Positions 1 through 64,000 of a DNA stretch of 64,000 nt are shown in pieces (position 1 is the first letter of the stretch; every line of letters begins with the position of its first letter). Source of the stretch: Streptomyces sp. NBC_01571 (GTDB taxonomy: Bacteria > Actinomycetota > Actinomycetes > Streptomycetales > Streptomycetaceae); assembly GCF_026339875.1 (NCBI RefSeq), contig NZ_JAPEPZ010000004.1, positions 105,799 through 169,798 on the forward strand, in the 5' to 3' direction. Both the position numbers and the translations under genes were made by a program. A model generated the notes under the pieces. The model saw only the letters and a list, made by a program, of their open reading frames with translations. It was not told the origin of the DNA and ran no database searches.

Positions 1-444
1 CTCGACGGGGTTGAGACCCATCCGCTGGAGGTTCTCCTGAATAGCGGCGATCCGGAGACTCGGCACGTCTCGGCGCACCAGGATCGGCACCTCGCTCAAG
101 CCGGCCTTCACAGCGGCGGCAAGGCGGCGGTGGCCGTGGTGAACGACGAAGAGGACGCCCTCGGCGACCTTCTCGTCGACGGCCTCCTTGTGCTGCGGAT
201 AGAACTCCACATAGACATCCGGGGGGATCACCGTCATCGCGGTGTTCATGCCGTCGGAGGTGAGCGAGTCCGCAAGCTCCTCGATCCTGTGCAGCTCCTT
301 GCGGCCATTCTCCGGGCTCGACATCAGCTGATCCGGTCGCACCGTCGGCAGCCCCTGCGGCACCAGCCGGACCTGCTGACTGGCCGCCCTACGCGCTGCC
401 CTCTCGGCAGCAAGGTCTCGGTTGAGGCCGGGTTTCTGAGGCAT
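1..444 (-). CDS. parB: ParB-type partition protein, 3' end cut by window edge
   Basis: The gene enters from the left edge, so only the first 148 residues are visible. The ATG at 444 opens a frame running without a stop to base 1. Residues about 28-148 match the ParB/Spo0J N-terminal domain: a VRPDQLMSSPENGRK segment, then HHGHRRLAAAVKAGLSEVPILV (the GxRRxxA ParB box, here GHRRLAAA), then IAAIQENLQRMGLNP (the ENxxRxxLxP element). ParB proteins bind centromere sites and work with a ParA ATPase to segregate DNA. No ParA is visible; it may lie left of the window. The fold call is strong. The plasmid partition role is inferred from context. A second, divergent ParB-like gene lies at 48842-50365. 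Confidence 0.85.
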   Translation of the reverse strand, partial: MPQKPGLNRDLAAERAARRAASQQVRLVPQGLPTVRPDQLMSSPENGRKELHRIEELADSLTSDGMNTAMTVIPPDVYVEFYPQHKEAVDEKVAEGVLFVVHHGHRRLAAAVKAGLSEVPILVRRDVPSLRIAAIQENLQRMGLNPVE

Positions 445-938
445 GGGCGTCTCCGTAGTGTGCTGAAACGTGTGCGAGGCCGGAGCCTATCGGCCGAGGT
501 GAAGTCTTCGCCGCACCCGTGCGTGATTGCGGCGCAATCACGCAGAGATGGAGCACAGCCAATAGCCGCTTTTGGGACTATGTGCTCGATAGACGTCTAT
601 CTGACCGCTGTTGACCCTACCGTCCCGCTGGCATGGGCAGGCTCCAGAGCGCCAGCGCACCCGATGGCTCCGCACCACAAAGTGCAGCTATGGGCAACGG
701 CGAGGCGAGCCCAAACCACGGCACGCGCACGCGAGAGGGGAGTGCGGCTTCGGCCGGGAGACCAGTCCCATCATCCGTCGGACTGCTGAACCCTCAGCGG
801 ACAGAAGAGCACCTGCACGCCCACGATCACTTTTCGTTGACGATCCGCCAGGATTCAGCTCCGCAGCATCTCTACCTGGGCCAGCCCGTGGCAGTGTGAG
901 ACCCGTTCAGTAGTGAGGCTTGAAAAGGGGAGTGGGAC
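445..938. other. Non-coding region between divergent parB and DUF2637 genes, with two palindromes
   Basis: No convincing gene; ORFs here are arginine-rich shadows. It should hold the promoters of both divergent genes. Two palindromes stand out. Arms GCGTGATTGC at 521-530 and GCAATCACGC at 534-543 are perfect, with a 3-base centre. GATAGACGTCTATC at 588-601 is a perfect 14-bp palindrome. Both lie 75-160 bp upstream of the parB start, so they are candidate centromere or autoregulatory operator sites. Neither resembles the chromosomal Streptomyces parS (GTTTCACGTGAAAC). Confidence 0.6.
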
Positions 939-2822
939 GTGGCTGCGGGGAACGATGCGATACCCCAGCTGACTCGAGCACACCGGATTCTCATCGGTGT
1001 GGTCGTCGCCGGTGCGCTCGTCATCGCGGGAATCGGCTTCGCGGGTTCGTACGCGGCCGTGCGCGAACTTGCCCTCAAGAAGGGCTTCGGGAACTTCGCG
1101 TACGTCTTCCCGATCGGCATCGACGCGGGCATCTGCGTCCTGCTGGCACTGGACCTCCTCCTCACCTGGATCAGGATCCCCTTCCCGCTGCTGCGCCAGA
1201 CGGCGTGGCTGCTGACGGTCGCCACGATCGCGTTCAACGGCGCCGCGGCCTGGCCGGACCCGCTGGGCGTCGGCATGCACGCCGTGATCCCGGTCCTGTT
1301 CGTGGTCTCCGTCGAGGCGGCCCGGCACGCGATCGGCCGGATCGCCGACATCACCGCCGACAAGCACATGGAGGGCGTCCGCCTCACCCGCTGGATGCTC
1401 TCCCCGCTCCCCACCTTCCTCCTGTGGCGCCGGATGAAGCTGTGGGAACTGCGCTCCTACGAACAGGTCATCAAGCTGGAGCAGGAACGGCTGGTCTACC
1501 AGGCCCGCCTGCGCTCCCGCTTCGGCCGCGCCTGGCGCCGCAAGGCCCCCGTGGAGTCCCTGATGCCGCTGCGCCTCGCACGCTACGGCGTCCCGCTCGC
1601 CGAAACCGCCCCCTCCGGCCTCGCCGCCGCGGGCATCGAAGAACCAGCCCAGATCACCGTCGAACAGGTCCCTGCTGCGACGCCGGCGGAACGGTCTGCC
1701 CTCGACACGGCGGCTGTCCCTGAACCAGGGACAGCCGCGCAGCCTGCGTCCGCGTCGGAGTCGGCTGGGGCCGAAGCCGTCACGATCCCGCGACCGCGGA
1801 GTGAGGCGCCGAGCGAGGAAGCCGCCGAACGGTTCGCCGTGGCCTATCAGGCGTTCCTCGCGCAGTTCCAGGCCGAACCGACCACTGCACAGTGGGCCCT
1901 GTGGCTCCGCGACCGCTACGGCATCTCCACTGGCACGGGCGAGCCGCTCTCCGAGGAGCAACTCCAACCCCTGCTCCAGGTTCTGCGAGTCCGCTACACG
2001 GATGCCGGCCCCGAGGCCACGGTTGAAGAGCCGGAGCCGGCAGACCAGTCGTGGGACGATTACTTCCGCAGCGCCTGGTACAGCTACCAGAAGCACCACG
2101 GTGTCTACCCTGATGCTGATGCCCTGGCGGCCTACCTCTACGAGCGAGACGCCATCACCGGTGACGGCGGGCGCCCCATCGCGGGCGCCGACCTGGCAGG
2201 CTTCGTCGCGAGCTTCGAGCAGCGTGAGCTCGATGGCCCGGAACTTCCTCCCGAGGATGCGGCCAGCACTGCCGTGGCGAACGGCAGCGAACTGGACCCT
2301 GCGGACACATCCTCGTCCGATCAGAAGGGCGGCCGAGACGAAGCCCCATCGACAGTCGCCGCGGCTGAGGGGACGAATCGCGGTCCGCGAGCGCAGGCCA
2401 CGCTCGACCAGGCTCCTGAAGCGGAGCTCGCGGGGGAGAAGGGCGGTCTGACGACCGTTGACCGCTACTACCTCGCGTGGGCTGGCTTCCTGGCGGAGCA
2501 TGGGCAGGAGCCCAAGGACCGCCAGCTCTCCGCCGTACTCGCTGAGCGACACGGAGTCCTCGGGCGAGGTGGCCAAGGCGTCAGTCCGAGCACACTGCGG
2601 CGATACATGCCAGGCTTCCGCGTCTACGCGGCCTGGTCCGCGCTGCGGGAAACCACTGCGACCCCCACTGCGCAAGACGTCGCGCGTGAGTGCGCAACTC
2701 GCGAGATCTCAGTGCGCAGGACACCTGTCACACCGGAAATGATCGAGCCGGACCTGTCAGATTTCGAGCGTCGCTGGCACGCCCTTGCGCAGCACGAACG
2801 TCAGGAAGCGGCTGCCAACTGA
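939..2822 (+). CDS. DUF2637 membrane protein with three C-terminal repeats
   Basis: 627 residues from a GTG at 939, preceded by AAAAGGGGAG. Residues about 14-130 hold four hydrophobic segments (roughly 17-36, 53-77, 89-106, 113-127) and match DUF2637, a membrane domain common on Streptomyces plasmids and mobile elements, where it often sits beside transfer or spread genes. A basic cytoplasmic stretch (about 160-210) follows. Then come three diverged copies of a module of about 55 residues, at about 299-352, 374-427 and 508-563, with pattern YxAW-xFL-xxHGxEP-A-xLAxYLxxRxGI-G-PLS-L. They look helical and may bind DNA. A role in plasmid spread or transfer control is inference. Confidence 0.75.
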   Translation: MAAGNDAIPQLTRAHRILIGVVVAGALVIAGIGFAGSYAAVRELALKKGFGNFAYVFPIGIDAGICVLLALDLLLTWIRIPFPLLRQTAWLLTVATIAFNGAAAWPDPLGVGMHAVIPVLFVVSVEAARHAIGRIADITADKHMEGVRLTRWMLSPLPTFLLWRRMKLWELRSYEQVIKLEQERLVYQARLRSRFGRAWRRKAPVESLMPLRLARYGVPLAETAPSGLAAAGIEEPAQITVEQVPAATPAERSALDTAAVPEPGTAAQPASASESAGAEAVTIPRPRSEAPSEEAAERFAVAYQAFLAQFQAEPTTAQWALWLRDRYGISTGTGEPLSEEQLQPLLQVLRVRYTDAGPEATVEEPEPADQSWDDYFRSAWYSYQKHHGVYPDADALAAYLYERDAITGDGGRPIAGADLAGFVASFEQRELDGPELPPEDAASTAVANGSELDPADTSSSDQKGGRDEAPSTVAAAEGTNRGPRAQATLDQAPEAELAGEKGGLTTVDRYYLAWAGFLAEHGQEPKDRQLSAVLAERHGVLGRGGQGVSPSTLRRYMPGFRVYAAWSALRETTATPTAQDVARECATREISVRRTPVTPEMIEPDLSDFERRWHALAQHERQEAAAN

Positions 2823-2962
2823 CACTCAACAATATCGTTTGAGTGCCTAAAGAGTTGCGCATTGTGGCCTTGAGCTGCAAGGACGTATCACCGGACGGGA
2901 TCCGTAGGCGCGGGTCCGCATTCCGCGGCGTGAGTTCCCTCCCTCCACGCGGCAGTTGCGCA
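2669..2962. repeat. Cluster of six TGCGCA sites
   Basis: TGCGCA occurs at 2669, 2691, 2713, 2786, 2856 and 2957. The first three are spaced exactly 22 bp apart inside the 3' end of the DUF2637 gene. The last two read AGTTGCGCA and GTTGCGCAGT, the reverse complement of the ACTGCGCAAC form found in the larger array at 27214-27444. Candidate binding sites for a shared protein. Confidence 0.5.
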
Positions 2963-3135
2963 GTCACGTAGGCGAGGTTGCAGGGAACCCGTGTGAATGG
3001 CAGGGCAGGCTTCTCGGAAGCCTGTGCATCCGTCGCCGGCGTGGCATTCAAGGGTGTACCCGGTGCTCAACCCGCTTCGAGCGAGTGCCGCCCACGGAGC
3101 GTTCTGCTGCGGCATCACCGGCCCGCTGACACCTG
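2823..3135. terminator. Convergent intergenic region with terminator hairpin
   Basis: Lies between the stops of two converging genes. CAGGCTTC (3006-3013), loop TCG, GAAGCCTG (3017-3024) is a perfect 8-bp hairpin and could end transcription from either side. The region also holds TGCGCA sites at 2856 and 2957, described under repeats. No gene seen. Confidence 0.5.
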
Positions 3136-6100
3136 CTACACGACGGCGGAGAGTTCGGCGGGGGAGGCGAGCAGAGAGTGGATGAGGTGCTGAGTCTCGT
3201 CTTCCTGGGACGCGTCGATGGACCGGTTGACCTGTTGCAGTCTTGAGATGGCGGTGTGCAGTCCGGACCGGTTACCGCTGGCGTGTTCGATCCTGAACCA
3301 GTCGCGGTAGAGCAGTTCCGCGCTGCCGTCGACTTCCAGGCCGACTGCTACGGCTTGCCGGGCTGCTGCAAGGTCGCGCCCGGGTCCTTCGAGCATGCGC
3401 CACTGGGCGACGCTGTGCGCGACGTCGATGATGCGGGTGACCATCTCCTGGGCGTAGGGCTCGGCCCAGGGGAGGGGCTGGGCGCCGAAGGGCCTGCCGC
3501 GGACCATGCCGAGGGCGTCCTCCAGCCGCGCGACTGCACTCGGGCCGTCTCGTAGAGCTTGTTCGGCGAGGTCTTTGAATCCGTCCCAGTCGCAGAGGAC
3601 GTTGGGGCTGATGGCGTAGGGGTCTTCGATGGCTGACCGACGGGGGATGTAGGGATTGCCGTCGGGGTCGTCGCCGAGTGCGCGGCGAAGGTCTCCCATG
3701 CGTGTGTTCAGCGTGCGTCTGGTCCACGGCGTGAGCGGGTCCATGTCCGTGCAGAGCGTGTCCGCACCACGTCCCGGCTTGAAGTGCAGCAGGGCGGCGA
3801 GTTGTGATTCCCGCGGCCCGTGGCTGCTGCCGGCGCCGCTGCTGATCTGCACGGGTCCCAGCACGCTGAGGAAGGGTCCTGGCTGCCGGTGTCCGGCGGG
3901 CCGTCCCGCAGCGTCCGCCCGTGTGGGGAGGCGCGTTGAAGCGGGCGCGGGCTCCGGAGGGGCAGGCGCGGATTGATCTGGCGGCTGTTGTGCGGTGGTG
4001 GTCTTGGCCGTTGCGGAAAGAAGCGCAGGGAACACATCGAGGTCCGCAGGACCGGAGCCGGTGGTGCTTGACGGCTCGGGCAGCACGGCCGCGACGGGCG
4101 GTCGGATCCGCGACGACGACGACGCCTTCGCCTTCGCAGGTGGGTCGGCCGGTTCTGTGGGCACGTTCTGCCAGCCCCCTTCGGCAGGGTGGGGTGGCTG
4201 GCTGGAGATTTCCAGGTCGGTGATGATCTGCTGGTAAGCGGCATCGTCGATGTGCTGCAGGACGACGGTGATGTCGGTGCCGTCGAGGGGCTGGGCGGTG
4301 GTGGCGGCCGCGTCGAGGATTGGGGCCTGTGCGAAGTGCCGTGCGGCATGGTCGGCAGGTGCGATCAGCAGGGCGGGCAGCTCGCCGGCCTTGTCGAGCA
4401 TTTCGGCGAGTTGCCATGCGGTGTCGGCGTCGAGCGAGGTGGCGCAGACCAGAAGGTAGGGCTGGTCGGTGTCGTCTGGGAGCTGAACGGAGGCGAGGAG
4501 CCAGTCGGCCAAGTCGCGCAGGGCGTGTGCCGGCTGTCGTTTGTGCCCAATGCGCATGGTGGGCAGCAGATGGGTCAGTTCTTCGACGAAGCCGACGGTG
4601 ACGATCTCCAGCCGGTCCGCCCACGCGCTCATCGCCAGCTCCAGGACGAGCGCCCGGCACACCTGTCGGATGTCATCCTCGGTCCCGTCCAGGAGGACGG
4701 CTCGGACCGCGGCCAGGTTGAGGAGGATCACGTCGCCGGTCGCCTCGTCGGCGCCGATGGTGACGAACGCCGGATACGGCGGGGTGACGTCGAGCGCCTG
4801 CTCGGTGGTGAGGAGCTCTGCATCGTCAGGGAGTACCCACCAGCCCTCTGCAGCCGCTGTGAACGGGAGCATCGGCCCGGCGTCCTCGTCGACGGGCTGC
4901 ACAGACAACGTATTGGGACCCAGCCGGGCCGCCCGTAGCTCCGGCAGCGGCTGCTCGGTTCTGTCTGCATGGTCGGCGAGGGTCCGCAGGGCCCGGTCGA
5001 AGCGAGGAGCGGCCGGGGGCTCGGCCAACTGAGCCAGCTGCGCCGCGGCCGGTGACGGGGCTTCCGCTATCGCGATCGTCTCGCCCACCTTGCGGCGCCG
5101 GCGCTGCAGCAGACGGCGCGTGCCCAGGGCGCCGGTGACGGCTGCGGCAAGCAGCGCAAACGCGCCCAGAGTCGTCCGCAGCTCGCCAGTGCGACTGGAA
5201 GAGTCCGCCGGCGGCACCGTAGCCGGGCGTGAACCGTCGTCCGGCTGCGCCGTGCCGGACGGGGTCGCAGACGGATCGGCGTCCCGCGTCGTTCGTTCGG
5301 AGTGCTCCGTGACTGGCGGGGTTCCTGGCGTTGCGACGCTGCCCGCTGGCCCGTCGGCCTTCGGTGTGGCCGGAGAGCTGGAGTGTTCCCGGACCGGTGG
5401 TGCGGGTTCCTCGTGGTCCGGTTCGTTGTTCTGTCGGCTTTGGCCCGTGGCTGCGCCGGAGTGGGCGGGCTGTGTGGCGTGGGGCAGCGTGACGGTCTGC
5501 CCGGGGTAGATCAGGTCCGGGTCGGTGATCCGGGGCAGGCCGTCCGGCTGCGATCGCCCCTCGCTCGCTGCGTACAGGTCCGGCCAGCGGTCGGCGTCGC
5601 CGAGCTGACGCTGGGCTATCCGGGACAGGCTGTCGCCGGAGTGCACCGTGTATGTGCCGTAGTGGTGGCTGTCGTCCACGCCCGTGTCCTTCTGTGCCGT
5701 GTCCGGCGCCGCCGGCTGGGTGTAGGCGGCAGGCTCGATCGTCTGCTGCCGTGCTGCAGCGGGGGAGTGGGCCGCCGGGATGTGCAGGGTGGTGCCCTCG
5801 GGCAGCAGTGACTGGGTGGCGGGCACGTCCGGGTTGATGGTGCGCAGTTCCGGGTAGCGGGCGCCGTCGCCGAAGAGCTGCTCCGCGAGCTCCCACCACG
5901 TCGTTCCGCCTGCTCCTACCGTGTACTCGGCAGTCTCCGGTGCACTGGTTGTGGCCGTCATCGCGGCTGCGGCACCGGTCCGGTGATGGCCGGCTGACGG
6001 GCTGTCGGAGTTGAGGTCCGCGGCTTTCGTGGGGGCGTGGGGAGCGGTGGCCGCCGGGCCGGCGGTGAGGTCGGCCGCGCTGGCGGCTGCGGCCGGTGCG

Positions 6101-6465
6101 GCGAGGAGCAGGCCGGTGATCAGGTATCCGGCGAGCCGCTGTCCGGTGGCCATCCCGGGCAGGCGAGGTGTGGTGCGCCGGGCCAGGACGGAGACGGCCT
6201 CGATGAGGACGGGAATGGTCAGCCACAGCCAGGCCGCCCACGCGGCCAGTGTCATCGTCGCCACCAGGCTCGTGCCGCTGTCGTCCTGCGACAGCAGGGC
6301 TTCCCGGACGTCGGCGAGGGTCGGCAGGTGCGCGGGCACGGTGCCGAGCCAGAGCAGCACAGACGGCACGCCCACCACGAGTGCGGCCAGCGCGACGAGG
6401 CTCAGCACGATATGTATGGTGGCCCGCAGCCTGCCGCGCGGGCGTGCGGTGGGGTAGTGGGGCAT
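3136..6465 (-). CDS. LysM-BTAD membrane protein of the Tad locus
   Basis: 1109 residues, last gene of the pilus operon; its ATG lies 3 nt after the previous stop. Hydrophobic segments at about 19-41, 69-93 and 111-130 precede two LysM modules: about 181-230 (YTVGAGGTTWWELAEQLFG) and 272-328 (YTVHSGDSLSRIAQRQLGD, ending IYPGQTVTLP). LysM binds peptidoglycan. A Pro/Ser/Thr linker, another membrane segment (about 432-450) and a basic RRRRK stop-transfer follow. The C-terminal 120 residues resemble the bacterial transcriptional activator domain (BTAD) seen in SARP regulators, including AVARLEDALGMVRGRPF. Proteins of this architecture recur next to actinobacterial Tad genes. A wall-anchored assembly or signalling protein is the likeliest role; the function is not established. 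Confidence 0.75.
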   Translation of the reverse strand: MPHYPTARPRGRLRATIHIVLSLVALAALVVGVPSVLLWLGTVPAHLPTLADVREALLSQDDSGTSLVATMTLAAWAAWLWLTIPVLIEAVSVLARRTTPRLPGMATGQRLAGYLITGLLLAAPAAAASAADLTAGPAATAPHAPTKAADLNSDSPSAGHHRTGAAAAMTATTSAPETAEYTVGAGGTTWWELAEQLFGDGARYPELRTINPDVPATQSLLPEGTTLHIPAAHSPAAARQQTIEPAAYTQPAAPDTAQKDTGVDDSHHYGTYTVHSGDSLSRIAQRQLGDADRWPDLYAASEGRSQPDGLPRITDPDLIYPGQTVTLPHATQPAHSGAATGQSRQNNEPDHEEPAPPVREHSSSPATPKADGPAGSVATPGTPPVTEHSERTTRDADPSATPSGTAQPDDGSRPATVPPADSSSRTGELRTTLGAFALLAAAVTGALGTRRLLQRRRRKVGETIAIAEAPSPAAAQLAQLAEPPAAPRFDRALRTLADHADRTEQPLPELRAARLGPNTLSVQPVDEDAGPMLPFTAAAEGWWVLPDDAELLTTEQALDVTPPYPAFVTIGADEATGDVILLNLAAVRAVLLDGTEDDIRQVCRALVLELAMSAWADRLEIVTVGFVEELTHLLPTMRIGHKRQPAHALRDLADWLLASVQLPDDTDQPYLLVCATSLDADTAWQLAEMLDKAGELPALLIAPADHAARHFAQAPILDAAATTAQPLDGTDITVVLQHIDDAAYQQIITDLEISSQPPHPAEGGWQNVPTEPADPPAKAKASSSSRIRPPVAAVLPEPSSTTGSGPADLDVFPALLSATAKTTTAQQPPDQSAPAPPEPAPASTRLPTRADAAGRPAGHRQPGPFLSVLGPVQISSGAGSSHGPRESQLAALLHFKPGRGADTLCTDMDPLTPWTRRTLNTRMGDLRRALGDDPDGNPYIPRRSAIEDPYAISPNVLCDWDGFKDLAEQALRDGPSAVARLEDALGMVRGRPFGAQPLPWAEPYAQEMVTRIIDVAHSVAQWRMLEGPGRDLAAARQAVAVGLEVDGSAELLYRDWFRIEHASGNRSGLHTAISRLQQVNRSIDASQEDETQHLIHSLLASPAELSAVV

Positions 6466-6468
6466 GAG

Positions 6469-6912
6469 TCAGCCTCCGGCCTGGTGGACCAGTGTCGCGG
6501 TGCCTTCTCCCGTGACGGGCATCGAGCTGACGCCGATCAGGGACGCGAAGTACGGGTGGTAGGTGTCGTGCACGGTGACTGTCAGGCTCTGCCCGTCATC
6601 GCCCACGGTGACGTCGCCGTCCAGGCCTTGCTGGGTGAGGAAGGTGCGGGCGGCCTGGGCTGCGGCATCGGGGTCGAGGCGTAGGGCCTGGCCGGTGATG
6701 GCCTGGGCCGGGTCGAGCTGCTGCGCGCCAGCCCGGGCGGCTTCCTGGGCGATGTAGTCGGCGTCGGACTGGGCGTCCAGGGCGAGGCCGCCGTCGATGA
6801 CGAGCCCGATGAACAGGAAGGCGATGAGGACGACGCCGGCGTAGAACAGCTCCATCCCCCCGCGGTCGCGGCCGGTCGGCGTCAGACAGCACCCTGTGCG
6901 CGGGCGACTCAT
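6469..6912 (-). CDS. TadG-like pilus-associated protein
   Basis: 147 residues. I place the start at the ATG at 6912, which has AAGGGGG upstream and overlaps the previous stop as ATGA; an in-frame ATG further upstream at 6933 lacks such a site. A short basic N-terminus, RDRGGMELFYAGVVLIAFLFIGLVIDGG, gives one membrane segment with the glycine-hydrophobic arrangement of Tad pseudopilins. An alanine-rich helix then leads into a periplasm-side domain (VTVGDDGQSLTVTVHDTYHP). It is a minor pilin-like component of the Flp pilus; the exact subtype (TadE, F or G) is uncertain. Confidence 0.7.
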   Translation of the reverse strand: MSRPRTGCCLTPTGRDRGGMELFYAGVVLIAFLFIGLVIDGGLALDAQSDADYIAQEAARAGAQQLDPAQAITGQALRLDPDAAAQAARTFLTQQGLDGDVTVGDDGQSLTVTVHDTYHPYFASLIGVSSMPVTGEGTATLVHQAGG

Positions 6913-7355
6913 GAGGCCCCCTTGCTGGACCATATGTCAGCAACGGACGACTTCGTGCTGCTGAGCCTCTTCGACCCGCTTATGCCAGGAAGCAGAAGAT
7001 CACTGAGCGGTGCGGAGCATGCGACGGTGACCGTGACCCGCGCTGCCTGCCCGACCGGCGCAGCGAGTTCACCGGCGTCGACGGTGACGGCGATGTCGGC
7101 GCAGTGCACTCCGGAGCTGTCGAGGCTGGCCCGGGCAGCTTGGAGCGCGTCGGCCTGCCCGGTCGCCGGGTCGGCGGCGACTGATGCGGTACGGGCGGCA
7201 TCACGGGCGGCCGCATCGGCAGCGCCTTCGGCAAGGCCAATGCGTCCGCAGGCAATGAGTAGGCCGAACAGGGCTAGCCCGCACGGCCAGAAGATAGCGG
7301 TGCTCAAGGCAACGGATCCCCGGTCGTGCGACCGGCGCGGCAGTCTCCGTTTCAT
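6909..7355 (-). CDS. TadE-like pseudopilin
   Basis: 148 residues. The N-terminal segment DRGSVALSTAIFWPCGLALFGLLIACG is typical of TadE-family membrane pseudopilins, and a helix rich in A, R and D follows (GAADAAARDAARTASVA). The start codon overlaps the upstream stop as ATGA, and its own stop overlaps the next start the same way, so three pseudopilin genes are translationally coupled. TadE proteins are thought to be cut by a prepilin peptidase and to help build Flp pili; no such peptidase is visible here. Confidence 0.75.
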   Translation of the reverse strand: MKRRLPRRSHDRGSVALSTAIFWPCGLALFGLLIACGRIGLAEGAADAAARDAARTASVAADPATGQADALQAARASLDSSGVHCADIAVTVDAGELAAPVGQAARVTVTVACSAPLSDLLLPGISGSKRLSSTKSSVADIWSSKGAS

Positions 7356-7756
7356 GGGCGGAACTTCTCGACAGGGGCGCGCACGCTCTGGCTGACGTGC
7401 CCGCCCCAGCCCGGCACCAGGTTGATCACCGTTCCTTGCACGCGGACCTGCACGCTATTCCCGTCGTCGGCGACCTGGACGTCGGTGTCGGAGAGGGAAC
7501 CGCCCATGCGTGCCAGGTAGGTGCGGGCCGCGGCGGAGCCTGCTCCGTCCGCGGAGTCGTAGGCGCGCTGAGCGTCGACAGCCTGCTGGGCAGCATGGTG
7601 GGCGACGGAGCGACCGTGGAAGTAGAGGCCGCCCTGGACGATGCCGAACAGCAGCAGGAACGCGAGCGGCACCGTCATGGAGAAGTCCAGCGCGGTGGCG
7701 CCGCGGTCCTGGCGCCACCATCGTCCGGGCGGGCGAAGACGCGGGAGCCGACTCAC
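7352..7756 (-). CDS. TadE-like pseudopilin
   Basis: 134 residues from a GTG one base past the Flp stop. The sequence QDRGATALDFSMTVPLAFLLLFGIVQGGLYFHG has the G-xxxx-(E/D)-(F/Y) cleavage pattern of TadE/TadF, with an acidic residue at +5 after the glycine (GATALD). The rest is an alanine-rich helix and a short beta-rich domain. Its position, directly after the Flp pilin gene, supports a minor pilin role. Confidence 0.78.
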   Translation of the reverse strand: MSRLPRLRPPGRWWRQDRGATALDFSMTVPLAFLLLFGIVQGGLYFHGRSVAHHAAQQAVDAQRAYDSADGAGSAAARTYLARMGGSLSDTDVQVADDGNSVQVRVQGTVINLVPGWGGHVSQSVRAPVEKFRP

Positions 7757-7757
7757 C

Positions 7758-7967
7758 TCAGAACCCGATGATCTGGAGGGCCTTCTCGCCGACGGTGGTG
7801 TTGGCGGCCGCGGCGACCACGCCTACCAGCGTCCCTCCGGCCACCATGATCAAAGCCCACTCCATCGCGGACGCGCCACGGTCGCTGGGTTGTGAGGTCA
7901 CCAGCGCGCGGTAGCGGGCCAGGGCTTCCCGGGCGCGGGCGAGTTGGTAGCGGACAAGGCTCGTCAT
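7758..7967 (-). CDS. flp: Flp-type pilin
   Basis: 69 residues with AGGAGATC before the ATG. A basic leader of about 34 residues is followed by RGASAMEWALIMVAGGTLVGVVAAAANTTV, the class IVb prepilin signature. Cleavage is expected after glycine, with glutamate at +5; tryptophan replaces the usual tyrosine at +6. The mature peptide would be short and almost entirely hydrophobic, as in Flp pilins. It is the likely major subunit of the pilus built by the surrounding genes. Confidence 0.85.
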   Translation of the reverse strand: MTSLVRYQLARAREALARYRALVTSQPSDRGASAMEWALIMVAGGTLVGVVAAAANTTVGEKALQIIGF

Positions 7968-8008
7968 GATCTCCTCCTGAGATGCCGGCCCGGATGCCGG
8001 CGGGCCGT

Positions 8009-8914
8009 TCAGAACGTGGTGATACGGATGAGGGCGGGGGCGATGAGGAAAGCGGCCATGAGGAACACGATCGCCAACGCGGGGACGTGCATCGCCTCGG
8101 TCGCTTCGTTCGCGGCTTCCTTGCGGTCGGCGAGGAGACCACGGCGGACCACGGCCGCCTGTGCCTCCAACTGGTCATAGACGGCGGCCTGTTCTTCCCC
8201 CGCCAGGGCGAGGGAAGCGGCGGGCCGGGCCAGTTCGGGCACGTCGAGTTCGGCGGCGAGCCGGCCGAGGGCATCCCAGGGGCTAATCCCGGCGAGGCGA
8301 GCGTGTTCGACGGCGTCCCGGATCCGCACGGCGGCCGCTCCGTCGCCGGACTCCACGGCCCGGGCCAGGGCCTCGGCGGCACCGGCATCCGAACTGCGGG
8401 CCAGCGCGACCCGCTCCAGCAGCGACGCCGTGTAGTACCGGTACTCCCGACGTCGTTGCCGGGCCTTCGAGCGCACGTCGTCCAGGGCTTTGAACACCAT
8501 GAACACGGCGCAGCCGATCCCGGCCGCGAGCGGCACGACGATGGGGAGGACGATGCCTCCGACTCGCAGCAGGAACACGATCCACTGCGGAATGAGCAGG
8601 CCCGCCAGCCCGTACAGGGCGCACCGGCCCAGCAGCGCGGACGGCGCCATCTCCAGCAGGGACAGATCCCGTACCGGGAGCCGGGATGCGAACGTGGTCG
8701 TCGTCATCAGCCGGGCCCCGACCCGGTCCGCCCACACCGCCGGCCCCCGCCCCACAGGCGCGCCAGACGAAGGAACGGAGGGACCCGTGGGGGAGTGGGT
8801 ACGCCGCAGGACCTCTTCCAGCGGGGTACGGCGCGGGCGCAGACTGCGGATGGCCAGGACGGCGCTCCCGGCGGTCACGGCGCCCAGCAGCATGCCGGGA
8901 ACGGACAGACTCAT
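8009..8914 (-). CDS. tadC: TadC-like pilus assembly membrane protein
   Basis: 301 residues. It belongs to the GspF/TadC inner-membrane family: an N-terminal membrane segment, two central ones (LLGRCALYGLAGLLIPQWIVFLL and VLPIVVPLAAGIGCAVFMVF), a cytoplasmic helical domain with ARLAGISPWDALGRLAAELDVPELARPAASLALAGEEQA, and a C-terminal membrane segment near AIVFLMAAFLIAPALIRI. It overlaps the tadB stop as ATGA. It works with TadB as the platform on which the TadA ATPase acts. Confidence 0.85.
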   Translation of the reverse strand: MSLSVPGMLLGAVTAGSAVLAIRSLRPRRTPLEEVLRRTHSPTGPSVPSSGAPVGRGPAVWADRVGARLMTTTTFASRLPVRDLSLLEMAPSALLGRCALYGLAGLLIPQWIVFLLRVGGIVLPIVVPLAAGIGCAVFMVFKALDDVRSKARQRRREYRYYTASLLERVALARSSDAGAAEALARAVESGDGAAAVRIRDAVEHARLAGISPWDALGRLAAELDVPELARPAASLALAGEEQAAVYDQLEAQAAVVRRGLLADRKEAANEATEAMHVPALAIVFLMAAFLIAPALIRITTF

Positions 8915-9831
8915 CGCAACGCCCCCTCACGCTCGCTCGTCTCGTCCCGCTGCTCCGCGGACAGCAAGGTCCTGGGTTCGGCATCCATCGCAGCCATCCG
9001 CCGCAGCCACAAGAGAGCGAGGACGAACAGGGCCGCCAGGACGACGAGTCCGAGTTGCCCGAGCGGTGTCGCGAAGGGGGCGGCGTAGCTGCCGTTGAGG
9101 AGGATCGCGCCGACGACGGCGATCGCGAACAGGGACACCCGGCGTGCTTCGGAGCGTGCCTTGGCCCGCTCGGCGTCGATGTCCCGCAGGTCCGCGGCCT
9201 GCCGGGCCACCAGGGAGGCCTGAGCGGTCAGGGCGCGGGCGAGGCCGGGGCCGCGGCTGGTGACGTGGTCCATGAACAGCTGGGCGATGTCGTCCCCGAC
9301 CCGGTCTCCGAGGTCGTCGGCGAGCGCCCGGTAGGCAGTCCGCGCCGGCACACCAGAGGACAGCCTCTCGGCGAGAGCGCCGACTTCATGCCGAAGCAGG
9401 GCGGGCACGGTGTCCAGGGCGACGATCGTGGCCTCCAGCGGTTTGCCGCCGGAGCGGACGCTCGCCAACTGCTGGAGCCATTCCGCCAGGGCCTCCAGGC
9501 GGGAGATCTCCGCCCGGCCCGATCCGCCGGGGTGGAGGATGAACGGCAGTCCGGCGACGATCGCGGCCGCGAGCAGGCCGTGCACCGGCCACCCGGTCGC
9601 CGCCCATATGACGATCCCGGCCACCGCGGCGGCCGCCAGGAGCAGCCGGTAGTTGTCCCGCCACCCGGGCGGGAGTTCCGCCACCGCATGCGCGGCCCGG
9701 CCGCGCAGTCCCGCTCCGCGGCCGCGGGCCTTCGGGCGCCAGCCGCGCGCGACAGCTATCAGACCGGCACCGCCGAGTGCGCAGGCTGCGCCAGCGCCCA
9801 TTCCGAGAACGGACAGGTAGGACAGGCTCAT
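8911..9831 (-). CDS. tadB: TadB-like pilus assembly membrane protein
   Basis: 306 residues from the ATG at 9831, which overlaps the tadA stop as ATGA; a longer frame to 9864 would run inside tadA. A first membrane segment is at the N-terminus, others near NYRLLLAAAAVAGIVIWAATGWPVHG, and two close to the C-terminus. The cytoplasmic domain carries the family features LEALAEWLQQLASVRSGGKPLEATI and RTAYRALADDLGDRVGDDIAQLFMDHVTSRG. It is the partner of TadC. Confidence 0.85.
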   Translation of the reverse strand: MSLSYLSVLGMGAGAACALGGAGLIAVARGWRPKARGRGAGLRGRAAHAVAELPPGWRDNYRLLLAAAAVAGIVIWAATGWPVHGLLAAAIVAGLPFILHPGGSGRAEISRLEALAEWLQQLASVRSGGKPLEATIVALDTVPALLRHEVGALAERLSSGVPARTAYRALADDLGDRVGDDIAQLFMDHVTSRGPGLARALTAQASLVARQAADLRDIDAERAKARSEARRVSLFAIAVVGAILLNGSYAAPFATPLGQLGLVVLAALFVLALLWLRRMAAMDAEPRTLLSAEQRDETSEREGALR

Positions 9832-11417
9832 GCCGCGCCTCCCGTCCTGCGCATCGGCTGCCATTGGCCGTGCGGGTACTGGGTGAGCCAGCCGCGGTGG
9901 AAGCCTGAGCGTTCGAGCTTGCGCATCCGGCGCTCGGACATCGGTGTCCTGGTGGGCACAGCCCGCTCCTCGCCGGCTTCCTCGCGCGGAGCGAACACGG
10001 GAGACAGCGCAACACCGCCGCCCTCGCCGCGGCCGGCGGTCTCCCAGACGTGCGTGACGAAGCGGTGCTCCTGGCCGCCCTGGTCGGTCTCGTCGATGCG
10101 GTCCACGTAGACGATGAGGTCGACGGCGGCCGCGATGAGCCGGTAGGCGGCCTGGTCGCTGAGACCGGCCCTCGCCAGGGGCACCATCAGCCGGTCGACG
10201 ACCGACTCAGGGTCCTTGGCGTGCAGGGTGCACATCGAGCCCGCACCGCCCGCGATCATCGCCTCCAGCATCGCGACGGCCTCCTCACCGCGTACCTCAC
10301 CGACCATGACCCGGGTGGCCTTGTAGCGCAGCGAGACGGGGACCAGGTCAGCGAGGGTCACCTGGCCGGTCGCCTCCCGCTCGCCGTTGCCCTCCCGGGT
10401 GCGGAAGGCGAGGACGTGGGCGTGGGAGCCGGGATCGTCGAAGTGCAGGCGCAGTTCGGGTTCGCTCTCCAGCGTCGCCAGCCGCTCACGCGCCGGGACC
10501 TCCCGGCCCAGGGCCCGCATGAGCGTGGTCTTCCCGCTCGCCATGTCCCCGGCGATGATCATCGATAGTCCCGCCTTGACGGCCGACGACAAAAACGCAG
10601 CCAGCACCGGGTCGACGGCGCCCCACTGCACGAGCTCTGCGAGCCCGGCGCGCTCGAGGACGTGCCGCCGGATCGCGATGACGACGTCTTCAGTCAGCAG
10701 GGTCGCCGCCACGCGCGATCCGTCCGGGAGGTCGAACTCGACGCGCGCGGTGGCATAGGACAACTGCCGCTCGCCATGTCCGGAGGCCGCGGCCATCTGG
10801 TTCACCCACTCCACGGCCTGACCGGGCGTGGAGAAAGGGGAGCGGACGCGCTCGCGGGGCCGGCTGTAGGAGTCGATGTACATCCACTCGCCGTCGATCA
10901 GGACATCCTCGACGCCCGGCCGGTCCAGGACCCGCTGGAGGGCACCGGCCAGGAACATCAGGTTGAAGACCTCGATCCGTACCCGTTCCAGGTCCTCGCC
11001 TGCCAGCGGAGGGTGGCTGAGTGCCCACTGCTGCGCCCACTCGGCGACCCGCGCGCGGACCCGGCCGCGGACCGCCTCCTCCAGATCCTGGCCTCCCAGC
11101 GGTGTCCCGGCCGCCCGGCGCTCTTTGCGCAGAGCGTCGATGTCGGCGGCCACCTGCTGACGCAGCGCAGTGATCGCGTCCCACGGGACCGGCAGAGCAC
11201 CGGGCAGGGACGCGGCAGCGACCACATCTCCCGGCCCGACCGCCTTCACGGGCCCGCCTGTATCTGCCGACCGGCCGCCCGGCATGCCCGGTGCCGTCGG
11301 AGGTGTAGTGCGCACTGCCGTTACTGAAGACGGGCTGCTGTGGTCGGTGAGTAGACCGGCGAGCCGTGTCGCGCCGTACGGACCGGCTGCCCCGTTCCGC
11401 GGGGAGGTCTCAGCCAT
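9828..11417 (-). CDS. tadA: TadA/CpaF secretion ATPase
   Basis: 529 residues from the ATG at 11417; the frame extends to 11465 but that part lies within cpaE. It is a VirB11/CpaF-type ATPase that powers pilus assembly. Visible motifs: an N-terminal domain with VEDVLIDGEWMYID, Walker A MIIAGDMASGKTTLM at about 290-300, an Asp box around ERLATLESEPELRL, Walker B-like RVMVGEVRGEEAVAMLEAMIAGGAGSMCTLHA with the His box (TLHA). Ends with a basic, tryptophan-rich tail. All catalytic elements are intact. The gene overlaps cpaE by 8 bp and tadB by 4. Confidence 0.92.
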   Translation of the reverse strand: MAETSPRNGAAGPYGATRLAGLLTDHSSPSSVTAVRTTPPTAPGMPGGRSADTGGPVKAVGPGDVVAAASLPGALPVPWDAITALRQQVAADIDALRKERRAAGTPLGGQDLEEAVRGRVRARVAEWAQQWALSHPPLAGEDLERVRIEVFNLMFLAGALQRVLDRPGVEDVLIDGEWMYIDSYSRPRERVRSPFSTPGQAVEWVNQMAAASGHGERQLSYATARVEFDLPDGSRVAATLLTEDVVIAIRRHVLERAGLAELVQWGAVDPVLAAFLSSAVKAGLSMIIAGDMASGKTTLMRALGREVPARERLATLESEPELRLHFDDPGSHAHVLAFRTREGNGEREATGQVTLADLVPVSLRYKATRVMVGEVRGEEAVAMLEAMIAGGAGSMCTLHAKDPESVVDRLMVPLARAGLSDQAAYRLIAAAVDLIVYVDRIDETDQGGQEHRFVTHVWETAGRGEGGGVALSPVFAPREEAGEERAVPTRTPMSERRMRKLERSGFHRGWLTQYPHGQWQPMRRTGGAA

Positions 11418-12315
11418 GGCTGCCTCCGGCGCGGGCGGCGAGCTGCTGCACCAAGCTGGCGACACCTGGGGTGGCTGGCACGGCGCTGCTCATCTGCATC
11501 ATCAGCCGTCTGCGGTCGGCGTGTTCGCGCAGCGGTCCCATGGCGTCCCGTGCCGCGCGCATGAGCCTGGAGCGGGTGACCGCGCGGGGCATGGATCCGC
11601 CGGTAGCGAGGTAGGCGGCGGCCGTCGGGTCCCAGGGCAGGCTGGCAAGGACCGGTGCTCCCAGGGCGTGGCCGACTTCCTCGTTGCGGTAGCCGTCACC
11701 GACCAGGAGCAGGCCAAGGGCCTGCCATCCCCGCCCGGCCTCGGCCAGTTCGGCCTGGAGCGCCTGGACGGCGGGGAAGGCGAGGGCCTGGCCCGCCTCG
11801 CTCGCCTGGACCACCAGCAGCACCAGGTCCGCTTCGCGAAGAACGGGAGCGGGCGTGAGGACAGGGTGCAGTCGGCCGCCGTCCCAGGCGAGGCGGCCGC
11901 CGTCGACGAGAACGTCCCAGCGCAGCTGCTGGTCGGTGGTTTGCAGAACGTTGAGCAAGGTCGGCCAGATCCCGGTCAGGGACGCGGCCTGCCGTGGGTC
12001 GGTCAGGCCCGGCAGGGCCACCCTGTCGTCGCTGTCGTCGAGCGGCCACAGATGTTCCGCCACCTGCGGGGTGAAGTCTCCGTCACCGTGACCGCGTGCC
12101 CAGTCGGCCTGCGGCAGCCGGTGCAGCCCGATACGGCCGTCGAGGCGCTCGCCGTGCGGGTCGCGCGGAACATTGCGCAGCAGGCCGTGCCGCAGGCTCC
12201 CCCCGGCCATATCGAATTCGGCGAGCAGCACGGGCCGCCTGCCGGCGAGCGCGAGAGCCGCCGCCGTGGTGGTGACACCGTCGGACTTCGCGGAGACCAG
12301 AGCGATCAGAGCCAT
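11410..12315 (-). CDS. CpaE/TadZ-like ParA-family protein, atypical Walker A
   Basis: 301 residues, overlapping the cpaB stop as TGATG. N-terminal MALIALVSAKSDGVTTTAAALALAGRRPVLLAEFDMAGGSL is the start of a MinD/ParA ATPase. The deviant Walker A normally reads KGGxGKTT; here it is KSDGVTTT, so the signature lysine is present but the P-loop lysine is replaced by threonine. Later QASEAGQALAFPAVQALQAELAE and LVGDGYRNEEVGHALGAPVLASLPWDP fit the family (the switch region and the PxD element). It probably positions the pilus machine at the membrane. Nucleotide hydrolysis may be weak or lost. Confidence 0.8.
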   Translation of the reverse strand: MALIALVSAKSDGVTTTAAALALAGRRPVLLAEFDMAGGSLRHGLLRNVPRDPHGERLDGRIGLHRLPQADWARGHGDGDFTPQVAEHLWPLDDSDDRVALPGLTDPRQAASLTGIWPTLLNVLQTTDQQLRWDVLVDGGRLAWDGGRLHPVLTPAPVLREADLVLLVVQASEAGQALAFPAVQALQAELAEAGRGWQALGLLLVGDGYRNEEVGHALGAPVLASLPWDPTAAAYLATGGSMPRAVTRSRLMRAARDAMGPLREHADRRRLMMQMSSAVPATPGVASLVQQLAARAGGSHG

Positions 12316-13010
12316 CAGGAGCCTCCTTCGCGGGGCTCGCGCACGAGCGCGATCTGCTTGGCCGCCGCCTTGGTCGCCAGGAGGGCCCCGTCGGCGGGGG
12401 AGACGATCAGGTTGACGACCAGCGCCCCGGTCGAGTCCGGCGTACCGATGGTCTTCACGGTCGCCGGGATCGTGACCGACGCCGTGTCCTTGTCCCTGGT
12501 GCCGGTGTCCTCGGTGCCGCCGGGGGCGGGCAGGACCACGGCGGCGACCTTGTCGCCGGCGCGCAGTTCGTCCCGGGGGGCGTTCCCGCGCTTGACCTCC
12601 ACGCCGACGACCTGGGCAGCATCGCCGAGCGCACCGCCGGGGGTGAGCTGCGCGGGCGAGAGGAGCCCGCCGTGCCGGAGGTCGACGGCCGCCCGCTTCC
12701 CGATCACAGTCGCGCGCTGGGCGGCGGCAACGGAGGACAGGCCCGGGTCCTTGGCGAAGGACACTGTCGTCAGGTCCTGCGCCGTCAGCCGGTGCCCGGC
12801 CGGGACGTCGCGGGCGATGGCCAGGACGTCGACGCGGTCGCCGGCCCGGGCCACGACCACGGCGCCCCCGAGCGCGCCGATCAGCGTGACCAGCACGAGC
12901 AGCACGGTCGTTGACCAGCGTCGGCCCGGAGTCTTCTTCGTACCGGTGCTGGGCGGGAGGTCGCGGGGTCGGGCATCGAGTCGCGGGGGGAATGACGTCT
13001 GAGTGTCCAT
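12315..13010 (-). CDS. CpaB/RcpC-like SAF-domain protein
   Basis: 231 residues. One N-terminal membrane anchor (TVLLVLVTLIGALGGAVVVARAG) is followed by a SAF domain: VLAIARDVPAGHRLTAQDLTTVSF, then GKRAAVDLRHGGLLSPAQLTPGG. This matches CpaB/RcpC of Flp pilus loci, membrane-anchored proteins exposed outside the cytoplasm that may bind wall polymers. It sits between the secreted protein gene and cpaE, in the usual Tad order. Confidence 0.82.
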   Translation of the reverse strand: MDTQTSFPPRLDARPRDLPPSTGTKKTPGRRWSTTVLLVLVTLIGALGGAVVVARAGDRVDVLAIARDVPAGHRLTAQDLTTVSFAKDPGLSSVAAAQRATVIGKRAAVDLRHGGLLSPAQLTPGGALGDAAQVVGVEVKRGNAPRDELRAGDKVAAVVLPAPGGTEDTGTRDKDTASVTIPATVKTIGTPDSTGALVVNLIVSPADGALLATKAAAKQIALVREPREGGS

Positions 13011-13053
13011 GAGCCTGAGCCGGTGCCCTTCTTGTCGAACCGTGAACTGGAGG

Positions 13054-13944
13054 TCAGGAGTTGAGGGCCTGCGATTGGGCGATCGTCAGCGTCACGGCGG
13101 AGGTGCGGACCTCGGTGAGCTGCCCGGCCTCGCCGGTGCCGTCGACCTGCCAGTCGATGTCCCACGTCGCCGTCGCCGTCACCCGGTATCGGCCGGAGGG
13201 TGCAGTGCTGGAGGGCTGGGCGTAGACGTGTCCGCAGGTGGGGGACTTCCGCAGCCCGAATGACGTCTTGTAGGCCGAGCCGGGGCCGTGGCAGGTCACC
13301 GACGTGCCGTCCCCCATCGACCACACCACCTGCGACACCTTCGCTGTGGCGGTCACCGTCACCGCGCCTGCCGAGGCATTCGCCGTGTTCGGGCCCCAGG
13401 TGGTGGCAGACTGGCCCGCCGCCATCCACACCGGCATCCCGACCAGGCCGGTGCCCCCGGGCCGGGGGCTGATCTCGATGTCCGGGCCCTCAAGCAGCAT
13501 CTTGTCCACGGCTTGTTGGGCCAGGACCCGCGGGTCGACGGCGGGCGCTGGTGCGGTGGCCGACCAGAAGGTGTCGATGGGCAGAATGAGACTGCCCGCA
13601 GCCTGCGCGCCCGCAATGCCCGCGGGGCAGACCCGGGTGTAGACGGCGCCGTCACCCGGCCGGTGTCCGTCCCACAGGGCGCTGCCCGCGGCAGGCTGCG
13701 GCGACATCTTCTGCACCACACATGGTGGCGGCGCCGTACCGGCCTTCCCGACGGGCTTGGTGGCTGCGCCTTTGTGGCCGGGAGTGCCGCCGTGGGCGGT
13801 GTGGTCGTCGGCGCACACGGAGACCCAACTCCCGGGCTGCGTGGTGCACATGCCGCCACCGGCGTGGGGCTGGGCCGCGGCCTGGCCGGTGAGACCCGTC
13901 CCGGCGAGAACCGTGAACGCGGCGAGAGGAACAAGCCGCTTCAT
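13054..13944 (-). CDS. Secreted PKD-like protein of the Tad locus
   Basis: 296 residues from the ATG at 13944, which overlaps the lipoprotein stop as TGATG. A Sec signal peptide is clear (MKRLVPLAAFTVLAGTG then LTGQAAAQ; cleavage near AAA-QP). The mature part is Gly/Pro/Thr-rich with paired cysteines. Its C-terminal half has a PKD-like beta fold: VVWSMGDGTSVTCHGPG, then SPTCGHVYAQPS and YRVTATATWDIDWQVDG. Exported proteins of this type commonly flank actinobacterial Tad genes; adhesion or pilus anchoring is a guess. Confidence 0.65.
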   Translation of the reverse strand: MKRLVPLAAFTVLAGTGLTGQAAAQPHAGGGMCTTQPGSWVSVCADDHTAHGGTPGHKGAATKPVGKAGTAPPPCVVQKMSPQPAAGSALWDGHRPGDGAVYTRVCPAGIAGAQAAGSLILPIDTFWSATAPAPAVDPRVLAQQAVDKMLLEGPDIEISPRPGGTGLVGMPVWMAAGQSATTWGPNTANASAGAVTVTATAKVSQVVWSMGDGTSVTCHGPGSAYKTSFGLRKSPTCGHVYAQPSSTAPSGRYRVTATATWDIDWQVDGTGEAGQLTEVRTSAVTLTIAQSQALNS

Positions 13945-14564
13945 CAGCCGTGTGTGCACTTCGTGGCCTGCGGTGTCGCGCTGAGGATCATCCACTGGTT
14001 CCCCCACTTCTCGGCCTTGACGATCGTCCGGTACTGGGTGAGCTGGGTCTTCGGCGACGGAACGGCCGCGCCGGACTTGCGGTAGGTCCACTTCCAGTCA
14101 GAGATGTCGAGGCAGTCCGACAGGGTCGCGCTCGGCACCTGCTTGCTCGTCGCGAGCGCGGTCACCCGAACGTCGTGGGAGGGGCGGCCGTTGGTGGTGA
14201 CGTCCTTGGCCTTCATGGACGCCAGGTCGCTCTCCACGCGGGCCACTGCCGCTCCGGCGGCGTACTTCTTGAGCCGGGTGCCGTTGACGGAGCCCGTCTT
14301 GTAGGCGGTGACCTGTTCCTGCCAGTAGCTGGAGTAGGCGGACAGGACCGCCTTCGTCTCCGTCGCCTGCGGATCCGCGGGCGACGGCGCGATGGTCGAG
14401 GCCCGGGACTGCGACGGGGTAGCCGGCTTGGCCGCATCGTTGCTGCCGTCGTCGCTGCACCCCGTGAGAGGGAGGGCTAGGCAGAGCACTGCGCCCGTTG
14501 CGGCGACGGCGCGGTTTCGGATGCGAACGGTGAAGCGGCCCCGAAGGCCGGCGTGCGATGTCAC
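13944..14564 (-). CDS. Lipoprotein heading the Tad operon
   Basis: 206 residues. The start chosen is the GTG at 14564, with GGGGGAG six bases upstream; the open frame continues to 14759 but without a comparable site. A basic N-terminus and hydrophobic stretch end in the lipobox LPLTGC, so it should be lipid-anchored outside the membrane. The rest is an NTF2-like length domain with AYSSYWQEQVTAYKTGS and CLDISDWKWTYRKSG. First gene of the pilus operon; its promoter should lie in 14565-14821. Confidence 0.7.
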   Translation of the reverse strand: MTSHAGLRGRFTVRIRNRAVAATGAVLCLALPLTGCSDDGSNDAAKPATPSQSRASTIAPSPADPQATETKAVLSAYSSYWQEQVTAYKTGSVNGTRLKKYAAGAAVARVESDLASMKAKDVTTNGRPSHDVRVTALATSKQVPSATLSDCLDISDWKWTYRKSGAAVPSPKTQLTQYRTIVKAEKWGNQWMILSATPQATKCTHG

Positions 14565-14821
14565 GATGTCTCCCCCAACGGCTCCAATGAACATGCCCCT
14601 TGCTCCGATCGCCCTGCACCGACGGCAACCGCCTGGCGCGGCCTGGTCCCACCTGCGGTGATGTGCTTCCGTAGTCGGCAGGCTACGCAGCAGGTGGTCA
14701 ACTGCCCAGCAGAAACGGGGACTTGAACCGGGCATTCGCGGGCGTACCGGGGCACACAAGAGGCTCTATGTCGACAAGGCGATCTGTGCACTTGTGATGG
14801 TTCGAAATGGTGTGGCGCGGG

Positions 14822-15724
14822 TCACAGATCGGTCCAGGAGCGTTGGTCGCCGCCGTGCCCTTTCAACGGCGTCCATACCGGACCGGTCGCGCCGTGCTCC
14901 TCGATTTCTTCCAGCACCGCTGCCCCCATGGGCACGGCCCGGGCGAACGGAGCCACCAACGGATGTTCTGCGGCCATCGCCCGAAGGTCTTCGATCCGGT
15001 TCGCCAGCCGTACGGGCTTCGCGCCCGTGAGCACGAACAGAATGCGCGGGAACACAGGGTAGGACCGCTGCCAGAACGGAACGTGCGGCTGCCGGGTCCG
15101 CTGCCTGGAGGGTGCATAGGTGTGCAGGCGGGCGTAGTCGATCAGCTTGCGGGCCAGCCGCTCACTGCTGGTGGTCGCACGGTCCACCTCGACCAGGCAC
15201 CGGAGCTTCGTGCGCCGGCCGTCCTGCCCGTGCAGCACGTAGTGCATCAATGCGTCAGCGATGAGCCGCTCCCGGTCCCCCAACGCGTGGGCGACCTCCG
15301 GAGTCCAGTCCAGGTAGTCGTGTTCGTCCCCCCGGCGACGGGCGTCGGCGACGAACGCCAAATGGGTGCGTACCGCCGTCAGGGTGTGGGCGGTCTTCAG
15401 GGAAGCCGCGGTCCGCGAGGTCACGGGCGGGGCCGGCCGTCCCCGCATATGGGGAAGGTCTCGTACGAGCTGGGCGCCCTCAGCGGTGAGGAACCAGGCC
15501 CTGGCACGCGAGTTGGGCAGGGGCACGAAGTCGACGAGGCCTTCGCGGCGGAACCGGTTCAACGGTCGCGACACTGTCTGCCGAGCAGAGTCGGGCCTGA
15601 GCAGGTGCCCGAGTTGGCCTGCGGTGGCCATCCGGTGCTGAGCCAGAGCGGCGATGATCTGCTGCGGCAGCGTCTCGTGGACTGCAGGCACGAAGATGCC
15701 GTCACGGGTAGGGATGGCGGTCAC
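14822..15724 (-). CDS. Replication-relaxation family protein
   Basis: 300 residues, last gene of the conjugation operon, its start overlapping the coupling-protein stop. The N-terminal 100 residues form a winged helix (IIAALAQHRMATAGQLGHLLRPDSARQTVSRPLNRFRREGLVD), followed by the domain typical of the Replic_Relax family (TAHTLTAVRTHLAFVADARRR, then LRCLVEVDRATTSSERLARKLIDYARL). Such proteins occur on actinobacterial and firmicute mobile elements beside VirD4-like ATPases. Its position suggests a DNA-processing role at the transfer origin. No relaxase active-site motif (HUH tyrosines) is recognisable. Confidence 0.75.
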   Translation of the reverse strand: MTAIPTRDGIFVPAVHETLPQQIIAALAQHRMATAGQLGHLLRPDSARQTVSRPLNRFRREGLVDFVPLPNSRARAWFLTAEGAQLVRDLPHMRGRPAPPVTSRTAASLKTAHTLTAVRTHLAFVADARRRGDEHDYLDWTPEVAHALGDRERLIADALMHYVLHGQDGRRTKLRCLVEVDRATTSSERLARKLIDYARLHTYAPSRQRTRQPHVPFWQRSYPVFPRILFVLTGAKPVRLANRIEDLRAMAAEHPLVAPFARAVPMGAAVLEEIEEHGATGPVWTPLKGHGGDQRSWTDL

Positions 15725-18345
15725 TGGTAGTCCCTCTGCTTGATCAGGCTGGTGGACGAACTGGCCGTGGAAACGGAGGAGAGGCTGGAAAGAAGGCTGC
15801 GTACCCGGGTCAGCTGCTCGTTGGCCTGCCTGGTGAGCTCATTCAGGGGCCGGACCTGCGCTCGTGCGTCGGCCGCCGCCTCCAGGGCTGCGACCTTCCC
15901 GGGGCGGGCCAGGTCGGCGAACACGTCGTCCAAGTGCGGGCCCTCGATGCGGATCGGGCCGATGCGCTGTCCGTGCACGGTGAATGACGCGTAGTGGTGG
16001 TACTGCGGGAGCACGGCTACGTGCGCAGGGGCCGGATAGCCGCCCCACTCCTCCGTGATGGGTGTGACCGCTGCCCGGGATCCGCGGGTCGTGGCCAGCG
16101 TGGAGGCGTTCTGCACGAGGGATTGCTGCACCGACTGCGGTAGCCGGCCGAGTAGCTGGGTCATGCCGTGCAGGTGGATCCGGAACTTGCGGAAGTCTTC
16201 GAACATGCTGGCCAAAGATCCGGACGCGGAGCCGGCCAGCGTGATCATCTCGTCGAGGTAGCCGCGGAAGGGCACCCGTTCTGCTTCTGGCGTGTCGATG
16301 CGGGAGCGTCCCGCCCGCAGCAGGTCCCGCGCGATGAGCGCGACCACGAGACGGTCGGTGGGCCCACTGCCCGCGGTGCAGATCCACACCACCATGCGGT
16401 GGTCCATTGCCGAGCGGATGTCGTAGACGCCGCGCCCCTGGCCGAGGAACGCCCGTGTCATGGGATTGGCTGCCAGCCGGCCCAGTGGGTTGAGGATGAC
16501 GGTGAAGGCGTCCGGAGGCAGCGTCGGGGCGACGGTGTGCCACCAGGCGCGGGACTCGCTGTCCAGGTCATCGGCCACGGCCGCGAGCACCTCCGCCCGG
16601 AAGGCGTCGTCGGTCAGCAGCGGCCGGAGGTGGAAGAGGGTGGCCTGGTCATCGAACCGCTGCAGGCGGCAGGCGGCCGCGTTGATGGTGGTCAGCACGG
16701 TGAGTGCCTCAGTGAAGATGGCGAGGGCGCGCGGGGCGGACGCGTCGTCCCAGCCGAACGCGGAGGCGAACGCGTCGACGACGTCCTCGACGACTTCGTG
16801 GCGGGCCCGGCTGTGGTGCATGCTGATCGGATTCCAGGAGCTCACCCCGCCCCCTTGGCCCCGAAGGTCGATTCGGGCGATCCGGTCCGCCACGGCGGGG
16901 TGGGCCAGGTACGGGGCGCCTCGCTGCCACGAGTCGTGATGCGGGTCGATGAACAGCAGTCCCCCTCCGGCGTGCGCGTACGCGATGGCCTGGGCCAGGG
17001 CCAGTTCCGTCTTGCCGCCGCCCGCCTTGCCCAGGGACAACGCGAACAAGGTCTCCTCTGCATGGGTGGCGACCTGGCGGCGCTGCCCGTCGGGGCCCCG
17101 GTACCAGCCCTGCAGCAGCAGCGACCGGTTGCCCATCTCGAACGTCGGAAGCTGGACGGGCAGCACCGGAAGACGGCTGTGCACGGTGGGAGGCTTCAGC
17201 AAGCCCAGCAACTCGTTCAAGCGGACCCAGTTCGCGCCGGGCGGCCGGCACTGACCGGTGTCCCAGCGCGAGTCGAAGTGACGACGGTGCGGCCACCGAT
17301 CGGCTCCCAGCCGCCACGGCCCGATCCGCAGCCCGCGCATCGCCCAGCGAGCCGACCCCCCGAACACATCGAAGCCGGCCTGAATCCGCGACAGGCGTGC
17401 GTACGCCCGGCCCTCCACGTTCGAGGCACAGCGCACCAGGATCTGCACGCGCACCAGGTGGTCGTCCTGCGCCAGTTTGCCAAGGACCTCTTCCCGGTCG
17501 ATTCGCTCCGGCGCCGGGGGCGCCAGGACCCGACCCATCTCCCGTCCCCTCGGCTGCCCGCCTCGCGTGGCCAGCTGCTCCAGTTCACCGAGCAGGGAAT
17601 CCCCCCAGCGCAGACTGTTTTGGTGCATCAGCCGCCAGGTCCGCGCGGTCTCGCGCTGCTCGTCCTGCCGGGCCCGCTGCATCACCTGGAACCGTCGTGC
17701 ACGCAGCGCCCACTTGGGGGCCCGCTGTAGGTCGATGCACACCTCGGCGAGGTCTCCGAGCTCGGCCCGGACGTCGGCCACGGCGTCGATCAGCGGCTGG
17801 AGCGGATCGGGGACCAGCGGCACCTCCCGTAGTTCGGCCACCGGGTTGCCTCGCAGAACGAACTCTGCGCGCACCTCATGCTCGTGAGGCGTCTCGCGCA
17901 GCGCCGCACCCCGGGTGGTGCGCACGGCCGGCCCGAACGGTGTTGTCCTCAGCAGGCGTTCGGCCCCGGCGGGACCTTCGACGCGGTAGACGAGCGGATG
18001 GGCCCCGTCGGCGCGCAACCTGATCCGTACCGACTTGCTGCGTCGCGGCGCCCACCACGGCAGCGACGTCGAGGCCCGGGTCAGCTCCACACCGCGGCGG
18101 AAGATCTCCTCAAAGCCGGGGTCGAAGTGCGAGGCCGGGACGAGTTCCAGGGCCATCCGTTCCTGGGAGGCCTTCGCGGCGAGCCGCCGGACCAGCCACT
18201 CGCCGGCGGCGCAGGCCATGAGCAGGGCCAGGACGAGCCAGTACCAGTGGTAGGCCAGCCACAGAGCCACGTTGAGGGGGACAAGAACCCAGCCGGACAG
18301 GCCCTGGGCGGCCAGCGGAATCAGCGAAGCGGCTGCGGTGTCCAC
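15721..18345 (-). CDS. VirD4/TraG-type coupling ATPase
   Basis: 874 residues from the GTG at 18345 (AAAGGA upstream), which overlaps the previous gene by 25 bp. Two hydrophobic segments near the N-terminus (LSGWVLVPLNVALWLAYHWYWLVLALLMACAAG) anchor it. The ATPase core has Walker A LSLGKAGGGKTELALAQ at about 430-445 and Walker B GGLLFIDPHHDSW. Later MVVWICTAGSGPTDRLVVALIARDLL and FRGYLDEMITLAGSASGSLASMFEDFRKFRIHLHGMTQLLGRLP match the second half of the T4CP motor, including the glutamine of the sensor region. It should deliver DNA to the type IV channel encoded upstream. Confidence 0.85.
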   Translation of the reverse strand: MDTAAASLIPLAAQGLSGWVLVPLNVALWLAYHWYWLVLALLMACAAGEWLVRRLAAKASQERMALELVPASHFDPGFEEIFRRGVELTRASTSLPWWAPRRSKSVRIRLRADGAHPLVYRVEGPAGAERLLRTTPFGPAVRTTRGAALRETPHEHEVRAEFVLRGNPVAELREVPLVPDPLQPLIDAVADVRAELGDLAEVCIDLQRAPKWALRARRFQVMQRARQDEQRETARTWRLMHQNSLRWGDSLLGELEQLATRGGQPRGREMGRVLAPPAPERIDREEVLGKLAQDDHLVRVQILVRCASNVEGRAYARLSRIQAGFDVFGGSARWAMRGLRIGPWRLGADRWPHRRHFDSRWDTGQCRPPGANWVRLNELLGLLKPPTVHSRLPVLPVQLPTFEMGNRSLLLQGWYRGPDGQRRQVATHAEETLFALSLGKAGGGKTELALAQAIAYAHAGGGLLFIDPHHDSWQRGAPYLAHPAVADRIARIDLRGQGGGVSSWNPISMHHSRARHEVVEDVVDAFASAFGWDDASAPRALAIFTEALTVLTTINAAACRLQRFDDQATLFHLRPLLTDDAFRAEVLAAVADDLDSESRAWWHTVAPTLPPDAFTVILNPLGRLAANPMTRAFLGQGRGVYDIRSAMDHRMVVWICTAGSGPTDRLVVALIARDLLRAGRSRIDTPEAERVPFRGYLDEMITLAGSASGSLASMFEDFRKFRIHLHGMTQLLGRLPQSVQQSLVQNASTLATTRGSRAAVTPITEEWGGYPAPAHVAVLPQYHHYASFTVHGQRIGPIRIEGPHLDDVFADLARPGKVAALEAAADARAQVRPLNELTRQANEQLTRVRSLLSSLSSVSTASSSTSLIKQRDYQ

Positions 18346-18953
18346 ACCGAGTGTCCTTTCGTGGAGGTGAGGGTGAAGTAGATGTCGGTGACGCGGGTTT
18401 CGGCGTAGCTGCCTCCCGGGTCGGTGCCGGCCCACACCAGGTGCACCACGGCCTGCCGGCTGCTGCCGTCGCGGCGGGCGATCGCCGCCTGGACCCGCAG
18501 GCGGGTGAACTCGCCCGCACCGGGCCGGGAGGTGCCGAAGGCCGTTGGCCACCGGTCGCGGCCGCTGCCGGTGGCATCCGCGTGCAGCACCGCTTCACCG
18601 TCGCGGACCAGACGGAGCGCCGTGGCCGTCGGGAGATCTTTTGGCCAGGACCGCTCCAGGCGGCTTTGCACCGCGCCGTCGACGCGCGACGTGGGCACCT
18701 CGCGTGCCGGGCTCGGCGCCGAAGATGCGGCGGCCGTACTCGCGGACGGTGCCGCCGTCGCCTGCGGTGAGGCCGGGGCCGCGAGCCTCGTCTGGCCGGG
18801 GGAGTCCGGCCCGCTCGCCTGCGGTTGTGCCGTCGTCGGTGCAGGCGCGGACACGGGCGAGCGCGGGGTGAGGAGCCAGCCGGCGAGGCAAACGAACAGG
18901 GCTGCGCAGCACAGCAGCCACCACGGGCGCCCGGAGACACGGCCTGATCTCAT
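18321..18953 (-). CDS. Membrane-anchored conjugation-locus protein
   Basis: 210 residues, GGAGGAG before the ATG, start overlapping the upstream stop as ATGA. One N-terminal membrane segment (WWLLCCAALFVCLAGWLLTP) is followed by a Pro/Ala/Ser-rich stretch of about 60 residues and an outer domain ending AVVHLVWAGTDPGGSYAETRVTDIYFTLT. The fold resembles short NTF2-like outer domains of transfer proteins, but I cannot name the family. It lies between the cell-wall hydrolase and the coupling ATPase. Confidence 0.6.
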   Translation of the reverse strand: MRSGRVSGRPWWLLCCAALFVCLAGWLLTPRSPVSAPAPTTAQPQASGPDSPGQTRLAAPASPQATAAPSASTAAASSAPSPAREVPTSRVDGAVQSRLERSWPKDLPTATALRLVRDGEAVLHADATGSGRDRWPTAFGTSRPGAGEFTRLRVQAAIARRDGSSRQAVVHLVWAGTDPGGSYAETRVTDIYFTLTSTKGHSVWTPQPLR

Positions 18954-20098
18954 AGGAGGCGTGCTCCTCCCGCGTAGCCGGACATGGCGTCGATCGGGTC
19001 GACGCGCACGACCGTTCCGGGACGCGGCGCGTTGACCATCGTGCCGCTGCCCAGCGCGATACCGACGTGATAGATCACCCCGGAGCCGTCCGCGAAGAAG
19101 ACGAGGTCACCGGCCTTCAACGCGTCCTGGCCGAGACTGGCCGGGATGCGCCGGCCGAACGCGGCCTGGGCGTCGGCGTTGTGGGGCAGCCGGATGCCGG
19201 CCTTGGCGAACGCGTACAGGGTCAGGCCCGAGCAGTCGAAGCCGAAGACGGACACCCCGGACTTCCCGCTCGGGGTGCAGCAGATCCCGAAGCTGCGGCC
19301 GCGGGTGGTGCCGCCGCCCCACGAGTAGGGCGCGCCGCGTTCGGCGAGCGCCGCGTTCACGACGGTGGCGACCGACCCGGACAGGTTCCCCGGGGCGCCG
19401 GACCGGTACCGGCTGATCCAGCCCAGCACGGTGTCCGCGTAGGTCCCGGAGTGGTTGTACTGCAGGATCGCTGACCGCAGCTGGGCCACGTCGGTGAGGT
19501 TGCGGCCGTGCCCGCACAGGTACACGGCTGCCCCCAGGGCGGCATCGTCGGCGTTGTGCGGATCGCGCACGCCGTCGCTGTTGCCGTCGCGGCCGGTGCT
19601 CTCCCAGGTGGAGGGCAGGAACTGGAAGGGGCCCACGGCCCGTTCGCCGCTCGCCGTCCCGTCCCACTTCCCGCCGTCGGTGTCAGGGAACGACGTGGTG
19701 TTCCCGCCGGACCCGGAGCCGTTCAGCAGCACCCCATAGATCTTCGGCCGGATGTCCCCGGCCGCAGAAATGGAGCGGCCGGCTGCATGGTTCGACTCGA
19801 CCTTGGCGATCCCGGCCAGCACCGGCCAGGTCATGCCCTTGCAGCGGGGGACCTGCCCTGCGATGCCGGTGGCGGCCTTCTTGTACGCCGTGAGCATCCG
19901 TGGGCGGATGTCGGCGGCGCTGCCGCTCTCGTCGCCGATCCCAAGCGCGCTGGCGCTGCCGGCCGCGGCGACCGCGGTGAGCGCGTTCATCGTGGACATC
20001 AGCGGCAGAGCGGAGCATCCTGCGGCGAGGAGTGGCAGAAGCGCGGCGAGCAGCCACCGCTTGAGACGGCGCCGGGGAGCCGGCGCGGGCCCGGTCAT
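18950..20098 (-). CDS. Bifunctional transglycosylase and NlpC/P60 peptidase lipoprotein
   Basis: 382 residues from the ATG at 20098 (ATGA overlap with the VirB6-like gene). A basic start and LLPLLAAGCSALP give a lipobox. Domain 1, about 75-230, is lytic-transglycosylase-like: AGIAKVESNHAAGRS carries the catalytic-type glutamate, then AVGPFQFLPSTWEST. Domain 2, about 255-382, is NlpC/P60: GAPYSWGGGTT, VFGFDCSGLTLYAFAKAGIRLPH with catalytic cysteine, and VIYHVGIALGSG with catalytic histidine. It corresponds to VirB1/TcpG cell-wall hydrolases that open peptidoglycan for a conjugation channel. Confidence 0.88.
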   Translation of the reverse strand: MTGPAPAPRRRLKRWLLAALLPLLAAGCSALPLMSTMNALTAVAAAGSASALGIGDESGSAADIRPRMLTAYKKAATGIAGQVPRCKGMTWPVLAGIAKVESNHAAGRSISAAGDIRPKIYGVLLNGSGSGGNTTSFPDTDGGKWDGTASGERAVGPFQFLPSTWESTGRDGNSDGVRDPHNADDAALGAAVYLCGHGRNLTDVAQLRSAILQYNHSGTYADTVLGWISRYRSGAPGNLSGSVATVVNAALAERGAPYSWGGGTTRGRSFGICCTPSGKSGVSVFGFDCSGLTLYAFAKAGIRLPHNADAQAAFGRRIPASLGQDALKAGDLVFFADGSGVIYHVGIALGSGTMVNAPRPGTVVRVDPIDAMSGYAGGARLL

Positions 20099-22428
20099 GG
20101 CCGGCCTCGCCAACTGTGTGCATCCTGGCGGGTGGTGTGGCCCCACACGCGCAGCAACTGGTTCACGTCGTCGCGGTACTCGGTGGAGCGGGTGCGCGCG
20201 GTGCGGACCGTGCGTGGCAGGCCCAGCGTCGCTCCGTAGGCGATGCGGCCGGTGCGGTGCACCGCCCGGTAGCCGCGCAGCCGGACGAGCCGGTTGTGAG
20301 CCCGGGTCGACAGCAGCGTCCGGTCGCTCTCTTGTTCGTGCAGCAGGTCGCCGGTGTCGTGGTCCCAGATCTGGCCCTCCGCGTTGCGGTACCGGTCGCG
20401 CGGGCCCTGTCGGTGCGGCATCCGCCCACTGCCCGGAGCAGGCTGCCCGTTCGGGCTCGACTGGCCCTGGTGGGGCTGGGTGCCGGGCGGGGCGTCGGCG
20501 TCGGCGACCGGTTTGCGCAGCCGTTCCAGAGCGGGCTCCTCGGGACGCCGGCCGACGAGCAGGCCCCAGGTGCCGCGCGCGGCGAGCCGCGCGCCCCCGG
20601 CTGCAAGGCCGAGCGGGGCCAGCCCGCGCGATACTTCGGCTCCGGCGTCGTTGATGATCCGGCTGGTGGGAAGGGGTGTCCCTGTGCCGTCGGTGAGCCC
20701 TGACACGGACTGCATGATCCGGTGCCGGGTTCCCAGCCACGAACCGCCGGTCAGCGATCCACCGCCGCCGAGTCCGCCGGCGCCCGTTCCCGCAGCGTGG
20801 ACGGCGAGCGCGGCCCCGAACTCGGAGCTGTCGCCCGGCAGATGAGTGCCGCCGACCTTCGCGTACCGCATCCGGACCGCGAGGCGTTGGCCGAACGTGG
20901 TCACAGACCTCAGGAGCTGGCGGTGGGCTGCCGCGCCGACCACCCCGACGACATCGAGGGCCAGCAGCCGCTCGGCAGGCAGATCGGGCCCGTCGGTGAA
21001 CACCGCGTCGATTCCGATGCCGTAGAACGGCAGGAACATGCAGGTCACGAACATCAGGGCGATGCTCATCGCCAGGAGCGCCAGCCACTTCCACACGGCC
21101 TGCCGGCTGGGGCCGGGCAGCATGGACCACACCAGCGTCACCCCGCCGACGGCGGCCGCGGCTGCATCAGCGGCCTGCGTGCCCAGCAGCACTACCGACG
21201 CGGACAGCGGGATGGCGCAGATCAGCAGCGCCGCGACCAGCAGCATGAGCGTCCCGGCCGCCCGCGATCCGCTGGGCTCCGCCGCGTAGTCGGCGCAGGC
21301 CTTGCCCACCGGGCCGGCCTTCTTCATGTCGGCGAGGAACGCGGCGAACCGGGCGTCCTCCGAACTCAGCACGGGGGTGACGCTGTCCAGCAACTGGCCG
21401 CCGGGCGTGAAGTCGGGGAGCTTCACGCTGCCGGACTTGCCGTCTCCGGTGTGCTCCTCCTCGCAGACCTTGCGCAGCGCGCCGCGCACCAGGGAACACG
21501 CCTTCTTCGTCTTGTCGTCCATCGGCCCGGGCTTGTAGCCGCCGGTCACCCACTTCAGGTGCACCGCGTACGCCGTGCGGTCGGCGGGCTTGCCGGGGTC
21601 CAGGACCCGCCCGTACTCCAGCAGCATGTAGCCCTTGACGACCAGCGCGTTGGTGAGGGAGTCCTCGATCGGCCGGGCAATCTCGGTCGCGGTCAGCGGC
21701 CTGGCGTCCTCCACCTTCAGGCACTTCAGTTCGGCGTTGCCGGCCATGCCGTCGCACGGGCCCCTGGAGCTGATCTTGCCGCCCCAGTCGTGGGAGGCGA
21801 CCGTGGCCTGCGCGACCTCGGCGGCCGCCTGCTGGCTCTGCGCCAGCGGCCCGTCCTGGGCGAGCAGGTAGTCGGGACGGACGAACGCGCTCGCCGCGAA
21901 CGCCGCGATCAGCAGCGTCAGCATGATCTCCCCGAGCCCCTTGCCGATCTTCCCGCGCACGAACAGGACGAGACCGAACGCGAACGCCCACGCCAGGAGC
22001 AGTCCCTTCAGCCCGAGAGTGTCGACGACCGCGTGGTTGTAGGAGTCGGCCGCCTTCTGCGCCGGGGCCGCCAGCAGCTTGATCAGCGGGAAGCGGAAGG
22101 CGAACTCGACGGCCCAGCAGGACAGCCCCACCACCAGCCGGATGAGGGTGAACAGGCCGGACATGATGAACGCGTACGCATTCGACTTCAGGGAGAACAC
22201 CGAACCGCCCTGCGCGGACAGCTCGTATCCGTCGATCGGCACGCCCTCGGAACTGTCCACGTTCAGCGGCGACAGCAGCCCCTCCCCGCCGTCGGCGGCG
22301 TAGGCGACCTGGCTGTTGACCAGCAGGAACACGCACGCGATACCCACCGTGAAAGCAGCCGCCCGCAGCGATCCGCGATCGAGGCGGCGCATCAGGGGCC
22401 ACGTCCAAAGGCCCCGGTGGCCGATCAC
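20095..22428 (-). CDS. VirB6/TrbL-like polytopic membrane protein
   Basis: 777 residues from the GTG at 22428, overlapping the virB4 stop as GTGA; the open frame to 22734 lies inside virB4. A signal-like segment (AFTVGIACVFLLVNSQVAYAADGG) is followed by about seven further hydrophobic helices, among them FIMSGLFTLIRLVVGLSCWAVEF, LLLAWAFAFGLVLFVRG, GTLMLLVAALLICAIPLSASVVLL and WLALLAMSIALMFVTCMFLPFYG. A long, Arg/Pro-rich cytoplasmic tail closes it. Topology, size and position after VirB4 fit VirB6/TcpH, the channel component of type IV secretion. Confidence 0.75.
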   Translation of the reverse strand: MIGHRGLWTWPLMRRLDRGSLRAAAFTVGIACVFLLVNSQVAYAADGGEGLLSPLNVDSSEGVPIDGYELSAQGGSVFSLKSNAYAFIMSGLFTLIRLVVGLSCWAVEFAFRFPLIKLLAAPAQKAADSYNHAVVDTLGLKGLLLAWAFAFGLVLFVRGKIGKGLGEIMLTLLIAAFAASAFVRPDYLLAQDGPLAQSQQAAAEVAQATVASHDWGGKISSRGPCDGMAGNAELKCLKVEDARPLTATEIARPIEDSLTNALVVKGYMLLEYGRVLDPGKPADRTAYAVHLKWVTGGYKPGPMDDKTKKACSLVRGALRKVCEEEHTGDGKSGSVKLPDFTPGGQLLDSVTPVLSSEDARFAAFLADMKKAGPVGKACADYAAEPSGSRAAGTLMLLVAALLICAIPLSASVVLLGTQAADAAAAAVGGVTLVWSMLPGPSRQAVWKWLALLAMSIALMFVTCMFLPFYGIGIDAVFTDGPDLPAERLLALDVVGVVGAAAHRQLLRSVTTFGQRLAVRMRYAKVGGTHLPGDSSEFGAALAVHAAGTGAGGLGGGGSLTGGSWLGTRHRIMQSVSGLTDGTGTPLPTSRIINDAGAEVSRGLAPLGLAAGGARLAARGTWGLLVGRRPEEPALERLRKPVADADAPPGTQPHQGQSSPNGQPAPGSGRMPHRQGPRDRYRNAEGQIWDHDTGDLLHEQESDRTLLSTRAHNRLVRLRGYRAVHRTGRIAYGATLGLPRTVRTARTRSTEYRDDVNQLLRVWGHTTRQDAHSWRGRP

Positions 22429-25166
22429 GACGCACCCGCCGTCTGGCGGCCCGCAGGCGTGACGGCAGCGTCCGGCACGGCAGGCAGAGGGTGGGGGCGC
22501 TGCCCGGGCGTGGTGGTGACACCGTCCTTGAGGCGCTGCACCTCGGGGATGAGGACCTTGATGCGCGAGGTGTTCATCCGCGGAGCCGTCAGCAGCATCT
22601 CGCCTTCGCGGCCGCGGTGCCCGACGGGGGACAGGCCCGTCGTCACCAGGCGGAGCATCTCGGGGTCGTCCGGGTTCTGTCCCACGAACTGAAGGGCCCG
22701 GCGGGCCCGCTCGCGGTCGCTGGTGCGTCCGCACGCGCGGTAGGCGAACAGGCCGCGGTCCTTGCCCAGTTCGAGAGCGTCCTGGGCGCCGGCGATGAGG
22801 CCGGCGAAGTGCTTGCGGCCGTCGTGCAGGACCTCGCTGATGAGGGCCTCACCCTCGGAGGAACTGGAGAGCCACCACAACTCGTCCATCGCGATCGCGC
22901 AGAACCGGGAGACGTCCTCGAAGGCCGTCTGCCGGGAGATCGCTGCGATCAGGTAGAGGACCGCCCGGCCGATCAAAGCCTCCAGCGGCTGCTGCTTGAG
23001 GACCTCGGGGTTGGCCATGGCCTCACGCGGCGGCAGGGTCAGGCCCGCGGTCGTGATGACGATCAGATCCGCGCGGGCATCGTCGCCCAACTGCACCGGC
23101 TCCAGCGCCGGATCGAAGACCATCGAGGCCAGCTGATTGGACGCGACGATCCGCAGCAGGTCCACGAGAGTGGCCGCCGCATCCCGGCGCGTGCCGTCGG
23201 CGCTGGCCGCCATGTCCTCCAGCTCGACGATGACCTGCTGCATGGACGGCTGGGCGCGCAGCGCCGCCAGCTCGACCGCCCGGTGCAGCACGCCGCCGGC
23301 CACCGTCATCGGCCCGATGCCCAACTGCAGGGTCAGGTAGCTGAGCGCGTAGTGCGTGCCCTGCGCCCGGCCGGGGAACATCCGCAGCGGGTCGATGGAC
23401 AGACCGGCGGCCGCCGCGTCGATGACCTGGCAGCGGCCCGGCGCCGCGCTGCGCGCGAAGGTGGCCCACTCCCGCAAGGGGGTGCGGTCGATGCAGATCG
23501 CGCGGCCGCCGCGGTCCACGACGGCCTGCGTCACGAGCTTTTGCAGCACGCTCTTGCCCGCGCCCGGGTCGGCGACGACCGCCAGGGACGCCGACGCATC
23601 GGCCTTGGGGGCATCGGCGATGTTCAGCAGCACCGGGCGGGTGGTCCCGCAGTCCAAGTCGACGCCCAGGAGCATCCCGCCCGGGTCACCGCACTCGTTC
23701 AAGGTCAGCGGCGCCAGCATCGCCCAGTCCTCCGACACCTGGTGCTGGACGAACTCGCGCACCGCAGGCGGGCGGGGGGTGGCCGGCAGGCCCAGCGTGA
23801 ACAGCGACTCCTGCATCCCGGCGGGCCGGACCGCACGGTAGTCCGCCATCGCCAGCACCGAGGCCAGCGCCCGGGCCCGCCCGTCGCACACCGCGGGGTC
23901 GGGCCCCCACACGCACAGCGTCGTGACCGACTGGACCTCGACCTCGACACTCGTGCGGGCCAGCCGGGCATCCAGATCACCCAGGTCCCGTGCCGCACTG
24001 AGCAGCGAGGCGGGCATTCCGGTGGGCCGGGCCGCGTACTGGTCCGACTGGTCGACGAGCTCGGTCTTCTTGCGCTGCACCTGGCGCCGCGCCTTGTCCG
24101 CGGACACGATCGTCAGGTCGACGCAGAAGTCGACGGGGAATTCCAGCGACTCCAACTGCGCGAACAGATCAGCGGACTCCACACTCACCGCAGGCGGGCA
24201 CTCCGCCAGCGCCAGATGCGCCTGGTAGCCCACGCCCTGCTCCGTCTCCACCTGAAGCCAGCGCCGGACCAGCGGCGAGCTGTCACCACGCCGCCACCAC
24301 GGCCCCGCCGAATCCCGGCCACGCCGGCCGCGCTCCGGACGGCGGCCGCGCGCGCCCGGCACTCTGCCGTCCTCCACGACGTCCTGGTCCTCGTCCTGGG
24401 CGCGCTGCCCGTCCGTTCCGCCCTCCAGCAGCCGCACCTGACCCAGGTCCGCGTAGCTGGGGGACTGCAGGTACTCGCCCCTCACCTGCCCGCCATACAG
24501 CGGACTGGCGGCGGCCTGCGACAGCAGCGGCTCATCCAGGCCCCGACACAGGGCGTGCTGCACCATCCACACGACCTCCGCGGGCGTTGCGGGACGGAAT
24601 GACACCGACCCCGTCAGCTGCTGCTCGACCTGCTCCGCCAACTGCCGGTAGGCGGCCACGTCGCGGCGGGTCACCGCGGCCGGCTTCACCCCCAGCGACG
24701 CCGACAGCTCGGCCCACAGCGCTCCGGCTGTCGCGGACCTCTGCATGCTGCCCCGCTCGGCGACCAGGGGGACGGCCAGCCACAACGTCCGCTGATGCAT
24801 CTCCTGGTCGGCCAGCAGATCAAGGGCGGCATCGGCGACCTCCGCCCACGGGTGCATGCCCGAGGCCTTGGCCGGAGCCGCCGTGGCGTCCGCGCCCTCC
24901 AGCATCTTCAGGGCGACCTCACCGGCATCGACCTGCGCGCACAATCCGTACAGGCGGGGCGAGCCGGCCAGGGCCAAGGACCGCACCAAGTGGGCGGCCT
25001 TCGCGATCAGTTCGTCCCTCACCTGCGCGGGTAGATACGCCCCCTGTACCGACTCGGCGCTGCGGCCATCCCCGCCCGGGCCGGGATGCAGGCGGTAGAT
25101 CGCCCACACTGTGCCGTGCGCCGTCCACACCAGATGACCGGCGATGTGCCGGATCGACACCCTCAC
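22425..25166 (-). CDS. VirB4-type conjugation ATPase
   Basis: 913 residues; the GTG start overlaps the upstream stop as GTGA and has GGGGGGATCTCA before it. The N-terminal half has features of TcpF/VirB4 (HLVRSLALAGSPRLYGLC). The ATPase half shows Walker A SLAVVADPGAGKSVLQKLVTQ at roughly 530 and Walker B RFCAIAMDELWWLSSSSEGEALISEVLHDGRKHFAGLIAGAQ at roughly 755. A polar, charged insertion near residues 240-290 is unusual and may be a linker. It energises assembly of the transfer channel. Confidence 0.88.
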   Translation of the reverse strand: MRVSIRHIAGHLVWTAHGTVWAIYRLHPGPGGDGRSAESVQGAYLPAQVRDELIAKAAHLVRSLALAGSPRLYGLCAQVDAGEVALKMLEGADATAAPAKASGMHPWAEVADAALDLLADQEMHQRTLWLAVPLVAERGSMQRSATAGALWAELSASLGVKPAAVTRRDVAAYRQLAEQVEQQLTGSVSFRPATPAEVVWMVQHALCRGLDEPLLSQAAASPLYGGQVRGEYLQSPSYADLGQVRLLEGGTDGQRAQDEDQDVVEDGRVPGARGRRPERGRRGRDSAGPWWRRGDSSPLVRRWLQVETEQGVGYQAHLALAECPPAVSVESADLFAQLESLEFPVDFCVDLTIVSADKARRQVQRKKTELVDQSDQYAARPTGMPASLLSAARDLGDLDARLARTSVEVEVQSVTTLCVWGPDPAVCDGRARALASVLAMADYRAVRPAGMQESLFTLGLPATPRPPAVREFVQHQVSEDWAMLAPLTLNECGDPGGMLLGVDLDCGTTRPVLLNIADAPKADASASLAVVADPGAGKSVLQKLVTQAVVDRGGRAICIDRTPLREWATFARSAAPGRCQVIDAAAAGLSIDPLRMFPGRAQGTHYALSYLTLQLGIGPMTVAGGVLHRAVELAALRAQPSMQQVIVELEDMAASADGTRRDAAATLVDLLRIVASNQLASMVFDPALEPVQLGDDARADLIVITTAGLTLPPREAMANPEVLKQQPLEALIGRAVLYLIAAISRQTAFEDVSRFCAIAMDELWWLSSSSEGEALISEVLHDGRKHFAGLIAGAQDALELGKDRGLFAYRACGRTSDRERARRALQFVGQNPDDPEMLRLVTTGLSPVGHRGREGEMLLTAPRMNTSRIKVLIPEVQRLKDGVTTTPGQRPHPLPAVPDAAVTPAGRQTAGAS

Positions 25167-25732
25167 TGAGATCCCCCCTCACGACGGGCAGCCGCCTGGG
25201 CCAGCAGTCGCTGCACCGCCGAATTCCGTGCTGCGGCAACCGGCGCCGGCCGGCGGTCCCGGCGAGGCAACCGCACCCGGCGCTCCCCCCGGCCCCGGCC
25301 GGCGACCACAGAACGGGCAGCGACGCGCGCCGGCCGGACGCCTGCGGCCTCGAGGCCCTCGATGCCGAACCCGCCGTATAGGGCGCAGGGGCGGGCATCG
25401 CGGGCCGCCTTCCCGCGCAGCCGCCCGGACGCGGGCTGCGCGGCGAGCGACAACCACCCAACGGCAGCCGGGAACGGCGCCCGACCCGCGATGCGCGGGC
25501 TGCGCACCAGCCAGATCGCGGCCACCCACGCCACCAGGGGCAGCGGCCCCATCCACGTCCACCACGCCGTCGTCGCACCCAGGAGAACGGCGCCCGCAGC
25601 ACCGACGACGATCTGCGCGGGGGTGTAGGGCCCGAGGATCAGCTTGAAGTCGCCGATCTTGCCCAGCACCCAGGGGTGCCGCCGGGCCGTCGTGTAGTAC
25701 CGGCTCACTCGCTCCTGATCGGGCGCCGTCAC
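25163..25732 (-). CDS. Small T4SS membrane protein, PrgI/TcpE-like by position
   Basis: 189 residues from the GTG at 25732, overlapping the previous stop as GTGA; the open frame extends upstream to 26065 but is Arg/Ala-rich there, a shadow of the neighbours. RVSRYYTTARRHPWVLGKIGDFKLILGPYTPAQIVVGAAGAVLLG leads into two membrane helices, then a basic cytoplasmic tail. A gene of this size just before VirB4 is usual for the VirB3/PrgI/TcpE component. The family match itself is only suggestive. Confidence 0.6.
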   Translation of the reverse strand: MTAPDQERVSRYYTTARRHPWVLGKIGDFKLILGPYTPAQIVVGAAGAVLLGATTAWWTWMGPLPLVAWVAAIWLVRSPRIAGRAPFPAAVGWLSLAAQPASGRLRGKAARDARPCALYGGFGIEGLEAAGVRPARVAARSVVAGRGRGERRVRLPRRDRRPAPVAAARNSAVQRLLAQAAARREGGSQ

Positions 25733-26058
25733 AGCACACGTCCCGTCACCGCGGGCGGCACCGGCACGGGAGGCCACGGCTGCACGACGGATAGGGGAGC
25801 GGACTTCGGGTGGTCGACCTCGTCCTGGACCATCCCCGCCAAGGTGTTGCGGGCCATGTAGATGCCCAGCGCGAACACCATCAGGATCAGGGCGCCGATC
25901 GCCGCCTTCAGCGAGAACCGCTGCAGCGCGTACACGACCACGATCAGCAGCAGCACGACGGGGAGCCCTTTGGTCACCCAGTTCTGCAGCATGTCGATCC
26001 AGGAGTTCCCGAGGTCGGCGAGCGCCCCGGCCGTCACCAGCGAGTGCCCGTTCGTCAT
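25729..26058 (-). CDS. Small T4SS membrane protein with two helices
   Basis: 109 residues from the ATG at 26058, overlapping the tcpC stop as ATGA. Two hydrophobic helices: GLPVVLLLIVVVYALQRF and AAIGALILMVFALGIYMARNTL. The C-terminus is Pro/Val-rich. Its size and place between the VirB8-like and VirB3-like genes recall VirB2/TrbC pilins, but it has no typical signal peptide, so a channel-accessory role is equally possible. Confidence 0.55.
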   Translation of the reverse strand: MTNGHSLVTAGALADLGNSWIDMLQNWVTKGLPVVLLLIVVVYALQRFSLKAAIGALILMVFALGIYMARNTLAGMVQDEVDHPKSAPLSVVQPWPPVPVPPAVTGRVL

Positions 26059-26984
26059 CGCGCACCTCCCGCCGGGGAGGCGGCTGCGGAGTCCAGGGAG
26101 GCGATCTCCCACCGCCCGTCGCGGGCGCTGAGCGTCAGCTCGTACCTGAGCGGCCACGTGACCCCGCCCTCAGCCCGGGCGGTCACCGCCACCTCGACCC
26201 GAGCCCGTGTGCCGTCGGCGGGAACCTTTGCACCGGCGCCGGCCTCGTCGGCCGACAGAACCTCCCCCACGTCGACCGCGGTGAACGAACCGACCGCAAG
26301 CCCCGCCAGCGTCGTGCCCGGCGCCAGGTAGCGGTCGACTTCTCCCACGCCCGTCAGGTAGCTGCGCAGGAACTCAGCCGCCGTCGACGACAGCGCACCG
26401 GACGGCACGTTCACCCGGAACGCCGACACCGCAGCCGTGCCAACAGACGGGCCGGCCACCACGGCCGGTGGACCGTCGACTATGAACGTGCTGCCGCCCG
26501 CCCCGGTGGCAACCTTCACCGCGAGGTAGCGCACGGATCCGTTCGCCCACTGCGCAGCCACCGTCACCACCCAGTTGCGTCCGTCCTTCACACTGCGCAC
26601 CGACCGCACCCCCTCCAGTCGCGACTGCGCAACGGCGGCCGGTTCGGGAAGCGCGACGTCCGGCGCCATCGACCGTGCACGGCGGGACTGCGCAGACTCC
26701 TCGTCGTGCGCATTGCTGCGCAGCCACGACGACACGAACAGCTCCGCGTAGCCGGACGGATCCTGCGAGGGCTGCGCAACCGTTCGCTGAGCCGGCGGCG
26801 CAACTGCCGTCGGCACGACCGCCGGTGCGGGCATCAGGGCGACAGCGAGGGCGAGTGGACCACTGGCGACGGCCGCCCACAGGAGCGCCCGGCCGATGCG
26901 GACGTTGCGATGCATGCGACGCAGCGACAGGCCAGCCATCGACGAAGGGCCTGGCCCTCCGCGCGACCGAATCGTTGAGGCCAT
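26055..26984 (-). CDS. TcpC/VirB8-like conjugation protein
   Basis: 309 residues. I choose the ATG at 26984, spaced 8 bp from GGGAG, over a GTG at 26993. An N-terminal basic stretch and one membrane helix (ALLWAAVASGPLALAVALMPAP) are followed by two NTF2-like domains: about 75-200 (SGYAELFVSSWLRSNAHDEES, WVVTVAAQWANGSVRYLAVKV) and 205-305 (VPSGALSSTAAEFLRSYLTGVGEVDRYLAPGT). This is the TcpC arrangement of Gram-positive conjugation systems and the structural equivalent of VirB8. First gene of the transfer operon. Its coding sequence contains seven TGCGCA sites. Confidence 0.8.
   Translation of the reverse strand: MASTIRSRGGPGPSSMAGLSLRRMHRNVRIGRALLWAAVASGPLALAVALMPAPAVVPTAVAPPAQRTVAQPSQDPSGYAELFVSSWLRSNAHDEESAQSRRARSMAPDVALPEPAAVAQSRLEGVRSVRSVKDGRNWVVTVAAQWANGSVRYLAVKVATGAGGSTFIVDGPPAVVAGPSVGTAAVSAFRVNVPSGALSSTAAEFLRSYLTGVGEVDRYLAPGTTLAGLAVGSFTAVDVGEVLSADEAGAGAKVPADGTRARVEVAVTARAEGGVTWPLRYELTLSARDGRWEIASLDSAAASPAGGAR
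26551..26778. repeat. Seven TGCGCA sites inside the tcpC coding sequence
   Basis: TGCGCA at 26551, 26594, 26626, 26689, 26707, 26717 and 26773; six are CTGCGCA. They lie inside the first gene of the transfer operon and extend the upstream array at 27214-27444. Spacing is irregular (43, 32, 63, 18, 10, 56 bp). Confidence 0.45.
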
Positions 26985-27094
26985 CTCGAACACTCCCAGG
27001 TCAGAACGGAATTCGTGCTGACCCGAGGCAAGCGGCCACCCCCCACCGATCTCCCCACCACCAAGCCCCCACCACGATCACGAAAGCGCTACGA

Positions 27095-27143
27095 AGGACC
27101 GGTGGGGGCACTGGTGGGCCCCACCAGTGCCCCCACCGGTCCT
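27095..27143. repeat. 24-bp perfect inverted repeat
   Basis: Left arm 27095-27118 and right arm 27120-27143 are perfect reverse complements (24 of 24) around a single central base. The left arm begins AGGACCGGTGGGGG. No U-run follows on either strand, so a plain intrinsic terminator is unlikely. It sits about 110 bp upstream of the tcpC start, within its probable leader. Confidence 0.9.
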
Positions 27144-27213
27144 CCATCACCGCGACCAACCCGACGCCCAACAGCCCGCCGCCGGCCACGAGAACCGGCT
27201 GCGCGCCGCCAGC

Positions 27214-27444
27214 TGCGCACCCTCCTCCGCGTCCTCAACACAGCGACTGCGCACCCCGTAGAGGGCGATGACGTCCGGCTGCGCAACGCCGACATCGCTG
27301 GGTCGACGAGCACTGCGCAACCAGGACGGCACGCGCGCCCAGCCGGGCTTCAGTCCCACTGACTGCGCAACACGGCGCGAGACAAGAAGACGCTCACTGC
27401 GCAAGCGACGGCCGGTGCAGCCCCTGGAGGTCTCCAATTGCGCA
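27214..27444. repeat. Array of seven ACTGCGCAAC-like iterons
   Basis: TGCGCA occurs at 27214, 27248, 27280, 27314, 27364, 27398 and 27439. Successive distances are 34, 32, 34, 50, 34 and 41 bp, mostly about three helical turns, so sites face one side of the helix. Six share CTGCGCA and the best form is ACTGCGCAAC. About 0.1 copies would be expected by chance in this length. Candidate binding sites for a transfer regulator, relaxosome protein or replication initiator. Confidence 0.75.
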
Positions 27445-27519
27445 CCGTGAACTGCTGCCGTCGCCGGATCGTGACCCGTGGGTGGGTCCGGTGGGTGCCA
27501 GATCGGTGGGGCCTGCGCG

Positions 27520-28066
27520 ATGAGGTCAGGCCATGCACGCGCACTCAGCCACTCAACGGCACGCCGCCGTACCCCACGTCAGCGAGCCCAGACGAACTGC
27601 CGGCCGACGGCACGCTCTCGCCAGGCGGCGCCGTGCTCCTGCCGATCGGCGCACAGCACCCTGCCCGCCTCCTCAGTCGACCAGATCATCGCCGGCCGGC
27701 CAGTGCCCGACGACATCCACACGTCCGTCGGCGCCATCGTCGCCGCCAGGATCCGGGCAGCCTCCGTCCTGCCTCCGCCCCAGAGCTGGACCACCCCCGC
27801 TCTGGACTTCGGCGAGCCGGTCACCGACCGGCCCTGCACCCACCGCACACGGTCGGCGAAGCCCTCACCTACCGGGCGCTCACCGAGTACGCCGGATGCG
27901 GCCGCCCGGACGAGCCGACGGACAAGACCTCTGCCCGGCCTGCCTCGACTGGCCCCTGTGCCGCACCTGCCCCGGTCCCACCCGCAGACGCGCTCATCCC
28001 GACGGAGACGGACGCTGCGCCACCTGCGCCTCCGCCAAAGCCCAGGAAGGACCAACCACCCCGTGA
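27520..28066 (+). pseudogene. Apparently frameshifted gene ending in a zinc-ribbon
   Basis: High third-position GC moves between three plus frames: about 27520-27670 (PYPTSASPDELPADGTLSP), 27676-27845 (VDQIIAGRPVPDDIHTSVGA), 27846-27930 (VGEALTYRALTEYAGCGRPD), then 27930-28066 (LCPACLDWPLCRTCPGP ... CATCASAK). The last part has five cysteines in CxxC-type pairs and its stop overlaps the next start as GTGA, which suggests real coding there. Either the gene has decayed through several indels, the sequence has errors, or only a 56-residue zinc-ribbon protein (ATG at 27896) is expressed. No function assigned. Confidence 0.35.
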
Positions 28067-29055
28067 GCACCGACCACACGATCCACGCCTCGCCAGCAGC
28101 CGACCCGCAGTCCCCGCGCCCGTTTGCCAACGACCCGCACCGGTGGGAGACCGAACGCTCCCGCGCTCTGCGCACCAGCCATCGACGGGACGACGGCTGC
28201 CCGCCCGACTGCCGACACGTTCTCATCAACGAGCGCGCCCGGTGGGGCTGGCTCGCCTGGACCGTTCCGACCGATGGCACGCTCCCCGCCATCCCCCACC
28301 TGATCAGCGTTCTCGACCCCGCAGCGACCCGCATACAGCGGCTGGCCGTGCGCTGGCTGACCCGGCGCCCCGCCCGCCGCATCGCCCTGCACCCCAGCAT
28401 CCCGTGGGCACTGCGTCTCTGGGTCTTCGCCGTGACGCTCGCCAGCCTCGCTGCCGGTCTCCTCGTCGTGGTGCACGGCGCCCCGTGGGACGTGATCCTG
28501 CCGGCCGTGCTGGTGGCCCCGATGCTGGCAGATCGCCTTCCCGGGAACCTCGACGCCCAGGCCCGACAGCACGTGCGCACCATCCGTGGCGATGCCGCGG
28601 TCCGCTACCTCCAGCGCCTCACCGCCCTGCAGACCGTCCTCACCAGGGCGGACACCCGAACCGACCGCCACGACCTACCCCGGCCAGCCGAGATCGGCCA
28701 GCACGTGCTGTGGGATGCCGCAGGACTGCTGCATGACCAGGACACCCTCACCGCATCCGCAGCGCTCATCGCCCGCGAGCGGCTCATGGTCCAACTCGCC
28801 GACCAGGTCACCTCGACCCTCACACGCCCAGCCAACCCGACTACCCAAGGACAGCGCCACGCACCCGCCGGCCCGCTCGGCCCCTACCCGCCCGCCCCCC
28901 ACCCACCGATGGGGCAAGGACACCAGACCACGTACGGCACTTCACACCAGAAGGGAAGTCCCCTCATGAGATGCGCCAGCCCTCCGACTCACGCCGGCTC
29001 GGCAGAGCAGACAAGCAGTGTGAAGGGGTATGCGGACACCCAGGCGCGGCGGTAG
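28063..29055 (+). CDS. Membrane protein of unknown function
   Basis: 330 residues from the GTG at 28063, overlapping the preceding stop as GTGA. A soluble N-terminal part with DDGCPPDCRHVLINERARWGWLAWTVP precedes two adjacent membrane helices around residues 125-165 (LWVFAVTLASLAAGLLVVVHG and VILPAVLVAPMLADRL). A helical cytoplasmic part follows (DAAVRYLQRLTALQTVLTR, ALIARERLMVQLADQ), then a Pro/Gly-rich tail. No family recognised. It faces away from the transfer operon. Confidence 0.6.
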   Translation: MSTDHTIHASPAADPQSPRPFANDPHRWETERSRALRTSHRRDDGCPPDCRHVLINERARWGWLAWTVPTDGTLPAIPHLISVLDPAATRIQRLAVRWLTRRPARRIALHPSIPWALRLWVFAVTLASLAAGLLVVVHGAPWDVILPAVLVAPMLADRLPGNLDAQARQHVRTIRGDAAVRYLQRLTALQTVLTRADTRTDRHDLPRPAEIGQHVLWDAAGLLHDQDTLTASAALIARERLMVQLADQVTSTLTRPANPTTQGQRHAPAGPLGPYPPAPHPPMGQGHQTTYGTSHQKGSPLMRCASPPTHAGSAEQTSSVKGYADTQARR

Positions 29056-29099
29056 CCGCAAGCGTCCTGGCGGAGACACCTGGTAGGAAGGGCAGAGCA

Positions 29100-29300
29100 A
29101 TGAGACAGGATCCCTGGTTCGCTGAACGGCTCAGGTTCTGGCTGTTGATATTGGGAGCGACCGTCGCCTTCGGCCTGGCCGGACTTCTGCTATCCGCCCT
29201 GAAGGCGCCCTCCACACTCACCTGGGCGGCAGCGGCAGGGGCCGCGGTGGCCGGCGGCTGGGGTGCCAACCAGGTCATGCAGCGGTACAGCAAGCGTTGA
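29100..29300 (+). CDS. Small two-helix membrane protein
   Basis: 66 residues from the ATG at 29100, with AGGAAGG upstream; the open frame reaches back to 28971 without a better site. Two hydrophobic helices: FWLLILGATVAFGLAGLLLSAL and TWAAAAGAAVAGGWGANQVM, ending in a basic RYSKR. Unknown function; probably cotranscribed with the preceding membrane-protein gene. Confidence 0.6.
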   Translation: MRQDPWFAERLRFWLLILGATVAFGLAGLLLSALKAPSTLTWAAAAGAAVAGGWGANQVMQRYSKR

Positions 29301-29374
29301 AGCAAGAACACCGCCTGCGCCGACGCGCCACGAGCCATGCGTGGAATTCCGCACTGTTCCCGCTTGCGCAACGG

Positions 29375-29406
29375 GTGGAGCCCCGCCCGAGTGGGCGGGG
29401 CTCCAC
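29375..29406. terminator. Bidirectional terminator hairpin
   Basis: GTGGAGCCCCGCCC (29375-29388), loop GAGT, GGGCGGGGCTCCAC (29393-29406): a perfect 14-bp stem between convergent genes ending at 29300 and 29566. The rest of the 29301-29565 gap shows nothing. Confidence 0.8.
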
Positions 29407-29565
29407 GAACGATGACCGGCTCGCGCCGGGTCGAAGCCAGGCACGGGACGTGGTGGCGAGCCACGCCATACCGGCCATCGCGCAGTCTCCGGGCCCAAGC
29501 GGGGGACAACGATCCCCAATACCCGAAAACCGCGATTGTGGGAGGCGGTGTATCTACCCGCCTCG

Positions 29566-30240
29566 TCAGCCGCGCTGCGCCTTCTGCTCGAGGACGCGCC
29601 GGCGTGTCCAAGCGCGTCTGCCGAGGGGCGTGAGCCCGTCGGTCTCGTCCAGCAGCGGCAGGTTGCCCTGGGACCGCGAACTGCTGAAGGAATTGAGGCT
29701 CTTGAAACCGAGCAGTGCCGCGGCCTGGGTCCCTGACAGCAGCTCGTCCGGATCCCCATCGGCCGGTACGTCGGGCAACGCAGGCGCCTGACGCGCTGCT
29801 CCGGCCCGCTTGCCCTTGCCGGGCCGGCCGGCACGCCAGTCGGCGATGGTCCGGCGGCGCCACCACTTCCGCGTGTAGGTCCCGAGATGCTCGACTTCGT
29901 CGGGCTCGGGGAAGTAGCCCGGGTGTTCCTTCAGGTAGGTGGTGATCTGGCTCTTGTTCTTGTAGCCCAACACCTTCGCGACCTGCGAGGCGTTCAGAAG
30001 CTCGTCCGGATCGCCGACCAGTGAGAGTTCCTCCAGACGCGAAGGCTGTCTGCCCTCGTGCCATTTCCGGACCTCGTCCAGGTCCCACAGTCGTGCGCGG
30101 CCGCGCTGGTCGACGTGGGCGGGGAATTCGTTCTCTGCGCGCTTGGCGTACAGCGAGTTGATGCGACCGGCGCTGATCCCCAGTTCCGCGGCGAGCTCCT
30201 GGGAGTCGACGGGGTCCTGCTTCTTCGGCTTGCCGGCCAT
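29566..30240 (-). CDS. Protein with three tandem helix-turn-helix modules
   Basis: 224 residues from the ATG at 30240; the open frame continues upstream to 30456 but that part looks non-coding. Three related modules follow each other: about 12-65 (SQELAAELGISAGRINSLYAKR ... RLWDLDEVRKWHEGR), 78-138 (NASQVAKVLGYKNKSQITTYLKEHPGYFP ... TIADWRAGR) and 165-220 (SGTQAAALLGFKSLNSFSSSRSQGNLP). Each has the MerR/excisionase-like winged-helix pattern. Such proteins bind arrays of DNA sites; this is a possible binder of one of the repeat arrays here, but there is no direct evidence. Confidence 0.65.
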   Translation of the reverse strand: MAGKPKKQDPVDSQELAAELGISAGRINSLYAKRAENEFPAHVDQRGRARLWDLDEVRKWHEGRQPSRLEELSLVGDPDELLNASQVAKVLGYKNKSQITTYLKEHPGYFPEPDEVEHLGTYTRKWWRRRTIADWRAGRPGKGKRAGAARQAPALPDVPADGDPDELLSGTQAAALLGFKSLNSFSSSRSQGNLPLLDETDGLTPLGRRAWTRRRVLEQKAQRG

Positions 30241-30358
30241 GGTGGTCGCATCCGTTCTCGCGAGACGGGACGGCCCTTCCGACCCAAAGCTCATAATGGC
30301 ACCAAATTTGGAGGGGTGTCCAGCCGCCGGCGCAGCCTTTCCCCACGATCGCTGAGCG

Positions 30359-30697
30359 TCAGTACCGCTCAGCGAGAAGACAGACACCCTGGCGCGCGGC
30401 ATGCGCCGCCAGTTCGTCGAACGCCATCGCGCCCGGCGTGTGCTGCCACGAGGCAAGAGCCAGGCGGCTCAACGCCTCCTCCCGGTTCTCGGCGCCGGGA
30501 AAGCCAGCCTCCGCGCTGTCCTCACACAACTGACCGGTGGACAGGCCGCGGAAGCGATCCGCGAGCTCGGTCCGCGTCTCCTCAAGCCCCTGGTGGTAGA
30601 GCGCGTTGCCCTCGTACAGCAGTCGGCGCAGCCGTGCTTCCGCCGCGGTGGCGGACTCGGCGGCGAGCTGCAGGAGGAGCTCCGTGATGGTGGCCAT
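30359..30697 (-). CDS. Hypothetical helical protein
   Basis: 112 residues, ATG at 30697. Predicted mostly helical (ITELLLQLAAESATAAEARLRRLLYEGNALYHQG), acidic in the middle, with one or two cysteines. No family recognised. It follows the Mom-like gene after 87 bp and may be in the same operon. Confidence 0.55.
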   Translation of the reverse strand: MATITELLLQLAAESATAAEARLRRLLYEGNALYHQGLEETRTELADRFRGLSTGQLCEDSAEAGFPGAENREEALSRLALASWQHTPGAMAFDELAAHAARQGVCLLAERY

Positions 30698-30784
30698 GAC
30701 AGTCAGTATGCCTTTCAGACGGGACCGCCGAGGGGGCGGTGAGTGGGGCGCGGAGCTGGAACGTCGTCGCTCCGCGCCTGGTGA

Positions 30785-31687
30785 TCAGGACCGGACGTTC
30801 TCGGCGTCGGGTTGCCTGGGATGGGGCTGGCGTGCCGGCAGGCCAAGCCGTATCTCCTCGCGCTCACGGCGCGTGTTGCCCAACCGGAAGACCCAGCGGT
30901 GGGGGCCTCGGTGACGGACGTTGCGGGTGCCGACTGCGGCCAGGGCGTCGCGCAGCCACACGGCCGGGTCGACGCCGGGGCGCGGCCGCAGTGCTCCGAG
31001 CCTGATGAGCTGCTCCTGCGCATACCGGTGTCCCTGCTCCTGCCGGCGGATCTTCTGTGCGGTCCGGTCGTTGAAGACCGTGCCGTCGGGCAGGACCTTC
31101 ACGGTGCGGGCTGTGGCCCGGCCCGTGTAGACCGCGTTCGTGGCCGCGTAGATCGTCCCGACGTGCCCAGGCATCACCAGGACACCGGCCGCGGTGCGCC
31201 TGGGGACAGGATCGGCGAACGAAACGACGCCCCGCACGCCGTCGTCGAGCAGTGCGGCATGGCAGCGCGCGAGGAACCAGCTCTCCGAGTTGCCGGGGCA
31301 CTCATCGAGCAACACGAATCGGGAGCACTCGACGGACTGGGCGAAGGGCCGCAGGTCAGGGAACGGCTTGGTCAGGACGTCGGTGTTGACCGGCACTCCG
31401 AACACGGCGACGCCAACGAGGCGGCGCGTGCGTCCGGAGACGTCGTACATCCCGAACTGGATCTTCACTGCCGGGTAGGAGTGGGAGTAGTGGTGGGTGA
31501 GGACGAACTGCTTGCCGGGCTCTTCGTCCGGAATGACGTCCACCCGGTACCGGCGCGCGTCGAACCCGCCGTCCCGCACGTGCCTCCAGGAGTGCTGTCC
31601 CTCGCGCCATCGCTGGCACCAGGGGGAGGCGCTCGGTATCTCGGCGAGGCCTTCGAACGGCAAGACCTCCTGCGCGGCTTCCGTCAC
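30785..31687 (-). CDS. Mom-like DNA modification protein (GNAT fold)
   Basis: 300 residues from the GTG at 31687, overlapping the methyltransferase stop as GTGA. It has the signature string of Mom-family proteins: VLTHHYSHSYPAVKIQFGMYD, a VECSRFVLLDECPGNSESWFLARCHAAL stretch, then GVRGVVSFADP and GHVGTIYAATNAVYTGRA. Phage Mu Mom is a GNAT-related enzyme that hypermodifies adenine in DNA and protects against restriction. Here the C-terminal 80 residues (from FNDRTAQKIRRQEQGHRY) are extra and basic, perhaps for DNA binding. Coupled translation with a cytosine methyltransferase suggests a joint DNA-protection role. The substrate is unknown. Confidence 0.72.
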   Translation of the reverse strand: MTEAAQEVLPFEGLAEIPSASPWCQRWREGQHSWRHVRDGGFDARRYRVDVIPDEEPGKQFVLTHHYSHSYPAVKIQFGMYDVSGRTRRLVGVAVFGVPVNTDVLTKPFPDLRPFAQSVECSRFVLLDECPGNSESWFLARCHAALLDDGVRGVVSFADPVPRRTAAGVLVMPGHVGTIYAATNAVYTGRATARTVKVLPDGTVFNDRTAQKIRRQEQGHRYAQEQLIRLGALRPRPGVDPAVWLRDALAAVGTRNVRHRGPHRWVFRLGNTRREREEIRLGLPARQPHPRQPDAENVRS

Positions 31688-33093
31688 GACGTCGCCCTCT
31701 CGCCGGCAGGGGCCGCCAGAGCGGGCTCGCTGCGCACGGGGAGTTCGATGTCCTGGCCCGTCAGCGCTTCGACGACCATGCCGACCAGGTCGCGGCCGGC
31801 GTTGATGGTGACGGCGTTGCCGATCATCTCGATCGTCTGGTCGCGGTCGCCGAGGAAGACGAATTCCTCGGGGAACTCCATGGCCCGTGCTGCCTCTCGG
31901 GGCCGGATCATCCGGTAGCGGCACTCTTCCAGGCTGGCGGCGTAGCCGATCAGTCCGTGTCGGTCCCGGGTGGTGAGGGTGGGCATGGGGGCGGTGACCG
32001 GCTGCGTGGAGCTGTTTCCGTAGTACGGCAGCAGGGCGTGGGCTGCCGGGTCGGCGAAGACGACTCCGTGGTTCAGGCCTCCGGCCGTGAGCGTCGACAT
32101 GGGGCGGCTGGCCGGCCGGTGGTTCGACCCGCCGCCGTGCAGCTCGATCATGTAAGGCTCGATCAGCGCTCCACGGCCGTGCAACTGCCGGTACTTGTCC
32201 CACCCGTCGCTGATCTTGCGCATGGTGTTGGGGGCGAGCGGCTTGTTCCGCTCTGCGATGGTCCGCGCGGGCAGCGTGAAGTCGATCGCCTCCGCGGCCC
32301 CGCGAACCAGCGGTTCAACAGGGATGGCGCTGCACTGGCGGTCGGGGCAGCGGTACCAGTACTGGCCGTTCTTGATGCCGTACACGCCCCACGGCCGTTC
32401 CGGGCTGCACACCCTTGTGCGCTTGAACACCTGGATGAGACGAACTCCGCCGTGCCGTGAGCAGATGCCATACGGGCGGAGCCACTTGTCGAAGTCGGGC
32501 TTGCGGTCGCCCTTGCGCCAGAAGACGACGTACATGCGTGGCCGGCGCGATCGCGAGCCGGGTCCGGCGGCCTGGGCGTGCGCGGAGTCGAGGTAGATGA
32601 TCCGGTACTCGTACGGGCCCCACAGGGCCACGCTGCGCACCCAGTTGTCGAAGGCGAAGCCGGGGGCTTCTTCGGGGCCCCACCAGCGGGCGTCGGGGAC
32701 GTTCTCGACGATGATCGCCCGGTAGCGGTGGTGTTCGGCGAAGCGTGCGATGTCGTGCATGGTGGCCCGGGAGCGGATGGCTGCCTCGTCGGTGCCGTCG
32801 GTGGAAAACAGACCGCCGCTGAACTCGCCGTGGCCGCGCTTGCGGCCGCTGGCCCGGGTCTGGTGCGTGCACTCCGGGGAGCCCCACAGGATGTCGGTAC
32901 GCGGGTAGCGGGTCGGTACAACCTGCGAGATGTCGGCGCAGTCGTGATCCGTGGTCGGGTGGTTGTGCTGGTGGGTGTCGATGGCGTGCCGGGAGTGGTT
33001 GGCAGCCATCACCACGCGGACGCCGGGGACCAGCAGAGCGCCGCAGGTCGAGCCGCCGGCGCCGCAGAACAGATCGGTCAGGGTGACGAACAT
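31684..33093 (-). CDS. DNA (cytosine-5) methyltransferase
   Basis: 469 residues from the ATG at 33093 (GGAG upstream). Motif I is LTDLFCGAGGSTCGALL. Motif IV is DILWGSPECTHQTRAS, where the usual PPC is PEC but the catalytic cysteine is kept. Motif VI is AIIVENVPD, followed by an arginine-rich RSRRPRMYVVFWR (motif VIII-like). GNAVTINAGRDLVG is motif X. The PEC variant occurs in phage- and plasmid-borne enzymes. No restriction endonuclease is adjacent, so it appears to be an orphan enzyme, likely for self-protection or anti-restriction. Confidence 0.88.
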   Translation of the reverse strand: MFVTLTDLFCGAGGSTCGALLVPGVRVVMAANHSRHAIDTHQHNHPTTDHDCADISQVVPTRYPRTDILWGSPECTHQTRASGRKRGHGEFSGGLFSTDGTDEAAIRSRATMHDIARFAEHHRYRAIIVENVPDARWWGPEEAPGFAFDNWVRSVALWGPYEYRIIYLDSAHAQAAGPGSRSRRPRMYVVFWRKGDRKPDFDKWLRPYGICSRHGGVRLIQVFKRTRVCSPERPWGVYGIKNGQYWYRCPDRQCSAIPVEPLVRGAAEAIDFTLPARTIAERNKPLAPNTMRKISDGWDKYRQLHGRGALIEPYMIELHGGGSNHRPASRPMSTLTAGGLNHGVVFADPAAHALLPYYGNSSTQPVTAPMPTLTTRDRHGLIGYAASLEECRYRMIRPREAARAMEFPEEFVFLGDRDQTIEMIGNAVTINAGRDLVGMVVEALTGQDIELPVRSEPALAAPAGERATS

Positions 33094-33322
33094 GATCGAG
33101 CTCCAGATCTTCAGTGAGAGGGGAGGGGCAGCGAGGGACGGCCGCATGCAATGGCGCGAACTGGCGCCCTGACCGCGAGCGCGAGCGCGAGGGCCGGGTC
33201 CGGGTGTCTTGCGGTTCCTGGGCGGCGCCAGTCAGCGCGGCCGATGCGGTCGCGCCTGAGCGCGGCCAGGTACGCAGTTCGAAGGCCATCTCGCTGCGCC
33301 GAGCGCTGAGCAGGAGGCCAGG

Positions 33323-33362
33323 GGCTCGTTCACGAGTCCCGTGAGGGGATCGCGAACGAGCC
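33323..33362. terminator. Terminator-like hairpin after the 904-residue gene
   Basis: GGCTCGTTC (33323-33331) and GAACGAGCC (33354-33362) form a 9-bp stem with a 22-base loop, just past the stop of the leftward gene at 33370 and before the methyltransferase gene. It may separate the two transcription units. Confidence 0.5.
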
Positions 33363-33369
33363 TCTGGCG

Positions 33370-36084
33370 TCAGGGGCCTTGAGGCCGGTGCAGGGGCAAG
33401 GCGTGGAGCTCTGCGGGTATGCCGGTCAGCCCTCGAGCTTCCAGCGCCTGGCCGAGGGTGTAGTCGGACAGGTTGGCGCCGGACTCGATGAGCGTGGTGA
33501 GGGCGGTGAACCAAGTCGTCCCGAGCACGCGGGAGCTGCCGGGGGTCTGGCCGGGCGGCTCGGGCATCGGTGCGAGCTTGATCGTCTTGCGGTGGCCTTC
33601 CCACAGGGACGGCTCCCCGTACTCGGCGAGGAACGCGTCGTAGGCCTTCGTCTCCTGGCGCTCGTCCCAGACGGTCTCCGCGGTCCGGTACGCGGTGCGG
33701 GCGGCTTCCCGGATCGCGTCGCGCCGGCGGGCCACGGCCTGGTGCCGTGCGTGGGCGGCGTCGGCGCGCTCGACGAGGTCGCTGTCCACGCTCAGGACAT
33801 GGGCGACCTGGCCCCATGAGGCCTCCCAGGGGCGGCGGCTTCCCTTCTGGTCCCAGGCACGCTGCCCGAAGGGCCTGCTCGCTCCGGCGACCGGCTGCTG
33901 ACGCCGGTCCCGGCGCCAGTCGAAGCCGTAGCCCTCGACCGTGACGGGTTCCAGCGGCCCGGTGGCCGGGCGCTCCTCATCGGCCCGGCCCCAGGAGCTG
34001 ACCGTCCACGCGATGACGGCGTGCGTGCCCTGGAGGGTGACGGCCGCGACCTCGCGGTCGGGGAACTCCGCTCGGGCGAGCAGGGCGGCCTGCTCGGCGA
34101 GGGCCTCGCGCTCCGGGCCACTCAGGTGCTCCGCCAGGGTGGCGCCCCGGTCCCAGTTCTCCCACCGCGGTGTACTGCGCAGCGTCGTCCACCGGTTGGG
34201 GCGCGCCCCGGGCAGGACCCACTCCCGGCTGTAGCGCGGCACACCGCGGCGGGTGTAGCTGTGCTCGGTGACGTACGGACCGTCGTCCTCAGCGGTGAGA
34301 ACGACCAGGTGACCGGCGTGCGTCTGGGCGATCAGGAGCGCCTCGGAGTGCCGGGCGGCCACAGCCTCCACCACCTCCTCGGGGATGCGGCCGTGGTCGG
34401 TGCGCAGGCGGCGGTGGAACTCGGCCAGGATCTCCCGGGCGGCCTTGGCGTCGGCTTCAGCGCCGCGGCCGGTCAGCGGGCGGTGCACCCGGTTGGCGAA
34501 CTTCCACCAGTCGACCAGGCCGACGACGGCATCCTCCGCCTCGTCCACCGGTACGCCGGCGTCCTGCATCAGCATGCCGACGGCCATCTGCCGAAACGGC
34601 GCCTCCGCGGCCCGCTCCTGCACCTTGGCGGCGAGAGCGGAATTGATCACCGGCACCATGTCCAGGTAGTGCGCCCGGTCGACCCGGTTACGCAGGAAGG
34701 CGCGCAGCAGATCGGGATCGGCCGCGTCGTAGGCCAGGAGGAAGGAGTCGTCGGCGCGCACCGTGCACGAGGCGCGGACCCGCGCGGGTCGCGGCCCCCG
34801 GTCGGTCCACACCTCGTCCGCACGGGCGTAGCGGATCACCAGGCCTCCGTCCGGACGGCGCTCCTCGATCGTGTGGACCGTGTCGGGGCTGGGGGCGTCC
34901 GCAGTCGGTGGGTGGAGACGGGAGTGACCGCGCCGGTAGTCCTCGCGGCCGTAGGCCAGGTCGCGGAAGGCCGTGCTCCTGCTGGCCACGATGACCCGCA
35001 TGCCGGGTCGCAGCTGCGCGTTGACGCGCTTGTGCCAGTCGGTGAACCGCTCGCTTCCGTCGCCGAGCGCGTAGGCATCCTCGGCGTCGGGAACAAGGAC
35101 GACCCGGCCGTCATCGATGGCGTCCTGGTCGAGGAGGTTCATCCCCTGCCCGGGGTGGGGGTGCAGAACCGTAGTGCGGTCGGCCAGCCCCTGGAGCAGC
35201 AGCCCGACCTTCATGTACTGGCGCCGGGTGGCGTCCGCGGCCTCCTCGGCCTTCTTCCACTGGTGACTGCCCGGCTCCAGCGGCCGCCCCTGGTGGTCAC
35301 GGAACAGGCTGGCGAACTCGTCGGCGGCCGGGAACAGCCGCCCCTGCAGCGTGAGTTCGTTGAACACCACGTAGAGGCGCTCACCGTTGCGGACCAGGAA
35401 GAACGTCGCGGCGTTCGCCTTCTTCATCGCGGCGTTGAACCAGGGGTCCGCGCCGTAGCGGCGCTCGGTACGGCTGGGCACCAGGGCCACGATGCCCTTC
35501 GGCTCCGGCAGGACCTGGTCCAGGTGCCGGCCGTCGGCCAGCAGCCAGGCGAAGAAGTCGTCCAGGCCCTCGACGTCCAGGCCTCCGTCCTCGGCGGCCA
35601 CCATGCACTCCTGATCCGCGCTGAGGACCATCTGCCGCAGCACCACCGGCGTGTCCGCCCCCGCGGGTTCGCCGTCCCGCAGCATCTCGATGCCCTCGTC
35701 GATGCCGAGGTACAGGGTGATCGCCTCGATCCCCTCCTGCATGCGCGCGGCCTGTGCCTTCAGCGGCTGAAGCGCGCGGTGGGCGGCGTGCAGCTGCGCC
35801 TGCATCAGATCTCGGAGCCGCTTTGTGCGCCGGTCGACGTCGTCTTGCAGACGCTGTAGCCGGGCGAGCTGGCGGACCATGCTCGCCTTGGCCTCGACAG
35901 CCTGCTGGCCGGAAGCCTGAACGAGCCCGGTGCCCGGCTCGGTCGCGGGCTCGGCTCCGGCGGTCAACCGCTGCGCCTCGGAGCTGAGGCGGGAGAGTTC
36001 CTCGGTCAGCTGGGCGATCTCCGCGGCCGGTTCCAGGTCGGGGCCGGGGCTGGTCTGGCGAGGAGCGGGAAGGTAGTCGGTCAC
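33370..36084 (-). CDS. Large protein of unknown function
   Basis: 904 residues from the GTG at 36084, with GGAGGA five bases upstream; the frame extends to 36633 but is out of phase with the real gene there. N-terminal 150 residues are coiled coil (AAEIAQLTEELSRLSSEAQRL, ARLQRLQDDVDRRTKRLRDLMQAQLHAAH). A long mixed region follows with FFLVRNGERLYVVFNELTLQGRLFPAADEF, MRVIVASRSTAFRDLAYGREDYRRGHSRLHPP and a conserved-looking ALLIAQTHAGHLVVLTAEDDGPYV. No NTP-binding or nuclease motif recognised. Genes of this type recur on large Streptomyces plasmids; the role is unknown. Confidence 0.7.
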   Translation of the reverse strand: MTDYLPAPRQTSPGPDLEPAAEIAQLTEELSRLSSEAQRLTAGAEPATEPGTGLVQASGQQAVEAKASMVRQLARLQRLQDDVDRRTKRLRDLMQAQLHAAHRALQPLKAQAARMQEGIEAITLYLGIDEGIEMLRDGEPAGADTPVVLRQMVLSADQECMVAAEDGGLDVEGLDDFFAWLLADGRHLDQVLPEPKGIVALVPSRTERRYGADPWFNAAMKKANAATFFLVRNGERLYVVFNELTLQGRLFPAADEFASLFRDHQGRPLEPGSHQWKKAEEAADATRRQYMKVGLLLQGLADRTTVLHPHPGQGMNLLDQDAIDDGRVVLVPDAEDAYALGDGSERFTDWHKRVNAQLRPGMRVIVASRSTAFRDLAYGREDYRRGHSRLHPPTADAPSPDTVHTIEERRPDGGLVIRYARADEVWTDRGPRPARVRASCTVRADDSFLLAYDAADPDLLRAFLRNRVDRAHYLDMVPVINSALAAKVQERAAEAPFRQMAVGMLMQDAGVPVDEAEDAVVGLVDWWKFANRVHRPLTGRGAEADAKAAREILAEFHRRLRTDHGRIPEEVVEAVAARHSEALLIAQTHAGHLVVLTAEDDGPYVTEHSYTRRGVPRYSREWVLPGARPNRWTTLRSTPRWENWDRGATLAEHLSGPEREALAEQAALLARAEFPDREVAAVTLQGTHAVIAWTVSSWGRADEERPATGPLEPVTVEGYGFDWRRDRRQQPVAGASRPFGQRAWDQKGSRRPWEASWGQVAHVLSVDSDLVERADAAHARHQAVARRRDAIREAARTAYRTAETVWDERQETKAYDAFLAEYGEPSLWEGHRKTIKLAPMPEPPGQTPGSSRVLGTTWFTALTTLIESGANLSDYTLGQALEARGLTGIPAELHALPLHRPQGP

Positions 36085-36277
36085 AACTGTCCTCCGGGTG
36101 TTGGCCCGGCTTCTGGTGTGCCGGGGAGTGGCCGGGTCTGCCGTCGGGCAGGCGGGGCGAAGGCAGGGGGCGGCGGTGGAACGACCTGCGCTGCCGGGCC
36201 GGGGTGACGCCGGGCCGTGGGGGCACGGTCGGTGGCCCTGGCCCGGCGTCTCGGCGCTGGGGGCGTGCGGGGCTGGG

Positions 36278-37018
36278 TCAGAGGTCGCCGGGGGCGTCGG
36301 GATGGACGGGGCACGGGCCGAAGCCGGCGCCCTGGCTGGCGGGGTGCACGTGACGGCGGCCGGACAGGGTGCAGGCCGTCTTCGGGTCCTCGTTGCAGAA
36401 CTCGACGCAGGTGTCGTCCTGGATCTCGTCCAGCGCGTCATCGGTGCTGACCCTGGGCAGGCACCGGTGCCGGTCGGCCATCCGGTCCAGGCGCTCCAGG
36501 GTCCAGCCCTGCCCGTCGAACCCGGCCTGCGTGGTGATGCCGCCGCACCGCATGCAGCGGACCTCCTCCGCAACGGTGTGGCTGGTGCCGGAGCTGGAGA
36601 TGACCACCTCGAAGCCGTCCCGGGGCACAGCATCCGGATCGGCCAGTGCGGCGGTCTCGGCCCTGCCGGTGAGGAACTCCAGTAACTCCAGGGGCAGGTG
36701 GACCTCGTGTCCGCGCTGATGGACGCTGCGCACGGCGGCGCCGACGCTGCCGGAGACGGCCCGGCGGAGCCCGTCGACCTCCGTGGTGAGGCGCTCGACC
36801 TCGGCCTCGGCGTCCAGCAGTCGGCGCAGGACGGGCCCCATCTGCTCGCCCATGAACACGCTGAGGCTCAGGCAGTGAAGGGCGGGGTGGTCGTGGGCCA
36901 TGCAGGCGTGCACGTTCTGCGCCAGCTGGTGGACCAGGCTGTCATGGGCCGCCGGGGTGTCGCCTAACAGGGCGGCCAGCGTGCCGCGGTGGTCGTGGCT
37001 CAGGGGTGAGGGAGCCAT
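36278..37018 (-). CDS. Hypothetical protein with cysteine clusters
   Basis: 246 residues, CCGGAGGACCCCC before the ATG at 37018. Helical N-terminus (LVHQLAQNVHACMAHDHPALHC ... RLLDAEAEVERLTTEVDGLRRAVSG), then VRCMRCGGITTQAG (CxxC) and a C-terminal Cys/His-rich part (DTCVEFCNEDPKTACTLSGRRHVHPASQGAGFGPCPVHP) that may bind zinc. Upstream of the 904-residue gene and probably cotranscribed with it. Confidence 0.6.
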   Translation of the reverse strand: MAPSPLSHDHRGTLAALLGDTPAAHDSLVHQLAQNVHACMAHDHPALHCLSLSVFMGEQMGPVLRRLLDAEAEVERLTTEVDGLRRAVSGSVGAAVRSVHQRGHEVHLPLELLEFLTGRAETAALADPDAVPRDGFEVVISSSGTSHTVAEEVRCMRCGGITTQAGFDGQGWTLERLDRMADRHRCLPRVSTDDALDEIQDDTCVEFCNEDPKTACTLSGRRHVHPASQGAGFGPCPVHPDAPGDL

Positions 37019-37076
37019 GGGGGTCCTCCGGTTCGAGTCGTCTTGCAGGGAGCGAGCGAGGCGCCGCTGACGGGGT

Positions 37077-37301
37077 TCACGGACGTTTTGGGTTGGCCAG
37101 TGCGTCGAGCACCTTGGCGATGACGGCGCCGGGCCAGAAAGCGATGACGACGGCGAGGAACAGCGTCACGGCGGCGGGCATCTGGTCGGCGGCCATGCGC
37201 AACAGGGGAATCTCGTCGAGCAGTTCCTCGACGACGGCAGCGAGGAGGACGATCCCGGCGAGCCAGAGGAGGAGTGCGAGCGCGCAGAGGATGCCGGTCA
37301 C
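37077..37301 (-). CDS. Small membrane protein
   Basis: 74 residues from the GTG at 37301. Two hydrophobic helices: GILCALALLLWLAGIVLLAAVVEEL and AVTLFLAVVIAFWPGAVIAKVLDAL. Unknown function. It may be coupled to a short upstream frame through a GTGA overlap. Confidence 0.55.
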   Translation of the reverse strand: MTGILCALALLLWLAGIVLLAAVVEELLDEIPLLRMAADQMPAAVTLFLAVVIAFWPGAVIAKVLDALANPKRP

Positions 37302-37402
37302 GGTGCGCCCGCCTCGGGCCTGCGCCCGATGCGCCCCGATCGGCGGTTCGGGAAGGTGCTCGGCCGGAGGCGCGGTTCGGTGGCGCTCGTGTGGTTGGGC
37401 AA
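37298..37402 (-). CDS. Possible 34-residue leader peptide
   Basis: A TTG at 37402 has GAGGGAGGACCCC upstream and opens a 34-residue Arg/Pro-rich frame whose stop overlaps the membrane-protein start as GTGA. The ribosome site is strong but the peptide has no recognisable feature, so it may be only a leader that couples translation. Confidence 0.3.
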   Translation of the reverse strand: MPNHTSATEPRLRPSTFPNRRSGRIGRRPEAGAP

Positions 37403-37464
37403 GGGGTCCTCCCTCGATGGGGGCTCCAGCGAGATGGAGCCGGGAGCGTGAGGAGCAGCGATGA

Positions 37465-37518
37465 GTGTCGCTTATAAGCTACACCCGGTGTCGTGTATAG
37501 GCGACACCCTTGGTGTCG
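37465..37518. promoter_or_regulatory. Operator repeats upstream of the XRE regulator
   Basis: Two related palindromes in tandem: GTGTCGCTTATAAGCTACAC (37465-37484, one mismatched pair), and GGTGTCG (37487-37493) facing CGACACC (37502-37508) around TGTATAGG. A further GGTGTCG lies at 37512-37518. The TATA-rich centres may include the -10 element. Placed 15-70 bp before the regulator start, this looks like an autoregulatory operator. Confidence 0.65.
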
Positions 37519-37532
37519 GCTACCGTTTGCTC

Positions 37533-37811
37533 ATGCCGAACGAGCCCGCTGACACTGCCGACCCCGCCGTTCTGGCGCGTCGACAGGCCCTCGGCAGGCG
37601 GTTGAAGGAGCTGCGCGGTCGCGCGGGCCTGTCTCAGGCGCAGCTGGCGCTGGCCGCCGGGATGAACCGCGTCTTCTACGTGGGCGTCGAGGGTGGCCGG
37701 CGCAACGTGTCCGTGGACAAGGTGTTCGCCCTGGCTGACGCCCTTGGCGTTGACGTGGAGGACCTTTTCCGCGACCTGGACAGCCTGATCGCCGATCCCA
37801 ACCCCAGGTGA
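37533..37811 (+). CDS. XRE-family transcriptional regulator
   Basis: 92 residues from the ATG at 37533; an in-frame ATG at 37461 would put the operator repeats inside the gene. Residues about 18-75 are a standard XRE helix-turn-helix: RLKELRGRAGLSQAQLALAAGMNRVFYVGVEGGRRNVSVDKVFALADALGVDVEDLF. It is one of very few rightward genes, divergent from the small membrane-protein unit on its left, and lies head-to-tail against the leftward SSB-TGT operon. It probably represses itself and perhaps the neighbouring unit. Confidence 0.8.
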   Translation: MPNEPADTADPAVLARRQALGRRLKELRGRAGLSQAQLALAAGMNRVFYVGVEGGRRNVSVDKVFALADALGVDVEDLFRDLDSLIADPNPR

Positions 37812-37928
37812 CCCGCCGCGCGTGACCGGTGTCGAGGCGCCTCGAGCCCGACTGCCCGCTCGCCGTCACGGCGGTGGGGACCGGCGCGAGGCCGTCCAAG
37901 AGGAATGTGCCAGTGGCGGTCAGGGTGG

Positions 37929-38612
37929 TCATGTCGGGTCTCCGAACAGGGTGGGGGCGGTGTGGAGTTCGCTCGTCCACGCCAGGAGGCGGGGGAGGTT
38001 GGTGTCGGGGCCGTAGGCGAGGTAGGTGCCGTCGGCCGTGGTGCAGCCGAAGGCCTGCGCGATGCGCAGGCGTCGGCGGGAGTTGACCCGGCCCATGTGG
38101 ACGGCCAAGCCGCGCTCGCGGGCCTGCTGGGCCAGTCGGTGGGCGGCCGGTGAGATTTTCCACTCGGTGGAGCCCGCGAGGAACAGCACATCGATCGCGT
38201 CCCAGGGGATGAGGCCGTCCTCTTCGCTGCCGTCCTGAGCGGCGAACGCGACCGGGATCCCGAGCGAGCGGATGCTCCCCAGCCAGGGCAGGGATTCTGC
38301 GAGGGTGGCCGCGGCGTCCATGGGGACATCGGGGGCCACGGCCCACAGGCAGAGGTCGGGCCCGTAGCGCTGGACGGTGGCCCTCAGCCACGCGAACCAG
38401 GCGTCGGCGCCGGGCCAGCCCTTGCCGAACTTGCCGTTGTCGCAGGCGTAGTGGGTGCCGGGCGGGATCAGGTTGCCCTGGGCCGGGGTCGTCATGCAGC
38501 CGAGCAGGCCGGCCTGCATGGCGGCCCGGACCTCAGGCCCGGAGGGTGTTGCCAGGTACAGCACGGCTCGGGCCAGACCGGAGACGGGCAGGGCGCGGGG
38601 GCATGCGGGCAC
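37929..38612 (-). CDS. TGT-like (possible DpdA-type) protein
   Basis: 227 residues. The sequence has the look of a short tRNA-guanine-transglycosylase-type barrel: YACDNGKFG matches the xDxGxF position of the base-binding aspartate, then LWAVAPDVPMDAAATLAE, IPVAFAAQDG, VLFLAGSTEWKISP and AVHMGRVNSRRRLRIAQAFGC ... DGTYLAYGPD. Related proteins are frequent in actinophages. TGT relatives of the DpdA type insert 7-deazaguanine into DNA; whether this one does is unproven. It follows a PP-loop ATPase gene and lies in a cluster with DprA and SSB. Confidence 0.5.
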   Translation of the reverse strand: MPACPRALPVSGLARAVLYLATPSGPEVRAAMQAGLLGCMTTPAQGNLIPPGTHYACDNGKFGKGWPGADAWFAWLRATVQRYGPDLCLWAVAPDVPMDAAATLAESLPWLGSIRSLGIPVAFAAQDGSEEDGLIPWDAIDVLFLAGSTEWKISPAAHRLAQQARERGLAVHMGRVNSRRRLRIAQAFGCTTADGTYLAYGPDTNLPRLLAWTSELHTAPTLFGDPT

Positions 38613-38660
38613 GCATGAGGAAGTCCTTCCGGACGAAGACGGCGGGCGAAGGAGGGGCGG

Positions 38661-39887
38661 TCAGGCGAGGGGGAGCTGTGCGGAGGCGTCCGCGAGGTGG
38701 GCGCGCCACTCTTTCTCGAAGTTCTTGTCCTGCTTGTCGATCACGCGGGCGGGGGCGGTGGTGAAGAGTTCCTCAGCCATGGGCCGGGCCGCGCCGCGGG
38801 GGCGCAGCCACGCTTGGGCCCGTCCGTACTGGTGGTCGCGTTCGACGTCGAGGCTGTGCCGCTGGGAGACGCGAGCCAGTTTCTGGGCGAGTTGCTGGGG
38901 TCGGCCGAGGTCGATGCGCTCGGTGGAGCGCATGACGGGGCGGTTCTTGCCGTCGGCGGACAGCAGGAACAGGCGCCGGACGCGGTAGAGGGCCCAGGGC
39001 ATGTCGAGCTCGCGCTCGAAGGCCTCCAGGCAGGCCCGGTCCCGTTCCTGGGTGGGGTCGAAGAGCTCCAGCAGGCTCTTCTTCCCGTACAGCTTCGCGT
39101 TCGGGTTGAGGCTCATCGCCGTGTACTCCAGCCGCAGCACCTCACCGGCGATCTCCGGGTGATCGCGCATCCGTTCCAGGTGCGCTGGCAGGGACCCCAT
39201 GGACGCGGAGAAGCAGCAGAACGTGCAGTAGGACTTGGGCCAGTGCACCCCGAACCGCTCCAAGAGGTAGGCCTCGCACGCCTGGCGTCCCCAGCCCCAG
39301 TCGATCAGAGGGAAGGCACCGGTGCGCCCGGGCACCTTCGAGTTGGCCTCGTCCTTCAGGCTCCGCGACGCTTCGTCGGCGTTGAAGCCGATGATCTGGC
39401 GGAAGGGGCGCCCGCCCATGACGGCGCCGATCCACCGGTCTCCGACGTCGGCCTTCGCGCGGAGACTGCATTTGCGGGTGCCGGCCACTTGGGGAACGGT
39501 GCCGACGGACTCCATCTCCTCCCACAGCGTCCACGCGCCGCGGGCGTGGAGGCGTTCGGGGCGGTGGGAGTCGTCGAGGACGGTGATGCCGTCGGCGGCG
39601 AGGTGGCCGTTGCGGGCGAGCTGGACGAACCTGACGCCGTGCTCGCGCAGCAGCGGCAGCATGAACTCCTCGGCCAGGAGGCGGGTCTCGGGCCACTCGC
39701 TGCCGGTGGCCATGTAGAGGACGACGGTGCGGTCCAGGTCGATGCCGTGGCCGGCCGGGTCGGTGAGCATCTTCGCGAGGTAGGCCGTCGAGTCGGCGCC
39801 CAGGCCCCAGTTGATGACCGTGTCGATGTCGTCGGTGGCGGTGAGGCCCGGCAGGGCCAGCGTGTAGGCGGTGCGCGCGGACGGCAT
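38661..39887 (-). CDS. PP-loop ATPase, PAPS-reductase-like
   Basis: 408 residues. N-terminal TVINWGLGADSTAYLAKML is a variant PP-loop (SGGxDS becomes GLGADST). VVLYMATGSEWPETRLLAEEFMLPLLREHGV and TRKCSLRAKADVGDRWI are typical of PAPS-reductase-fold nucleotide modification enzymes. A cysteine cluster, YCTFCCFSASMG, may hold metal. The C-terminal part is basic. Phages carry such genes beside 7-deazapurine genes. Here it is directly upstream of the TGT-like gene with a 48-bp gap, so they may act in one pathway, activating a base or carboxylate with ATP. Confidence 0.65.
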   Translation of the reverse strand: MPSARTAYTLALPGLTATDDIDTVINWGLGADSTAYLAKMLTDPAGHGIDLDRTVVLYMATGSEWPETRLLAEEFMLPLLREHGVRFVQLARNGHLAADGITVLDDSHRPERLHARGAWTLWEEMESVGTVPQVAGTRKCSLRAKADVGDRWIGAVMGGRPFRQIIGFNADEASRSLKDEANSKVPGRTGAFPLIDWGWGRQACEAYLLERFGVHWPKSYCTFCCFSASMGSLPAHLERMRDHPEIAGEVLRLEYTAMSLNPNAKLYGKKSLLELFDPTQERDRACLEAFERELDMPWALYRVRRLFLLSADGKNRPVMRSTERIDLGRPQQLAQKLARVSQRHSLDVERDHQYGRAQAWLRPRGAARPMAEELFTTAPARVIDKQDKNFEKEWRAHLADASAQLPLA

Positions 39888-39897
39888 GACGAGGTCC

Positions 39898-40452
39898 TCA
39901 CCGGGGGTCGGGCGGTATGGGGAGCGGAGCCTGGCGGCGGTCGGGGGGCCGGGGTGCGCTGCAGGGCCGGACCAGGCGGGCCATGTCGGCCTCGTCGAAG
40001 TCCCAGAAGTCGGGACGTGCGGCGGCGGACAGCAGCAGGCAGTAATGCTCCTTGGCTGCGGTGGAGGAGTCGGAGGCGAGCGGCAGGCGGTCCAGAGGCA
40101 GCCGGTCGAAGATCGCTCCCGTCTGGTACAGGCCCTGAATGGCCGTGCACACCGTCCAGGGCTTGGCGGGGTCGCGACTGCCCCATGCGTCGGCGAGGAG
40201 GGAGCCCGGCGGCAGCGGGGGCAGCGTCGCGGTGTCGTCGCCGAAGGCGAAGAGGCAGGCTCCTTCGACGTCGAGCACGCTGACGAGCCCCATGAAGTCG
40301 GCGGATTCGTCCTCGTTGAGCACCAGGTAGGCGGCGGCTCCGTCGTACTGCGCGGTAAGGGTGTCGGCGATCAGGCGGGCCAGGGCGTTGTTGGCTTCGC
40401 GGATGCGGGCGGTGGCGTCGATGTACTGGTTCCAGGTGGTGTCCGTGGTCAC
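39898..40452 (-). CDS. Hypothetical protein
   Basis: 184 residues from the GTG at 40452; the frame extends to 40512 without a better site. Visible: ATARIREANNALARLIADTLTAQYDGAAAYLVLNEDESADFMGL and LLLSAAARPDFWDFDEADMARLV. No family recognised. It lies between dprA and the PP-loop gene in the P1 operon, 10 bp from the latter. Confidence 0.55.
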   Translation of the reverse strand: MTTDTTWNQYIDATARIREANNALARLIADTLTAQYDGAAAYLVLNEDESADFMGLVSVLDVEGACLFAFGDDTATLPPLPPGSLLADAWGSRDPAKPWTVCTAIQGLYQTGAIFDRLPLDRLPLASDSSTAAKEHYCLLLSAAARPDFWDFDEADMARLVRPCSAPRPPDRRQAPLPIPPDPR

Positions 40453-40527
40453 GGCGGGTCCTTCTTGCGGGGCCCGTGCCCGGATCGGGGAGTGTCCGGG
40501 CACGGGCGGCATCGGGGGGCGTGGGGA

Positions 40528-41364
40528 TCAGAGGAGAAGGAGCGCGTGGGAGGGGGTGGGGCAGGAGAGGGCGAGGCCCTCGTCGAGCAGGTGGGCGTTG
40601 CCGCCGGAGTGGAGGCTGCCGTCGGAGGGGACGGCCAGCAGGCGCCGCTTGCGGGCGATGGCGGCCTCGGCGGTGCGCAGCGCCTGGGAGTGGTCCAGGG
40701 CCTCGATGAGGATCACCGCCCGGGCGAGGGCGGCAAGCAGGTGGGCGCTGGCCTTGAGGGTTGCGCCACTGGCCACGGTGCCGGGGCGGTAGAGGCTGAC
40801 GGCCGCGCCTCCGTCGCTGGTGATGGACCTCAGGAGGGGAGTGTGGTTGTGGGGGTGGGCCTGGTCCAGGCCGCGGGGCAGGACGGCGAGCGTCGGCCCG
40901 TTCAGCAGGGCGGCCTCGTGGGCGGCGGCGTCCACGCCGTAGGCGAGGCTCGCGGCGACGGTGTGGCCGGACTCGGAGATGGCTCCGGCGAACTCCCGGG
41001 CGCGGGCGATGGTCTCCGGGCTGGGTGCGCGGTTGCCGGTTACGACGATCGTGCTCGTGGTGAGCTGGGGCAGGTGGTCGTGTCCGCGGACCCACAGCCC
41101 CAGCGGACAGGCGGGGCCGAGATCGGCGAGCGCGGCGGGCCACTGCGGGTCGGTGGGGATGAGGAAGCGGCACGACAACTGGGCGTTGGACAGCTCGGCT
41201 TCCGGCTGGAGATGGGACAGGCGGCCGGTGTTGTCGCAGCGGACCCGCTGCTCCCACACTTCGGCTGGGGAGTGCTGGGCGAGGTCGGCGGCGACCTGGT
41301 CGGGGGTGAAGTGGGCGGAGAGCGCGGCGCGGGCGGCGCGTTCGGACAGGGCGGATGCGGGCAT
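40528..41364 (-). CDS. DprA/Smf-like DNA processing protein
   Basis: 278 residues. Rossmann-like DprA core with STIVVTGNRAPSPETIARAREFAGAISESGHTVAASLAYGVDAAAHEAAL (the GSR and GID-AH motifs, here GNR and GVDAAAH), GPTLAVLPRGLDQAHPHNH, and ATLKASAHLLAALARAVILIEALDHSQALRTAEAAIARKRRLLAVP. Chromosomal DprA loads RecA on incoming single strands. Next to a plasmid SSB it probably protects or processes single-stranded DNA after transfer. Shorter than chromosomal DprA, lacking the C-terminal winged domain. Confidence 0.82.
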   Translation of the reverse strand: MPASALSERAARAALSAHFTPDQVAADLAQHSPAEVWEQRVRCDNTGRLSHLQPEAELSNAQLSCRFLIPTDPQWPAALADLGPACPLGLWVRGHDHLPQLTTSTIVVTGNRAPSPETIARAREFAGAISESGHTVAASLAYGVDAAAHEAALLNGPTLAVLPRGLDQAHPHNHTPLLRSITSDGGAAVSLYRPGTVASGATLKASAHLLAALARAVILIEALDHSQALRTAEAAIARKRRLLAVPSDGSLHSGGNAHLLDEGLALSCPTPSHALLLL

Positions 41365-41428
41365 GGCGGAGCTCCGTCGGTCGGATGAAGGGGTGGAGAG
41401 AGAGCCCGGGCGAGGGGCGGGCGGTGGT

Positions 41429-41938
41429 CTACGTCTGACGGCCGGTCGGGTGGAGCCAGCCTTCGGCGCGCTTCTGCTCCCACCAGCGCGGCGGCTGGCC
41501 GGGGCTGGGAGCGGGCTGTGGGGCTGAGGCGGCGGGTTGGACGGCCGGTTGCGGGGGACCGGGGACGTGGGGTGAGTGCACCTGGGCTGCCTGGGGCGGG
41601 AGACTGGCGGCGGTGTAGGCGATCCGGGCGCGCAGGCTCACGCCGATCTCGTCGGCGCTGACCAGGATGCTGCTGTCGGGGGCGCCCGTGATGCGGCCGT
41701 GGACGATGACCTCCACGCCGTCGACGAGGGACTCGGCGGCGTTGCGGGCCAGGTCCCGCCAGGCGGTGCAGATGTAGTGGATCGGTGCTGCGTCGCGCCA
41801 CTGGCGGGCCTGGGCGTCCCATTCGCTCGGCACGGTCGTGAGCCGGAAGCGGGTGACGGGGATGCCGGAGTCGGTGAACCGGGTCTCCGGGGAGCCGGTG
41901 ACGGTACCGATGAACGGGACAGTGGGCGCCTTGGGCAT
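41429..41938 (-). CDS. ssb: Single-stranded DNA-binding protein
   Basis: 169 residues from the ATG at 41938, seven bases after GGAGGT; a GTG at 41953 would sit on that ribosome site. The OB fold is plain: FIGTVTGSPETRFTDSGIPVTRFRLTTVP, APIHYICTAWRDLARNAAESLVDGVEVIVHGRITG. A Pro/Gln-rich linker leads to WWEQKRAEGWLHP; the acidic DDDxPF tip of chromosomal SSB is absent, as often in plasmid versions. First gene after promoter P1. Confidence 0.88.
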   Translation of the reverse strand: MPKAPTVPFIGTVTGSPETRFTDSGIPVTRFRLTTVPSEWDAQARQWRDAAPIHYICTAWRDLARNAAESLVDGVEVIVHGRITGAPDSSILVSADEIGVSLRARIAYTAASLPPQAAQVHSPHVPGPPQPAVQPAASAPQPAPSPGQPPRWWEQKRAEGWLHPTGRQT

Positions 41939-41958
41939 GAACAACACCTCCACTACTC

Positions 41959-41986
41959 ATAATAGATGCAAATGAACGGGCGTCAA
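41959..41986 (-). promoter_or_regulatory. Promoter P1 (ssb-dprA-PP-loop-TGT operon)
   Basis: Minus-strand -10 TATTAT (41964-41959), 16-bp spacer, -35 TTGACG (41986-41981). The leftmost of ten copies. The upstream GCAGGTCAGAGG box is mostly replaced by a GC-rich palindrome overlapping the end of the upstream gene. Confidence 0.75.
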
Positions 41987-42942
41987 TCCCGCCCTCCTGA
42001 GGGCGGGCTGGCCTGCCCGACCGTCGGCGCCAGCCCCGCCATGAGGAGCCGCAGGCCTGCGAGCGCCCGGGCGTCCGCTACCTCCTTGGCGTGCTGCGCA
42101 CGGATCTGCGCACGCTCCTTGCGGGCGGTCGACGGCCAGTCGGGCGTGATCAGGACATCCGCACAGCCCACCAGGACGTTCGGGCCCAGATCCCAGGTGA
42201 AGGCGTTGGAGGCACAGCTGGCCGCCGCCAGCGGGTCGACGTCGTTCATCGCCCACTCGAAGGCGTGCACATCGCGCCCGGCCCACGCCGCCTCGGACGC
42301 TGCCGCACGGATCAGCCCGCCCGTGCCGGCCGTGGGTTCGCAGAGCGACCCCGAAGCGAGCGGGTCCCGCCCCAGCGTCAGCCGCGCCAGCAACTCCGCG
42401 ACTTCGGAGGGGGTGTGCTCCTCGGCGTTCGCCTGGCGGGCCCCCTTGCTGCGCAAGGTCGTCAGGACCGCGCCGAGCGGGTCGGCCTCCCGGCGCACCT
42501 GGGCATCCTGGGCGCCGGTCAGCCGCAGTAGCCCGGCATCGAGCGCCGCGTACGTCACCGCGGCCACGGAGCGGGCCTGACGCGGGGAGGGCTGGATCAT
42601 CAGCCACTCGTGCAACGGGGCCGCCCAAGCTGCCAGTTCGGGCTGCTCGATCCAGCGGACCGCCCACACGCGTTCCAGCAGGCGGCACAGCGTCTCCGGG
42701 GCCAGCGCCATGAGCGCCGCACCGGTCCCGGGGGTTTCGGCGAGCTGGGCGAGCGAGGCGACGACTCCTACCGGGACGCGGATTCCGTCCGGCATGTGCT
42801 CCGCGTGCCAGACCCGCGACACGCGCTCCGCCAGGTCCCGGACGTCAACACGCCCACGCTGCGCAGGGGAGGCCACCCGATCCTGTGACGGCCCGCCCGG
42901 ACCGAGGCTCATGGCCGGACTGAAGATACTGATCTGCTGCAC
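41983..42942 (-). CDS. N6-adenine methyltransferase-like protein lacking NPPY
   Basis: 319 residues from a GTG at 42942. The helical N-terminal part (CRLLERVWAVRWIEQPELAAW) resembles HsdM/N6-MTase leaders. LASGSLCEPTAGTGGLIRAAASEAAWAGRDVHAFEWAMNDVDPLAAASCASNAFTWDLG contains the SAM-binding EPTAGTGGL motif and following acidic residue. Where the catalytic NPPF/Y should follow GCADVL, the sequence is ITPDWPSTARKERAQ, and the protein ends soon after. It may bind SAM without methylating, or be a degraded enzyme. It is the only gene between P2 and P1. Confidence 0.65.
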   Translation of the reverse strand: MQQISIFSPAMSLGPGGPSQDRVASPAQRGRVDVRDLAERVSRVWHAEHMPDGIRVPVGVVASLAQLAETPGTGAALMALAPETLCRLLERVWAVRWIEQPELAAWAAPLHEWLMIQPSPRQARSVAAVTYAALDAGLLRLTGAQDAQVRREADPLGAVLTTLRSKGARQANAEEHTPSEVAELLARLTLGRDPLASGSLCEPTAGTGGLIRAAASEAAWAGRDVHAFEWAMNDVDPLAAASCASNAFTWDLGPNVLVGCADVLITPDWPSTARKERAQIRAQHAKEVADARALAGLRLLMAGLAPTVGQASPPSGGRD

Positions 42943-42983
42943 GGGATTCTCGTCTCTGGTGAGGGATGCGGAGCGATAGATTC

Positions 42984-43028
42984 ATAATAGATTCAAACGG
43001 GAGGATGTGAACCCTGCCTCCCACCTGC
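42984..43028 (-). promoter_or_regulatory. Promoter P2
   Basis: Minus-strand -10 TATTAT (42989-42984), 16-bp spacer, -35 TTCACA (43011-43006), upstream box GCAGGTGGGAGG (a variant of the consensus). Drives the methyltransferase-like gene. Confidence 0.8.
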
Positions 43029-43080
43029 GAAAACACCCCAACAGCACCACAGTCAGGGCCGATCGAAGCGGCACGGATGA

Positions 43081-44181
43081 TCAGGCGGTCAGGCCGTACA
43101 GCACGGCCTGACGACTGCGGTACTTGTTGGTCTGCGCGCGCCCGACATGCCCGGCCATCGCCGTACCCGCCGGCGGCCGCGCCGCAGGACCCTCCAGCTC
43201 GTCGAGGACCCGAGCGCGACGGATGATCTCCGCCATCGACAAGCCCTTCTTGAAGCCGGCCCCGACCGTGACCTCCGTCCTCGCATACGCGGCCGCGAGC
43301 TCCGGCACGCGCCGCGCACCGTTCACGAGGTCGTTGTTGCACCCCAGGACACACAACACGCAGCTCAGGCGCCGGTTTCCCCAGTCGTAGGCCGGGTGGT
43401 ACGGCAGACGGGAACGGGCGATCGCGCGCCACACCTTGCGGTCGCTCCACGCGTGCATGGGCCGCCAGGTGGTGATGTGCCGCTTGCCGTTGCTCGCCCC
43501 ACGGTCGATCTCCACGGGGGCGAGCTTCGCCCGCTGGTCGCTCTCGGCGGCACGCTGCCCGATGCACGCCAGGATGCGCACGGGACGCCCCAGATGCGCG
43601 AGTTCGCCGGTGAGCCGCGTGTAGAGGGTCCGGATCGGCCCCCGCTTCACGTCGCTGGTGCACCACCGGGCCGAACTCGACGGCCAGGCCGGAGGCACCT
43701 TCACCTGCGCCGGGTCCTCGCCCGCCTCGCGGGCCTCCTTCTCCGCCTTCGCCTTGAGCTTGCCGTAGCGGATCTCGACGCGGTCGAGGAGATCGGCACC
43801 AGGAGCGCGGACCACCTCGAACCGCCGGACCCCGCACAGGCGCGCCTGGAGCTCGGCGAGTTCGCGGGTACCGTCCCACTCCGCCCGGCCCAGGTCCGCA
43901 TGGACGACGACGACCTTGTCCAGCATCCCCAGGGCCCTCGCCCGCTGGACGACGTAGGAGAGCATCGCCTGACTGTCCTTGCCACCCGAGCTGGAGACGA
44001 CGATCCAGTCGGCGTCCCGGATCAGCTCGTCGGGCACGGTCGTCCGCGGAGCCAACGGAACGGACGCGTGCACCGTCCGCTTCCGCTTCCGCCGCGCCTT
44101 CGGGGCGGCCGGCGCGGCGGTCATGGGTGCGGGCGATTGGGTCGTGAGGGGGGAGAGATCCAACAGAGTGTGGGACTGCAT
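43081..44181 (-). CDS. PAPS-reductase-like PP-loop protein
   Basis: 366 residues from the ATG at 44181 (GAGG upstream). A basic linker precedes WIVVSSSGGKDSQAMLSYVVQRARALGMLDKVVVVHADLGRAEWDGT: a canonical SGGKDS PP-loop and second strand. SSSARWCTSDVKRGPIRTLYTRL is the substrate-side motif of the PAPS-reductase/DndC branch. NRRLSCVLCVLGCNNDLVNGARR has three cysteines. C-terminal helix ends with VGRAQTNKYRSRQAVLYG. DndC relatives help put sulfur into DNA, but no dnd partners are seen, so the substrate is open. Confidence 0.72.
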   Translation of the reverse strand: MQSHTLLDLSPLTTQSPAPMTAAPAAPKARRKRKRTVHASVPLAPRTTVPDELIRDADWIVVSSSGGKDSQAMLSYVVQRARALGMLDKVVVVHADLGRAEWDGTRELAELQARLCGVRRFEVVRAPGADLLDRVEIRYGKLKAKAEKEAREAGEDPAQVKVPPAWPSSSARWCTSDVKRGPIRTLYTRLTGELAHLGRPVRILACIGQRAAESDQRAKLAPVEIDRGASNGKRHITTWRPMHAWSDRKVWRAIARSRLPYHPAYDWGNRRLSCVLCVLGCNNDLVNGARRVPELAAAYARTEVTVGAGFKKGLSMAEIIRRARVLDELEGPAARPPAGTAMAGHVGRAQTNKYRSRQAVLYGLTA

Positions 44182-44364
44182 CGCATGTCCTCGGGCATCT
44201 GGCGGGCTTGGGGGAGGGTGGGGCGGGGCGTGCACGGGGCCGGGCGGCGGTCAGCGGCTCCGGCGGCCGAACCGGTTGCGGGCTGGCTGTCCGCCCGGGG
44301 CTTTGAGCAGTGGGATGCGGGGGAGCGGGGAGTTCGCTCCGTCCGCCCCCGCCGGGGATGCCAG

Positions 44365-44646
44365 TCAGTCGGCTCCGTCGTCGTCCAGGTCCTCCGCCGT
44401 GACGTTGCTGGCGTAGTCGGTCCGTGCGAGGTCGGCCGCGACGTCCCGGAAGCTTCGGCCTCTGGGGGCCGGGCTCGCCAGGACGATCTGGGACACCGAG
44501 TAGGAGAGGACGACCTCTTCGACCTGCGCGCTCACGGCGTAGCCGTTCAGCGGTAGTTCGAAGGATGCGCCGGGAATGACCGGTAGGTCCGGCGGTGGGG
44601 CGTCAAAGCTGATCCGGGTGTGCTCCATGACCAGGGTGACTTTCAC
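44365..44646 (-). CDS. Hypothetical acidic protein
   Basis: 93 residues from a GTG with GAAGGAG five bases upstream. Mixed sequence with an acidic end (TAEDLDDDGAD). No family recognised. In the P3 operon, 183 bp before the PP-loop gene. Confidence 0.5.
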   Translation of the reverse strand: MKVTLVMEHTRISFDAPPPDLPVIPGASFELPLNGYAVSAQVEEVVLSYSVSQIVLASPAPRGRSFRDVAADLARTDYASNVTAEDLDDDGAD

Positions 44647-44776
44647 GTGGACTCCTTCGCTGGGACGGCCGGCGTGCAGGGGACGGCCGGACAGGGATCA
44701 GGGCTGCGCGGCCCGGTCTCGGGTGTTGGCGGGCCTGGCGTCTGCCGGGCTTTGCGCGCGCGGGGCCGGGCGGCGG

Positions 44777-45235
44777 TCAGCGGTACCAGTGGCCGTACTG
44801 GTTGCGCCGGGTCACGTACATCGAGGCGTGTGTCTCGGTGGCCCACGGCGAGGCGGGCAGCTCGTACTGGACGACCGCCCCGAACCGGCACGTGGACACG
44901 ACGGTCGCGGTGGTGGCGCCCACGACGGTGATGCCATCGCCGGGAATCAGCCCCAGGAAGTCCGGGGTCGGCACACTCGCCTCGGATCTCCACCAGGTGC
45001 CCCACGCCTTCGGCTCGCGCGGCGCTGTGGGAAGCGGGGCGAACGCGTCACCGGGCCGGTGGTCGACCAGTTCGGCGGTGCCTTCCTTCGGGCTGTAGAG
45101 GTGCTCGCGGTCGTACGCGGCCGGAACGCTGGAGGCGGGGACTTCCCCCAGCAGGACGGGTGCGCGCCGGCCAGGCCGCGGGGCGGGCGCAGCGGGCGCC
45201 TGAGGAGCGGACAGGTCGAACAGCGCTGTCTGCAC
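44777..45235 (-). CDS. Hypothetical protein
   Basis: 152 residues from the GTG at 45235, seven bases after GGGAGG; the open frame runs on to 45757 as a shadow. A Pro/Ala-rich start is followed by a beta-rich part (GDGITVVGATTATVVSTCRFGAVVQYELP) ending in aromatic NQYGHWYR. Unknown. Confidence 0.55.
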   Translation of the reverse strand: MQTALFDLSAPQAPAAPAPRPGRRAPVLLGEVPASSVPAAYDREHLYSPKEGTAELVDHRPGDAFAPLPTAPREPKAWGTWWRSEASVPTPDFLGLIPGDGITVVGATTATVVSTCRFGAVVQYELPASPWATETHASMYVTRRNQYGHWYR

Positions 45236-45300
45236 AGCAGGCCTCCCTTCGAGTGCGAGTGCGGGGTGCCGGGGCGCGCGGTGCCCCGGCGGAGGTGTGG

Positions 45301-45663
45301 TCAGTCGGAGGGGGCGCTGAGGTACTCGGCGATGAACTCGGCGCACAGGGCCGTCGCGGTCGCCGGGTCGGCCCGCCGCCCGTAGAACACATCGCGCTCG
45401 CTTGTGCCGTTGTCGAAGGTCACGCGCCAGGAACCGCCCCGGTGCTCCATCGGCTGGTCGACGAAGGACGAGGCCTCGTTCGCGTCGTAGACGAAGACGA
45501 CAAGCTTCGGGGTGCCACCGGCGGGGAAGTCGGTGCCGTCCAGGCTGATGACGAGCCAGGACGAACCGGCGTCCTCGTCGATGTGCGCGGTGACGCCCCG
45601 TGGGGCGAGAGCCTGCGTCATCCGCTGAGCTGCGGTCTGCGGGGGGTTGGCGATGGCTGGCAC
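45301..45663 (-). CDS. Hypothetical protein, first gene after P3
   Basis: 120 residues from a GTG with AAAGG upstream. Reads as a compact alpha/beta protein (WLVISLDGTDFPAGGTPKLVVFVYDANEASSFVD, WRVTFDNGTSERDVFYG, TALCAEFIAEYLS). Not recognised. Confidence 0.6.
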   Translation of the reverse strand: MPAIANPPQTAAQRMTQALAPRGVTAHIDEDAGSSWLVISLDGTDFPAGGTPKLVVFVYDANEASSFVDQPMEHRGGSWRVTFDNGTSERDVFYGRRADPATATALCAEFIAEYLSAPSD

Positions 45664-45729
45664 AGGGTGCCTTTCGATTCGGGACGGGGAGTGGAGGCAG
45701 GGGAGGGGGTGCCTCGCTCTTCATCTTCC

Positions 45730-45773
45730 ATAATAGATGGAATTGAAAATGTGACAACCCCCCTCTGACCTGC
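45730..45773 (-). promoter_or_regulatory. Promoter P3
   Basis: Minus-strand -10 TATTAT (45735-45730), 16-bp spacer, -35 TTGTCA (45757-45752), upstream box GCAGGTCAGAGG. GAGGCA (45694-45699) and TGCCTC (45710-45715) can form a hairpin at the transcript start. Confidence 0.85.
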
Positions 45774-45782
45774 GTCCAAGGA

Positions 45783-46175
45783 TCAGCCGACCGGCTGCGG
45801 GGGCCCGTCAGGACCGGGGCCCAGGAGGGACTCCCAGTCCGCGAACTGGCAGTCGGTTGCCGCGTGCATCTTCAGGTGCAGCCAGCCGGAGCCTTCTCCC
45901 GTGGCGACGACATGGGTGGCGCCCAGCGCGACGGCCCGTGCCCATACCGTGGCATCGTCGGGGTGGGGGTTGACGACGACGAGATCCTGTCGCCGGGGCA
46001 TGCGCCGTGCGGTGAACGTCTGATAGACGCGGTCGTCGAGGATGACGAGCGCGGCGCTGCGGAACTCGTCGAAGGTGAACAGCGCAGCGGTGGCCGTCTG
46101 TACGGGAACCCGGCACAGGCCCAGGCCTGCCGGATCATCCCCCGCGCTGTCGCTGATCAGGAGGACGCCGGTCAC
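45783..46175 (-). CDS. Hypothetical protein
   Basis: 130 residues from the GTG at 46175 (GGGAGG upstream), overlapping the upstream stop as GTGA. Visible: LLISDSAGDDPAGLGLCRVPVQTATAALFTFDEF, LVILDDRVYQTFTARRMPRRQDLVVVNPHPDDATVW. A Rossmann-like small domain is possible; not recognised. Last gene of the P4 operon. Confidence 0.55.
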   Translation of the reverse strand: MTGVLLISDSAGDDPAGLGLCRVPVQTATAALFTFDEFRSAALVILDDRVYQTFTARRMPRRQDLVVVNPHPDDATVWARAVALGATHVVATGEGSGWLHLKMHAATDCQFADWESLLGPGPDGPPQPVG

Positions 46176-46285
46176 CGGATGCCTCCCTGGACGGTCGGCG
46201 CCGGCCAGCCACGCTGCGGGCCCGTAGTCCCCAGCCGTGCAGCACGGGCGTTCTGACCGCCCTGCGGGCGGTGGTGTGCAGACAT
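46172..46285 (-). CDS. Small protein, 37 residues
   Basis: ATG at 46285 with GAAGGGA upstream; its stop overlaps the next start as GTGA. Basic and Gln/Gly/Pro-rich (MSAHHRPQGGQNARAARLG). No homology claimed; the coupling suggests it is translated. Confidence 0.4.
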   Translation of the reverse strand: MSAHHRPQGGQNARAARLGTTGPQRGWPAPTVQGGIR

Positions 46286-46326
46286 CGCAACTATCCCTTC
46301 TGCGGGGACAGGCGGAGCCGGGCGGT

Positions 46327-47259
46327 TCACGGCGCCGTTTTCGGCTTGGGGCGGCGGCAGGGTTCCGTGTTGGTGCAGGACGTCGCTGCGCGGGGGTTGT
46401 CCCACTCGCAGGTCGGGCAGCGCCACAGGAGCCCGGCGGCGTGCGCTGCCTCACGGATCGCCTCGTCCTGGGCGCCCGTCGCGGCGTCCAGCAGCCGGGT
46501 CAGGACCGGGTCCCACGGTGCTCCTGCCGCGCTGTCGTCCAGGACCACGGTGGCCTCGACCATGACGTGCAGCGGCACCGTGCCGTCCGGGCGCACGAGC
46601 TGTTCGGCGGCCGTGTCGAGGTGTACGGACACCACGACAGCCCGGCGGGCAGGATCGAGGTAGGTGAAGGTGACGACACCGGCGACCTCGGAACACGCCT
46701 TCCCGTTGTCGACGTCGCGCGCGGCATGGAACACGGCGTCCTGGTTGGCCCTCTGGCACTGCTGCGCCGTCGGGAACCGGTAGTCGAGCGGCACGGTCCG
46801 CACTCGGCCTGTGCCCGACGGGGTCTCCGCGTAGACGCAGTACCCCTCCTCGCCGCCGCTCGCCGCGTAGTACAGGCGCACGGCTGCACTGTCCTCGCCT
46901 GGTGCATCCTGTGGCATGCCGCCCTGACCGGCGTAGCTCTGCCAGTTGCCCCGCACGTGACGGCCCAGCTCCTCATGGGCGGAGTCCTCGTCGGTCCAGA
47001 CCGACACTTCGTCGACGTGGCGGTCCCAGCGGCGCAGCAGCCACACCTGGGGAGACGGCGTGAGCGTGACCCGGGCGACCGGGGCGGGGAAGGGCGTCAG
47101 CACGGTGCCCGCGTCGGTCGTGGCGATCGCCTGGCTGGCCCGGAGCACGGCGCCGACCTGTTCAGACGACAGGGCCTCGCCCTCCCGGTCCTCCCAGAGC
47201 GCCACTGCCGTGCGGATGACCGAGTCGGCATCAAGGGGGTCGAGTGCTTCAATGATCAC
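46327..47259 (-). CDS. Hypothetical protein with C-terminal zinc finger
   Basis: 310 residues from the GTG at 47259 (GTGA overlap with the preceding stop). N-terminal helical part (EALSSEQVGAVLRASQAIATTDAGTVL), a beta-rich middle (RAVVVSVHLDTAAEQLVRPDGTVPLHVMVEATVVLDD), and a C-terminal finger LLWRCPTCEWDNPRAATSCTNTEPC that resembles the RanBP2/zinc-ribbon pattern W-xCPxC-xxN-xxxxxxC. Unknown role. Confidence 0.6.
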   Translation of the reverse strand: MIIEALDPLDADSVIRTAVALWEDREGEALSSEQVGAVLRASQAIATTDAGTVLTPFPAPVARVTLTPSPQVWLLRRWDRHVDEVSVWTDEDSAHEELGRHVRGNWQSYAGQGGMPQDAPGEDSAAVRLYYAASGGEEGYCVYAETPSGTGRVRTVPLDYRFPTAQQCQRANQDAVFHAARDVDNGKACSEVAGVVTFTYLDPARRAVVVSVHLDTAAEQLVRPDGTVPLHVMVEATVVLDDSAAGAPWDPVLTRLLDAATGAQDEAIREAAHAAGLLWRCPTCEWDNPRAATSCTNTEPCRRPKPKTAP

Positions 47260-47768
47260 GGCAGTTCCTTGTCCGAGAGCGGATCGTGCGCCCCGGAGGG
47301 CTCGGGGGAGGTGGGCTGGAGCGGCCACACGGGGTGGACGTCGCCGTCCGGCAGCCGGAAGCTCCGGCGCACGCCGGGGTCGTGGACAACCCACGGGTTG
47401 CGGTCTCCCTCGCGCCGCGGCTTGTACGCGGCGAGCTGGAAGCTGCGGACCTCGCGGATCTCGGCACCCGCATCGAGGGCGGCGCGCAGGCGCTCGCGCG
47501 GCGTCTGCTGGCGAGGGCGGAGGATGTTGGCGACGTCGAAGTTGCGGGAGAAGGCGCGGTAGAGGCCGCTGCGCAGAGAAGCGAAGCGGAACAGGTAGGA
47601 GGCGGCCTCCACCATCTCGTCGTCCATCTCGACAAAGCAGTGCTCGCGGACCAGGCCGGCGGACTGCACGGCGGCGAGCAGTGCGGGGCCTCCTCGCACG
47701 GGCGGGGTGCGCAACTCGAAGCAACCGAGCAGGAAGTCACGCTCGGCGCAGTGCAGGTGGACACGCAT
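47256..47768 (-). CDS. Hypothetical protein
   Basis: 170 residues from the ATG at 47768 (GAAGGGAAC upstream). VHLHCAERDFLLGCFELRT and a basic middle (ANILRPRQQTPRERLRAALDAGAEIREVRSFQLAAYKPRREG) with a Pro-rich tail. Not recognised. Confidence 0.55.
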   Translation of the reverse strand: MRVHLHCAERDFLLGCFELRTPPVRGGPALLAAVQSAGLVREHCFVEMDDEMVEAASYLFRFASLRSGLYRAFSRNFDVANILRPRQQTPRERLRAALDAGAEIREVRSFQLAAYKPRREGDRNPWVVHDPGVRRSFRLPDGDVHPVWPLQPTSPEPSGAHDPLSDKELP

Positions 47769-47943
47769 CGGGGTTGTTCCCTTCAAGTGGTGTGCGGACC
47801 GGGGCGGTGTACGGAGCGGGGCGTCGTGAGCGGCGCGGCCGTGTTTCCTGTGGATCAGCCCCGGCGCCGCGCGGGCGTCGGCGGCGCCGGGGCTGGCGCA
47901 GCGCCGGGGGCAGCGGAGGGCTGCCCCCGGGGAAGGCGGAGTT

Positions 47944-48318
47944 CTAGGACTCGGTGGCGTCGGTGAGCTTGAGGCAGCCCACCGGCACGGCCTTGAGGCG
48001 GAACCGCTCCGCGTCATCGGGGATCTTGTACCAGCGGTTCGTCTGGTCGCTGCGCAGGCGCTTGGTGGATGCCGCGTCGAGGTAGATGTCGAAGCGGCTG
48101 CCGGTGCGGTTGGGCTGCTGGACGGTGCCGGTCAGGTAGCGCAGGCAGGGCCTGCTGATCGTGGACTCGATCGTGACCGTCCGGCCGGTGGTGATGGCGG
48201 GCCGCTCCGGCGTGTCCAGCTGGAGGAGCCGCGCGGTGGCGGCTGCCTGCACGCTGAGCAGGGCGCCGACATCCGTCAGTTCGCTGATGTGGTCGCGGAC
48301 CTCGGGGGTGGTGAGCAT
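47944..48318 (-). CDS. Hypothetical protein
   Basis: 124 residues from the ATG at 48318. TTGRTVTIESTISRPCLRYLTGTVQQPNRTGSRFDIYLDAASTKRLRSDQTNRWYKIPDD suggests a small beta-barrel-like domain, possibly nucleic-acid binding; not recognised. Confidence 0.55.
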   Translation of the reverse strand: MLTTPEVRDHISELTDVGALLSVQAAATARLLQLDTPERPAITTGRTVTIESTISRPCLRYLTGTVQQPNRTGSRFDIYLDAASTKRLRSDQTNRWYKIPDDAERFRLKAVPVGCLKLTDATES

Positions 48319-48434
48319 GGGTGTTCCTCTCGTGTTGCAGGGTTGACCGGGCACGGGTCTGCCCGGGGACTCAGAGGCTCGATTGCGGCCGGGCCCCGGC
48401 GAGTGGCGGTACTCGCCGGGGCGGCGCGGGCCGG

Positions 48435-48761
48435 TTAGCCGAGCGGGTAGAGGACGAGCGCGGCGACGGCGTCGTCGGGGATCTCGGGGTACAGCGCGCG
48501 CAGCTTCTTGTCCTTGGCGAGTGCGCTGTGCAGCGGATAGATCTCGCCCCTGAGGTCGTGGACGGGGGAGTAGCGCTGGTGACTGAAGGTGCTGAGCGGT
48601 GAGAAGCCGTTGCCTTCGGCGTCCAGCGAGAGGACGACCAGCGTCTTCCCGGGCAGGCGCGACCAGTCGTTGCGCATCAGGAAGCGCAGGACATCGAGCG
48701 TGAGCGGCGAGTCGAGCCGGGCGGCGGGCTGCCGGGGGTCGGCGGGGGTGGGCGACGGCAT
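48435..48761 (-). CDS. Hypothetical protein
   Basis: 108 residues from the ATG at 48761 (GGGAG upstream). SPLTLDVLRFLMRNDWSRLPGKTLVVLSLDAEGNGFSPLSTFSHQRYSPVHDLRGEIYPLHS; no family recognised. It lies 80 bp after the ParB-like gene in the P4 operon. Confidence 0.55.
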   Translation of the reverse strand: MPSPTPADPRQPAARLDSPLTLDVLRFLMRNDWSRLPGKTLVVLSLDAEGNGFSPLSTFSHQRYSPVHDLRGEIYPLHSALAKDKKLRALYPEIPDDAVAALVLYPLG

Positions 48762-48841
48762 GACGAACTCCCGTAGCGGTGGGTCGGATTCGAGGGTGGG
48801 GGGCCGGGGCACGGTGTGCCCCGGCCGTGGTGCGTGAGGGG

Positions 48842-50365
48842 TCAGGCGGCGTCGGGCGCCTTCGGCCGGTGCGCGGAGACGGCCTGCTCCTCGACCTCGG
48901 AGAGGGCGTAGCTGCCGTTGTCGGCCTGCCCGAGCGATTCGAGGAGCAGCAGGTACGCGGCCTGCCGGGCGCTCGGGGCTTCCCAGAGGTAGGAGGCCCG
49001 GTAGCGGACCATGTCGTAGGACTTCGGGTCCTGGATGTCGGCCTCGAACGCGGCGGCGACCTGCGCGAACAGCACGTTCGCGAACTTGGCCTTCGGCAGG
49101 GCGGCGGCCAGTTCCGCCGCCGTGGTCTCCTCGCCTTCCTTGGCCCCCAGGAAGCGGGCCACGTCGGTGCTGTCCCGCTTGCTCGCCCACTTGCCGTAGA
49201 ACTCGGGCAGCTCCAGCAGCACCGTCTGAGCGAAGATGCGGGCCTCTTCGGGCAGGGACTTGCCCTTCACCAGGCGGCTGATGAACTGCTGGCGGGGCCC
49301 GGCTGCGGCCTTCCACGCCCGGTTGCAGGCCACCACCCGCGCGCGCTCGGCCGACTTCTGGGCCGCCTGCTCCGCTTCCTCGGCGCTGAGGCGCGGCTTG
49401 GGCTGCTTGCGGGCCTTGTGGCCGTGGGCTGCCGGGTCGGCGCAATACCAGACGGGCTGGTTGTCCTCGTTCAGGGTGGCGCAGTGGCCGGGGCAGCCGT
49501 GGTGCTTGTCGGCGGTGATCGGGGCCCCGAGCCCGGTGGTGAGGTCGGTCAGTGCCTTGACCGTCTGCTTCTGGTCGTAGGAGAGGTCGGAGGCCAGGGT
49601 GACGCCGGACTTCTTGAGGGCGGTGAAGGCGTCCGCGCGGGCCTTGGTGTTGGCTTTCTCTTCGGTGAGAAGGGCGAACACCTGGTCCCAGTGGCCGCGC
49701 CCGCCCCGGCCCTCTTCCTGGTCCTTCGCGAGAGCCTTGAGGAGCCGCTGTGTGGCGTTGGGGATGCCTTCGACCTCGGTGAGCTGGGCGGTCTGCTCCA
49801 GGTCCATGCCACCGGCCGTGGCCTGCCGCAGCGTCGCGTCATCGAGCCTCTGGGCGGTGCGCAGGTGCTTGACCGCTCCGCGCTTGAGGCCCATCGCCTT
49901 CGCGGCCCTGGCCTGGTCCACCTCGTCCATGCCGACGAGGGACAGTTCCTGGGCCTTGAGGGTGTCGCGGGCGTCCATCTCCTGGCGGTGGTCGTTCTCC
50001 ACCAGGGACAGGAAGCGGGTGTACCCGTCCCTGCCCACCAGGTCGGTACGGACGAACGCCTTGACCGTGCGGACGGGGCGGCCGTCCTGCCCGGCGGTCT
50101 CGTTGGCGATCTGAGCGGCCTGCGCGCGCCGCCAGCCCTTGAACACTCCGTAGGTGCCGTCCGGCAGGGGGCGGACGCTGATGGGCTCCTCGACGCCGAG
50201 TTCCTTGACGGAGGTGATCAGCTTCTGGTCCGGCTCGGTGTCGTGCTCTCGGGCGTTGTGCTCGTCCCGCACGAGCCGGGAGGCGTCCAGCAGTTCGATG
50301 CTCGGGTTGTCCTCTTCCTGCTGCGGGACGGAGGTGTCCGGGGCGGGGGAAAGCGTCGTGCTCAT
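48842..50365 (-). CDS. ParB-like protein with central Cys/His motif
   Basis: 507 residues, ATG at 50365, first gene after P4. ParB N-domain at about 22-120: IELLDASRLVRDEHNAREHDTEPDQKLITSVKELGVEEPISVRPLPDGTYGVFKGWRRAQAAQIA, then a LVENDHRQEMDARD element. Helix-turn-helix about 150-185 (QARAAKAMGLKRGAVKHLRTAQ). A middle segment with HHGCPGHCATLNEDNQPVWYCADPAAHGHKA may bind zinc, unusual for partition ParB. The C-terminal 150 residues are helical and unlike ParB dimerisers. It more resembles the ParB-like proteins of plasmid accessory operons, perhaps a transcription or DNA-binding factor. Confidence 0.75.
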   Translation of the reverse strand: MSTTLSPAPDTSVPQQEEDNPSIELLDASRLVRDEHNAREHDTEPDQKLITSVKELGVEEPISVRPLPDGTYGVFKGWRRAQAAQIANETAGQDGRPVRTVKAFVRTDLVGRDGYTRFLSLVENDHRQEMDARDTLKAQELSLVGMDEVDQARAAKAMGLKRGAVKHLRTAQRLDDATLRQATAGGMDLEQTAQLTEVEGIPNATQRLLKALAKDQEEGRGGRGHWDQVFALLTEEKANTKARADAFTALKKSGVTLASDLSYDQKQTVKALTDLTTGLGAPITADKHHGCPGHCATLNEDNQPVWYCADPAAHGHKARKQPKPRLSAEEAEQAAQKSAERARVVACNRAWKAAAGPRQQFISRLVKGKSLPEEARIFAQTVLLELPEFYGKWASKRDSTDVARFLGAKEGEETTAAELAAALPKAKFANVLFAQVAAAFEADIQDPKSYDMVRYRASYLWEAPSARQAAYLLLLESLGQADNGSYALSEVEEQAVSAHRPKAPDAA

Positions 50366-50435
50366 GGGGATCTCTCCTTGTCAGGAACCGCGTCTGCGAT
50401 GGCGGCGGGGCGTCGAACACCCGGTGACAACATCC

Positions 50436-50480
50436 ATAATAGATGGCCTTGGGGATGCGGCTAGCCCCCCTTTGACCTGC
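50436..50480 (-). promoter_or_regulatory. Promoter P4 (ParB-like operon)
   Basis: Minus-strand -10 TATTAT (50441-50436) with the flanking CATCTATTATGG of the series. The hexamer at the -35 spacing is poor (TAGCCG), but the upstream box GCAGGTCAAAGG is well kept, one base farther away. May depend more on an activator than the others. Confidence 0.7.
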
Positions 50481-50531
50481 GGTTATATGGCCGGAGCCTG
50501 GAGGGGAATTCCGGAACTGCGCCAGAGGTGC

Positions 50532-50861
50532 TCAGTCCAGGTCGTGGACGAGCAGCCAGTCCGGTCCGGTCAGGACGGTCAGCCGCAGCTCCTCGACCAT
50601 GTGCCGCAGTGCCTTCCTGTCGGCCGGGTGGGCCACAAGGTTGGACGCGGACAGGAGTTCGCAGGGCTCCAGCGTCTTGCTGCTGGTCCCCAGGATGACG
50701 TGAGCGCTGTCGCCGACCATGAACAGATCGAGGCGTGCCTGCTCCGACTCCGGGAGTTCGGCCGCCGGCCTCTGGGCGGCAAGGGCCGAGTCGAGGACCC
50801 GATAGGTCTCGGGCGGTTCGATGGTCACACCGAAGACGGCGTACACCGAGTGCTCGGACAT
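50532..50861 (-). CDS. Hypothetical protein
   Basis: 109 residues from the ATG at 50861 (CAGGAG upstream). VYAVFGVTIEPPETYRVLDSALAAQRPAAELPESEQARLDLFMVGDSAHVILG; not recognised. Last gene of the P5 operon. Confidence 0.55.
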   Translation of the reverse strand: MSEHSVYAVFGVTIEPPETYRVLDSALAAQRPAAELPESEQARLDLFMVGDSAHVILGTSSKTLEPCELLSASNLVAHPADRKALRHMVEELRLTVLTGPDWLLVHDLD

Positions 50862-50923
50862 GAAAACTCCTGGGTCTGCTCGGCGGCGGGCTGCTTCCGT
50901 GGGCGACCTTCGGCGGATGCGGG

Positions 50924-51064
50924 TCAACGGGCGCGCGGATAAAACGTGTTGGGCGCGGGCGGTGCGGAGGCCTGGTTGCCGCACACCTGGCAGGCGTATG
51001 CGTCGGCTCCCCGCACCTGGTAGCGGCCCTCGTGGCGCCAGTCGCAGAAGGTCGGAACGGGCAT
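50924..51064 (-). CDS. Small zinc-ribbon-like protein, 46 residues
   Basis: ATG at 51064, stop at 50924. Sequence begins MPVPTFCDWRHEGRYQVRG and continues with ADAYACQVCGNQ; the CxxxH and CxxC pairs could bind one zinc. Too short for ordinary gene calling. Lies between two genes of the P5 operon with little space on either side, which supports it. Confidence 0.6.
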   Translation of the reverse strand: MPVPTFCDWRHEGRYQVRGADAYACQVCGNQASAPPAPNTFYPRAR

Positions 51065-51116
51065 GGGGTCTCGTCCCCCTGTTCTGGACGTGCGGGTGCT
51101 GCGCAGCGGGGCGGGG

Positions 51117-51602
51117 TCAGAGCCTCACGCGGGTGACCTCGCGGGTGGGCAGGTGGACCCGCAGCACGTCCTCGTGGCCGGGCTCGTCCATGGAAGCGAG
51201 CCGGGTCAGCGCACGTGACAGCTGTGGATCGGCGAACATCGCATCCGCCAGCTCCGCCTCCTCCACTGGCACGCAGACGACCTGCGTGCTGGTGTGGCGC
51301 AGATCCGGTATCTCCTCGGTGCTCGCGAGGGCCGCGACGAACGGGCTCCAGGTGAGGCCCTCTGTCGCCCGGCGTTCCGTCGGTGTGAAGTACGCGGTCA
51401 TCGGCGCGGGGCCGTCCCCTTCCTGCTCGGCCACGAACGCAGCGACCCGGTCAACCACGATTTGCCGCAGCGCGTCCTCCGCCGCCGCGAGTCCCTCGAT
51501 GACCAGCGCCTCCACTTGATCCAGGGGAAGGCTGCGGATCGCTTCGCGCAGCAGGGGGCTTGTCGGCTTGGACAGTAGCGCTGCCAGTTCCACAGGCGTC
51601 AT
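51117..51602 (-). CDS. Hypothetical protein, first gene after P5
   Basis: 161 residues from the ATG at 51602. Helical N-terminus (VELAALLSKPTSPLLREAIRSLPLDQVEALVIEGLAAAEDALRQIVVDRVAAFVAEQ), then a beta-rich part. Not recognised. Confidence 0.6.
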   Translation of the reverse strand: MTPVELAALLSKPTSPLLREAIRSLPLDQVEALVIEGLAAAEDALRQIVVDRVAAFVAEQEGDGPAPMTAYFTPTERRATEGLTWSPFVAALASTEEIPDLRHTSTQVVCVPVEEAELADAMFADPQLSRALTRLASMDEPGHEDVLRVHLPTREVTRVRL

Positions 51603-51658
51603 GAACGATGCCCTTCCGTGTGGTCGATGCGGGGCGGGGCGCCCTCGGTCATGTCTCT

Positions 51659-51702
51659 ATAATAGATGCTTCCTGTGTGGTGTGAACCCCCTCCTGACCT
51701 GC
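51659..51702 (-). promoter_or_regulatory. Promoter P5
   Basis: Minus-strand -10 TATTAT (51664-51659), 16-bp spacer, -35 TTCACA (51686-51681), upstream box GCAGGTCAGGAGG (one base longer). Confidence 0.85.
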
Positions 51703-51747
51703 ACCTTTGCCGTTGCTGACGCGATCCTCATCCTGAGACGGCGGTCC

Positions 51748-52818
51748 TCAACGAACCCCGCGCCTCAGCAGGTTCGTCCCCGGGCACGGGGACCGGCACG
51801 GGCAGCACGGTGCCCGGCTCGCCCTTCCTGATCCGTCCGCAGCTCTTGAGCCGTCCGGCGTCCCCGCGGACGTGGGCCTCCCGTCGTCGGGCAGGATCAG
51901 CACGGCCGCGATCTTGTTGCTGCTGCGGGTGGCGCCGACGACGATGCCGCGTCGCTCGGTGCCGGTGTCCGGGCAGGTCCAGGCCACCCAGGTCGAGATG
52001 TTGAAGGGCGTCTGACTGGGGTGCGGGACGCGGTCCGCGGCCATCTGGCGGCGCAGCTTCGCCAGCAGACTGGGCCCGGCCTTGATCTTCGTGACGTCCA
52101 CGACGGTGCCGCGGCCGTTGACGGCCCGGCGGAACCGGTCCTCGGCGAGGACCTGGTCACGGGTGGCGGCCAGTGCGCCGGCCCACTCGGTGCGCACGGC
52201 GGCGCTGTCGGACCCGGTCAGCACGACGCGGGTGCGGTAGCGGCCCTGGGTGAGGCTGATGCGGTGGTCCTGCACATCCCACTGCAACGGGACCCCGGCC
52301 GTGGCGAGTTGCCGGTACGCCCACCGTTTCAGGCGGCTGACCGCCCGGTCGGAGGCCTCCCGGAACCGGTAGGTCTGGGTGTAGTTGAACGGGTCCTTCG
52401 GGTCGGGGACGCTGGTGATCCACTGGGCGGCGCGCTGGACGTGCCGGTCCCAGTCGCCGGGGAAGCCCTCGGTCCATGCGGCCTCCCGGCTGGTCTCGGG
52501 CCGTTCGGTGACGCTGCCGTCCTCTCCGATCCACGCGGACAGGACCAGCACGGTGACGGGCGTGCGGCGCAGCTCCCACTTGGTGCCGTGGAACTCCGGG
52601 GCCTGGGGGGTGATGCGGACGCGGTCCCAGTCGGCCGACAGGGAGATCGAGCCGCTCCACCCTGCGGGGTCATGGCAGGCCGCCCACGCCTCGCCGGGGT
52701 CGACGTCGACCCAGGGCGCGCGGCTGACCGTGCAGTCGCGGCTCCGGCACACGGTGAACTCGGCGCGCAGTTCGGCAACCAGCGGATCATCGGGGCTGAT
52801 GACCCTCCACGCATGCAT
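51748..52818 (-). CDS. Hypothetical protein
   Basis: 356 residues from the ATG at 52818, eight bases after GGGGAG. Rich in tryptophan: ADWDRVRITPQAPEFHGTKWELRRTPVTVLVLSAWIGEDG, DWDRHVQRAAQWITSVPDPKDPFNYTQTYRF, FNISTWVAWTCPDTGTERRGIVVGATRSSNKIAAVLILP. The C-terminus turns Arg/Cys/Pro-rich and might reflect a late frame change. No family recognised. Confidence 0.6.
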   Translation of the reverse strand: MHAWRVISPDDPLVAELRAEFTVCRSRDCTVSRAPWVDVDPGEAWAACHDPAGWSGSISLSADWDRVRITPQAPEFHGTKWELRRTPVTVLVLSAWIGEDGSVTERPETSREAAWTEGFPGDWDRHVQRAAQWITSVPDPKDPFNYTQTYRFREASDRAVSRLKRWAYRQLATAGVPLQWDVQDHRISLTQGRYRTRVVLTGSDSAAVRTEWAGALAATRDQVLAEDRFRRAVNGRGTVVDVTKIKAGPSLLAKLRRQMAADRVPHPSQTPFNISTWVAWTCPDTGTERRGIVVGATRSSNKIAAVLILPDDGRPTSAGTPDGSRAADGSGRASRAPCCPCRSPCPGTNLLRRGVR

Positions 52819-52926
52819 GACGGACTCCCCTCGGACGTACGCAGACACGACGGATGGGCCTCGGCGCCTGGTGGGCGCGGCGGTGGGCGGGTGCGGCGGG
52901 CGCCCGGGGGCGGTGCAGGCCGCCGG

Positions 52927-53694
52927 TTACGCGTGCGGCGGTCGGTCGGCTGTGGGCGGCTGGCCGGTGGCGTCGAGCCGGTGCCGCTCGGCCATCGCGC
53001 GGGCGCCGAGTTGGGAGGGTGAGGTCGTGGTCCAGCCGCAGGAGCACGACGACGTGGTGGAGCCGTCGTACAGCTGGTTGCCCTTGCGTTCGCGGCCGTT
53101 GCCGGTGTTTCCGGGGCGGTCGTAGGGACGTGACCAGCCGCTCGGCTCGCCGGTGCGGGTCATGTGCTGAGCCTCGGGCGCGCACAGCAGGCGCAAGCCG
53201 GCATCCGCCACGGCGGCCACCTGGAACTGGTCCCACTGCGAACCTTCCAGCTGTCCGGCCAAGACGGGGCCGGTGGTGCTGCGCAGCTCGAGGCGGCCGG
53301 TGGGCCAGACGCGGGCGGCGGCGCCGGGGATGCTCCAGCCGACCGATCCGTCCCGCAGGCGCGGGATGCCGAGGCGGTGGTCGGGCGTCATCTCCGCAAG
53401 CAGCCGCACCGACCCCGTAGGCACAGACGGGTGGCGGTAGTCGGCCGATTCCGGGGCGGCCTGGGCGATGGCGGCCAGCCACGTCGGGGCGAGTGGGTAG
53501 GCGTCGGGGTGGAAGGTGAGCAGGGCGGCGCGGTCCCGGCCGGTGCCGGACCGTACGGCGGCCCGGATGAAGTCGCTGTGCTGGGCGTAGCGGCGGACGA
53601 CAACACGCCCGCGGCCGGTGGCGAACCAGGTGCCTTCGCGGTCGGCGAGTCCGGACAGATCCGCGGCGGCGAGCAGGGGCATGAGGTCGGACAC
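52927..53694 (-). CDS. Hypothetical protein
   Basis: 255 residues from the GTG at 53694, with GAAAGG upstream. LADREGTWFATGRGRVVVRRYAQHSDFIRAAVRSGTGRDRAALLTFHPDAYPLAPTWLAAIAQ; the tail has GSTTSSCSCGWTTTSPSQLGARAMAERH with a CxC pair. Not recognised. Confidence 0.55.
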   Translation of the reverse strand: MSDLMPLLAAADLSGLADREGTWFATGRGRVVVRRYAQHSDFIRAAVRSGTGRDRAALLTFHPDAYPLAPTWLAAIAQAAPESADYRHPSVPTGSVRLLAEMTPDHRLGIPRLRDGSVGWSIPGAAARVWPTGRLELRSTTGPVLAGQLEGSQWDQFQVAAVADAGLRLLCAPEAQHMTRTGEPSGWSRPYDRPGNTGNGRERKGNQLYDGSTTSSCSCGWTTTSPSQLGARAMAERHRLDATGQPPTADRPPHA

Positions 53695-53717
53695 GACGGG
53701 GACCTTTCGGGCGCAGC

Positions 53718-53894
53718 TCAGGTGCGGGCGGGACACACCTGGGCGGAGTGCCAGGTGAACGTGCGACCGGAGAGCATTCCGTGCGCGGGGCAACCCGGAG
53801 AAAGCACGTAGCCACGGCACGGGAGCGGGGTGCAGATACAGCTGGGGTGCGGGTCCAGGTGGAGGTGCTCGCTGGGCTCGGGCTCGGGGAACAC
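53718..53894 (-). CDS. Small cysteine-rich protein, 58 residues
   Basis: GTG at 53894 with AAGGAGAGACC upstream. HPSCICTPLPCRGYVLSPGCPAHG holds four cysteines and a histidine (CxC, C, CPxH) that may chelate metal. One of several tiny Cys-rich proteins in these operons. Confidence 0.5.
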   Translation of the reverse strand: MFPEPEPSEHLHLDPHPSCICTPLPCRGYVLSPGCPAHGMLSGRTFTWHSAQVCPART

Positions 53895-53946
53895 GGTCTC
53901 TCCTTGGGTACGGCGGGCGGCGGGGTGTTTTCCCTGCCCGGCCGGG

Positions 53947-54104
53947 TCAGGGGGCGGTGTGCTTGCGCAGCTCGGCGAGCGCCACGAGGTGCGCTGTCTC
54001 GACTGGCGGTCCGGGCCGTCGCCGGGCTGGGCCCGCGCGGCCGGGAGGAGCTCGGCGACGTCGCGGGCGAGGGACGCCAGTGCGGCGGGGGTGGTCCGAT
54101 CCAC
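53947..54104 (-). pseudogene. Small gene with apparent frameshift
   Basis: From the GTG at 54104 the frame DRTTPAALASLARDVAELLPAARAQPGDG looks coding, then turns Arg/Ser/Pro-rich. A frame one base over, ending at 53947, reads PPVETAHLVALAELRKHTAP with high third-position GC. A single indel near 54015 would join them into one helical protein of about 52 residues. Either a recent frameshift, a sequence error or programmed shifting. Confidence 0.4.
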
Positions 54105-54148
54105 GAGTGAGGCGCCGGCGGGACCGGCGCACCGTGGACGGTTCAAAC

Positions 54149-54343
54149 TCAGGCGGTGGGCGGGGCGCCGGGGCTGCGCTCCTCGCGGCGTTCGGCGTCC
54201 CGTTGTGCGTCTTGGGCGGTGTATCCGCTGTCGCAGTGCGGTCGGCAGTACTGCCCGGCGGGGGCGTGGCAGGACTCGCACGGCTCCTGGAAGTCCACGG
54301 AGGGGAGCCACGGGCGGGGCTGGCTGTTCGGGGTCGCGCTCAT
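54149..54343 (-). CDS. Small zinc-finger protein, 64 residues
   Basis: ATG at 54343 with AGGAG upstream. VDFQEPCESCHAPAGQYCRPHCDSGYTAQDAQRDAERREE has the CxxC-x7-CxxxC pattern of the short actinobacterial zinc-finger family (CPxCxAxxGxxC). Role unknown. Confidence 0.6.
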   Translation of the reverse strand: MSATPNSQPRPWLPSVDFQEPCESCHAPAGQYCRPHCDSGYTAQDAQRDAERREERSPGAPPTA

Positions 54344-54429
54344 GCGGTTCTCCTGCGGAGTAGGGGCTGGGCGCGGCTGGGTTGACGGCCGACCAGCCTG
54401 CGCACGGGCGGACGTTGGCGGCAGGGAGG

Positions 54430-54879
54430 TCAGAAGGTGCAGATTCCGGCGCGGGCGCGGCGGCATGAGGGCGCGATGGACGCGCAACCCCGGACGCGAA
54501 GGTCGCCGGTGTGCCTGTACTCCCGCCACTGGCGGGTGTCGGGGTCCCATCCGCTCTCCCCGACGATGAACCCGTAGAAGGTGCCGCCGTCGAACTTCCG
54601 GTACTGGCCAAGGCCCCAGGCGTGGACGTCCTCGCGGGCTACGGGAGAGGCGAGCAGGGCCTCGAAGATGGTGCGGACGGTAGTGGCGGCCCAGGAGTCT
54701 GCCGGGTGCGGGTCGGACTCGAAGAAACTGCCGCGCGCCTCGGGGTCGATGCCCTTGAGTGCGGCGAGGGCCAGCGGGCGGGCGACGTCATCGGGGATGA
54801 CGGCGTACAGGCGGCCCGCGTGGTCTGTCGTGACCGTGACGTCGTCGGTCGTGAGCGTGGGGGCGGTCGTCGCGATCAC
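54430..54879 (-). CDS. Hypothetical protein
   Basis: 149 residues. I set the start at the GTG at 54879 because GGAGGG lies just before it; the ATG at 54897 would include that site in the coding part. LYAVIPDDVARPLALAALKGIDPEARGSFFESDPHPADSWAATTVRTIFEALLASPVAREDVHAWGLGQYRKFDGGTFYGFIVGESGWDPDTRQW. Not recognised. Confidence 0.55.
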   Translation of the reverse strand: MIATTAPTLTTDDVTVTTDHAGRLYAVIPDDVARPLALAALKGIDPEARGSFFESDPHPADSWAATTVRTIFEALLASPVAREDVHAWGLGQYRKFDGGTFYGFIVGESGWDPDTRQWREYRHTGDLRVRGCASIAPSCRRARAGICTF

Positions 54880-55008
54880 GGGGTCCCTCCGGTTCATGTG
54901 GCGTGTGGTTGCGCACGTCGGTCTGCTCGGTGGTGCCGGGCCCGGCGGCAGGAAGCGAGTCGATGCGCCGTGGCGCGGTCGCTGTCCTGCTGCCGGGCGG
55001 TCTGCGGG

Positions 55009-55353
55009 TCAGATGACGGCGATGGTGGGGTCTGCTTCCAGCACGCCGAGGGCAGCGCGGACGGCGGCACGGGTCTCGTCGCTGGGGCGGGAGTAGGGGA
55101 ACTTCAAGGCGCGCACGGCGGCGTCGAGTTCGTCGTCGCTCAGCCCGTCGAGCCGCTTGTCGCTGCGGTAGAGGGCAAGGGCCGTGGCGGTGGCCACGCG
55201 GCCCCGGTTGTAGGTGACGGCCTGATCCTTCGTGAGGTCGGGGCCGAAAGCGTCTCGGGCCGTGGGCGGCATGGGGGGCGCGCCCGTGGGAAGCGGGCGG
55301 GCGGTCAAGCGGATCAGGGGAGGGATGAGGATGCGCAGCAGCGATTCCAGCAC
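55009..55353 (-). CDS. Hypothetical protein, first gene after P6
   Basis: 114 residues from the GTG at 55353 (AGGAGA upstream). An amphipathic N-terminus (LESLLRILIPPLIRLTARPL) is followed by FGPDLTKDQAVTYNRGRVATATALALYRSDKRLDGLSDDELDAAVRALKFPYSRPSDETRAAVRAAL, a helical domain. Not recognised. Confidence 0.58.
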   Translation of the reverse strand: MLESLLRILIPPLIRLTARPLPTGAPPMPPTARDAFGPDLTKDQAVTYNRGRVATATALALYRSDKRLDGLSDDELDAAVRALKFPYSRPSDETRAAVRAALGVLEADPTIAVI

Positions 55354-55411
55354 GGCGTCTCCTGGGTCTGGCCGGGGGCCGCACGGAGCGGCGGCCCTTC
55401 CTTCTATCTCC

Positions 55412-55455
55412 ATAATAGATGGATCTGGATAGGTGTGAACCCCCCTCTGAACTGC
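55412..55455 (-). promoter_or_regulatory. Promoter P6
   Basis: Minus-strand -10 TATTAT (55417-55412), 16-bp spacer, -35 TTCACA (55439-55434), upstream box GCAGTTCAGAGG. GGGCCGC (55376-55382) and GCGGCCC (55391-55397) form a 7-bp hairpin near the transcript start. Confidence 0.88.
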
Positions 55456-55495
55456 GACGTCTAGCCCCCTGCACGCCGCTGGGCGGGCGCGCTGC

Positions 55496-55795
55496 CTACT
55501 CGGCAGCGGGGGCGTCGCGGATGTACGCGGCCGCCATGCGTGCTGACAGGACGTCGCTGCGGTGGAACGGGTCGGTGCAGGCGGCCTGCCACAGGCTTGC
55601 CGGGCGTGAGGGAGTGATCTGGTTGCTGGTGGCAGGGTCGATGGTCCAGCGGCGGCCGTGCGGGTCGGTGACGGTGTAGGTGAGCAGCTCGGGGCGGTCC
55701 TGGTTGCCGTTGTCCTGCCAGGTGAGGCCGGCGGCGCTGAGGGCGCTGCCCAGCTGGGTGCAGCGCGCGGGGGTGATGTGGGCGAACGTGGCCAC
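55496..55795 (-). CDS. Hypothetical protein
   Basis: 99 residues from a GTG at 55795. ITPARCTQLGSALSAAGLTWQDNGNQDRPELLTYTVTDPHGRRWTIDPATSNQITPSRPASLWQAACTDPFHRSDVLSARMAAAYIRD; a small alpha/beta protein. Not recognised. Second gene after P7. Confidence 0.55.
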   Translation of the reverse strand: MATFAHITPARCTQLGSALSAAGLTWQDNGNQDRPELLTYTVTDPHGRRWTIDPATSNQITPSRPASLWQAACTDPFHRSDVLSARMAAAYIRDAPAAE

Positions 55796-55847
55796 GGTGT
55801 CGTGCTCCTTCGTCCGGCGGTCGGGTACTGCTGGCAGCTGCGGCGCG

Positions 55848-56153
55848 CTACGTGCGGCGGTACAGGACCTTCCTGCGGGCGCGGCGGGCTGCGGTGGTAC
55901 GCCGTTCGCGCTGCCGTTTCAGGTCCTGGCTGATCTGCTCGCCCGTCTCCGCCGCCTCGCGTCGTGCGGCCTCCTCGGCGCTGGCCGCGTAGACGATCTC
56001 GACGCTGCCGCCTTCGTCGCGGGAGTCCCGGCGGATCTCCTCGCAGGCGTCGTCCGGCTCTTCCGGTTTCTCGGGTGCTGCTTGGACCTGCCAGACCGTG
56101 AGGTCGGGTCCGGGCCGCTGTCCGATGACGAAGAAGGAGCGTCCGTCGGGCAC
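55848..56153 (-). CDS. Hypothetical charged protein, first gene after P7
   Basis: 101 residues. The GTG at 56153 has an excellent AGGAGGACGCA before it; the upstream GTG at 56174 has a poor site. RSFFVIGQRPGPDLTVWQVQAAPEKPEEPDDACEEIRRDSRDEGGSVEIVYAASAEEAARREAAETGEQISQDLKRQRERRTTAARRARRK: a beta hairpin and then a long charged helix, perhaps nucleic-acid binding. Confidence 0.58.
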   Translation of the reverse strand: MPDGRSFFVIGQRPGPDLTVWQVQAAPEKPEEPDDACEEIRRDSRDEGGSVEIVYAASAEEAARREAAETGEQISQDLKRQRERRTTAARRARRKVLYRRT

Positions 56154-56204
56154 TGCGTCCTCCTGGTCGCGCACGGCGCGGTCTTGGCGGGATGTCGGGT
56201 TCCG

Positions 56205-56256
56205 GTGCGAGAGGGGGCGGGGGAGGGGGGTGGCAGCCGCCGCCCCCCTCTCGCAC
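56205..56256 (-). ncRNA. 5'-leader hairpin of the P7 transcript
   Basis: GTGCGAGAGGGGG (56205-56217) and CCCCCTCTCGCAC (56244-56256) form a perfect 13-bp stem ending 6 bp from the P7 -10, so the RNA would begin with it. The same arms occur after P8. A structured leader, not a separate RNA gene. Confidence 0.65.
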
Positions 56257-56261
56257 TATCC

Positions 56262-56305
56262 ATAATAGATTAATCAGAGTGGGTGTAAGCCCGCCCTTGA
56301 CCTGC
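56262..56305 (-). promoter_or_regulatory. Promoter P7
   Basis: Minus-strand -10 TATTAT (56267-56262), 16-bp spacer, -35 CTTACA (56289-56284), upstream box GCAGGTCAAGGG. Confidence 0.85.
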
Positions 56306-56334
56306 GCGCACCCTTCCCGCAGCGCCGGTTACCC

Positions 56335-57039
56335 CTACCGGAACTTGGGGCCGAGATCGGCGACCAGCACGGAGGCGTTGTCGGCGTAGCTCGCTCCGAG
56401 CAGGGCGGCGCCTACGAACGTCCTGGAGGCGTCCCTGGGGTTCCCCCTCAGGTAGTGCTCGAAGTTGCGGCCGGAGTCCTCCAGGGGCTCGTACGCGCCG
56501 TCACTGGCGAGCAGCAGGCGGTAGGAGTCCGCGGGGGCGGTGGCGGACTCGATCGCCGCGTGATTGTACTGCTGCCTGCGCTCGTCGTCGGACTCGGTGG
56601 CTCCCAGGTAGGACGTCACCACGTTGCGACTGCGGTTGAAGACGCGTCGCATGTTGTGGTCGGCGGTGAGGCGCTGGATGCCGCCGGGGGTGAGGGTGTA
56701 GGCGCGGACGTCGCCGCACCATGCGACGGTGAGCGGCTCGCCGGGAACGGCGACGGCGACGGCCGCGCACGCCTTAGGCAGGTCCGCGAACGGACTCTTG
56801 CGCTCGGGCTCGGCGGCGTACCGGTCGTACTCGGCGCGCAGGCCGGCGTCCGCGCCGCCGCTCCGCGCGGCGGCCCGGGCGATACGGCGGGCGGCGGTGC
56901 GGGTCCACGCCTGGACCTCGTCGCTGGAGCCGATCCCGTCGCACAGCACGTACGCACGGATCCCGTCGTGGGTGTGGGTGGCGGTGGCGTCGCACTGGTG
57001 TGAACGGTCGCCGATCAGCTGCGCGGACGCGTGGGCCAT
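56335..57039 (-). CDS. PP2C-type protein phosphatase
   Basis: 234 residues from the ATG at 57039 (AGGAGAG upstream). PPM/PP2C core elements: RAYVLCDGIGSSDEVQAWT (metal-binding DGIG, usually DGMG), LTVAWCGDVRAYTLTPGGIQRLTADHNM (GDVRAY, usually GDSRAY), YRLLLASDGAYEPLED and YADNASVLVADLG (DN metal ligand). About the size of a minimal PPM domain. It would dephosphorylate serine/threonine, antagonising a kinase not seen here. Second gene of the P8 operon. Confidence 0.82.
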   Translation of the reverse strand: MAHASAQLIGDRSHQCDATATHTHDGIRAYVLCDGIGSSDEVQAWTRTAARRIARAAARSGGADAGLRAEYDRYAAEPERKSPFADLPKACAAVAVAVPGEPLTVAWCGDVRAYTLTPGGIQRLTADHNMRRVFNRSRNVVTSYLGATESDDERRQQYNHAAIESATAPADSYRLLLASDGAYEPLEDSGRNFEHYLRGNPRDASRTFVGAALLGASYADNASVLVADLGPKFR

Positions 57040-57145
57040 GGATGCTCTCCTGGAGGATGGGCGGGGCGCCTTCTGCGGCGCCTGCCGGACGTGTGGGCGA
57101 ACTGGTCTCATGAGTGGTACGCGGCGGGCAGGGGCGGGGCGGACA

Positions 57146-58348
57146 TCACGCGACGGCGAGCAGCGCGCCCCCGTCCGTCTCCCACGCTGCGACCGTCGCC
57201 GGGTCGGGCACGGCGGTGCGGGGCTCGGCAGGACTGGCAGGCTCGACCTGCACGCGCGATATGACGTCGCCGGGCCGGTAGGACCACTCACCCGCGACCC
57301 GGTACCCGAACCGGGAGATCAGGTCGGCGACCCGGTCCAGGGGGATGGCCTCGAAGCTGAGGTAGTGGCAACCGTCCTCGTCCCAGACCGTGAAACGCTC
57401 CCACGGCCTTCCGCGGTGCGGCTGCAAGCATCCGCACTCCAGCCGCAGTCCGGCCCCGTCCATGCGGCTGAACGACAGGATGGCGGAGGTGGCAGTCATG
57501 GTGCAGGTCAGTGACCGCTCCCACATCTCATACGCGCCGTCGAACACCCCGAGCGTCAATATCTCGGACGCGATGACCCAGCGGGCGAACTCGGCCCCCT
57601 CCGCCGGGGTGCTCCCCTGACTCACCGCGTAGGCCGTGAGGTCCTCAAGGTGGGCGGCGTTGGACGTGAGGTAGTTCTCGGGCAGTACCGACAGGATCGG
57701 TTCGCTGCCGGGGGCCACTTGGTCGCCCTCGGTGACCAGCAGGCAGTCCGCACCGACGTAGTTGCGCCCGACGAACGTCGACGGGTACAGGGTCACGGGG
57801 CAGGCGGCTTTGGTCCACTGGCTCAGCAGCACGGGAGTGGTTCCGGCCGGAGTGGCAGCGATGGACGCTGAGACGGTCTCGGAGGTGACCGGCGACGCGT
57901 CCCGGTGCCGGTGGACCGTGAGGTCCGGCGCCTGGGCGGCCTTCTCCTTGGCAGCGGCCAGGTGGGCACGCGCCGTGGCGGCGGCGGTTTCCGGGTCGGC
58001 GACCAGGACACGCAGGACACCCCACGCGATGCCCTGAACGGCCCTCTGGCCGTTGCACGTCATCGTGGCACCTGCCCAGCGGTAGCCGCGGGCGCTGGCC
58101 TTCCAGGCGCAGCGAAGAGCGATCCGTCCCGCGCCCGTGCGGACGGTGAGCAGCAGGGCGTTGAAACCGGGCTGCGTCTCGACGGTGGCGGTCCAACCGG
58201 TCGCCTCGGCCCGGGGGATGAGGCGGGCGAGATTGCGCGGCATCGCCGCCGCTGCGCCCTCCTCCGCCGTCTGCTTCGGGGCGGGGCTGGCTGCGGCGGG
58301 AGCGGTGGCGGCGTGCTGGGCGCTGGCGGGTGCCGTCGTGGTGTCCAT
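57146..58348 (-). CDS. Hypothetical protein, first gene after P8
   Basis: 400 residues from the ATG at 58348 (CAGGAGACAGGA upstream). Ala/Pro-rich start, then MPRNLARLIPRAEATGWTATVETQPGFNALLLTVRTGAGRIALRCAWKASARGYRWAGATMTCNGQRAV, a middle with GADCLLVTEGDQVAPGSEPILSVLPENYLTSNAAHLEDLTAYAVSQGS, and GDVISRVQVEPASPAE near the end. No family recognised; the front third may be a small alpha/beta DNA- or RNA-binding fold. Confidence 0.6.
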   Translation of the reverse strand: MDTTTAPASAQHAATAPAAASPAPKQTAEEGAAAAMPRNLARLIPRAEATGWTATVETQPGFNALLLTVRTGAGRIALRCAWKASARGYRWAGATMTCNGQRAVQGIAWGVLRVLVADPETAAATARAHLAAAKEKAAQAPDLTVHRHRDASPVTSETVSASIAATPAGTTPVLLSQWTKAACPVTLYPSTFVGRNYVGADCLLVTEGDQVAPGSEPILSVLPENYLTSNAAHLEDLTAYAVSQGSTPAEGAEFARWVIASEILTLGVFDGAYEMWERSLTCTMTATSAILSFSRMDGAGLRLECGCLQPHRGRPWERFTVWDEDGCHYLSFEAIPLDRVADLISRFGYRVAGEWSYRPGDVISRVQVEPASPAEPRTAVPDPATVAAWETDGGALLAVA

Positions 58349-58529
58349 GCGGTCCTGTCTCCTGCTCGCTCGGTGGGTGCTGCGGAGGGGTGCTCTGCCG
58401 TCCCGCGCCCGCAGAAGGGGGGTGCGGGCGCCGGACGGCAGTCGTCGGCCAGTGGCGGGCTGGCCGGGTTGGCCGCGTGCGCACTCGGGGGTGCGACGTG
58501 CGGCAGGGGCGGGGAGGCGGTCCGCCCGG

Positions 58530-58573
58530 GTGCGAGAGGGGGCGGTGCGGGGGGACATCACCCCCTCTCGCAC
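58530..58573 (-). ncRNA. 5'-leader hairpin of the P8 transcript
   Basis: GTGCGAGAGGGGG (58530-58542) and CCCCCTCTCGCAC (58561-58573): same 13-base arms as the P7 leader, again ending 6 bp from the -10. Loop differs in length and sequence, so the stem itself seems conserved. Confidence 0.65.
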
Positions 58574-58578
58574 TATCT

Positions 58579-58622
58579 ATAATAGATGAATTGGGGAGGG
58601 TGTAAACCCCTCTCTGACCTGC
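58579..58622 (-). promoter_or_regulatory. Promoter P8
   Basis: Minus-strand -10 TATTAT (58584-58579), 16-bp spacer, -35 TTTACA (58606-58601), upstream box GCAGGTCAGAGA. Confidence 0.88.
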
Positions 58623-58652
58623 TCACTTACGGGCATCCGCCCTGCGCTGTGG

Positions 58653-59009
58653 TCAGGGCAGGGCGGTTGGCCTGGTGGCCAACGCTGTTGGCGGGGGCGC
58701 GTCGTGATCCCGGTGGTCGGAAACGACCACGTATCCGCCCGGCGTGGTGTCGAGCCGTAGCCCGTCCGGGCCCCAGTCCTCGGTCACGTGCGGGGGGAGG
58801 CGCTCGATGTCGTCGGCCTCGACCTGGACGGCATAGCCGGTCACGTCATGGCCGAAGCGCTGTCGCCAGTGCAGGAGGATGGGAAAGAGCTGTCCACAGT
58901 CGTCGACCAGGGCGGTGGCGCGGGCCTGGCCCGGCGGTGGGCAGTCGGCGTATGTGGGCTCGTCGGGGCGGTTGCGCTCTCCGAGCGTCATGAGCCATCG
59001 CAGCTGCAT
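58653..59009 (-). CDS. Hypothetical protein
   Basis: 118 residues from the ATG at 59009 (GGAGAC upstream). LRWLMTLGERNRPDEPTYADCPPPGQARATALVDDCGQLFPILLHWRQRFGHDVTGYAVQVEADDIERLPPHV; not recognised. Distal gene of the P9 region. Confidence 0.55.
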   Translation of the reverse strand: MQLRWLMTLGERNRPDEPTYADCPPPGQARATALVDDCGQLFPILLHWRQRFGHDVTGYAVQVEADDIERLPPHVTEDWGPDGLRLDTTPGGYVVVSDHRDHDAPPPTALATRPTALP

Positions 59010-59374
59010 GTGGTCTCCATCCGTCCGGTGGCGCGCCGGATGCTGCCGGCGCTGTCTGGGAAGCGGCTTCCGCCTGGGCGCGGTTGCGGGCGAGCTGGTG
59101 CTCGCCGGCGCACGCCGTGCGGGGCTCGCCCCGCACGGCCCGGCTCGCTGGGCGGGCCGCACGGGGGCGGGCGGGGTCAGTAGCTGCGCATGGCTGCTCC
59201 TCGATGCGGTGACGGTGGCAGTGGTGCGATGGATGGTTGGGGTCTCCCCGCGCCCGACGAAGGGGAGAGGCGGGCGCGGGGAGACTCGGGGGCGGCCAGT
59301 GGCGTGCTGGCCCTGGGGCCGTGCGCCTTCCTCTCAGGGGGAGGTCGGGGAAGGCGCACGGTGCTGGTGGGCGG
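59010..59374. other. Gap with terminator-like hairpin
   Basis: No convincing gene in 365 bp. GCCGTGCGGGG (59114-59124), loop CTCG, CCCCGCACGGC (59129-59139) is a perfect 11-bp stem, likely a terminator or attenuator before the 118-residue gene. A four-codon frame (MRSY) with GAGGAGCAGCC before its ATG lies at 59177-59191 and may be a leader. Confidence 0.45.
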
Positions 59375-60097
59375 CTACGCCTGCGGGACGTGGGTCCAGC
59401 AGGTATGGCCGGTGCCGTCGGCCCGCGAGCGGGGCCACAGGCGGGACAGATCGTGTTCGGATGCCGGGTAGGCGCATTCACCGCACGGCGGGCCCCAGTC
59501 GGCGGGCTCGTCGGCCACCTCGGCGGTGTAGATCTCCGGGGTGCTCCAGGGGAAGCCTCCGGGGTCGAACCGGACGGAGGTGTCCGGCATGAGGTGGGCC
59601 CACCCTGCGGGCCACCCCACAACGGGTTTGCGGCGGCATCGCGCGATGGCGTCGCGCACGGCGCTGCCTCGCCATAGCTGGCTGACGCCGGATGGCCCGG
59701 TGACGCGGTAGGCGGGCGCGGTGACTTGCTCGTCCGGCCGGTTGATCAGGACCCCGGATGCCCGGTCGGGGGTGAAGGTGGCGCTGGAGTGGTTGCGGGT
59801 CTGGCGGTAGCGGATGACTCCGTCTTCCGTCATGGTCGCTTCGCTCAACCGCCAGAAGTTGAGGTTGCCGCGTAGGAACCGGTCCAGTCCCTCGCCGTTG
59901 GTCCAGCGGCCGAACTCCGCGGTGCGGGCCGGGTAGTCGCCTGCACGGCCCGCGTGCTGCTCGTAGCGGGCGTGGATGTCGGCGGCGTTCATGTGGAGGT
60001 AGGGGCCTTCGATCCCCCAGTCAGGGATGCGGTAGGCGATGATCCGCGTTCCGGGGAGCGGCTGGCGGGCCGGGACGTCGGCGGGTACATCCGTCAT
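59375..60097 (-). CDS. Hypothetical protein
   Basis: 240 residues from the ATG at 60097, overlapping the upstream stop as ATGA. RIIAYRIPDWGIEGPYLHMNAADIHARYEQHAGRAGDYPARTAEFGRWTNGEGLDRFLRGNLNFWRLSEATMTEDGVIRYRQTRNHSSATFTPDRASGVLINRP; C-terminal PPCGECAYPASEHDLSRLWPRSRADGTGHTCWTH has two Cys pairs with His. Not recognised. Confidence 0.58.
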   Translation of the reverse strand: MTDVPADVPARQPLPGTRIIAYRIPDWGIEGPYLHMNAADIHARYEQHAGRAGDYPARTAEFGRWTNGEGLDRFLRGNLNFWRLSEATMTEDGVIRYRQTRNHSSATFTPDRASGVLINRPDEQVTAPAYRVTGPSGVSQLWRGSAVRDAIARCRRKPVVGWPAGWAHLMPDTSVRFDPGGFPWSTPEIYTAEVADEPADWGPPCGECAYPASEHDLSRLWPRSRADGTGHTCWTHVPQA

Positions 60098-60315
60098 CGG
60101 GCACCGTCCACGGGCGGGGGCTGGTGATGGATCAGAATCCCGTTGAGGCTCACCCTGAGCCCGGACTGTCCGCACGGGCAGGCGGCCGTGTAGCGGTTTG
60201 TAGTCCGCGGTGTCCACCTTCCCAGGTCGTCCCACTTGTTCTTGCGGAGACTGCCGGGGGCCGGGGCCCGGTTGGTGCAGTAACCGTCGTCTGCGACGGG
60301 CGGGATGTCAGCCAC
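60094..60315 (-). CDS. Small hypothetical protein, 73 residues
   Basis: GTG at 60315 with GAGGAGAG upstream, overlapping the previous gene by 8 bp. CTNRAPAPGSLRKNKWDDLGRWTPRTTNRYTAACPCGQSGLRVSLNGILIHHQPPP; basic, with a CxC and an HH pair. Coupled to the next gene through ATGA. Confidence 0.55.
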   Translation of the reverse strand: MADIPPVADDGYCTNRAPAPGSLRKNKWDDLGRWTPRTTNRYTAACPCGQSGLRVSLNGILIHHQPPPVDGAR

Positions 60316-60796
60316 GGGTGCTCTCCTCATCCATGCCGGTCGGCTCCGGGAGGGTGGGGGCGGTGTAGACGTCGCGGTCCTCGGCTTCGGTGCCGGGGCA
60401 GGGGATGAGGGCGACTTCGAGGGATGCGGTGTCCATGGGGTGCAGCCACCCGTCCCGGACGACCCACCCGCAGACGCGCGGGCACGGCTCGGTGATCGTG
60501 GTGGCTATGAGGGTCGCGCCGGTGACGGTGCTGCCTTCCAGCGCGAACACGAGATACACGGCGAGCGTGTAGTAGTCGTCATCGCCGAGAATGCCGCTGA
60601 GCTGGACGTCCGCACCAGGCGGGAACTCGACGCCGTGACACAGGGGGAGGTCGTCGGTCCGCAGCAACGCGATATCGAGCGTGTGTTCACCGGGCCCGAG
60701 TGCGTGGAACACGGCGGCCAGCACGGACAAAGTGCGCTCCATGGCGGCGTTCAGGGCGGCATCGTCCGGGCGGATGATTCCGGGGTGCGCGGGCAT
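60308..60796 (-). CDS. Hypothetical protein
   Basis: 162 residues, ATG at 60796 with AAGGAG upstream. Acidic: ALNAAMERTLSVLAAVFHALGPGEHTLDIALLRTDDLPLCHGVEFPPGADVQLSGILGDDDYYTLAVYLVFALEGSTVTGATLIATTITEP. Not recognised. Confidence 0.55.
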   Translation of the reverse strand: MPAHPGIIRPDDAALNAAMERTLSVLAAVFHALGPGEHTLDIALLRTDDLPLCHGVEFPPGADVQLSGILGDDDYYTLAVYLVFALEGSTVTGATLIATTITEPCPRVCGWVVRDGWLHPMDTASLEVALIPCPGTEAEDRDVYTAPTLPEPTGMDEESTRG

Positions 60797-61022
60797 GGGG
60801 GATCGCTCCTTGGCGAGAGGTGAGCAACAAAAGGCCGGCGGGGAGGGCGGTGGGGCGGTGGGCGGTACAGCGCGCGCCGCGCCCGGTCACCGCAAGAGGC
60901 TTCTTAGGCGCGCGGTCTGCTCCGCAGCCGCGGTGCGCTGCCGCTACGCGGCAGGGGGCCAGGGGCCGGCGCGCTCCGCGCTCCGTCGGGAGGCGGCGCG
61001 CGCCGCGCTTGGGCGGCGGGGG

Positions 61023-61063
61023 CCCGTGCGGGCCGGGTGTCGGGGGCACCCGGCCCGCACGGG
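61023..61063. terminator. 17-bp perfect hairpin after the DUF932 gene
   Basis: CCCGTGCGGGCCGGGTG (61023-61039), 7-base loop, CACCCGGCCCGCACGGG (61047-61063). It lies 12 bp past the DUF932 stop, as expected for a strong terminator or attenuator. The remainder of 60797-61074 is GC-rich with short CGCGC repeats and no gene. Confidence 0.75.
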
Positions 61064-61074
61064 GTTCGTGCCGC

Positions 61075-62079
61075 CTAGACCGTGGTGAGGGTGAAAGCCT
61101 TCTCCATCAGGTCATCGGCGGTGCCGGTGATGATGCGCTCGGCGCGGGCGCGGCGCTTGTCGGCGTCGGTCTTGCCCCGGGTCGGCGCCTCGTGGTTCAC
61201 GTACTCCGTGAGCGCGTTGTATCCGGCCCACCGGGTGCCCCGGATTCCGGCCTGGGTGTCGGCCTGCTCGAACAGGTAGCTGATCTGTCCCCATCGGCGC
61301 TCGGTGTTGGTGCGCTTCGGCTTGCTGTCGTTCGGGGCCACGGGCCAGATGGCGTCGACGACGGTCCGGAGTTCCGCGAGCGTCATCTCAGCCTCGACCA
61401 TGCGCTGTGCGGCCTTCTCGAACTCCTCGGCGTACTTGAACGTGAGGCCGAGCGCGGTACGGGCCTGCGCAATGCGGGCCTTTGCTCCGGCCGTGTGCCG
61501 CACGGTGAAGCTGGAGCGGGCGCACGCGATGGCGGCGCGCTGGGTGTTGGCGCACACCACCCGGATCGGCGTGGTGACGATACGGAACGCGGCCGATCCG
61601 TCGTGGCTGTTGAACGCCGCAATGTACAGGTCCGTCGCGTCCGTCCCGTTGATGACCATGGATTGCGGCATCTTCATGGTCAGGAACACCTGACGGCCGT
61701 TCTTGAGCGATCCCGCCGTCTCGAAGTGCGCGCCGGACTCGTCGGCGAGCAAGTTGAGGAACTCGGCGTGTTCCTCGTTCTGAACGGGGTGGTAGTCGCT
61801 GCCCACAACCCCCAGGGTCTCCGTGCGGTGGGTCTTGGGGTTGGTGCGGACCGACGCGTAGTGGTCGGCCACCTCCACGCGAGAGGCGCCGTCCTCGGTG
61901 ATCTCCGTTGCTCCCAGCTCCAGGAGACGCACGTTCCAGTCAGCCAGATAGGCCTTCTCCATGGCCTCTTCGGCGGTGAGGGCCCCGGCCGTCACGGTCC
62001 CGAGTCCGTGCCACGCGCTCTCGCGGGCGGACACGAACGCTGCGGTGCCGTCGTTGAACTTCTCGATCATGTGTGCCAT
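61075..62079 (-). CDS. DUF932 plasmid/phage protein
   Basis: 334 residues from the ATG at 62079 (AAGGGGAAC upstream), first gene after P9. Typical DUF932 start: MIEKFNDGTAAFVSARESAWHGLGTVTAG followed by LTAEEAMEKAYLADWNVRLL. Later VGSDYHPVQNEEHAEFLNLLADESGAHFETAGSLKNGRQVFLTMKMPQ and RIVTTPIRVVCANTQRAAIACA are also family features, as is TRWAGYNALTEYVNHEAPTRGKTDADKRRARAERI near the end. DUF932 proteins are carried by plasmids and phages; the biochemical role is unknown. Confidence 0.85.
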   Translation of the reverse strand: MAHMIEKFNDGTAAFVSARESAWHGLGTVTAGALTAEEAMEKAYLADWNVRLLELGATEITEDGASRVEVADHYASVRTNPKTHRTETLGVVGSDYHPVQNEEHAEFLNLLADESGAHFETAGSLKNGRQVFLTMKMPQSMVINGTDATDLYIAAFNSHDGSAAFRIVTTPIRVVCANTQRAAIACARSSFTVRHTAGAKARIAQARTALGLTFKYAEEFEKAAQRMVEAEMTLAELRTVVDAIWPVAPNDSKPKRTNTERRWGQISYLFEQADTQAGIRGTRWAGYNALTEYVNHEAPTRGKTDADKRRARAERIITGTADDLMEKAFTLTTV

Positions 62080-62115
62080 CGCTGCGGTTCCCCTTCGTTG
62101 CTGTTGCTTGGGATT

Positions 62116-62140
62116 CGGGGGGCGGGGCCACCGCCCCCCG
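62116..62140 (-). ncRNA. 5'-leader hairpin of the P9 transcript
   Basis: CGGGGGGCGG (62116-62125), loop GGCCA, CCGCCCCCCG (62131-62140): perfect 10-bp stem ending 10 bp from the P9 -10. Confidence 0.6.
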
Positions 62141-62149
62141 ACACCACTG

Positions 62150-62194
62150 ATAATAGATGCTTCTTGGTTGCTGTGAACCCTGCCTCTGACCTGC
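62150..62194 (-). promoter_or_regulatory. Promoter P9
   Basis: Minus-strand -10 TATTAT (62155-62150), 16-bp spacer, -35 TTCACA (62177-62172), upstream box GCAGGTCAGAGG (exact consensus). Confidence 0.9.
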
Positions 62195-62196
62195 GG

Positions 62197-62742
62197 CTAT
62201 GAGTGCGGGTGGAACTCCGAGTAGGCGGTTACGCTCTGATGCCTGACCCTCGTGACTGCCGGAACGGCTGCGCCGTCCAACTCCCTGCCCAAGTCGTACC
62301 GGACTTCGGCGGGGTAGCCAATCCGGCTGCGAGTGATGTGCATACCCACCACCCAGTAGTCACCGTGCAAGTGACTGAGGCTGCCGTGATAGCTGACCCT
62401 CTGCCACAGGGCGGGGCTGTTCTGCGGCAGACGGCGCGCGGTCTCCAGCGCCAACCTGTCCGATACGGCTTCGGCCATAAGCTCCGTGAAGGCTGCCGTG
62501 ACGGTGCCGCTGTCGACGGGTACGCCGTACAGCGCCGGACCCGTGACCCCGGTCCGTACACCCATCGCCCAACCCAGCAGAAAGAAGGGTCGGATGAGTT
62601 CGAAGCGCCGCGCGGGCACCCGGTACGACTGACCGTCTCGGCGGCTCCGTACCAACTCCTTGAGCGCGTGAACCGCTGCGTCCAACTCCTGATCGGAAAG
62701 AGGCGCGCTCTCCGTTGACTGCCCTACTTGGGTCTCGTCCAT
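62197..62742 (-). CDS. Hypothetical protein
   Basis: 181 residues, ATG at 62742 with GGGAGAG upstream. SDQELDAAVHALKELVRSRRDGQSYRVPARRFELIRPFFLLGWAMGVRTGV, WQRVSYHGSLSHLHGDYWVVGMHITRSRIGYPAEVRYDLGRELDG. Not recognised. Second gene after P10. GC content and codon use look slightly lower than in the neighbours. Confidence 0.58.
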   Translation of the reverse strand: MDETQVGQSTESAPLSDQELDAAVHALKELVRSRRDGQSYRVPARRFELIRPFFLLGWAMGVRTGVTGPALYGVPVDSGTVTAAFTELMAEAVSDRLALETARRLPQNSPALWQRVSYHGSLSHLHGDYWVVGMHITRSRIGYPAEVRYDLGRELDGAAVPAVTRVRHQSVTAYSEFHPHS

Positions 62743-62821
62743 TTCCGCTCTCCCTGTCGTGAATTCCTGTGTGTTCGGGGACCGGGGCGCCCGATGGCGG
62801 GCGCCCCGGTGGGTGCGGCGA

Positions 62822-63193
62822 CTATCCGAGGAATCCGCGAGTCCGAAGGTATTCGTACGTGTTGAGCGCGATACCGCTCGGGTTGTAGAGCTGGGGAATC
62901 TGGTGAATCACCTTGCCGGTCTTCCCGCTCTTGTCCGGCTCGTCGTACTCGTGAACCAAACGGTACGAGCCACCGGCCCGGGGGATTTCCAGAACGACCG
63001 GTCCCGCCTTCGTGTTGAAGCGAATCCCGGTGTAAAGGGAATCCTGGTTGTGGACGATGTCCGCCCCGATCCGCTGGCAGGCAAGAGGCAGCAGATTTGC
63101 AATGGTGCGGGCCTGGATGGCAATGGGCGTCATGGGGGCATCAATTCCGCCGTGGAGGCGCGAGACCTTGCCGCCCTCGATCTTGATTTCCAC
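62822..63193 (-). CDS. Hypothetical protein, first gene after P10
   Basis: 123 residues from the GTG at 63193 with AAGGGGAAACA upstream; the frame extends to 63379 through the promoter. EIKIEGGKVSRLHGGIDAPMTPIAIQARTIANLLPLACQRIGADIVHNQDSLYTGIRFNTKAGPVVLEIPRAGGSYRLVHEYDEPDKSGKTGKVIHQIPQLYNPSGIALNTYEYLRTRGFLG: a beta-rich single domain. Not recognised. Confidence 0.6.
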   Translation of the reverse strand: MEIKIEGGKVSRLHGGIDAPMTPIAIQARTIANLLPLACQRIGADIVHNQDSLYTGIRFNTKAGPVVLEIPRAGGSYRLVHEYDEPDKSGKTGKVIHQIPQLYNPSGIALNTYEYLRTRGFLG

Positions 63194-63255
63194 TGTTTCC
63201 CCTTCGTTGTCCTGCTTGGTGACGGTGCCGGGGCTCGCCTTGCCCCGACTCCTTA

Positions 63256-63283
63256 ATAATAGATGCTTAGGCGTGTGATTGGA
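63256..63283 (-). promoter_or_regulatory. Promoter P10
   Basis: Minus-strand -10 TATTAT (63261-63256) with the flanking ATCTATTATTA. The hexamer at the -35 spacing is weak (TCCAAT) and the upstream box is not kept. CGGGGC (63229-63234) and GCCCCG (63242-63247) form a leader hairpin. Confidence 0.65.
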
Positions 63284-64000
63284 ACCCCGTTGTTGCTCTT
63301 GTTGCTGCGTTAGTTGCTGCGTTGGCTGTTGCGCCTGCTGCTGTCGCTCCTCTGACGTGCCTGCCGAACGGGCCTGCACAGAGGGGGTTTTCGGAGTGGT
63401 GGGGGGCCTGACATCCCCTCAGCTCCCCCGTCCCGTTGCGCCCGCCCTTGATTGGCGGGCGGGCGGCAACGGGTCGGGGTCGCTTCGGGGTGGGGGTCTG
63501 GGGTGGTGGGGTGTCGTGCGGGTGGGGGTGTGTCAGGCGCTCGTGTAGGGGCGCCTGACGGGCCGGTGGGTGTGTGGGTGCCCGGAGGGCATCACCGCCT
63601 CTCTCACGCGCTCCTGACGGTTCCTCACGCCGAGTCGTGTTGACGGGGGTTGGGCCCGGAGGGCTCAACCTTCCCCGGAATTCCGTGATTTAATGGTCCC
63701 ACGGAATTCCGTGAATTCATTTCTTCCTCGATGGCTGGGAATTCGGAGAATCCCAGCCACCCCACCGGGAGGTGCCCGGAGAGCCCCTCCCGCCCCCGGC
63801 ACCCATAAACCGGCCTGACACCCCCTCAAAACCCATACCGGAAACCTCAACCCCCCACCTTCACAACGCATTTCGTGCCGGAGGCACGCACGTTTATGAA
63901 TTCGCCCGGAGGGCTAATTCATAAACGCAATCCGCCGGAGGCGGGGGCAATTCGCGCGGGGACGCGCGAAACGAGCGGAGCGAGTATTCGGCTTCGGAGG
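63284..64000. other. Non-coding end region rich in palindromes and hairpins
   Basis: No gene seen; ORFs here are low-complexity. Features: a hairpin with CCCGTTGC (63432-63439) and GCAACGGG (63466-63473) around a GCCCGCC/GGCGGGC inner stem; CGGAATTCCG (63676-63685) and the palindrome CACGGAATTCCGTG (63700-63713); and a run of small hairpins from 63874 onward. It could be a replication or partition region, or simply an intergenic boundary. Confidence 0.45.
63874..63970. repeat. Series of hairpins, three with GGA loops
   Basis: CGTGCC-GGA-GGCACG (63874-63888); GTTTATGAATT (63892-63902) paired with AATTCATAAAC (63916-63926) around GCCC-GGA-GGGC; CCGCC-GGA-GGCGG (63932-63944); TTCGCGCG (63951-63958) with CGCGCGAA (63963-63970). 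Three of the four have the same GGA loop although the stems differ, so the loop, not the stem sequence, is conserved. Confidence 0.6.

Follow-up and report, generated by a model that had tools for sequence, protein, structure and literature searches.

Ten promoter-like modules, all pointing inward from the DNA end, form a block at one end of a linear Streptomyces plasmid, in its final 22 kb. This end lies within the window, the whole 64,000-nucleotide stretch of DNA that was analysed. We give about an even chance to the reading that this block is a telomere-proximal establishment regulon of a linear plasmid that has T4SS-like transfer genes as well, and that its promoters would be repressed in the donor and fire together on entry. 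The repetition of the modules, their position and orientation, the gene content and conservation of the block, and the plasmid-specific bases flanking the -10 are established by the sequence.

An earlier note on this DNA had described ten TATTAT modules, and all ten were confirmed, at positions 41959, 42984, 45730, 50436, 51659, 55412, 56262, 58579, 62150 and 63256. On the minus strand ATCTATTAT (equivalent to ATAATAGAT) occurred 10 times in the 11,539,061-base genome, each time within the block and on one strand; the ATCTATTAT pattern read backwards gave 0 matches across the same genome, and 0 ATAATAGAT sites were expected from 100 shuffles of the window. Across the right-hand 36 kb of the window, TATTAT itself had 10 occurrences on the minus strand and 0 on the plus strand; every one was part of a module and was preceded by ATC (10/10). 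The modules are listed below.

63256..63300, minus strand: module 1, -10 at 63256-63261; apparent first-gene subclass, before orf1, with a similar upstream part at orf1 in some other plasmids
62150..62194, minus strand: module 2, -10 at 62150-62155, -35 TTCACA at 62172-62177; before the DUF932 gene
58579..58623, minus strand: module 3, -35 TTTACA; before the 400-aa gene 57149-58348
56262..56306, minus strand: module 4, -35 CTTACA; before 55860-56153
55412..55456, minus strand: module 5, -35 TTCACA; before the 87-aa gene 55012-55272
51659..51703, minus strand: module 6, -35 TTCACA; before 51120-51602
50436..50480, minus strand: module 7, apparent ParB subclass; CTAGCC in place of TTCACA
45730..45774, minus strand: module 8, -35 TTGTCA; before 45307-45663
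42984..43028, minus strand: module 9, -35 TTCACA; before 42223-42795
41959..42003, minus strand: module 10, apparent SSB subclass; -35 TTGACG, without the GCAGGTCA box; before SSB

The earlier description of a 16-bp spacer and a -35 that is TTCACA or close to it in most sites was fair, as at that spacing TTCACA was present in 4/10 (42984, 51659, 55412 and 62150) and TTTACA or CTTACA in 2/10 (58579 and 56262, respectively), with TTGACG at 41959, TTGTCA at 45730, TAGCCG at 50436 (CTAGCC at 17 bp) and TCCAAT at 63256 (TTCCAA at 17 bp). Each module lay 20-230 bases ahead of a minus-strand gene, as had been claimed, and 0/10 fell inside a coding region among the 30 mapped genes checked. The conserved module is about 45 bases long, including -10 and -35, and the ten have in common the TATTAT and a spacer of about 16 bp, to which most add the upstream part GCAGGTCAnAGGnGGGTTCACA. 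The earlier note did not mention GCAGGTCAnAGG, a longer upstream box that is also conserved.

A matrix scan covered the 169,798-base contig, and the rest of the genome was scanned by patterns. The ten sites scored 41.2-70.6 bits, values that are inflated because the matrix was built from those ten; the next matches, at 10.7, 10.2, 9.5 and 5.7 bits, were plus-strand readings of three module sites, and the best unrelated match on the contig reached 4.7 bits. The scan proposed earlier as a check on the regulon hence found no comparable match elsewhere on the contig, and the 9-mer occurred nowhere else in the genome; together with the absence of modules inside the mapped genes, these outcomes favour the earlier note as far as they go. 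A strict consensus search of the genome with 3 mismatches allowed returned 0 matches, the ten sites themselves included, presumably because every site departs further than that from the consensus, and an Rfam search of the window was negative. The core is similar to that of housekeeping promoters, and the modules could be ordinary constitutive plasmid promoters without common regulation; this is improbable, as the ATC ahead of all ten TATTATs, together with plasmid-specific flanks elsewhere, suggests a selective reader.

The deviant -35s at the SSB, ParB and first-gene promoters were seen again, ahead of the same genes, in some of the other plasmids, and they therefore look like promoter subclasses. 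The CTAGCC of module 7 was the same at loci L012 and L019, similar at L047 and L052, and not found at L008, L016 and L018; SSB promoters across plasmids had a TTGAC -35 in 7/13. Judged from these comparisons there are at least three subclasses (first gene, SSB and ParB), in which the upstream part is altered or absent in many plasmids while the -10 and its flanks are shared. The proposal of one regulon on the plasmid is supported by sequence, but a single switch for the entire block is an oversimplification in view of these subclasses.

About 30 genes lie downstream of the modules, and 37.8-63.2 kb of the window corresponds to 32 genes annotated in the near-identical plasmid NZ_CP109471, close to the earlier figure of about 35. 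The recognised genes and other features are as follows.

63770..64000, no strand: telomere-like end, tandem short palindromes (by eye); the final base of the window lines up with base 1 of linear NZ_CP109471
62825..63193, minus strand: orf1, telomere-adjacent gene, no fold match
61078..62079, minus strand: DUF932 / TIGR03299 'phage/plasmid-like' protein
56338..57039, minus strand: PP2C-like phosphatase
48845..50365, minus strand: ParB-like protein, ParB_N and a probable helix-turn-helix
43084..44181, minus strand: PAPS-reductase/DndC/BrxP-like protein
41435..41938, minus strand: single-stranded DNA-binding protein (SSB)
40531..41364, minus strand: DprA-family protein
30785..33147, minus strand: Mom-family protein and C5 DNA methylase, overlapping open frames whose starts are not fixed, further in than the modules
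22425-25166, minus strand: AAA_10 ATPase, VirB4-like by inference, probable transfer gene, further in
18950-21130, minus strand: SLT/NlpC-P60, probable transfer gene, further in

Most genes of the block are unrecognised and without a family. Gene classes typical of leading or establishment regions (SSB, DNA methylases and anti-defence candidates) are present in and near it, and circular pA-N39 carries ParB_N, DUF932, SSB and DprA genes near a MobF relaxase. The suggestion that these are entry-type genes is supported for the recognised part (SSB, methylases) and by pA-N39. In a comparison with phage early regulons, PHROG matches were obtained for 5/10 scanned proteins of the roughly 32 in the block, to ParB, a methylase (weak), SSB or unknown function, and none was structural. 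A DUF932 gene close to a plasmid end stands without a module at L015 (S. goshikiensis), and L020 (pFRL6) likewise has a DUF932 gene; the stretches examined of both contained no TATTAT, and DUF932 alone is therefore no predictor of the module; the available part of the leading-region paper PMC11541004 has 0 mentions of DUF932.

Some of these gene classes and the one-strand layout are also those of Frpo-controlled leading regions, as described in the accessible portion of PMC11541004, and the modules might be single-stranded DNA promoters (Frpo or ssi type) that fold on the incoming strand. When the ten sites were folded on both strands at two sizes, z was -2 or below in 9/40 folds, at five of the ten sites. 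However, none of the 40 folds paired more than 4 of the 6 -10 bases, 0/40 paired 5 or more bases in both -35 and -10, the strongest z (58579, about -7, in the wide folding window only) belonged to a leader hairpin, and the conserved part of about 45 bases has no evident partner strand. Folding of this kind is very improbable.

NZ_CP109471 has ten TATTAT modules, nine of them within its terminal 21 kb and the tenth directly ahead of SSB-DprA, separated from the nine by about 20 kb of other genes. All 28 of the genes listed for its first 21.8 kb, in a gene table that is incomplete, read inward, corresponding to the minus strand of the window, and an inward DEAD-box/HA helicase gene is located at the opposite end. 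MOB-suite assigned MOBP relaxases to NZ_CP109471 and NZ_CP109216, and no TrwC or PF03432 relaxase was found on the contig. In 14/14 plasmid records found, orf1 lay 0.7-1.3 kb from a record end and read inward; 2/6 far plasmid ends examined also bear the block. The MOBP relaxases and the block at far ends weigh against entry by this end first. The module was dropped as a marker of one telomere type, as terminal sequences differ among plasmids. The earlier note had missed the telomeric place, the inward direction and the plasmid-specific version of the modules.

Among the linear plasmids fetched, 12 further named ones end in a related block with the element, and in one additional genome such a block stands at either end of the largest contig. 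After exclusion of redundant ends (L007, L017, L054 and L055), 19 plasmid, chromosome or draft-contig end stretches contained 89 TATTAT sites on the inward strand and 1 on the other, against 0.10-0.43 expected per strand per stretch; orientation was taken from the modules for 10 of the 89, which were on three draft contigs (L051-L053), and from the end for the remaining 79. A search anchored on the upstream box rather than the -10 gave 30 matches, all on the same strand as the modules, of which 25 had TATTAT, 4 a one-base variant and 1 an unrelated sequence. Among 392 genomes of the genus, GGGTTCACA-N15-CTATTAT (at most 1 mismatch) was found in 8, including the window's own, at 25 places, 5 of them in the window's own genome, with 0 control matches; in G159 and G300 it was present, inward, at both ends of 9.6- and 8.9-Mb contigs. 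The exact pattern, scanned in one genome per species across 84,980 species, was found in 39 stretches, 21 in Streptomyces; the remaining 18 were single matches in stretches of 32-58% GC and are taken as chance.

We compared identity within and between plasmids for the 89 sites in 18 groups, using 2000 permutations. The six bases before the -10 were 0.688 identical within plasmids vs 0.409 between (0/2000), and the six after it 0.504 vs 0.353 (0/2000); the first 10 spacer bases gave 0.392 vs 0.376 (190/2000) and the 14 bases beyond them 169/2000, and upstream and -35 bases were also somewhat plasmid-alike (9, 0 and 5 of 2000 for three stretches). For replication, 45 further sites were used, omitting six loci from four genomes already used; two groups had a single site and one row was an overlapping second reading of the same site. 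The flank before the -10 again gave 0/2000 and that after it 19/2000, the spacer was borderline (75/2000), the next 14 bases gave 1031/2000, and the -35 likeness was not seen (1845/2000). In a comparison of 27 sites without L008-L011, with few same-plasmid pairs and no significance test, the upstream half was 0.524 identical where one gene was compared across plasmids (110 pairs) and 0.368 where different genes within a plasmid were compared (18 pairs); the corresponding values for the six bases before the -10 were 0.517 and 0.750. The upstream half thus appears to follow the gene and about six bases on each side of the -10 the plasmid, a pattern that seems to be new and that would be expected if a plasmid-specific factor read a shared core. 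NBC_00080 has two blocks with somewhat different flanks, so that the flank tracks the block and not strictly the plasmid, and the pattern was weak in L048 and L052/L053.

The within-plasmid likeness of sites could also reflect recent copying of promoters inside each plasmid, but the spacer and the bases past the flank show little or no such likeness and the upstream half tracks the gene, so that this account is largely contradicted and scarcely credible. The sites might instead bind a partition or telomere protein, in the manner of parS or iterons, as there is a ParB-like gene within the block and the -10 region is near-palindromic at some sites (by eye). This is quite improbable, given that every site in the window stands directly ahead of a gene, on one strand and with -10/-35 spacing, and that the ParB helix-turn-helix (HTH) is almost constant where flanks differ.

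The ParB-like protein was rejected as flank reader on the same ground: its HTH is nearly identical in the window plasmid, with ATC-TATTAT-GGA, and in NBC_00080 and NBC_00015, with GCAC-TATTAT-TT. Also rejected were the HTH gene 37461-37811, present in 4/72,556 plasmid records (the sister plasmid among them), and orf1 as a DNA-binding regulator, whose model was good (mean pLDDT 82.8) but matched no fold in PDB or BFVD at a cutoff of E 0.001. Of 10 scanned proteins from opposite-strand small genes at the inner border, 37461-37811 alone had a DNA-binding family, and no autoregulated repressor gene was recognised within the regulon, the ParB and 37461-37811 having been checked and disfavoured. An activator or plasmid-dependent sigma factor could read the -10 region of the same regulon, which would then come on in a particular growth or donor state and not through loss of repression at entry. 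A sigma factor would read just these bases flanking the -10, the -35 often differs from the TTGACA consensus, and the annotation of NZ_CP109216 has a 'sigma factor-like helix-turn-helix' gene close to its other end. We consider this rather unlikely: a plasmid sigma factor was not found (0/76 genome Sigma70_r2 matches on the contig, which is possibly incomplete), TATTAT and spacing stay constant while flanks change, and SSB promoters often keep a TTGAC -35.

In the establishment reading, the modules would be ten sigma-70-type promoters driving, inward from the plasmid end, about 30 arrival genes, SSB, DprA, ParB-like and DUF932 among them. A plasmid-encoded factor, most likely a repressor, would read the bases around the -10; present in donors, it would silence the promoters, and in a recipient that lacks it they would fire together, briefly. 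A further proposal, which we hold tentatively and with well under even confidence, is that in a class of Streptomyces linear replicons the telomere plays the part of oriT and enters first, so that the establishment regulon is kept there, with a private -10 version read by its own repressor. Such a version would give plasmid-specific immunity and synchronous zygotic induction, and ends exchanged onto chromosomes would take the regulon along.

The way in which linear Streptomyces replicons pass from cell to cell has long been an open question. For their transfer an 'end-first' model has reportedly been put forward; the term did not occur among the papers listed (15 of 23). In the open-licence literature searched, no paper listed described, judged by title and the start of the abstract, a telomeric regulon of this sort. 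A block that lies near a relaxase in a circular relative is telomeric and inward here; the DNA end is thus a candidate for entering first, and end-first entry becomes directly testable. From the plasmid-specific flank one would expect a family of repressors, or of readers of another kind, whose specificity changes, and about 30 genes in each plasmid, most of them without a name, are marked as establishment or anti-defence candidates.

In the KorA/KorB regulon of IncP plasmids, many promoters are under one operator with a ParB-like regulator; here, in contrast, ParB is not a likely reader of the flanks. In p576 of Bacillus, as far as the available part of PMC8708921 describes it, establishment operons stand behind the same strong promoter and are expressed transiently on entry, the repressor being missing in the recipient, and by this analogy switching-on at entry into a new host is likely. 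The EGeRS2 of p576 resembles the block in having several operons of establishment genes, each behind one repeated promoter (promoter-like by sequence here). It differs in that an RHH repressor acts on paired TTATCCC upstream of the -35, whereas here plasmid-specific bases flank the -10; no paired TTATCCC was present in the 89 sites, and one single TTATCCC lay in the spacer of one L048 site. The host of p576 is also a Bacillus, while the window replicon is linear and actinobacterial. The EGeRS1 of pLS20, in the same portion of PMC8708921, is similarly a multicopy upstream sequence mostly clustering by plasmid, but is 420-750 bp long, contains many inverted repeats and lacks a recognisable sigma-A promoter, unlike the modules of about 45 bases with -10 and -35. 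Frpo leading regions (Samuel et al. 2024, PMC11541004, in part) carry SSB, methylases and anti-defence candidates on one strand, as the block does; they adjoin oriT where the block abuts a telomere, and single-stranded folding into a promoter is not supported for the modules. The inward telomeric gene ttrA of Streptomyces linear replicons is given in the accessible part of PMC8743542 as required for SLP2 conjugation: like the block it is telomere-adjacent, inward and tied to conjugation, but ttrA is a single helicase gene and the block has many promoters.

The earlier note had described ten copies of one promoter module, and all ten are present at the places it described, with none expected in shuffled sequence. 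When aligned, they define a module of about 45 bases in which GCAGGTCAnAGGnGGGTTCACACC is followed by about ten variable bases, the nine-base ATCTATTAT and a purine-rich, GGA-like stretch. Both strands of the 11.54-Mb genome were searched for ATCTATTAT, and it did not occur besides the ten sites. A weight matrix derived from the ten sites themselves was scanned over the 169,798-base contig and scored them at 41-71 bits, against 4.7 for the best unrelated match.

The leaders behind two modules (window 58480-58578 and 56170-56261) contain GTGCGAGAGGGGG and are able to form long GC hairpins; the hairpin at 58579 has a z of about -7 in a wide fold. Comparable GCGAGAGGGGG leaders were seen in stretches from two other plasmids (L014 and L019). 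An attenuator or a 5' stabiliser is a possible role for the two GC-hairpin leaders.

The window occupies the right-hand end of the 169,798-base contig. Its final base lines up with base 1 of the linear plasmid NZ_CP109471 (509,926 bases) from Streptomyces sp. NBC_01462, and the match covers 87% of window 39010-64000 at 97.5% identity. Short palindromes arranged in tandem are visible by eye in the terminal bases, and such palindromes are on record for telomeres (PMC8743542). Because of this alignment and these palindromes, the window end is very probably a telomere, from which all ten elements read inward. NZ_CP109471 has kept ten TATTAT modules, nine within its terminal 21 kb and one at 41.5 kb, directly before SSB-DprA; the nine and the tenth are separated by roughly 20 kb with other genes, some of which encode tyrosine recombinases and an ISL3 transposase.

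A related block with the module was found in twelve named linear plasmids, chosen for similarity to the block or to its DUF932 gene, and the stretches examined from S. goshikiensis and pFRL6, chosen for DUF932, held no TATTAT. The telomere-adjacent gene orf1 (window 62825-63193) is present in 14 of 72,556 plasmid records, lying 0.73-1.28 kb from the record end and reading inward in all 14. Its conserved protein of about 123 aa gave a good predicted model, for which PDB and BFVD returned no fold match. A relaxed pattern was found at 25 places in 8 of 392 genomes of the genus, including the window's own (reversed control, 0). Two of these eight, G300 and G159, carry it at both ends of chromosome-size contigs (L046, L047, L054 and L055); much of the block's gene order is shared by the G300 ends and only a few of its genes by those of G159, which suggests that plasmid ends have been swapped onto chromosomes.

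Across 19 stretches (plasmid, chromosome or draft-contig ends), TATTAT was counted 89 times on one strand and once on the other, 79 of the 89 being inward by end position and 10, on three draft contigs, being oriented by their modules; the lone opposite-strand copy overlaps a module. Since TATTAT itself had served as the anchor in this count, a search was anchored on the upstream box, and its 30 matches all lay on the strand that had the 89 copies (25 TATTAT, 4 CATTAT, TAATAT or TAGTAT, and 1 unrelated). More distant linear plasmids (L056-L058) carry different repeated modules on the inward strand with a similar gene set; S. globisporus and NBC_01422 have a TAGAAT module with a conserved downstream part, and NBC_01455 a GCG-TATTAT-TGATT module. 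Of six far ends examined over 15 kb each, four were without TATTAT (NZ_CP109471, NZ_CP109216, NZ_CP109119 and NZ_CP108988) and two had the module (NZ_CP108583 and NZ_CP108236).

The bases directly before and after the -10 differ between plasmid groups.

Commonest -10 flanks in each plasmid group; exceptions exist.
Window plasmid: ATC-TATTAT-GGA
NBC_01187, NBC_01795: TTCCAC-TATTAT-GGTTC
NBC_00212: TTCCAC-TATTAT-TGAAG
NBC_00080 right end, NBC_00015: GCAC-TATTAT-TT
NBC_00723, G300, G123: ACAC-TATTAT
S. althioticus, S. anthocyanicus, SYP-A7193, NBC_01766: GG-TATTAT-GGAAC, with another -35 part, TTGCCCCACC

Identities within and between groups were compared for 89 sites in 18 groups using 2000 permutations. 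The six bases before the -10 showed an identity of 0.688 within versus 0.409 between groups (0/2000 permutations), and the six bases after it 0.504 versus 0.353 (0/2000). No clear group likeness was observed in the first ten spacer bases (190/2000) or the next 14 bases (169/2000) of these sites, and the upstream and -35 stretches showed a weaker group effect (9, 0 and 5 of 2000). Replication with 45 sites from 13 further groups gave 0/2000 before the -10, 19/2000 after it and 75/2000 for the spacer, with no group effect in the next 14 bases (1031/2000) or the -35 (1845/2000). The gene is known (SSB, ParB or orf1) for 38 sites. In these, and again in the 27 that remain once the S. althioticus group and NBC_01766 are set aside, the upstream half was closer between plasmids for the same gene than among different genes of one plasmid. 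For the 27 sites, the upstream half gave 0.524 for the same gene on other plasmids (110 pairs) versus 0.368 for other genes on the same plasmid (18 pairs), and the bases before the -10 showed the reverse trend (0.517 versus 0.750), all as identities without a significance test. The NBC_00080 plasmid (NZ_CP108236) has an identical 3,428-base terminal repeat at both ends, followed by different blocks whose flanks differ slightly, counter to a strict rule of one version per plasmid.

Because the core is shared, the upstream part is gene-specific and the bases astride the -10 are plasmid-specific, the module pattern fits a promoter, which would be of housekeeping type, overlapped by the operator of a plasmid-specific repressor. 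An activator or a special sigma factor is also a possible reader of the modules. The candidates examined for the flank reader (ParB, the local HTH gene, plasmid sigma factors and orf1) each proved unlikely or unsupported, and the reader was not found among them. A single-strand promoter of the Frpo type was rejected, as 0 of 40 folds had at least five paired bases in both boxes; 9 of the 40, at five sites, were at least two standard deviations more stable than shuffles.

The recognised block products are SSB, DprA family, ParB-like, PP2C-like, DUF932 and PAPS-reductase/DndC/BrxP-like proteins, and most other block proteins were assigned no family in scans. Two further features of the contig are as follows.

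Window 30785-33147, further in than the modules: Mom-family protein and adjacent C5 DNA methylase
Window contig 14822-15724: Replic_Relax protein

The former pair represents two kinds of DNA modification on what is probably a conjugative plasmid. A 1087-aa open frame beside these genes (window 33370-36633) matched no Pfam, NCBIfam or PADLOC family. Beyond the Mom-family and methylase genes, further inward, come probable transfer genes; a search of the window's contig found neither a TrwC nor a PF03432 relaxase. An internal oriT is possible, since two sister plasmids have MOBP relaxases according to MOB-suite.

On pA-N39, a circular plasmid of Pimelobacter, ParB_N and DUF932 genes occupy one strand and SSB and DprA genes the other, and a MobF relaxase gene is located some 3 to 9 kb away from them; the likeness is by sequence for DUF932 alone (52.6% identity) and by annotation for the remaining genes. 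The putative helicase gene ttrA of Streptomyces, on which SLP2 conjugation depends, is often telomeric and inward, and the authors of a survey suggested that its orientation matters (PMC8743542). The other end of NZ_CP109471 (L099:11867-14353) encodes an inward DEAD-box/HA (Helicase-associated) protein, which resembles TtrA in domain content only. Given the inward telomeric ttrA, this inward helicase and the circular relative pA-N39, it is plausible that these plasmids enter telomere first, an idea that can be tested. The proposed regulon under a plasmid-specific repressor would be comparable to the establishment regulon of p576, where the repressor stays behind in the donor and the genes are briefly on in the recipient (PMC8708921).
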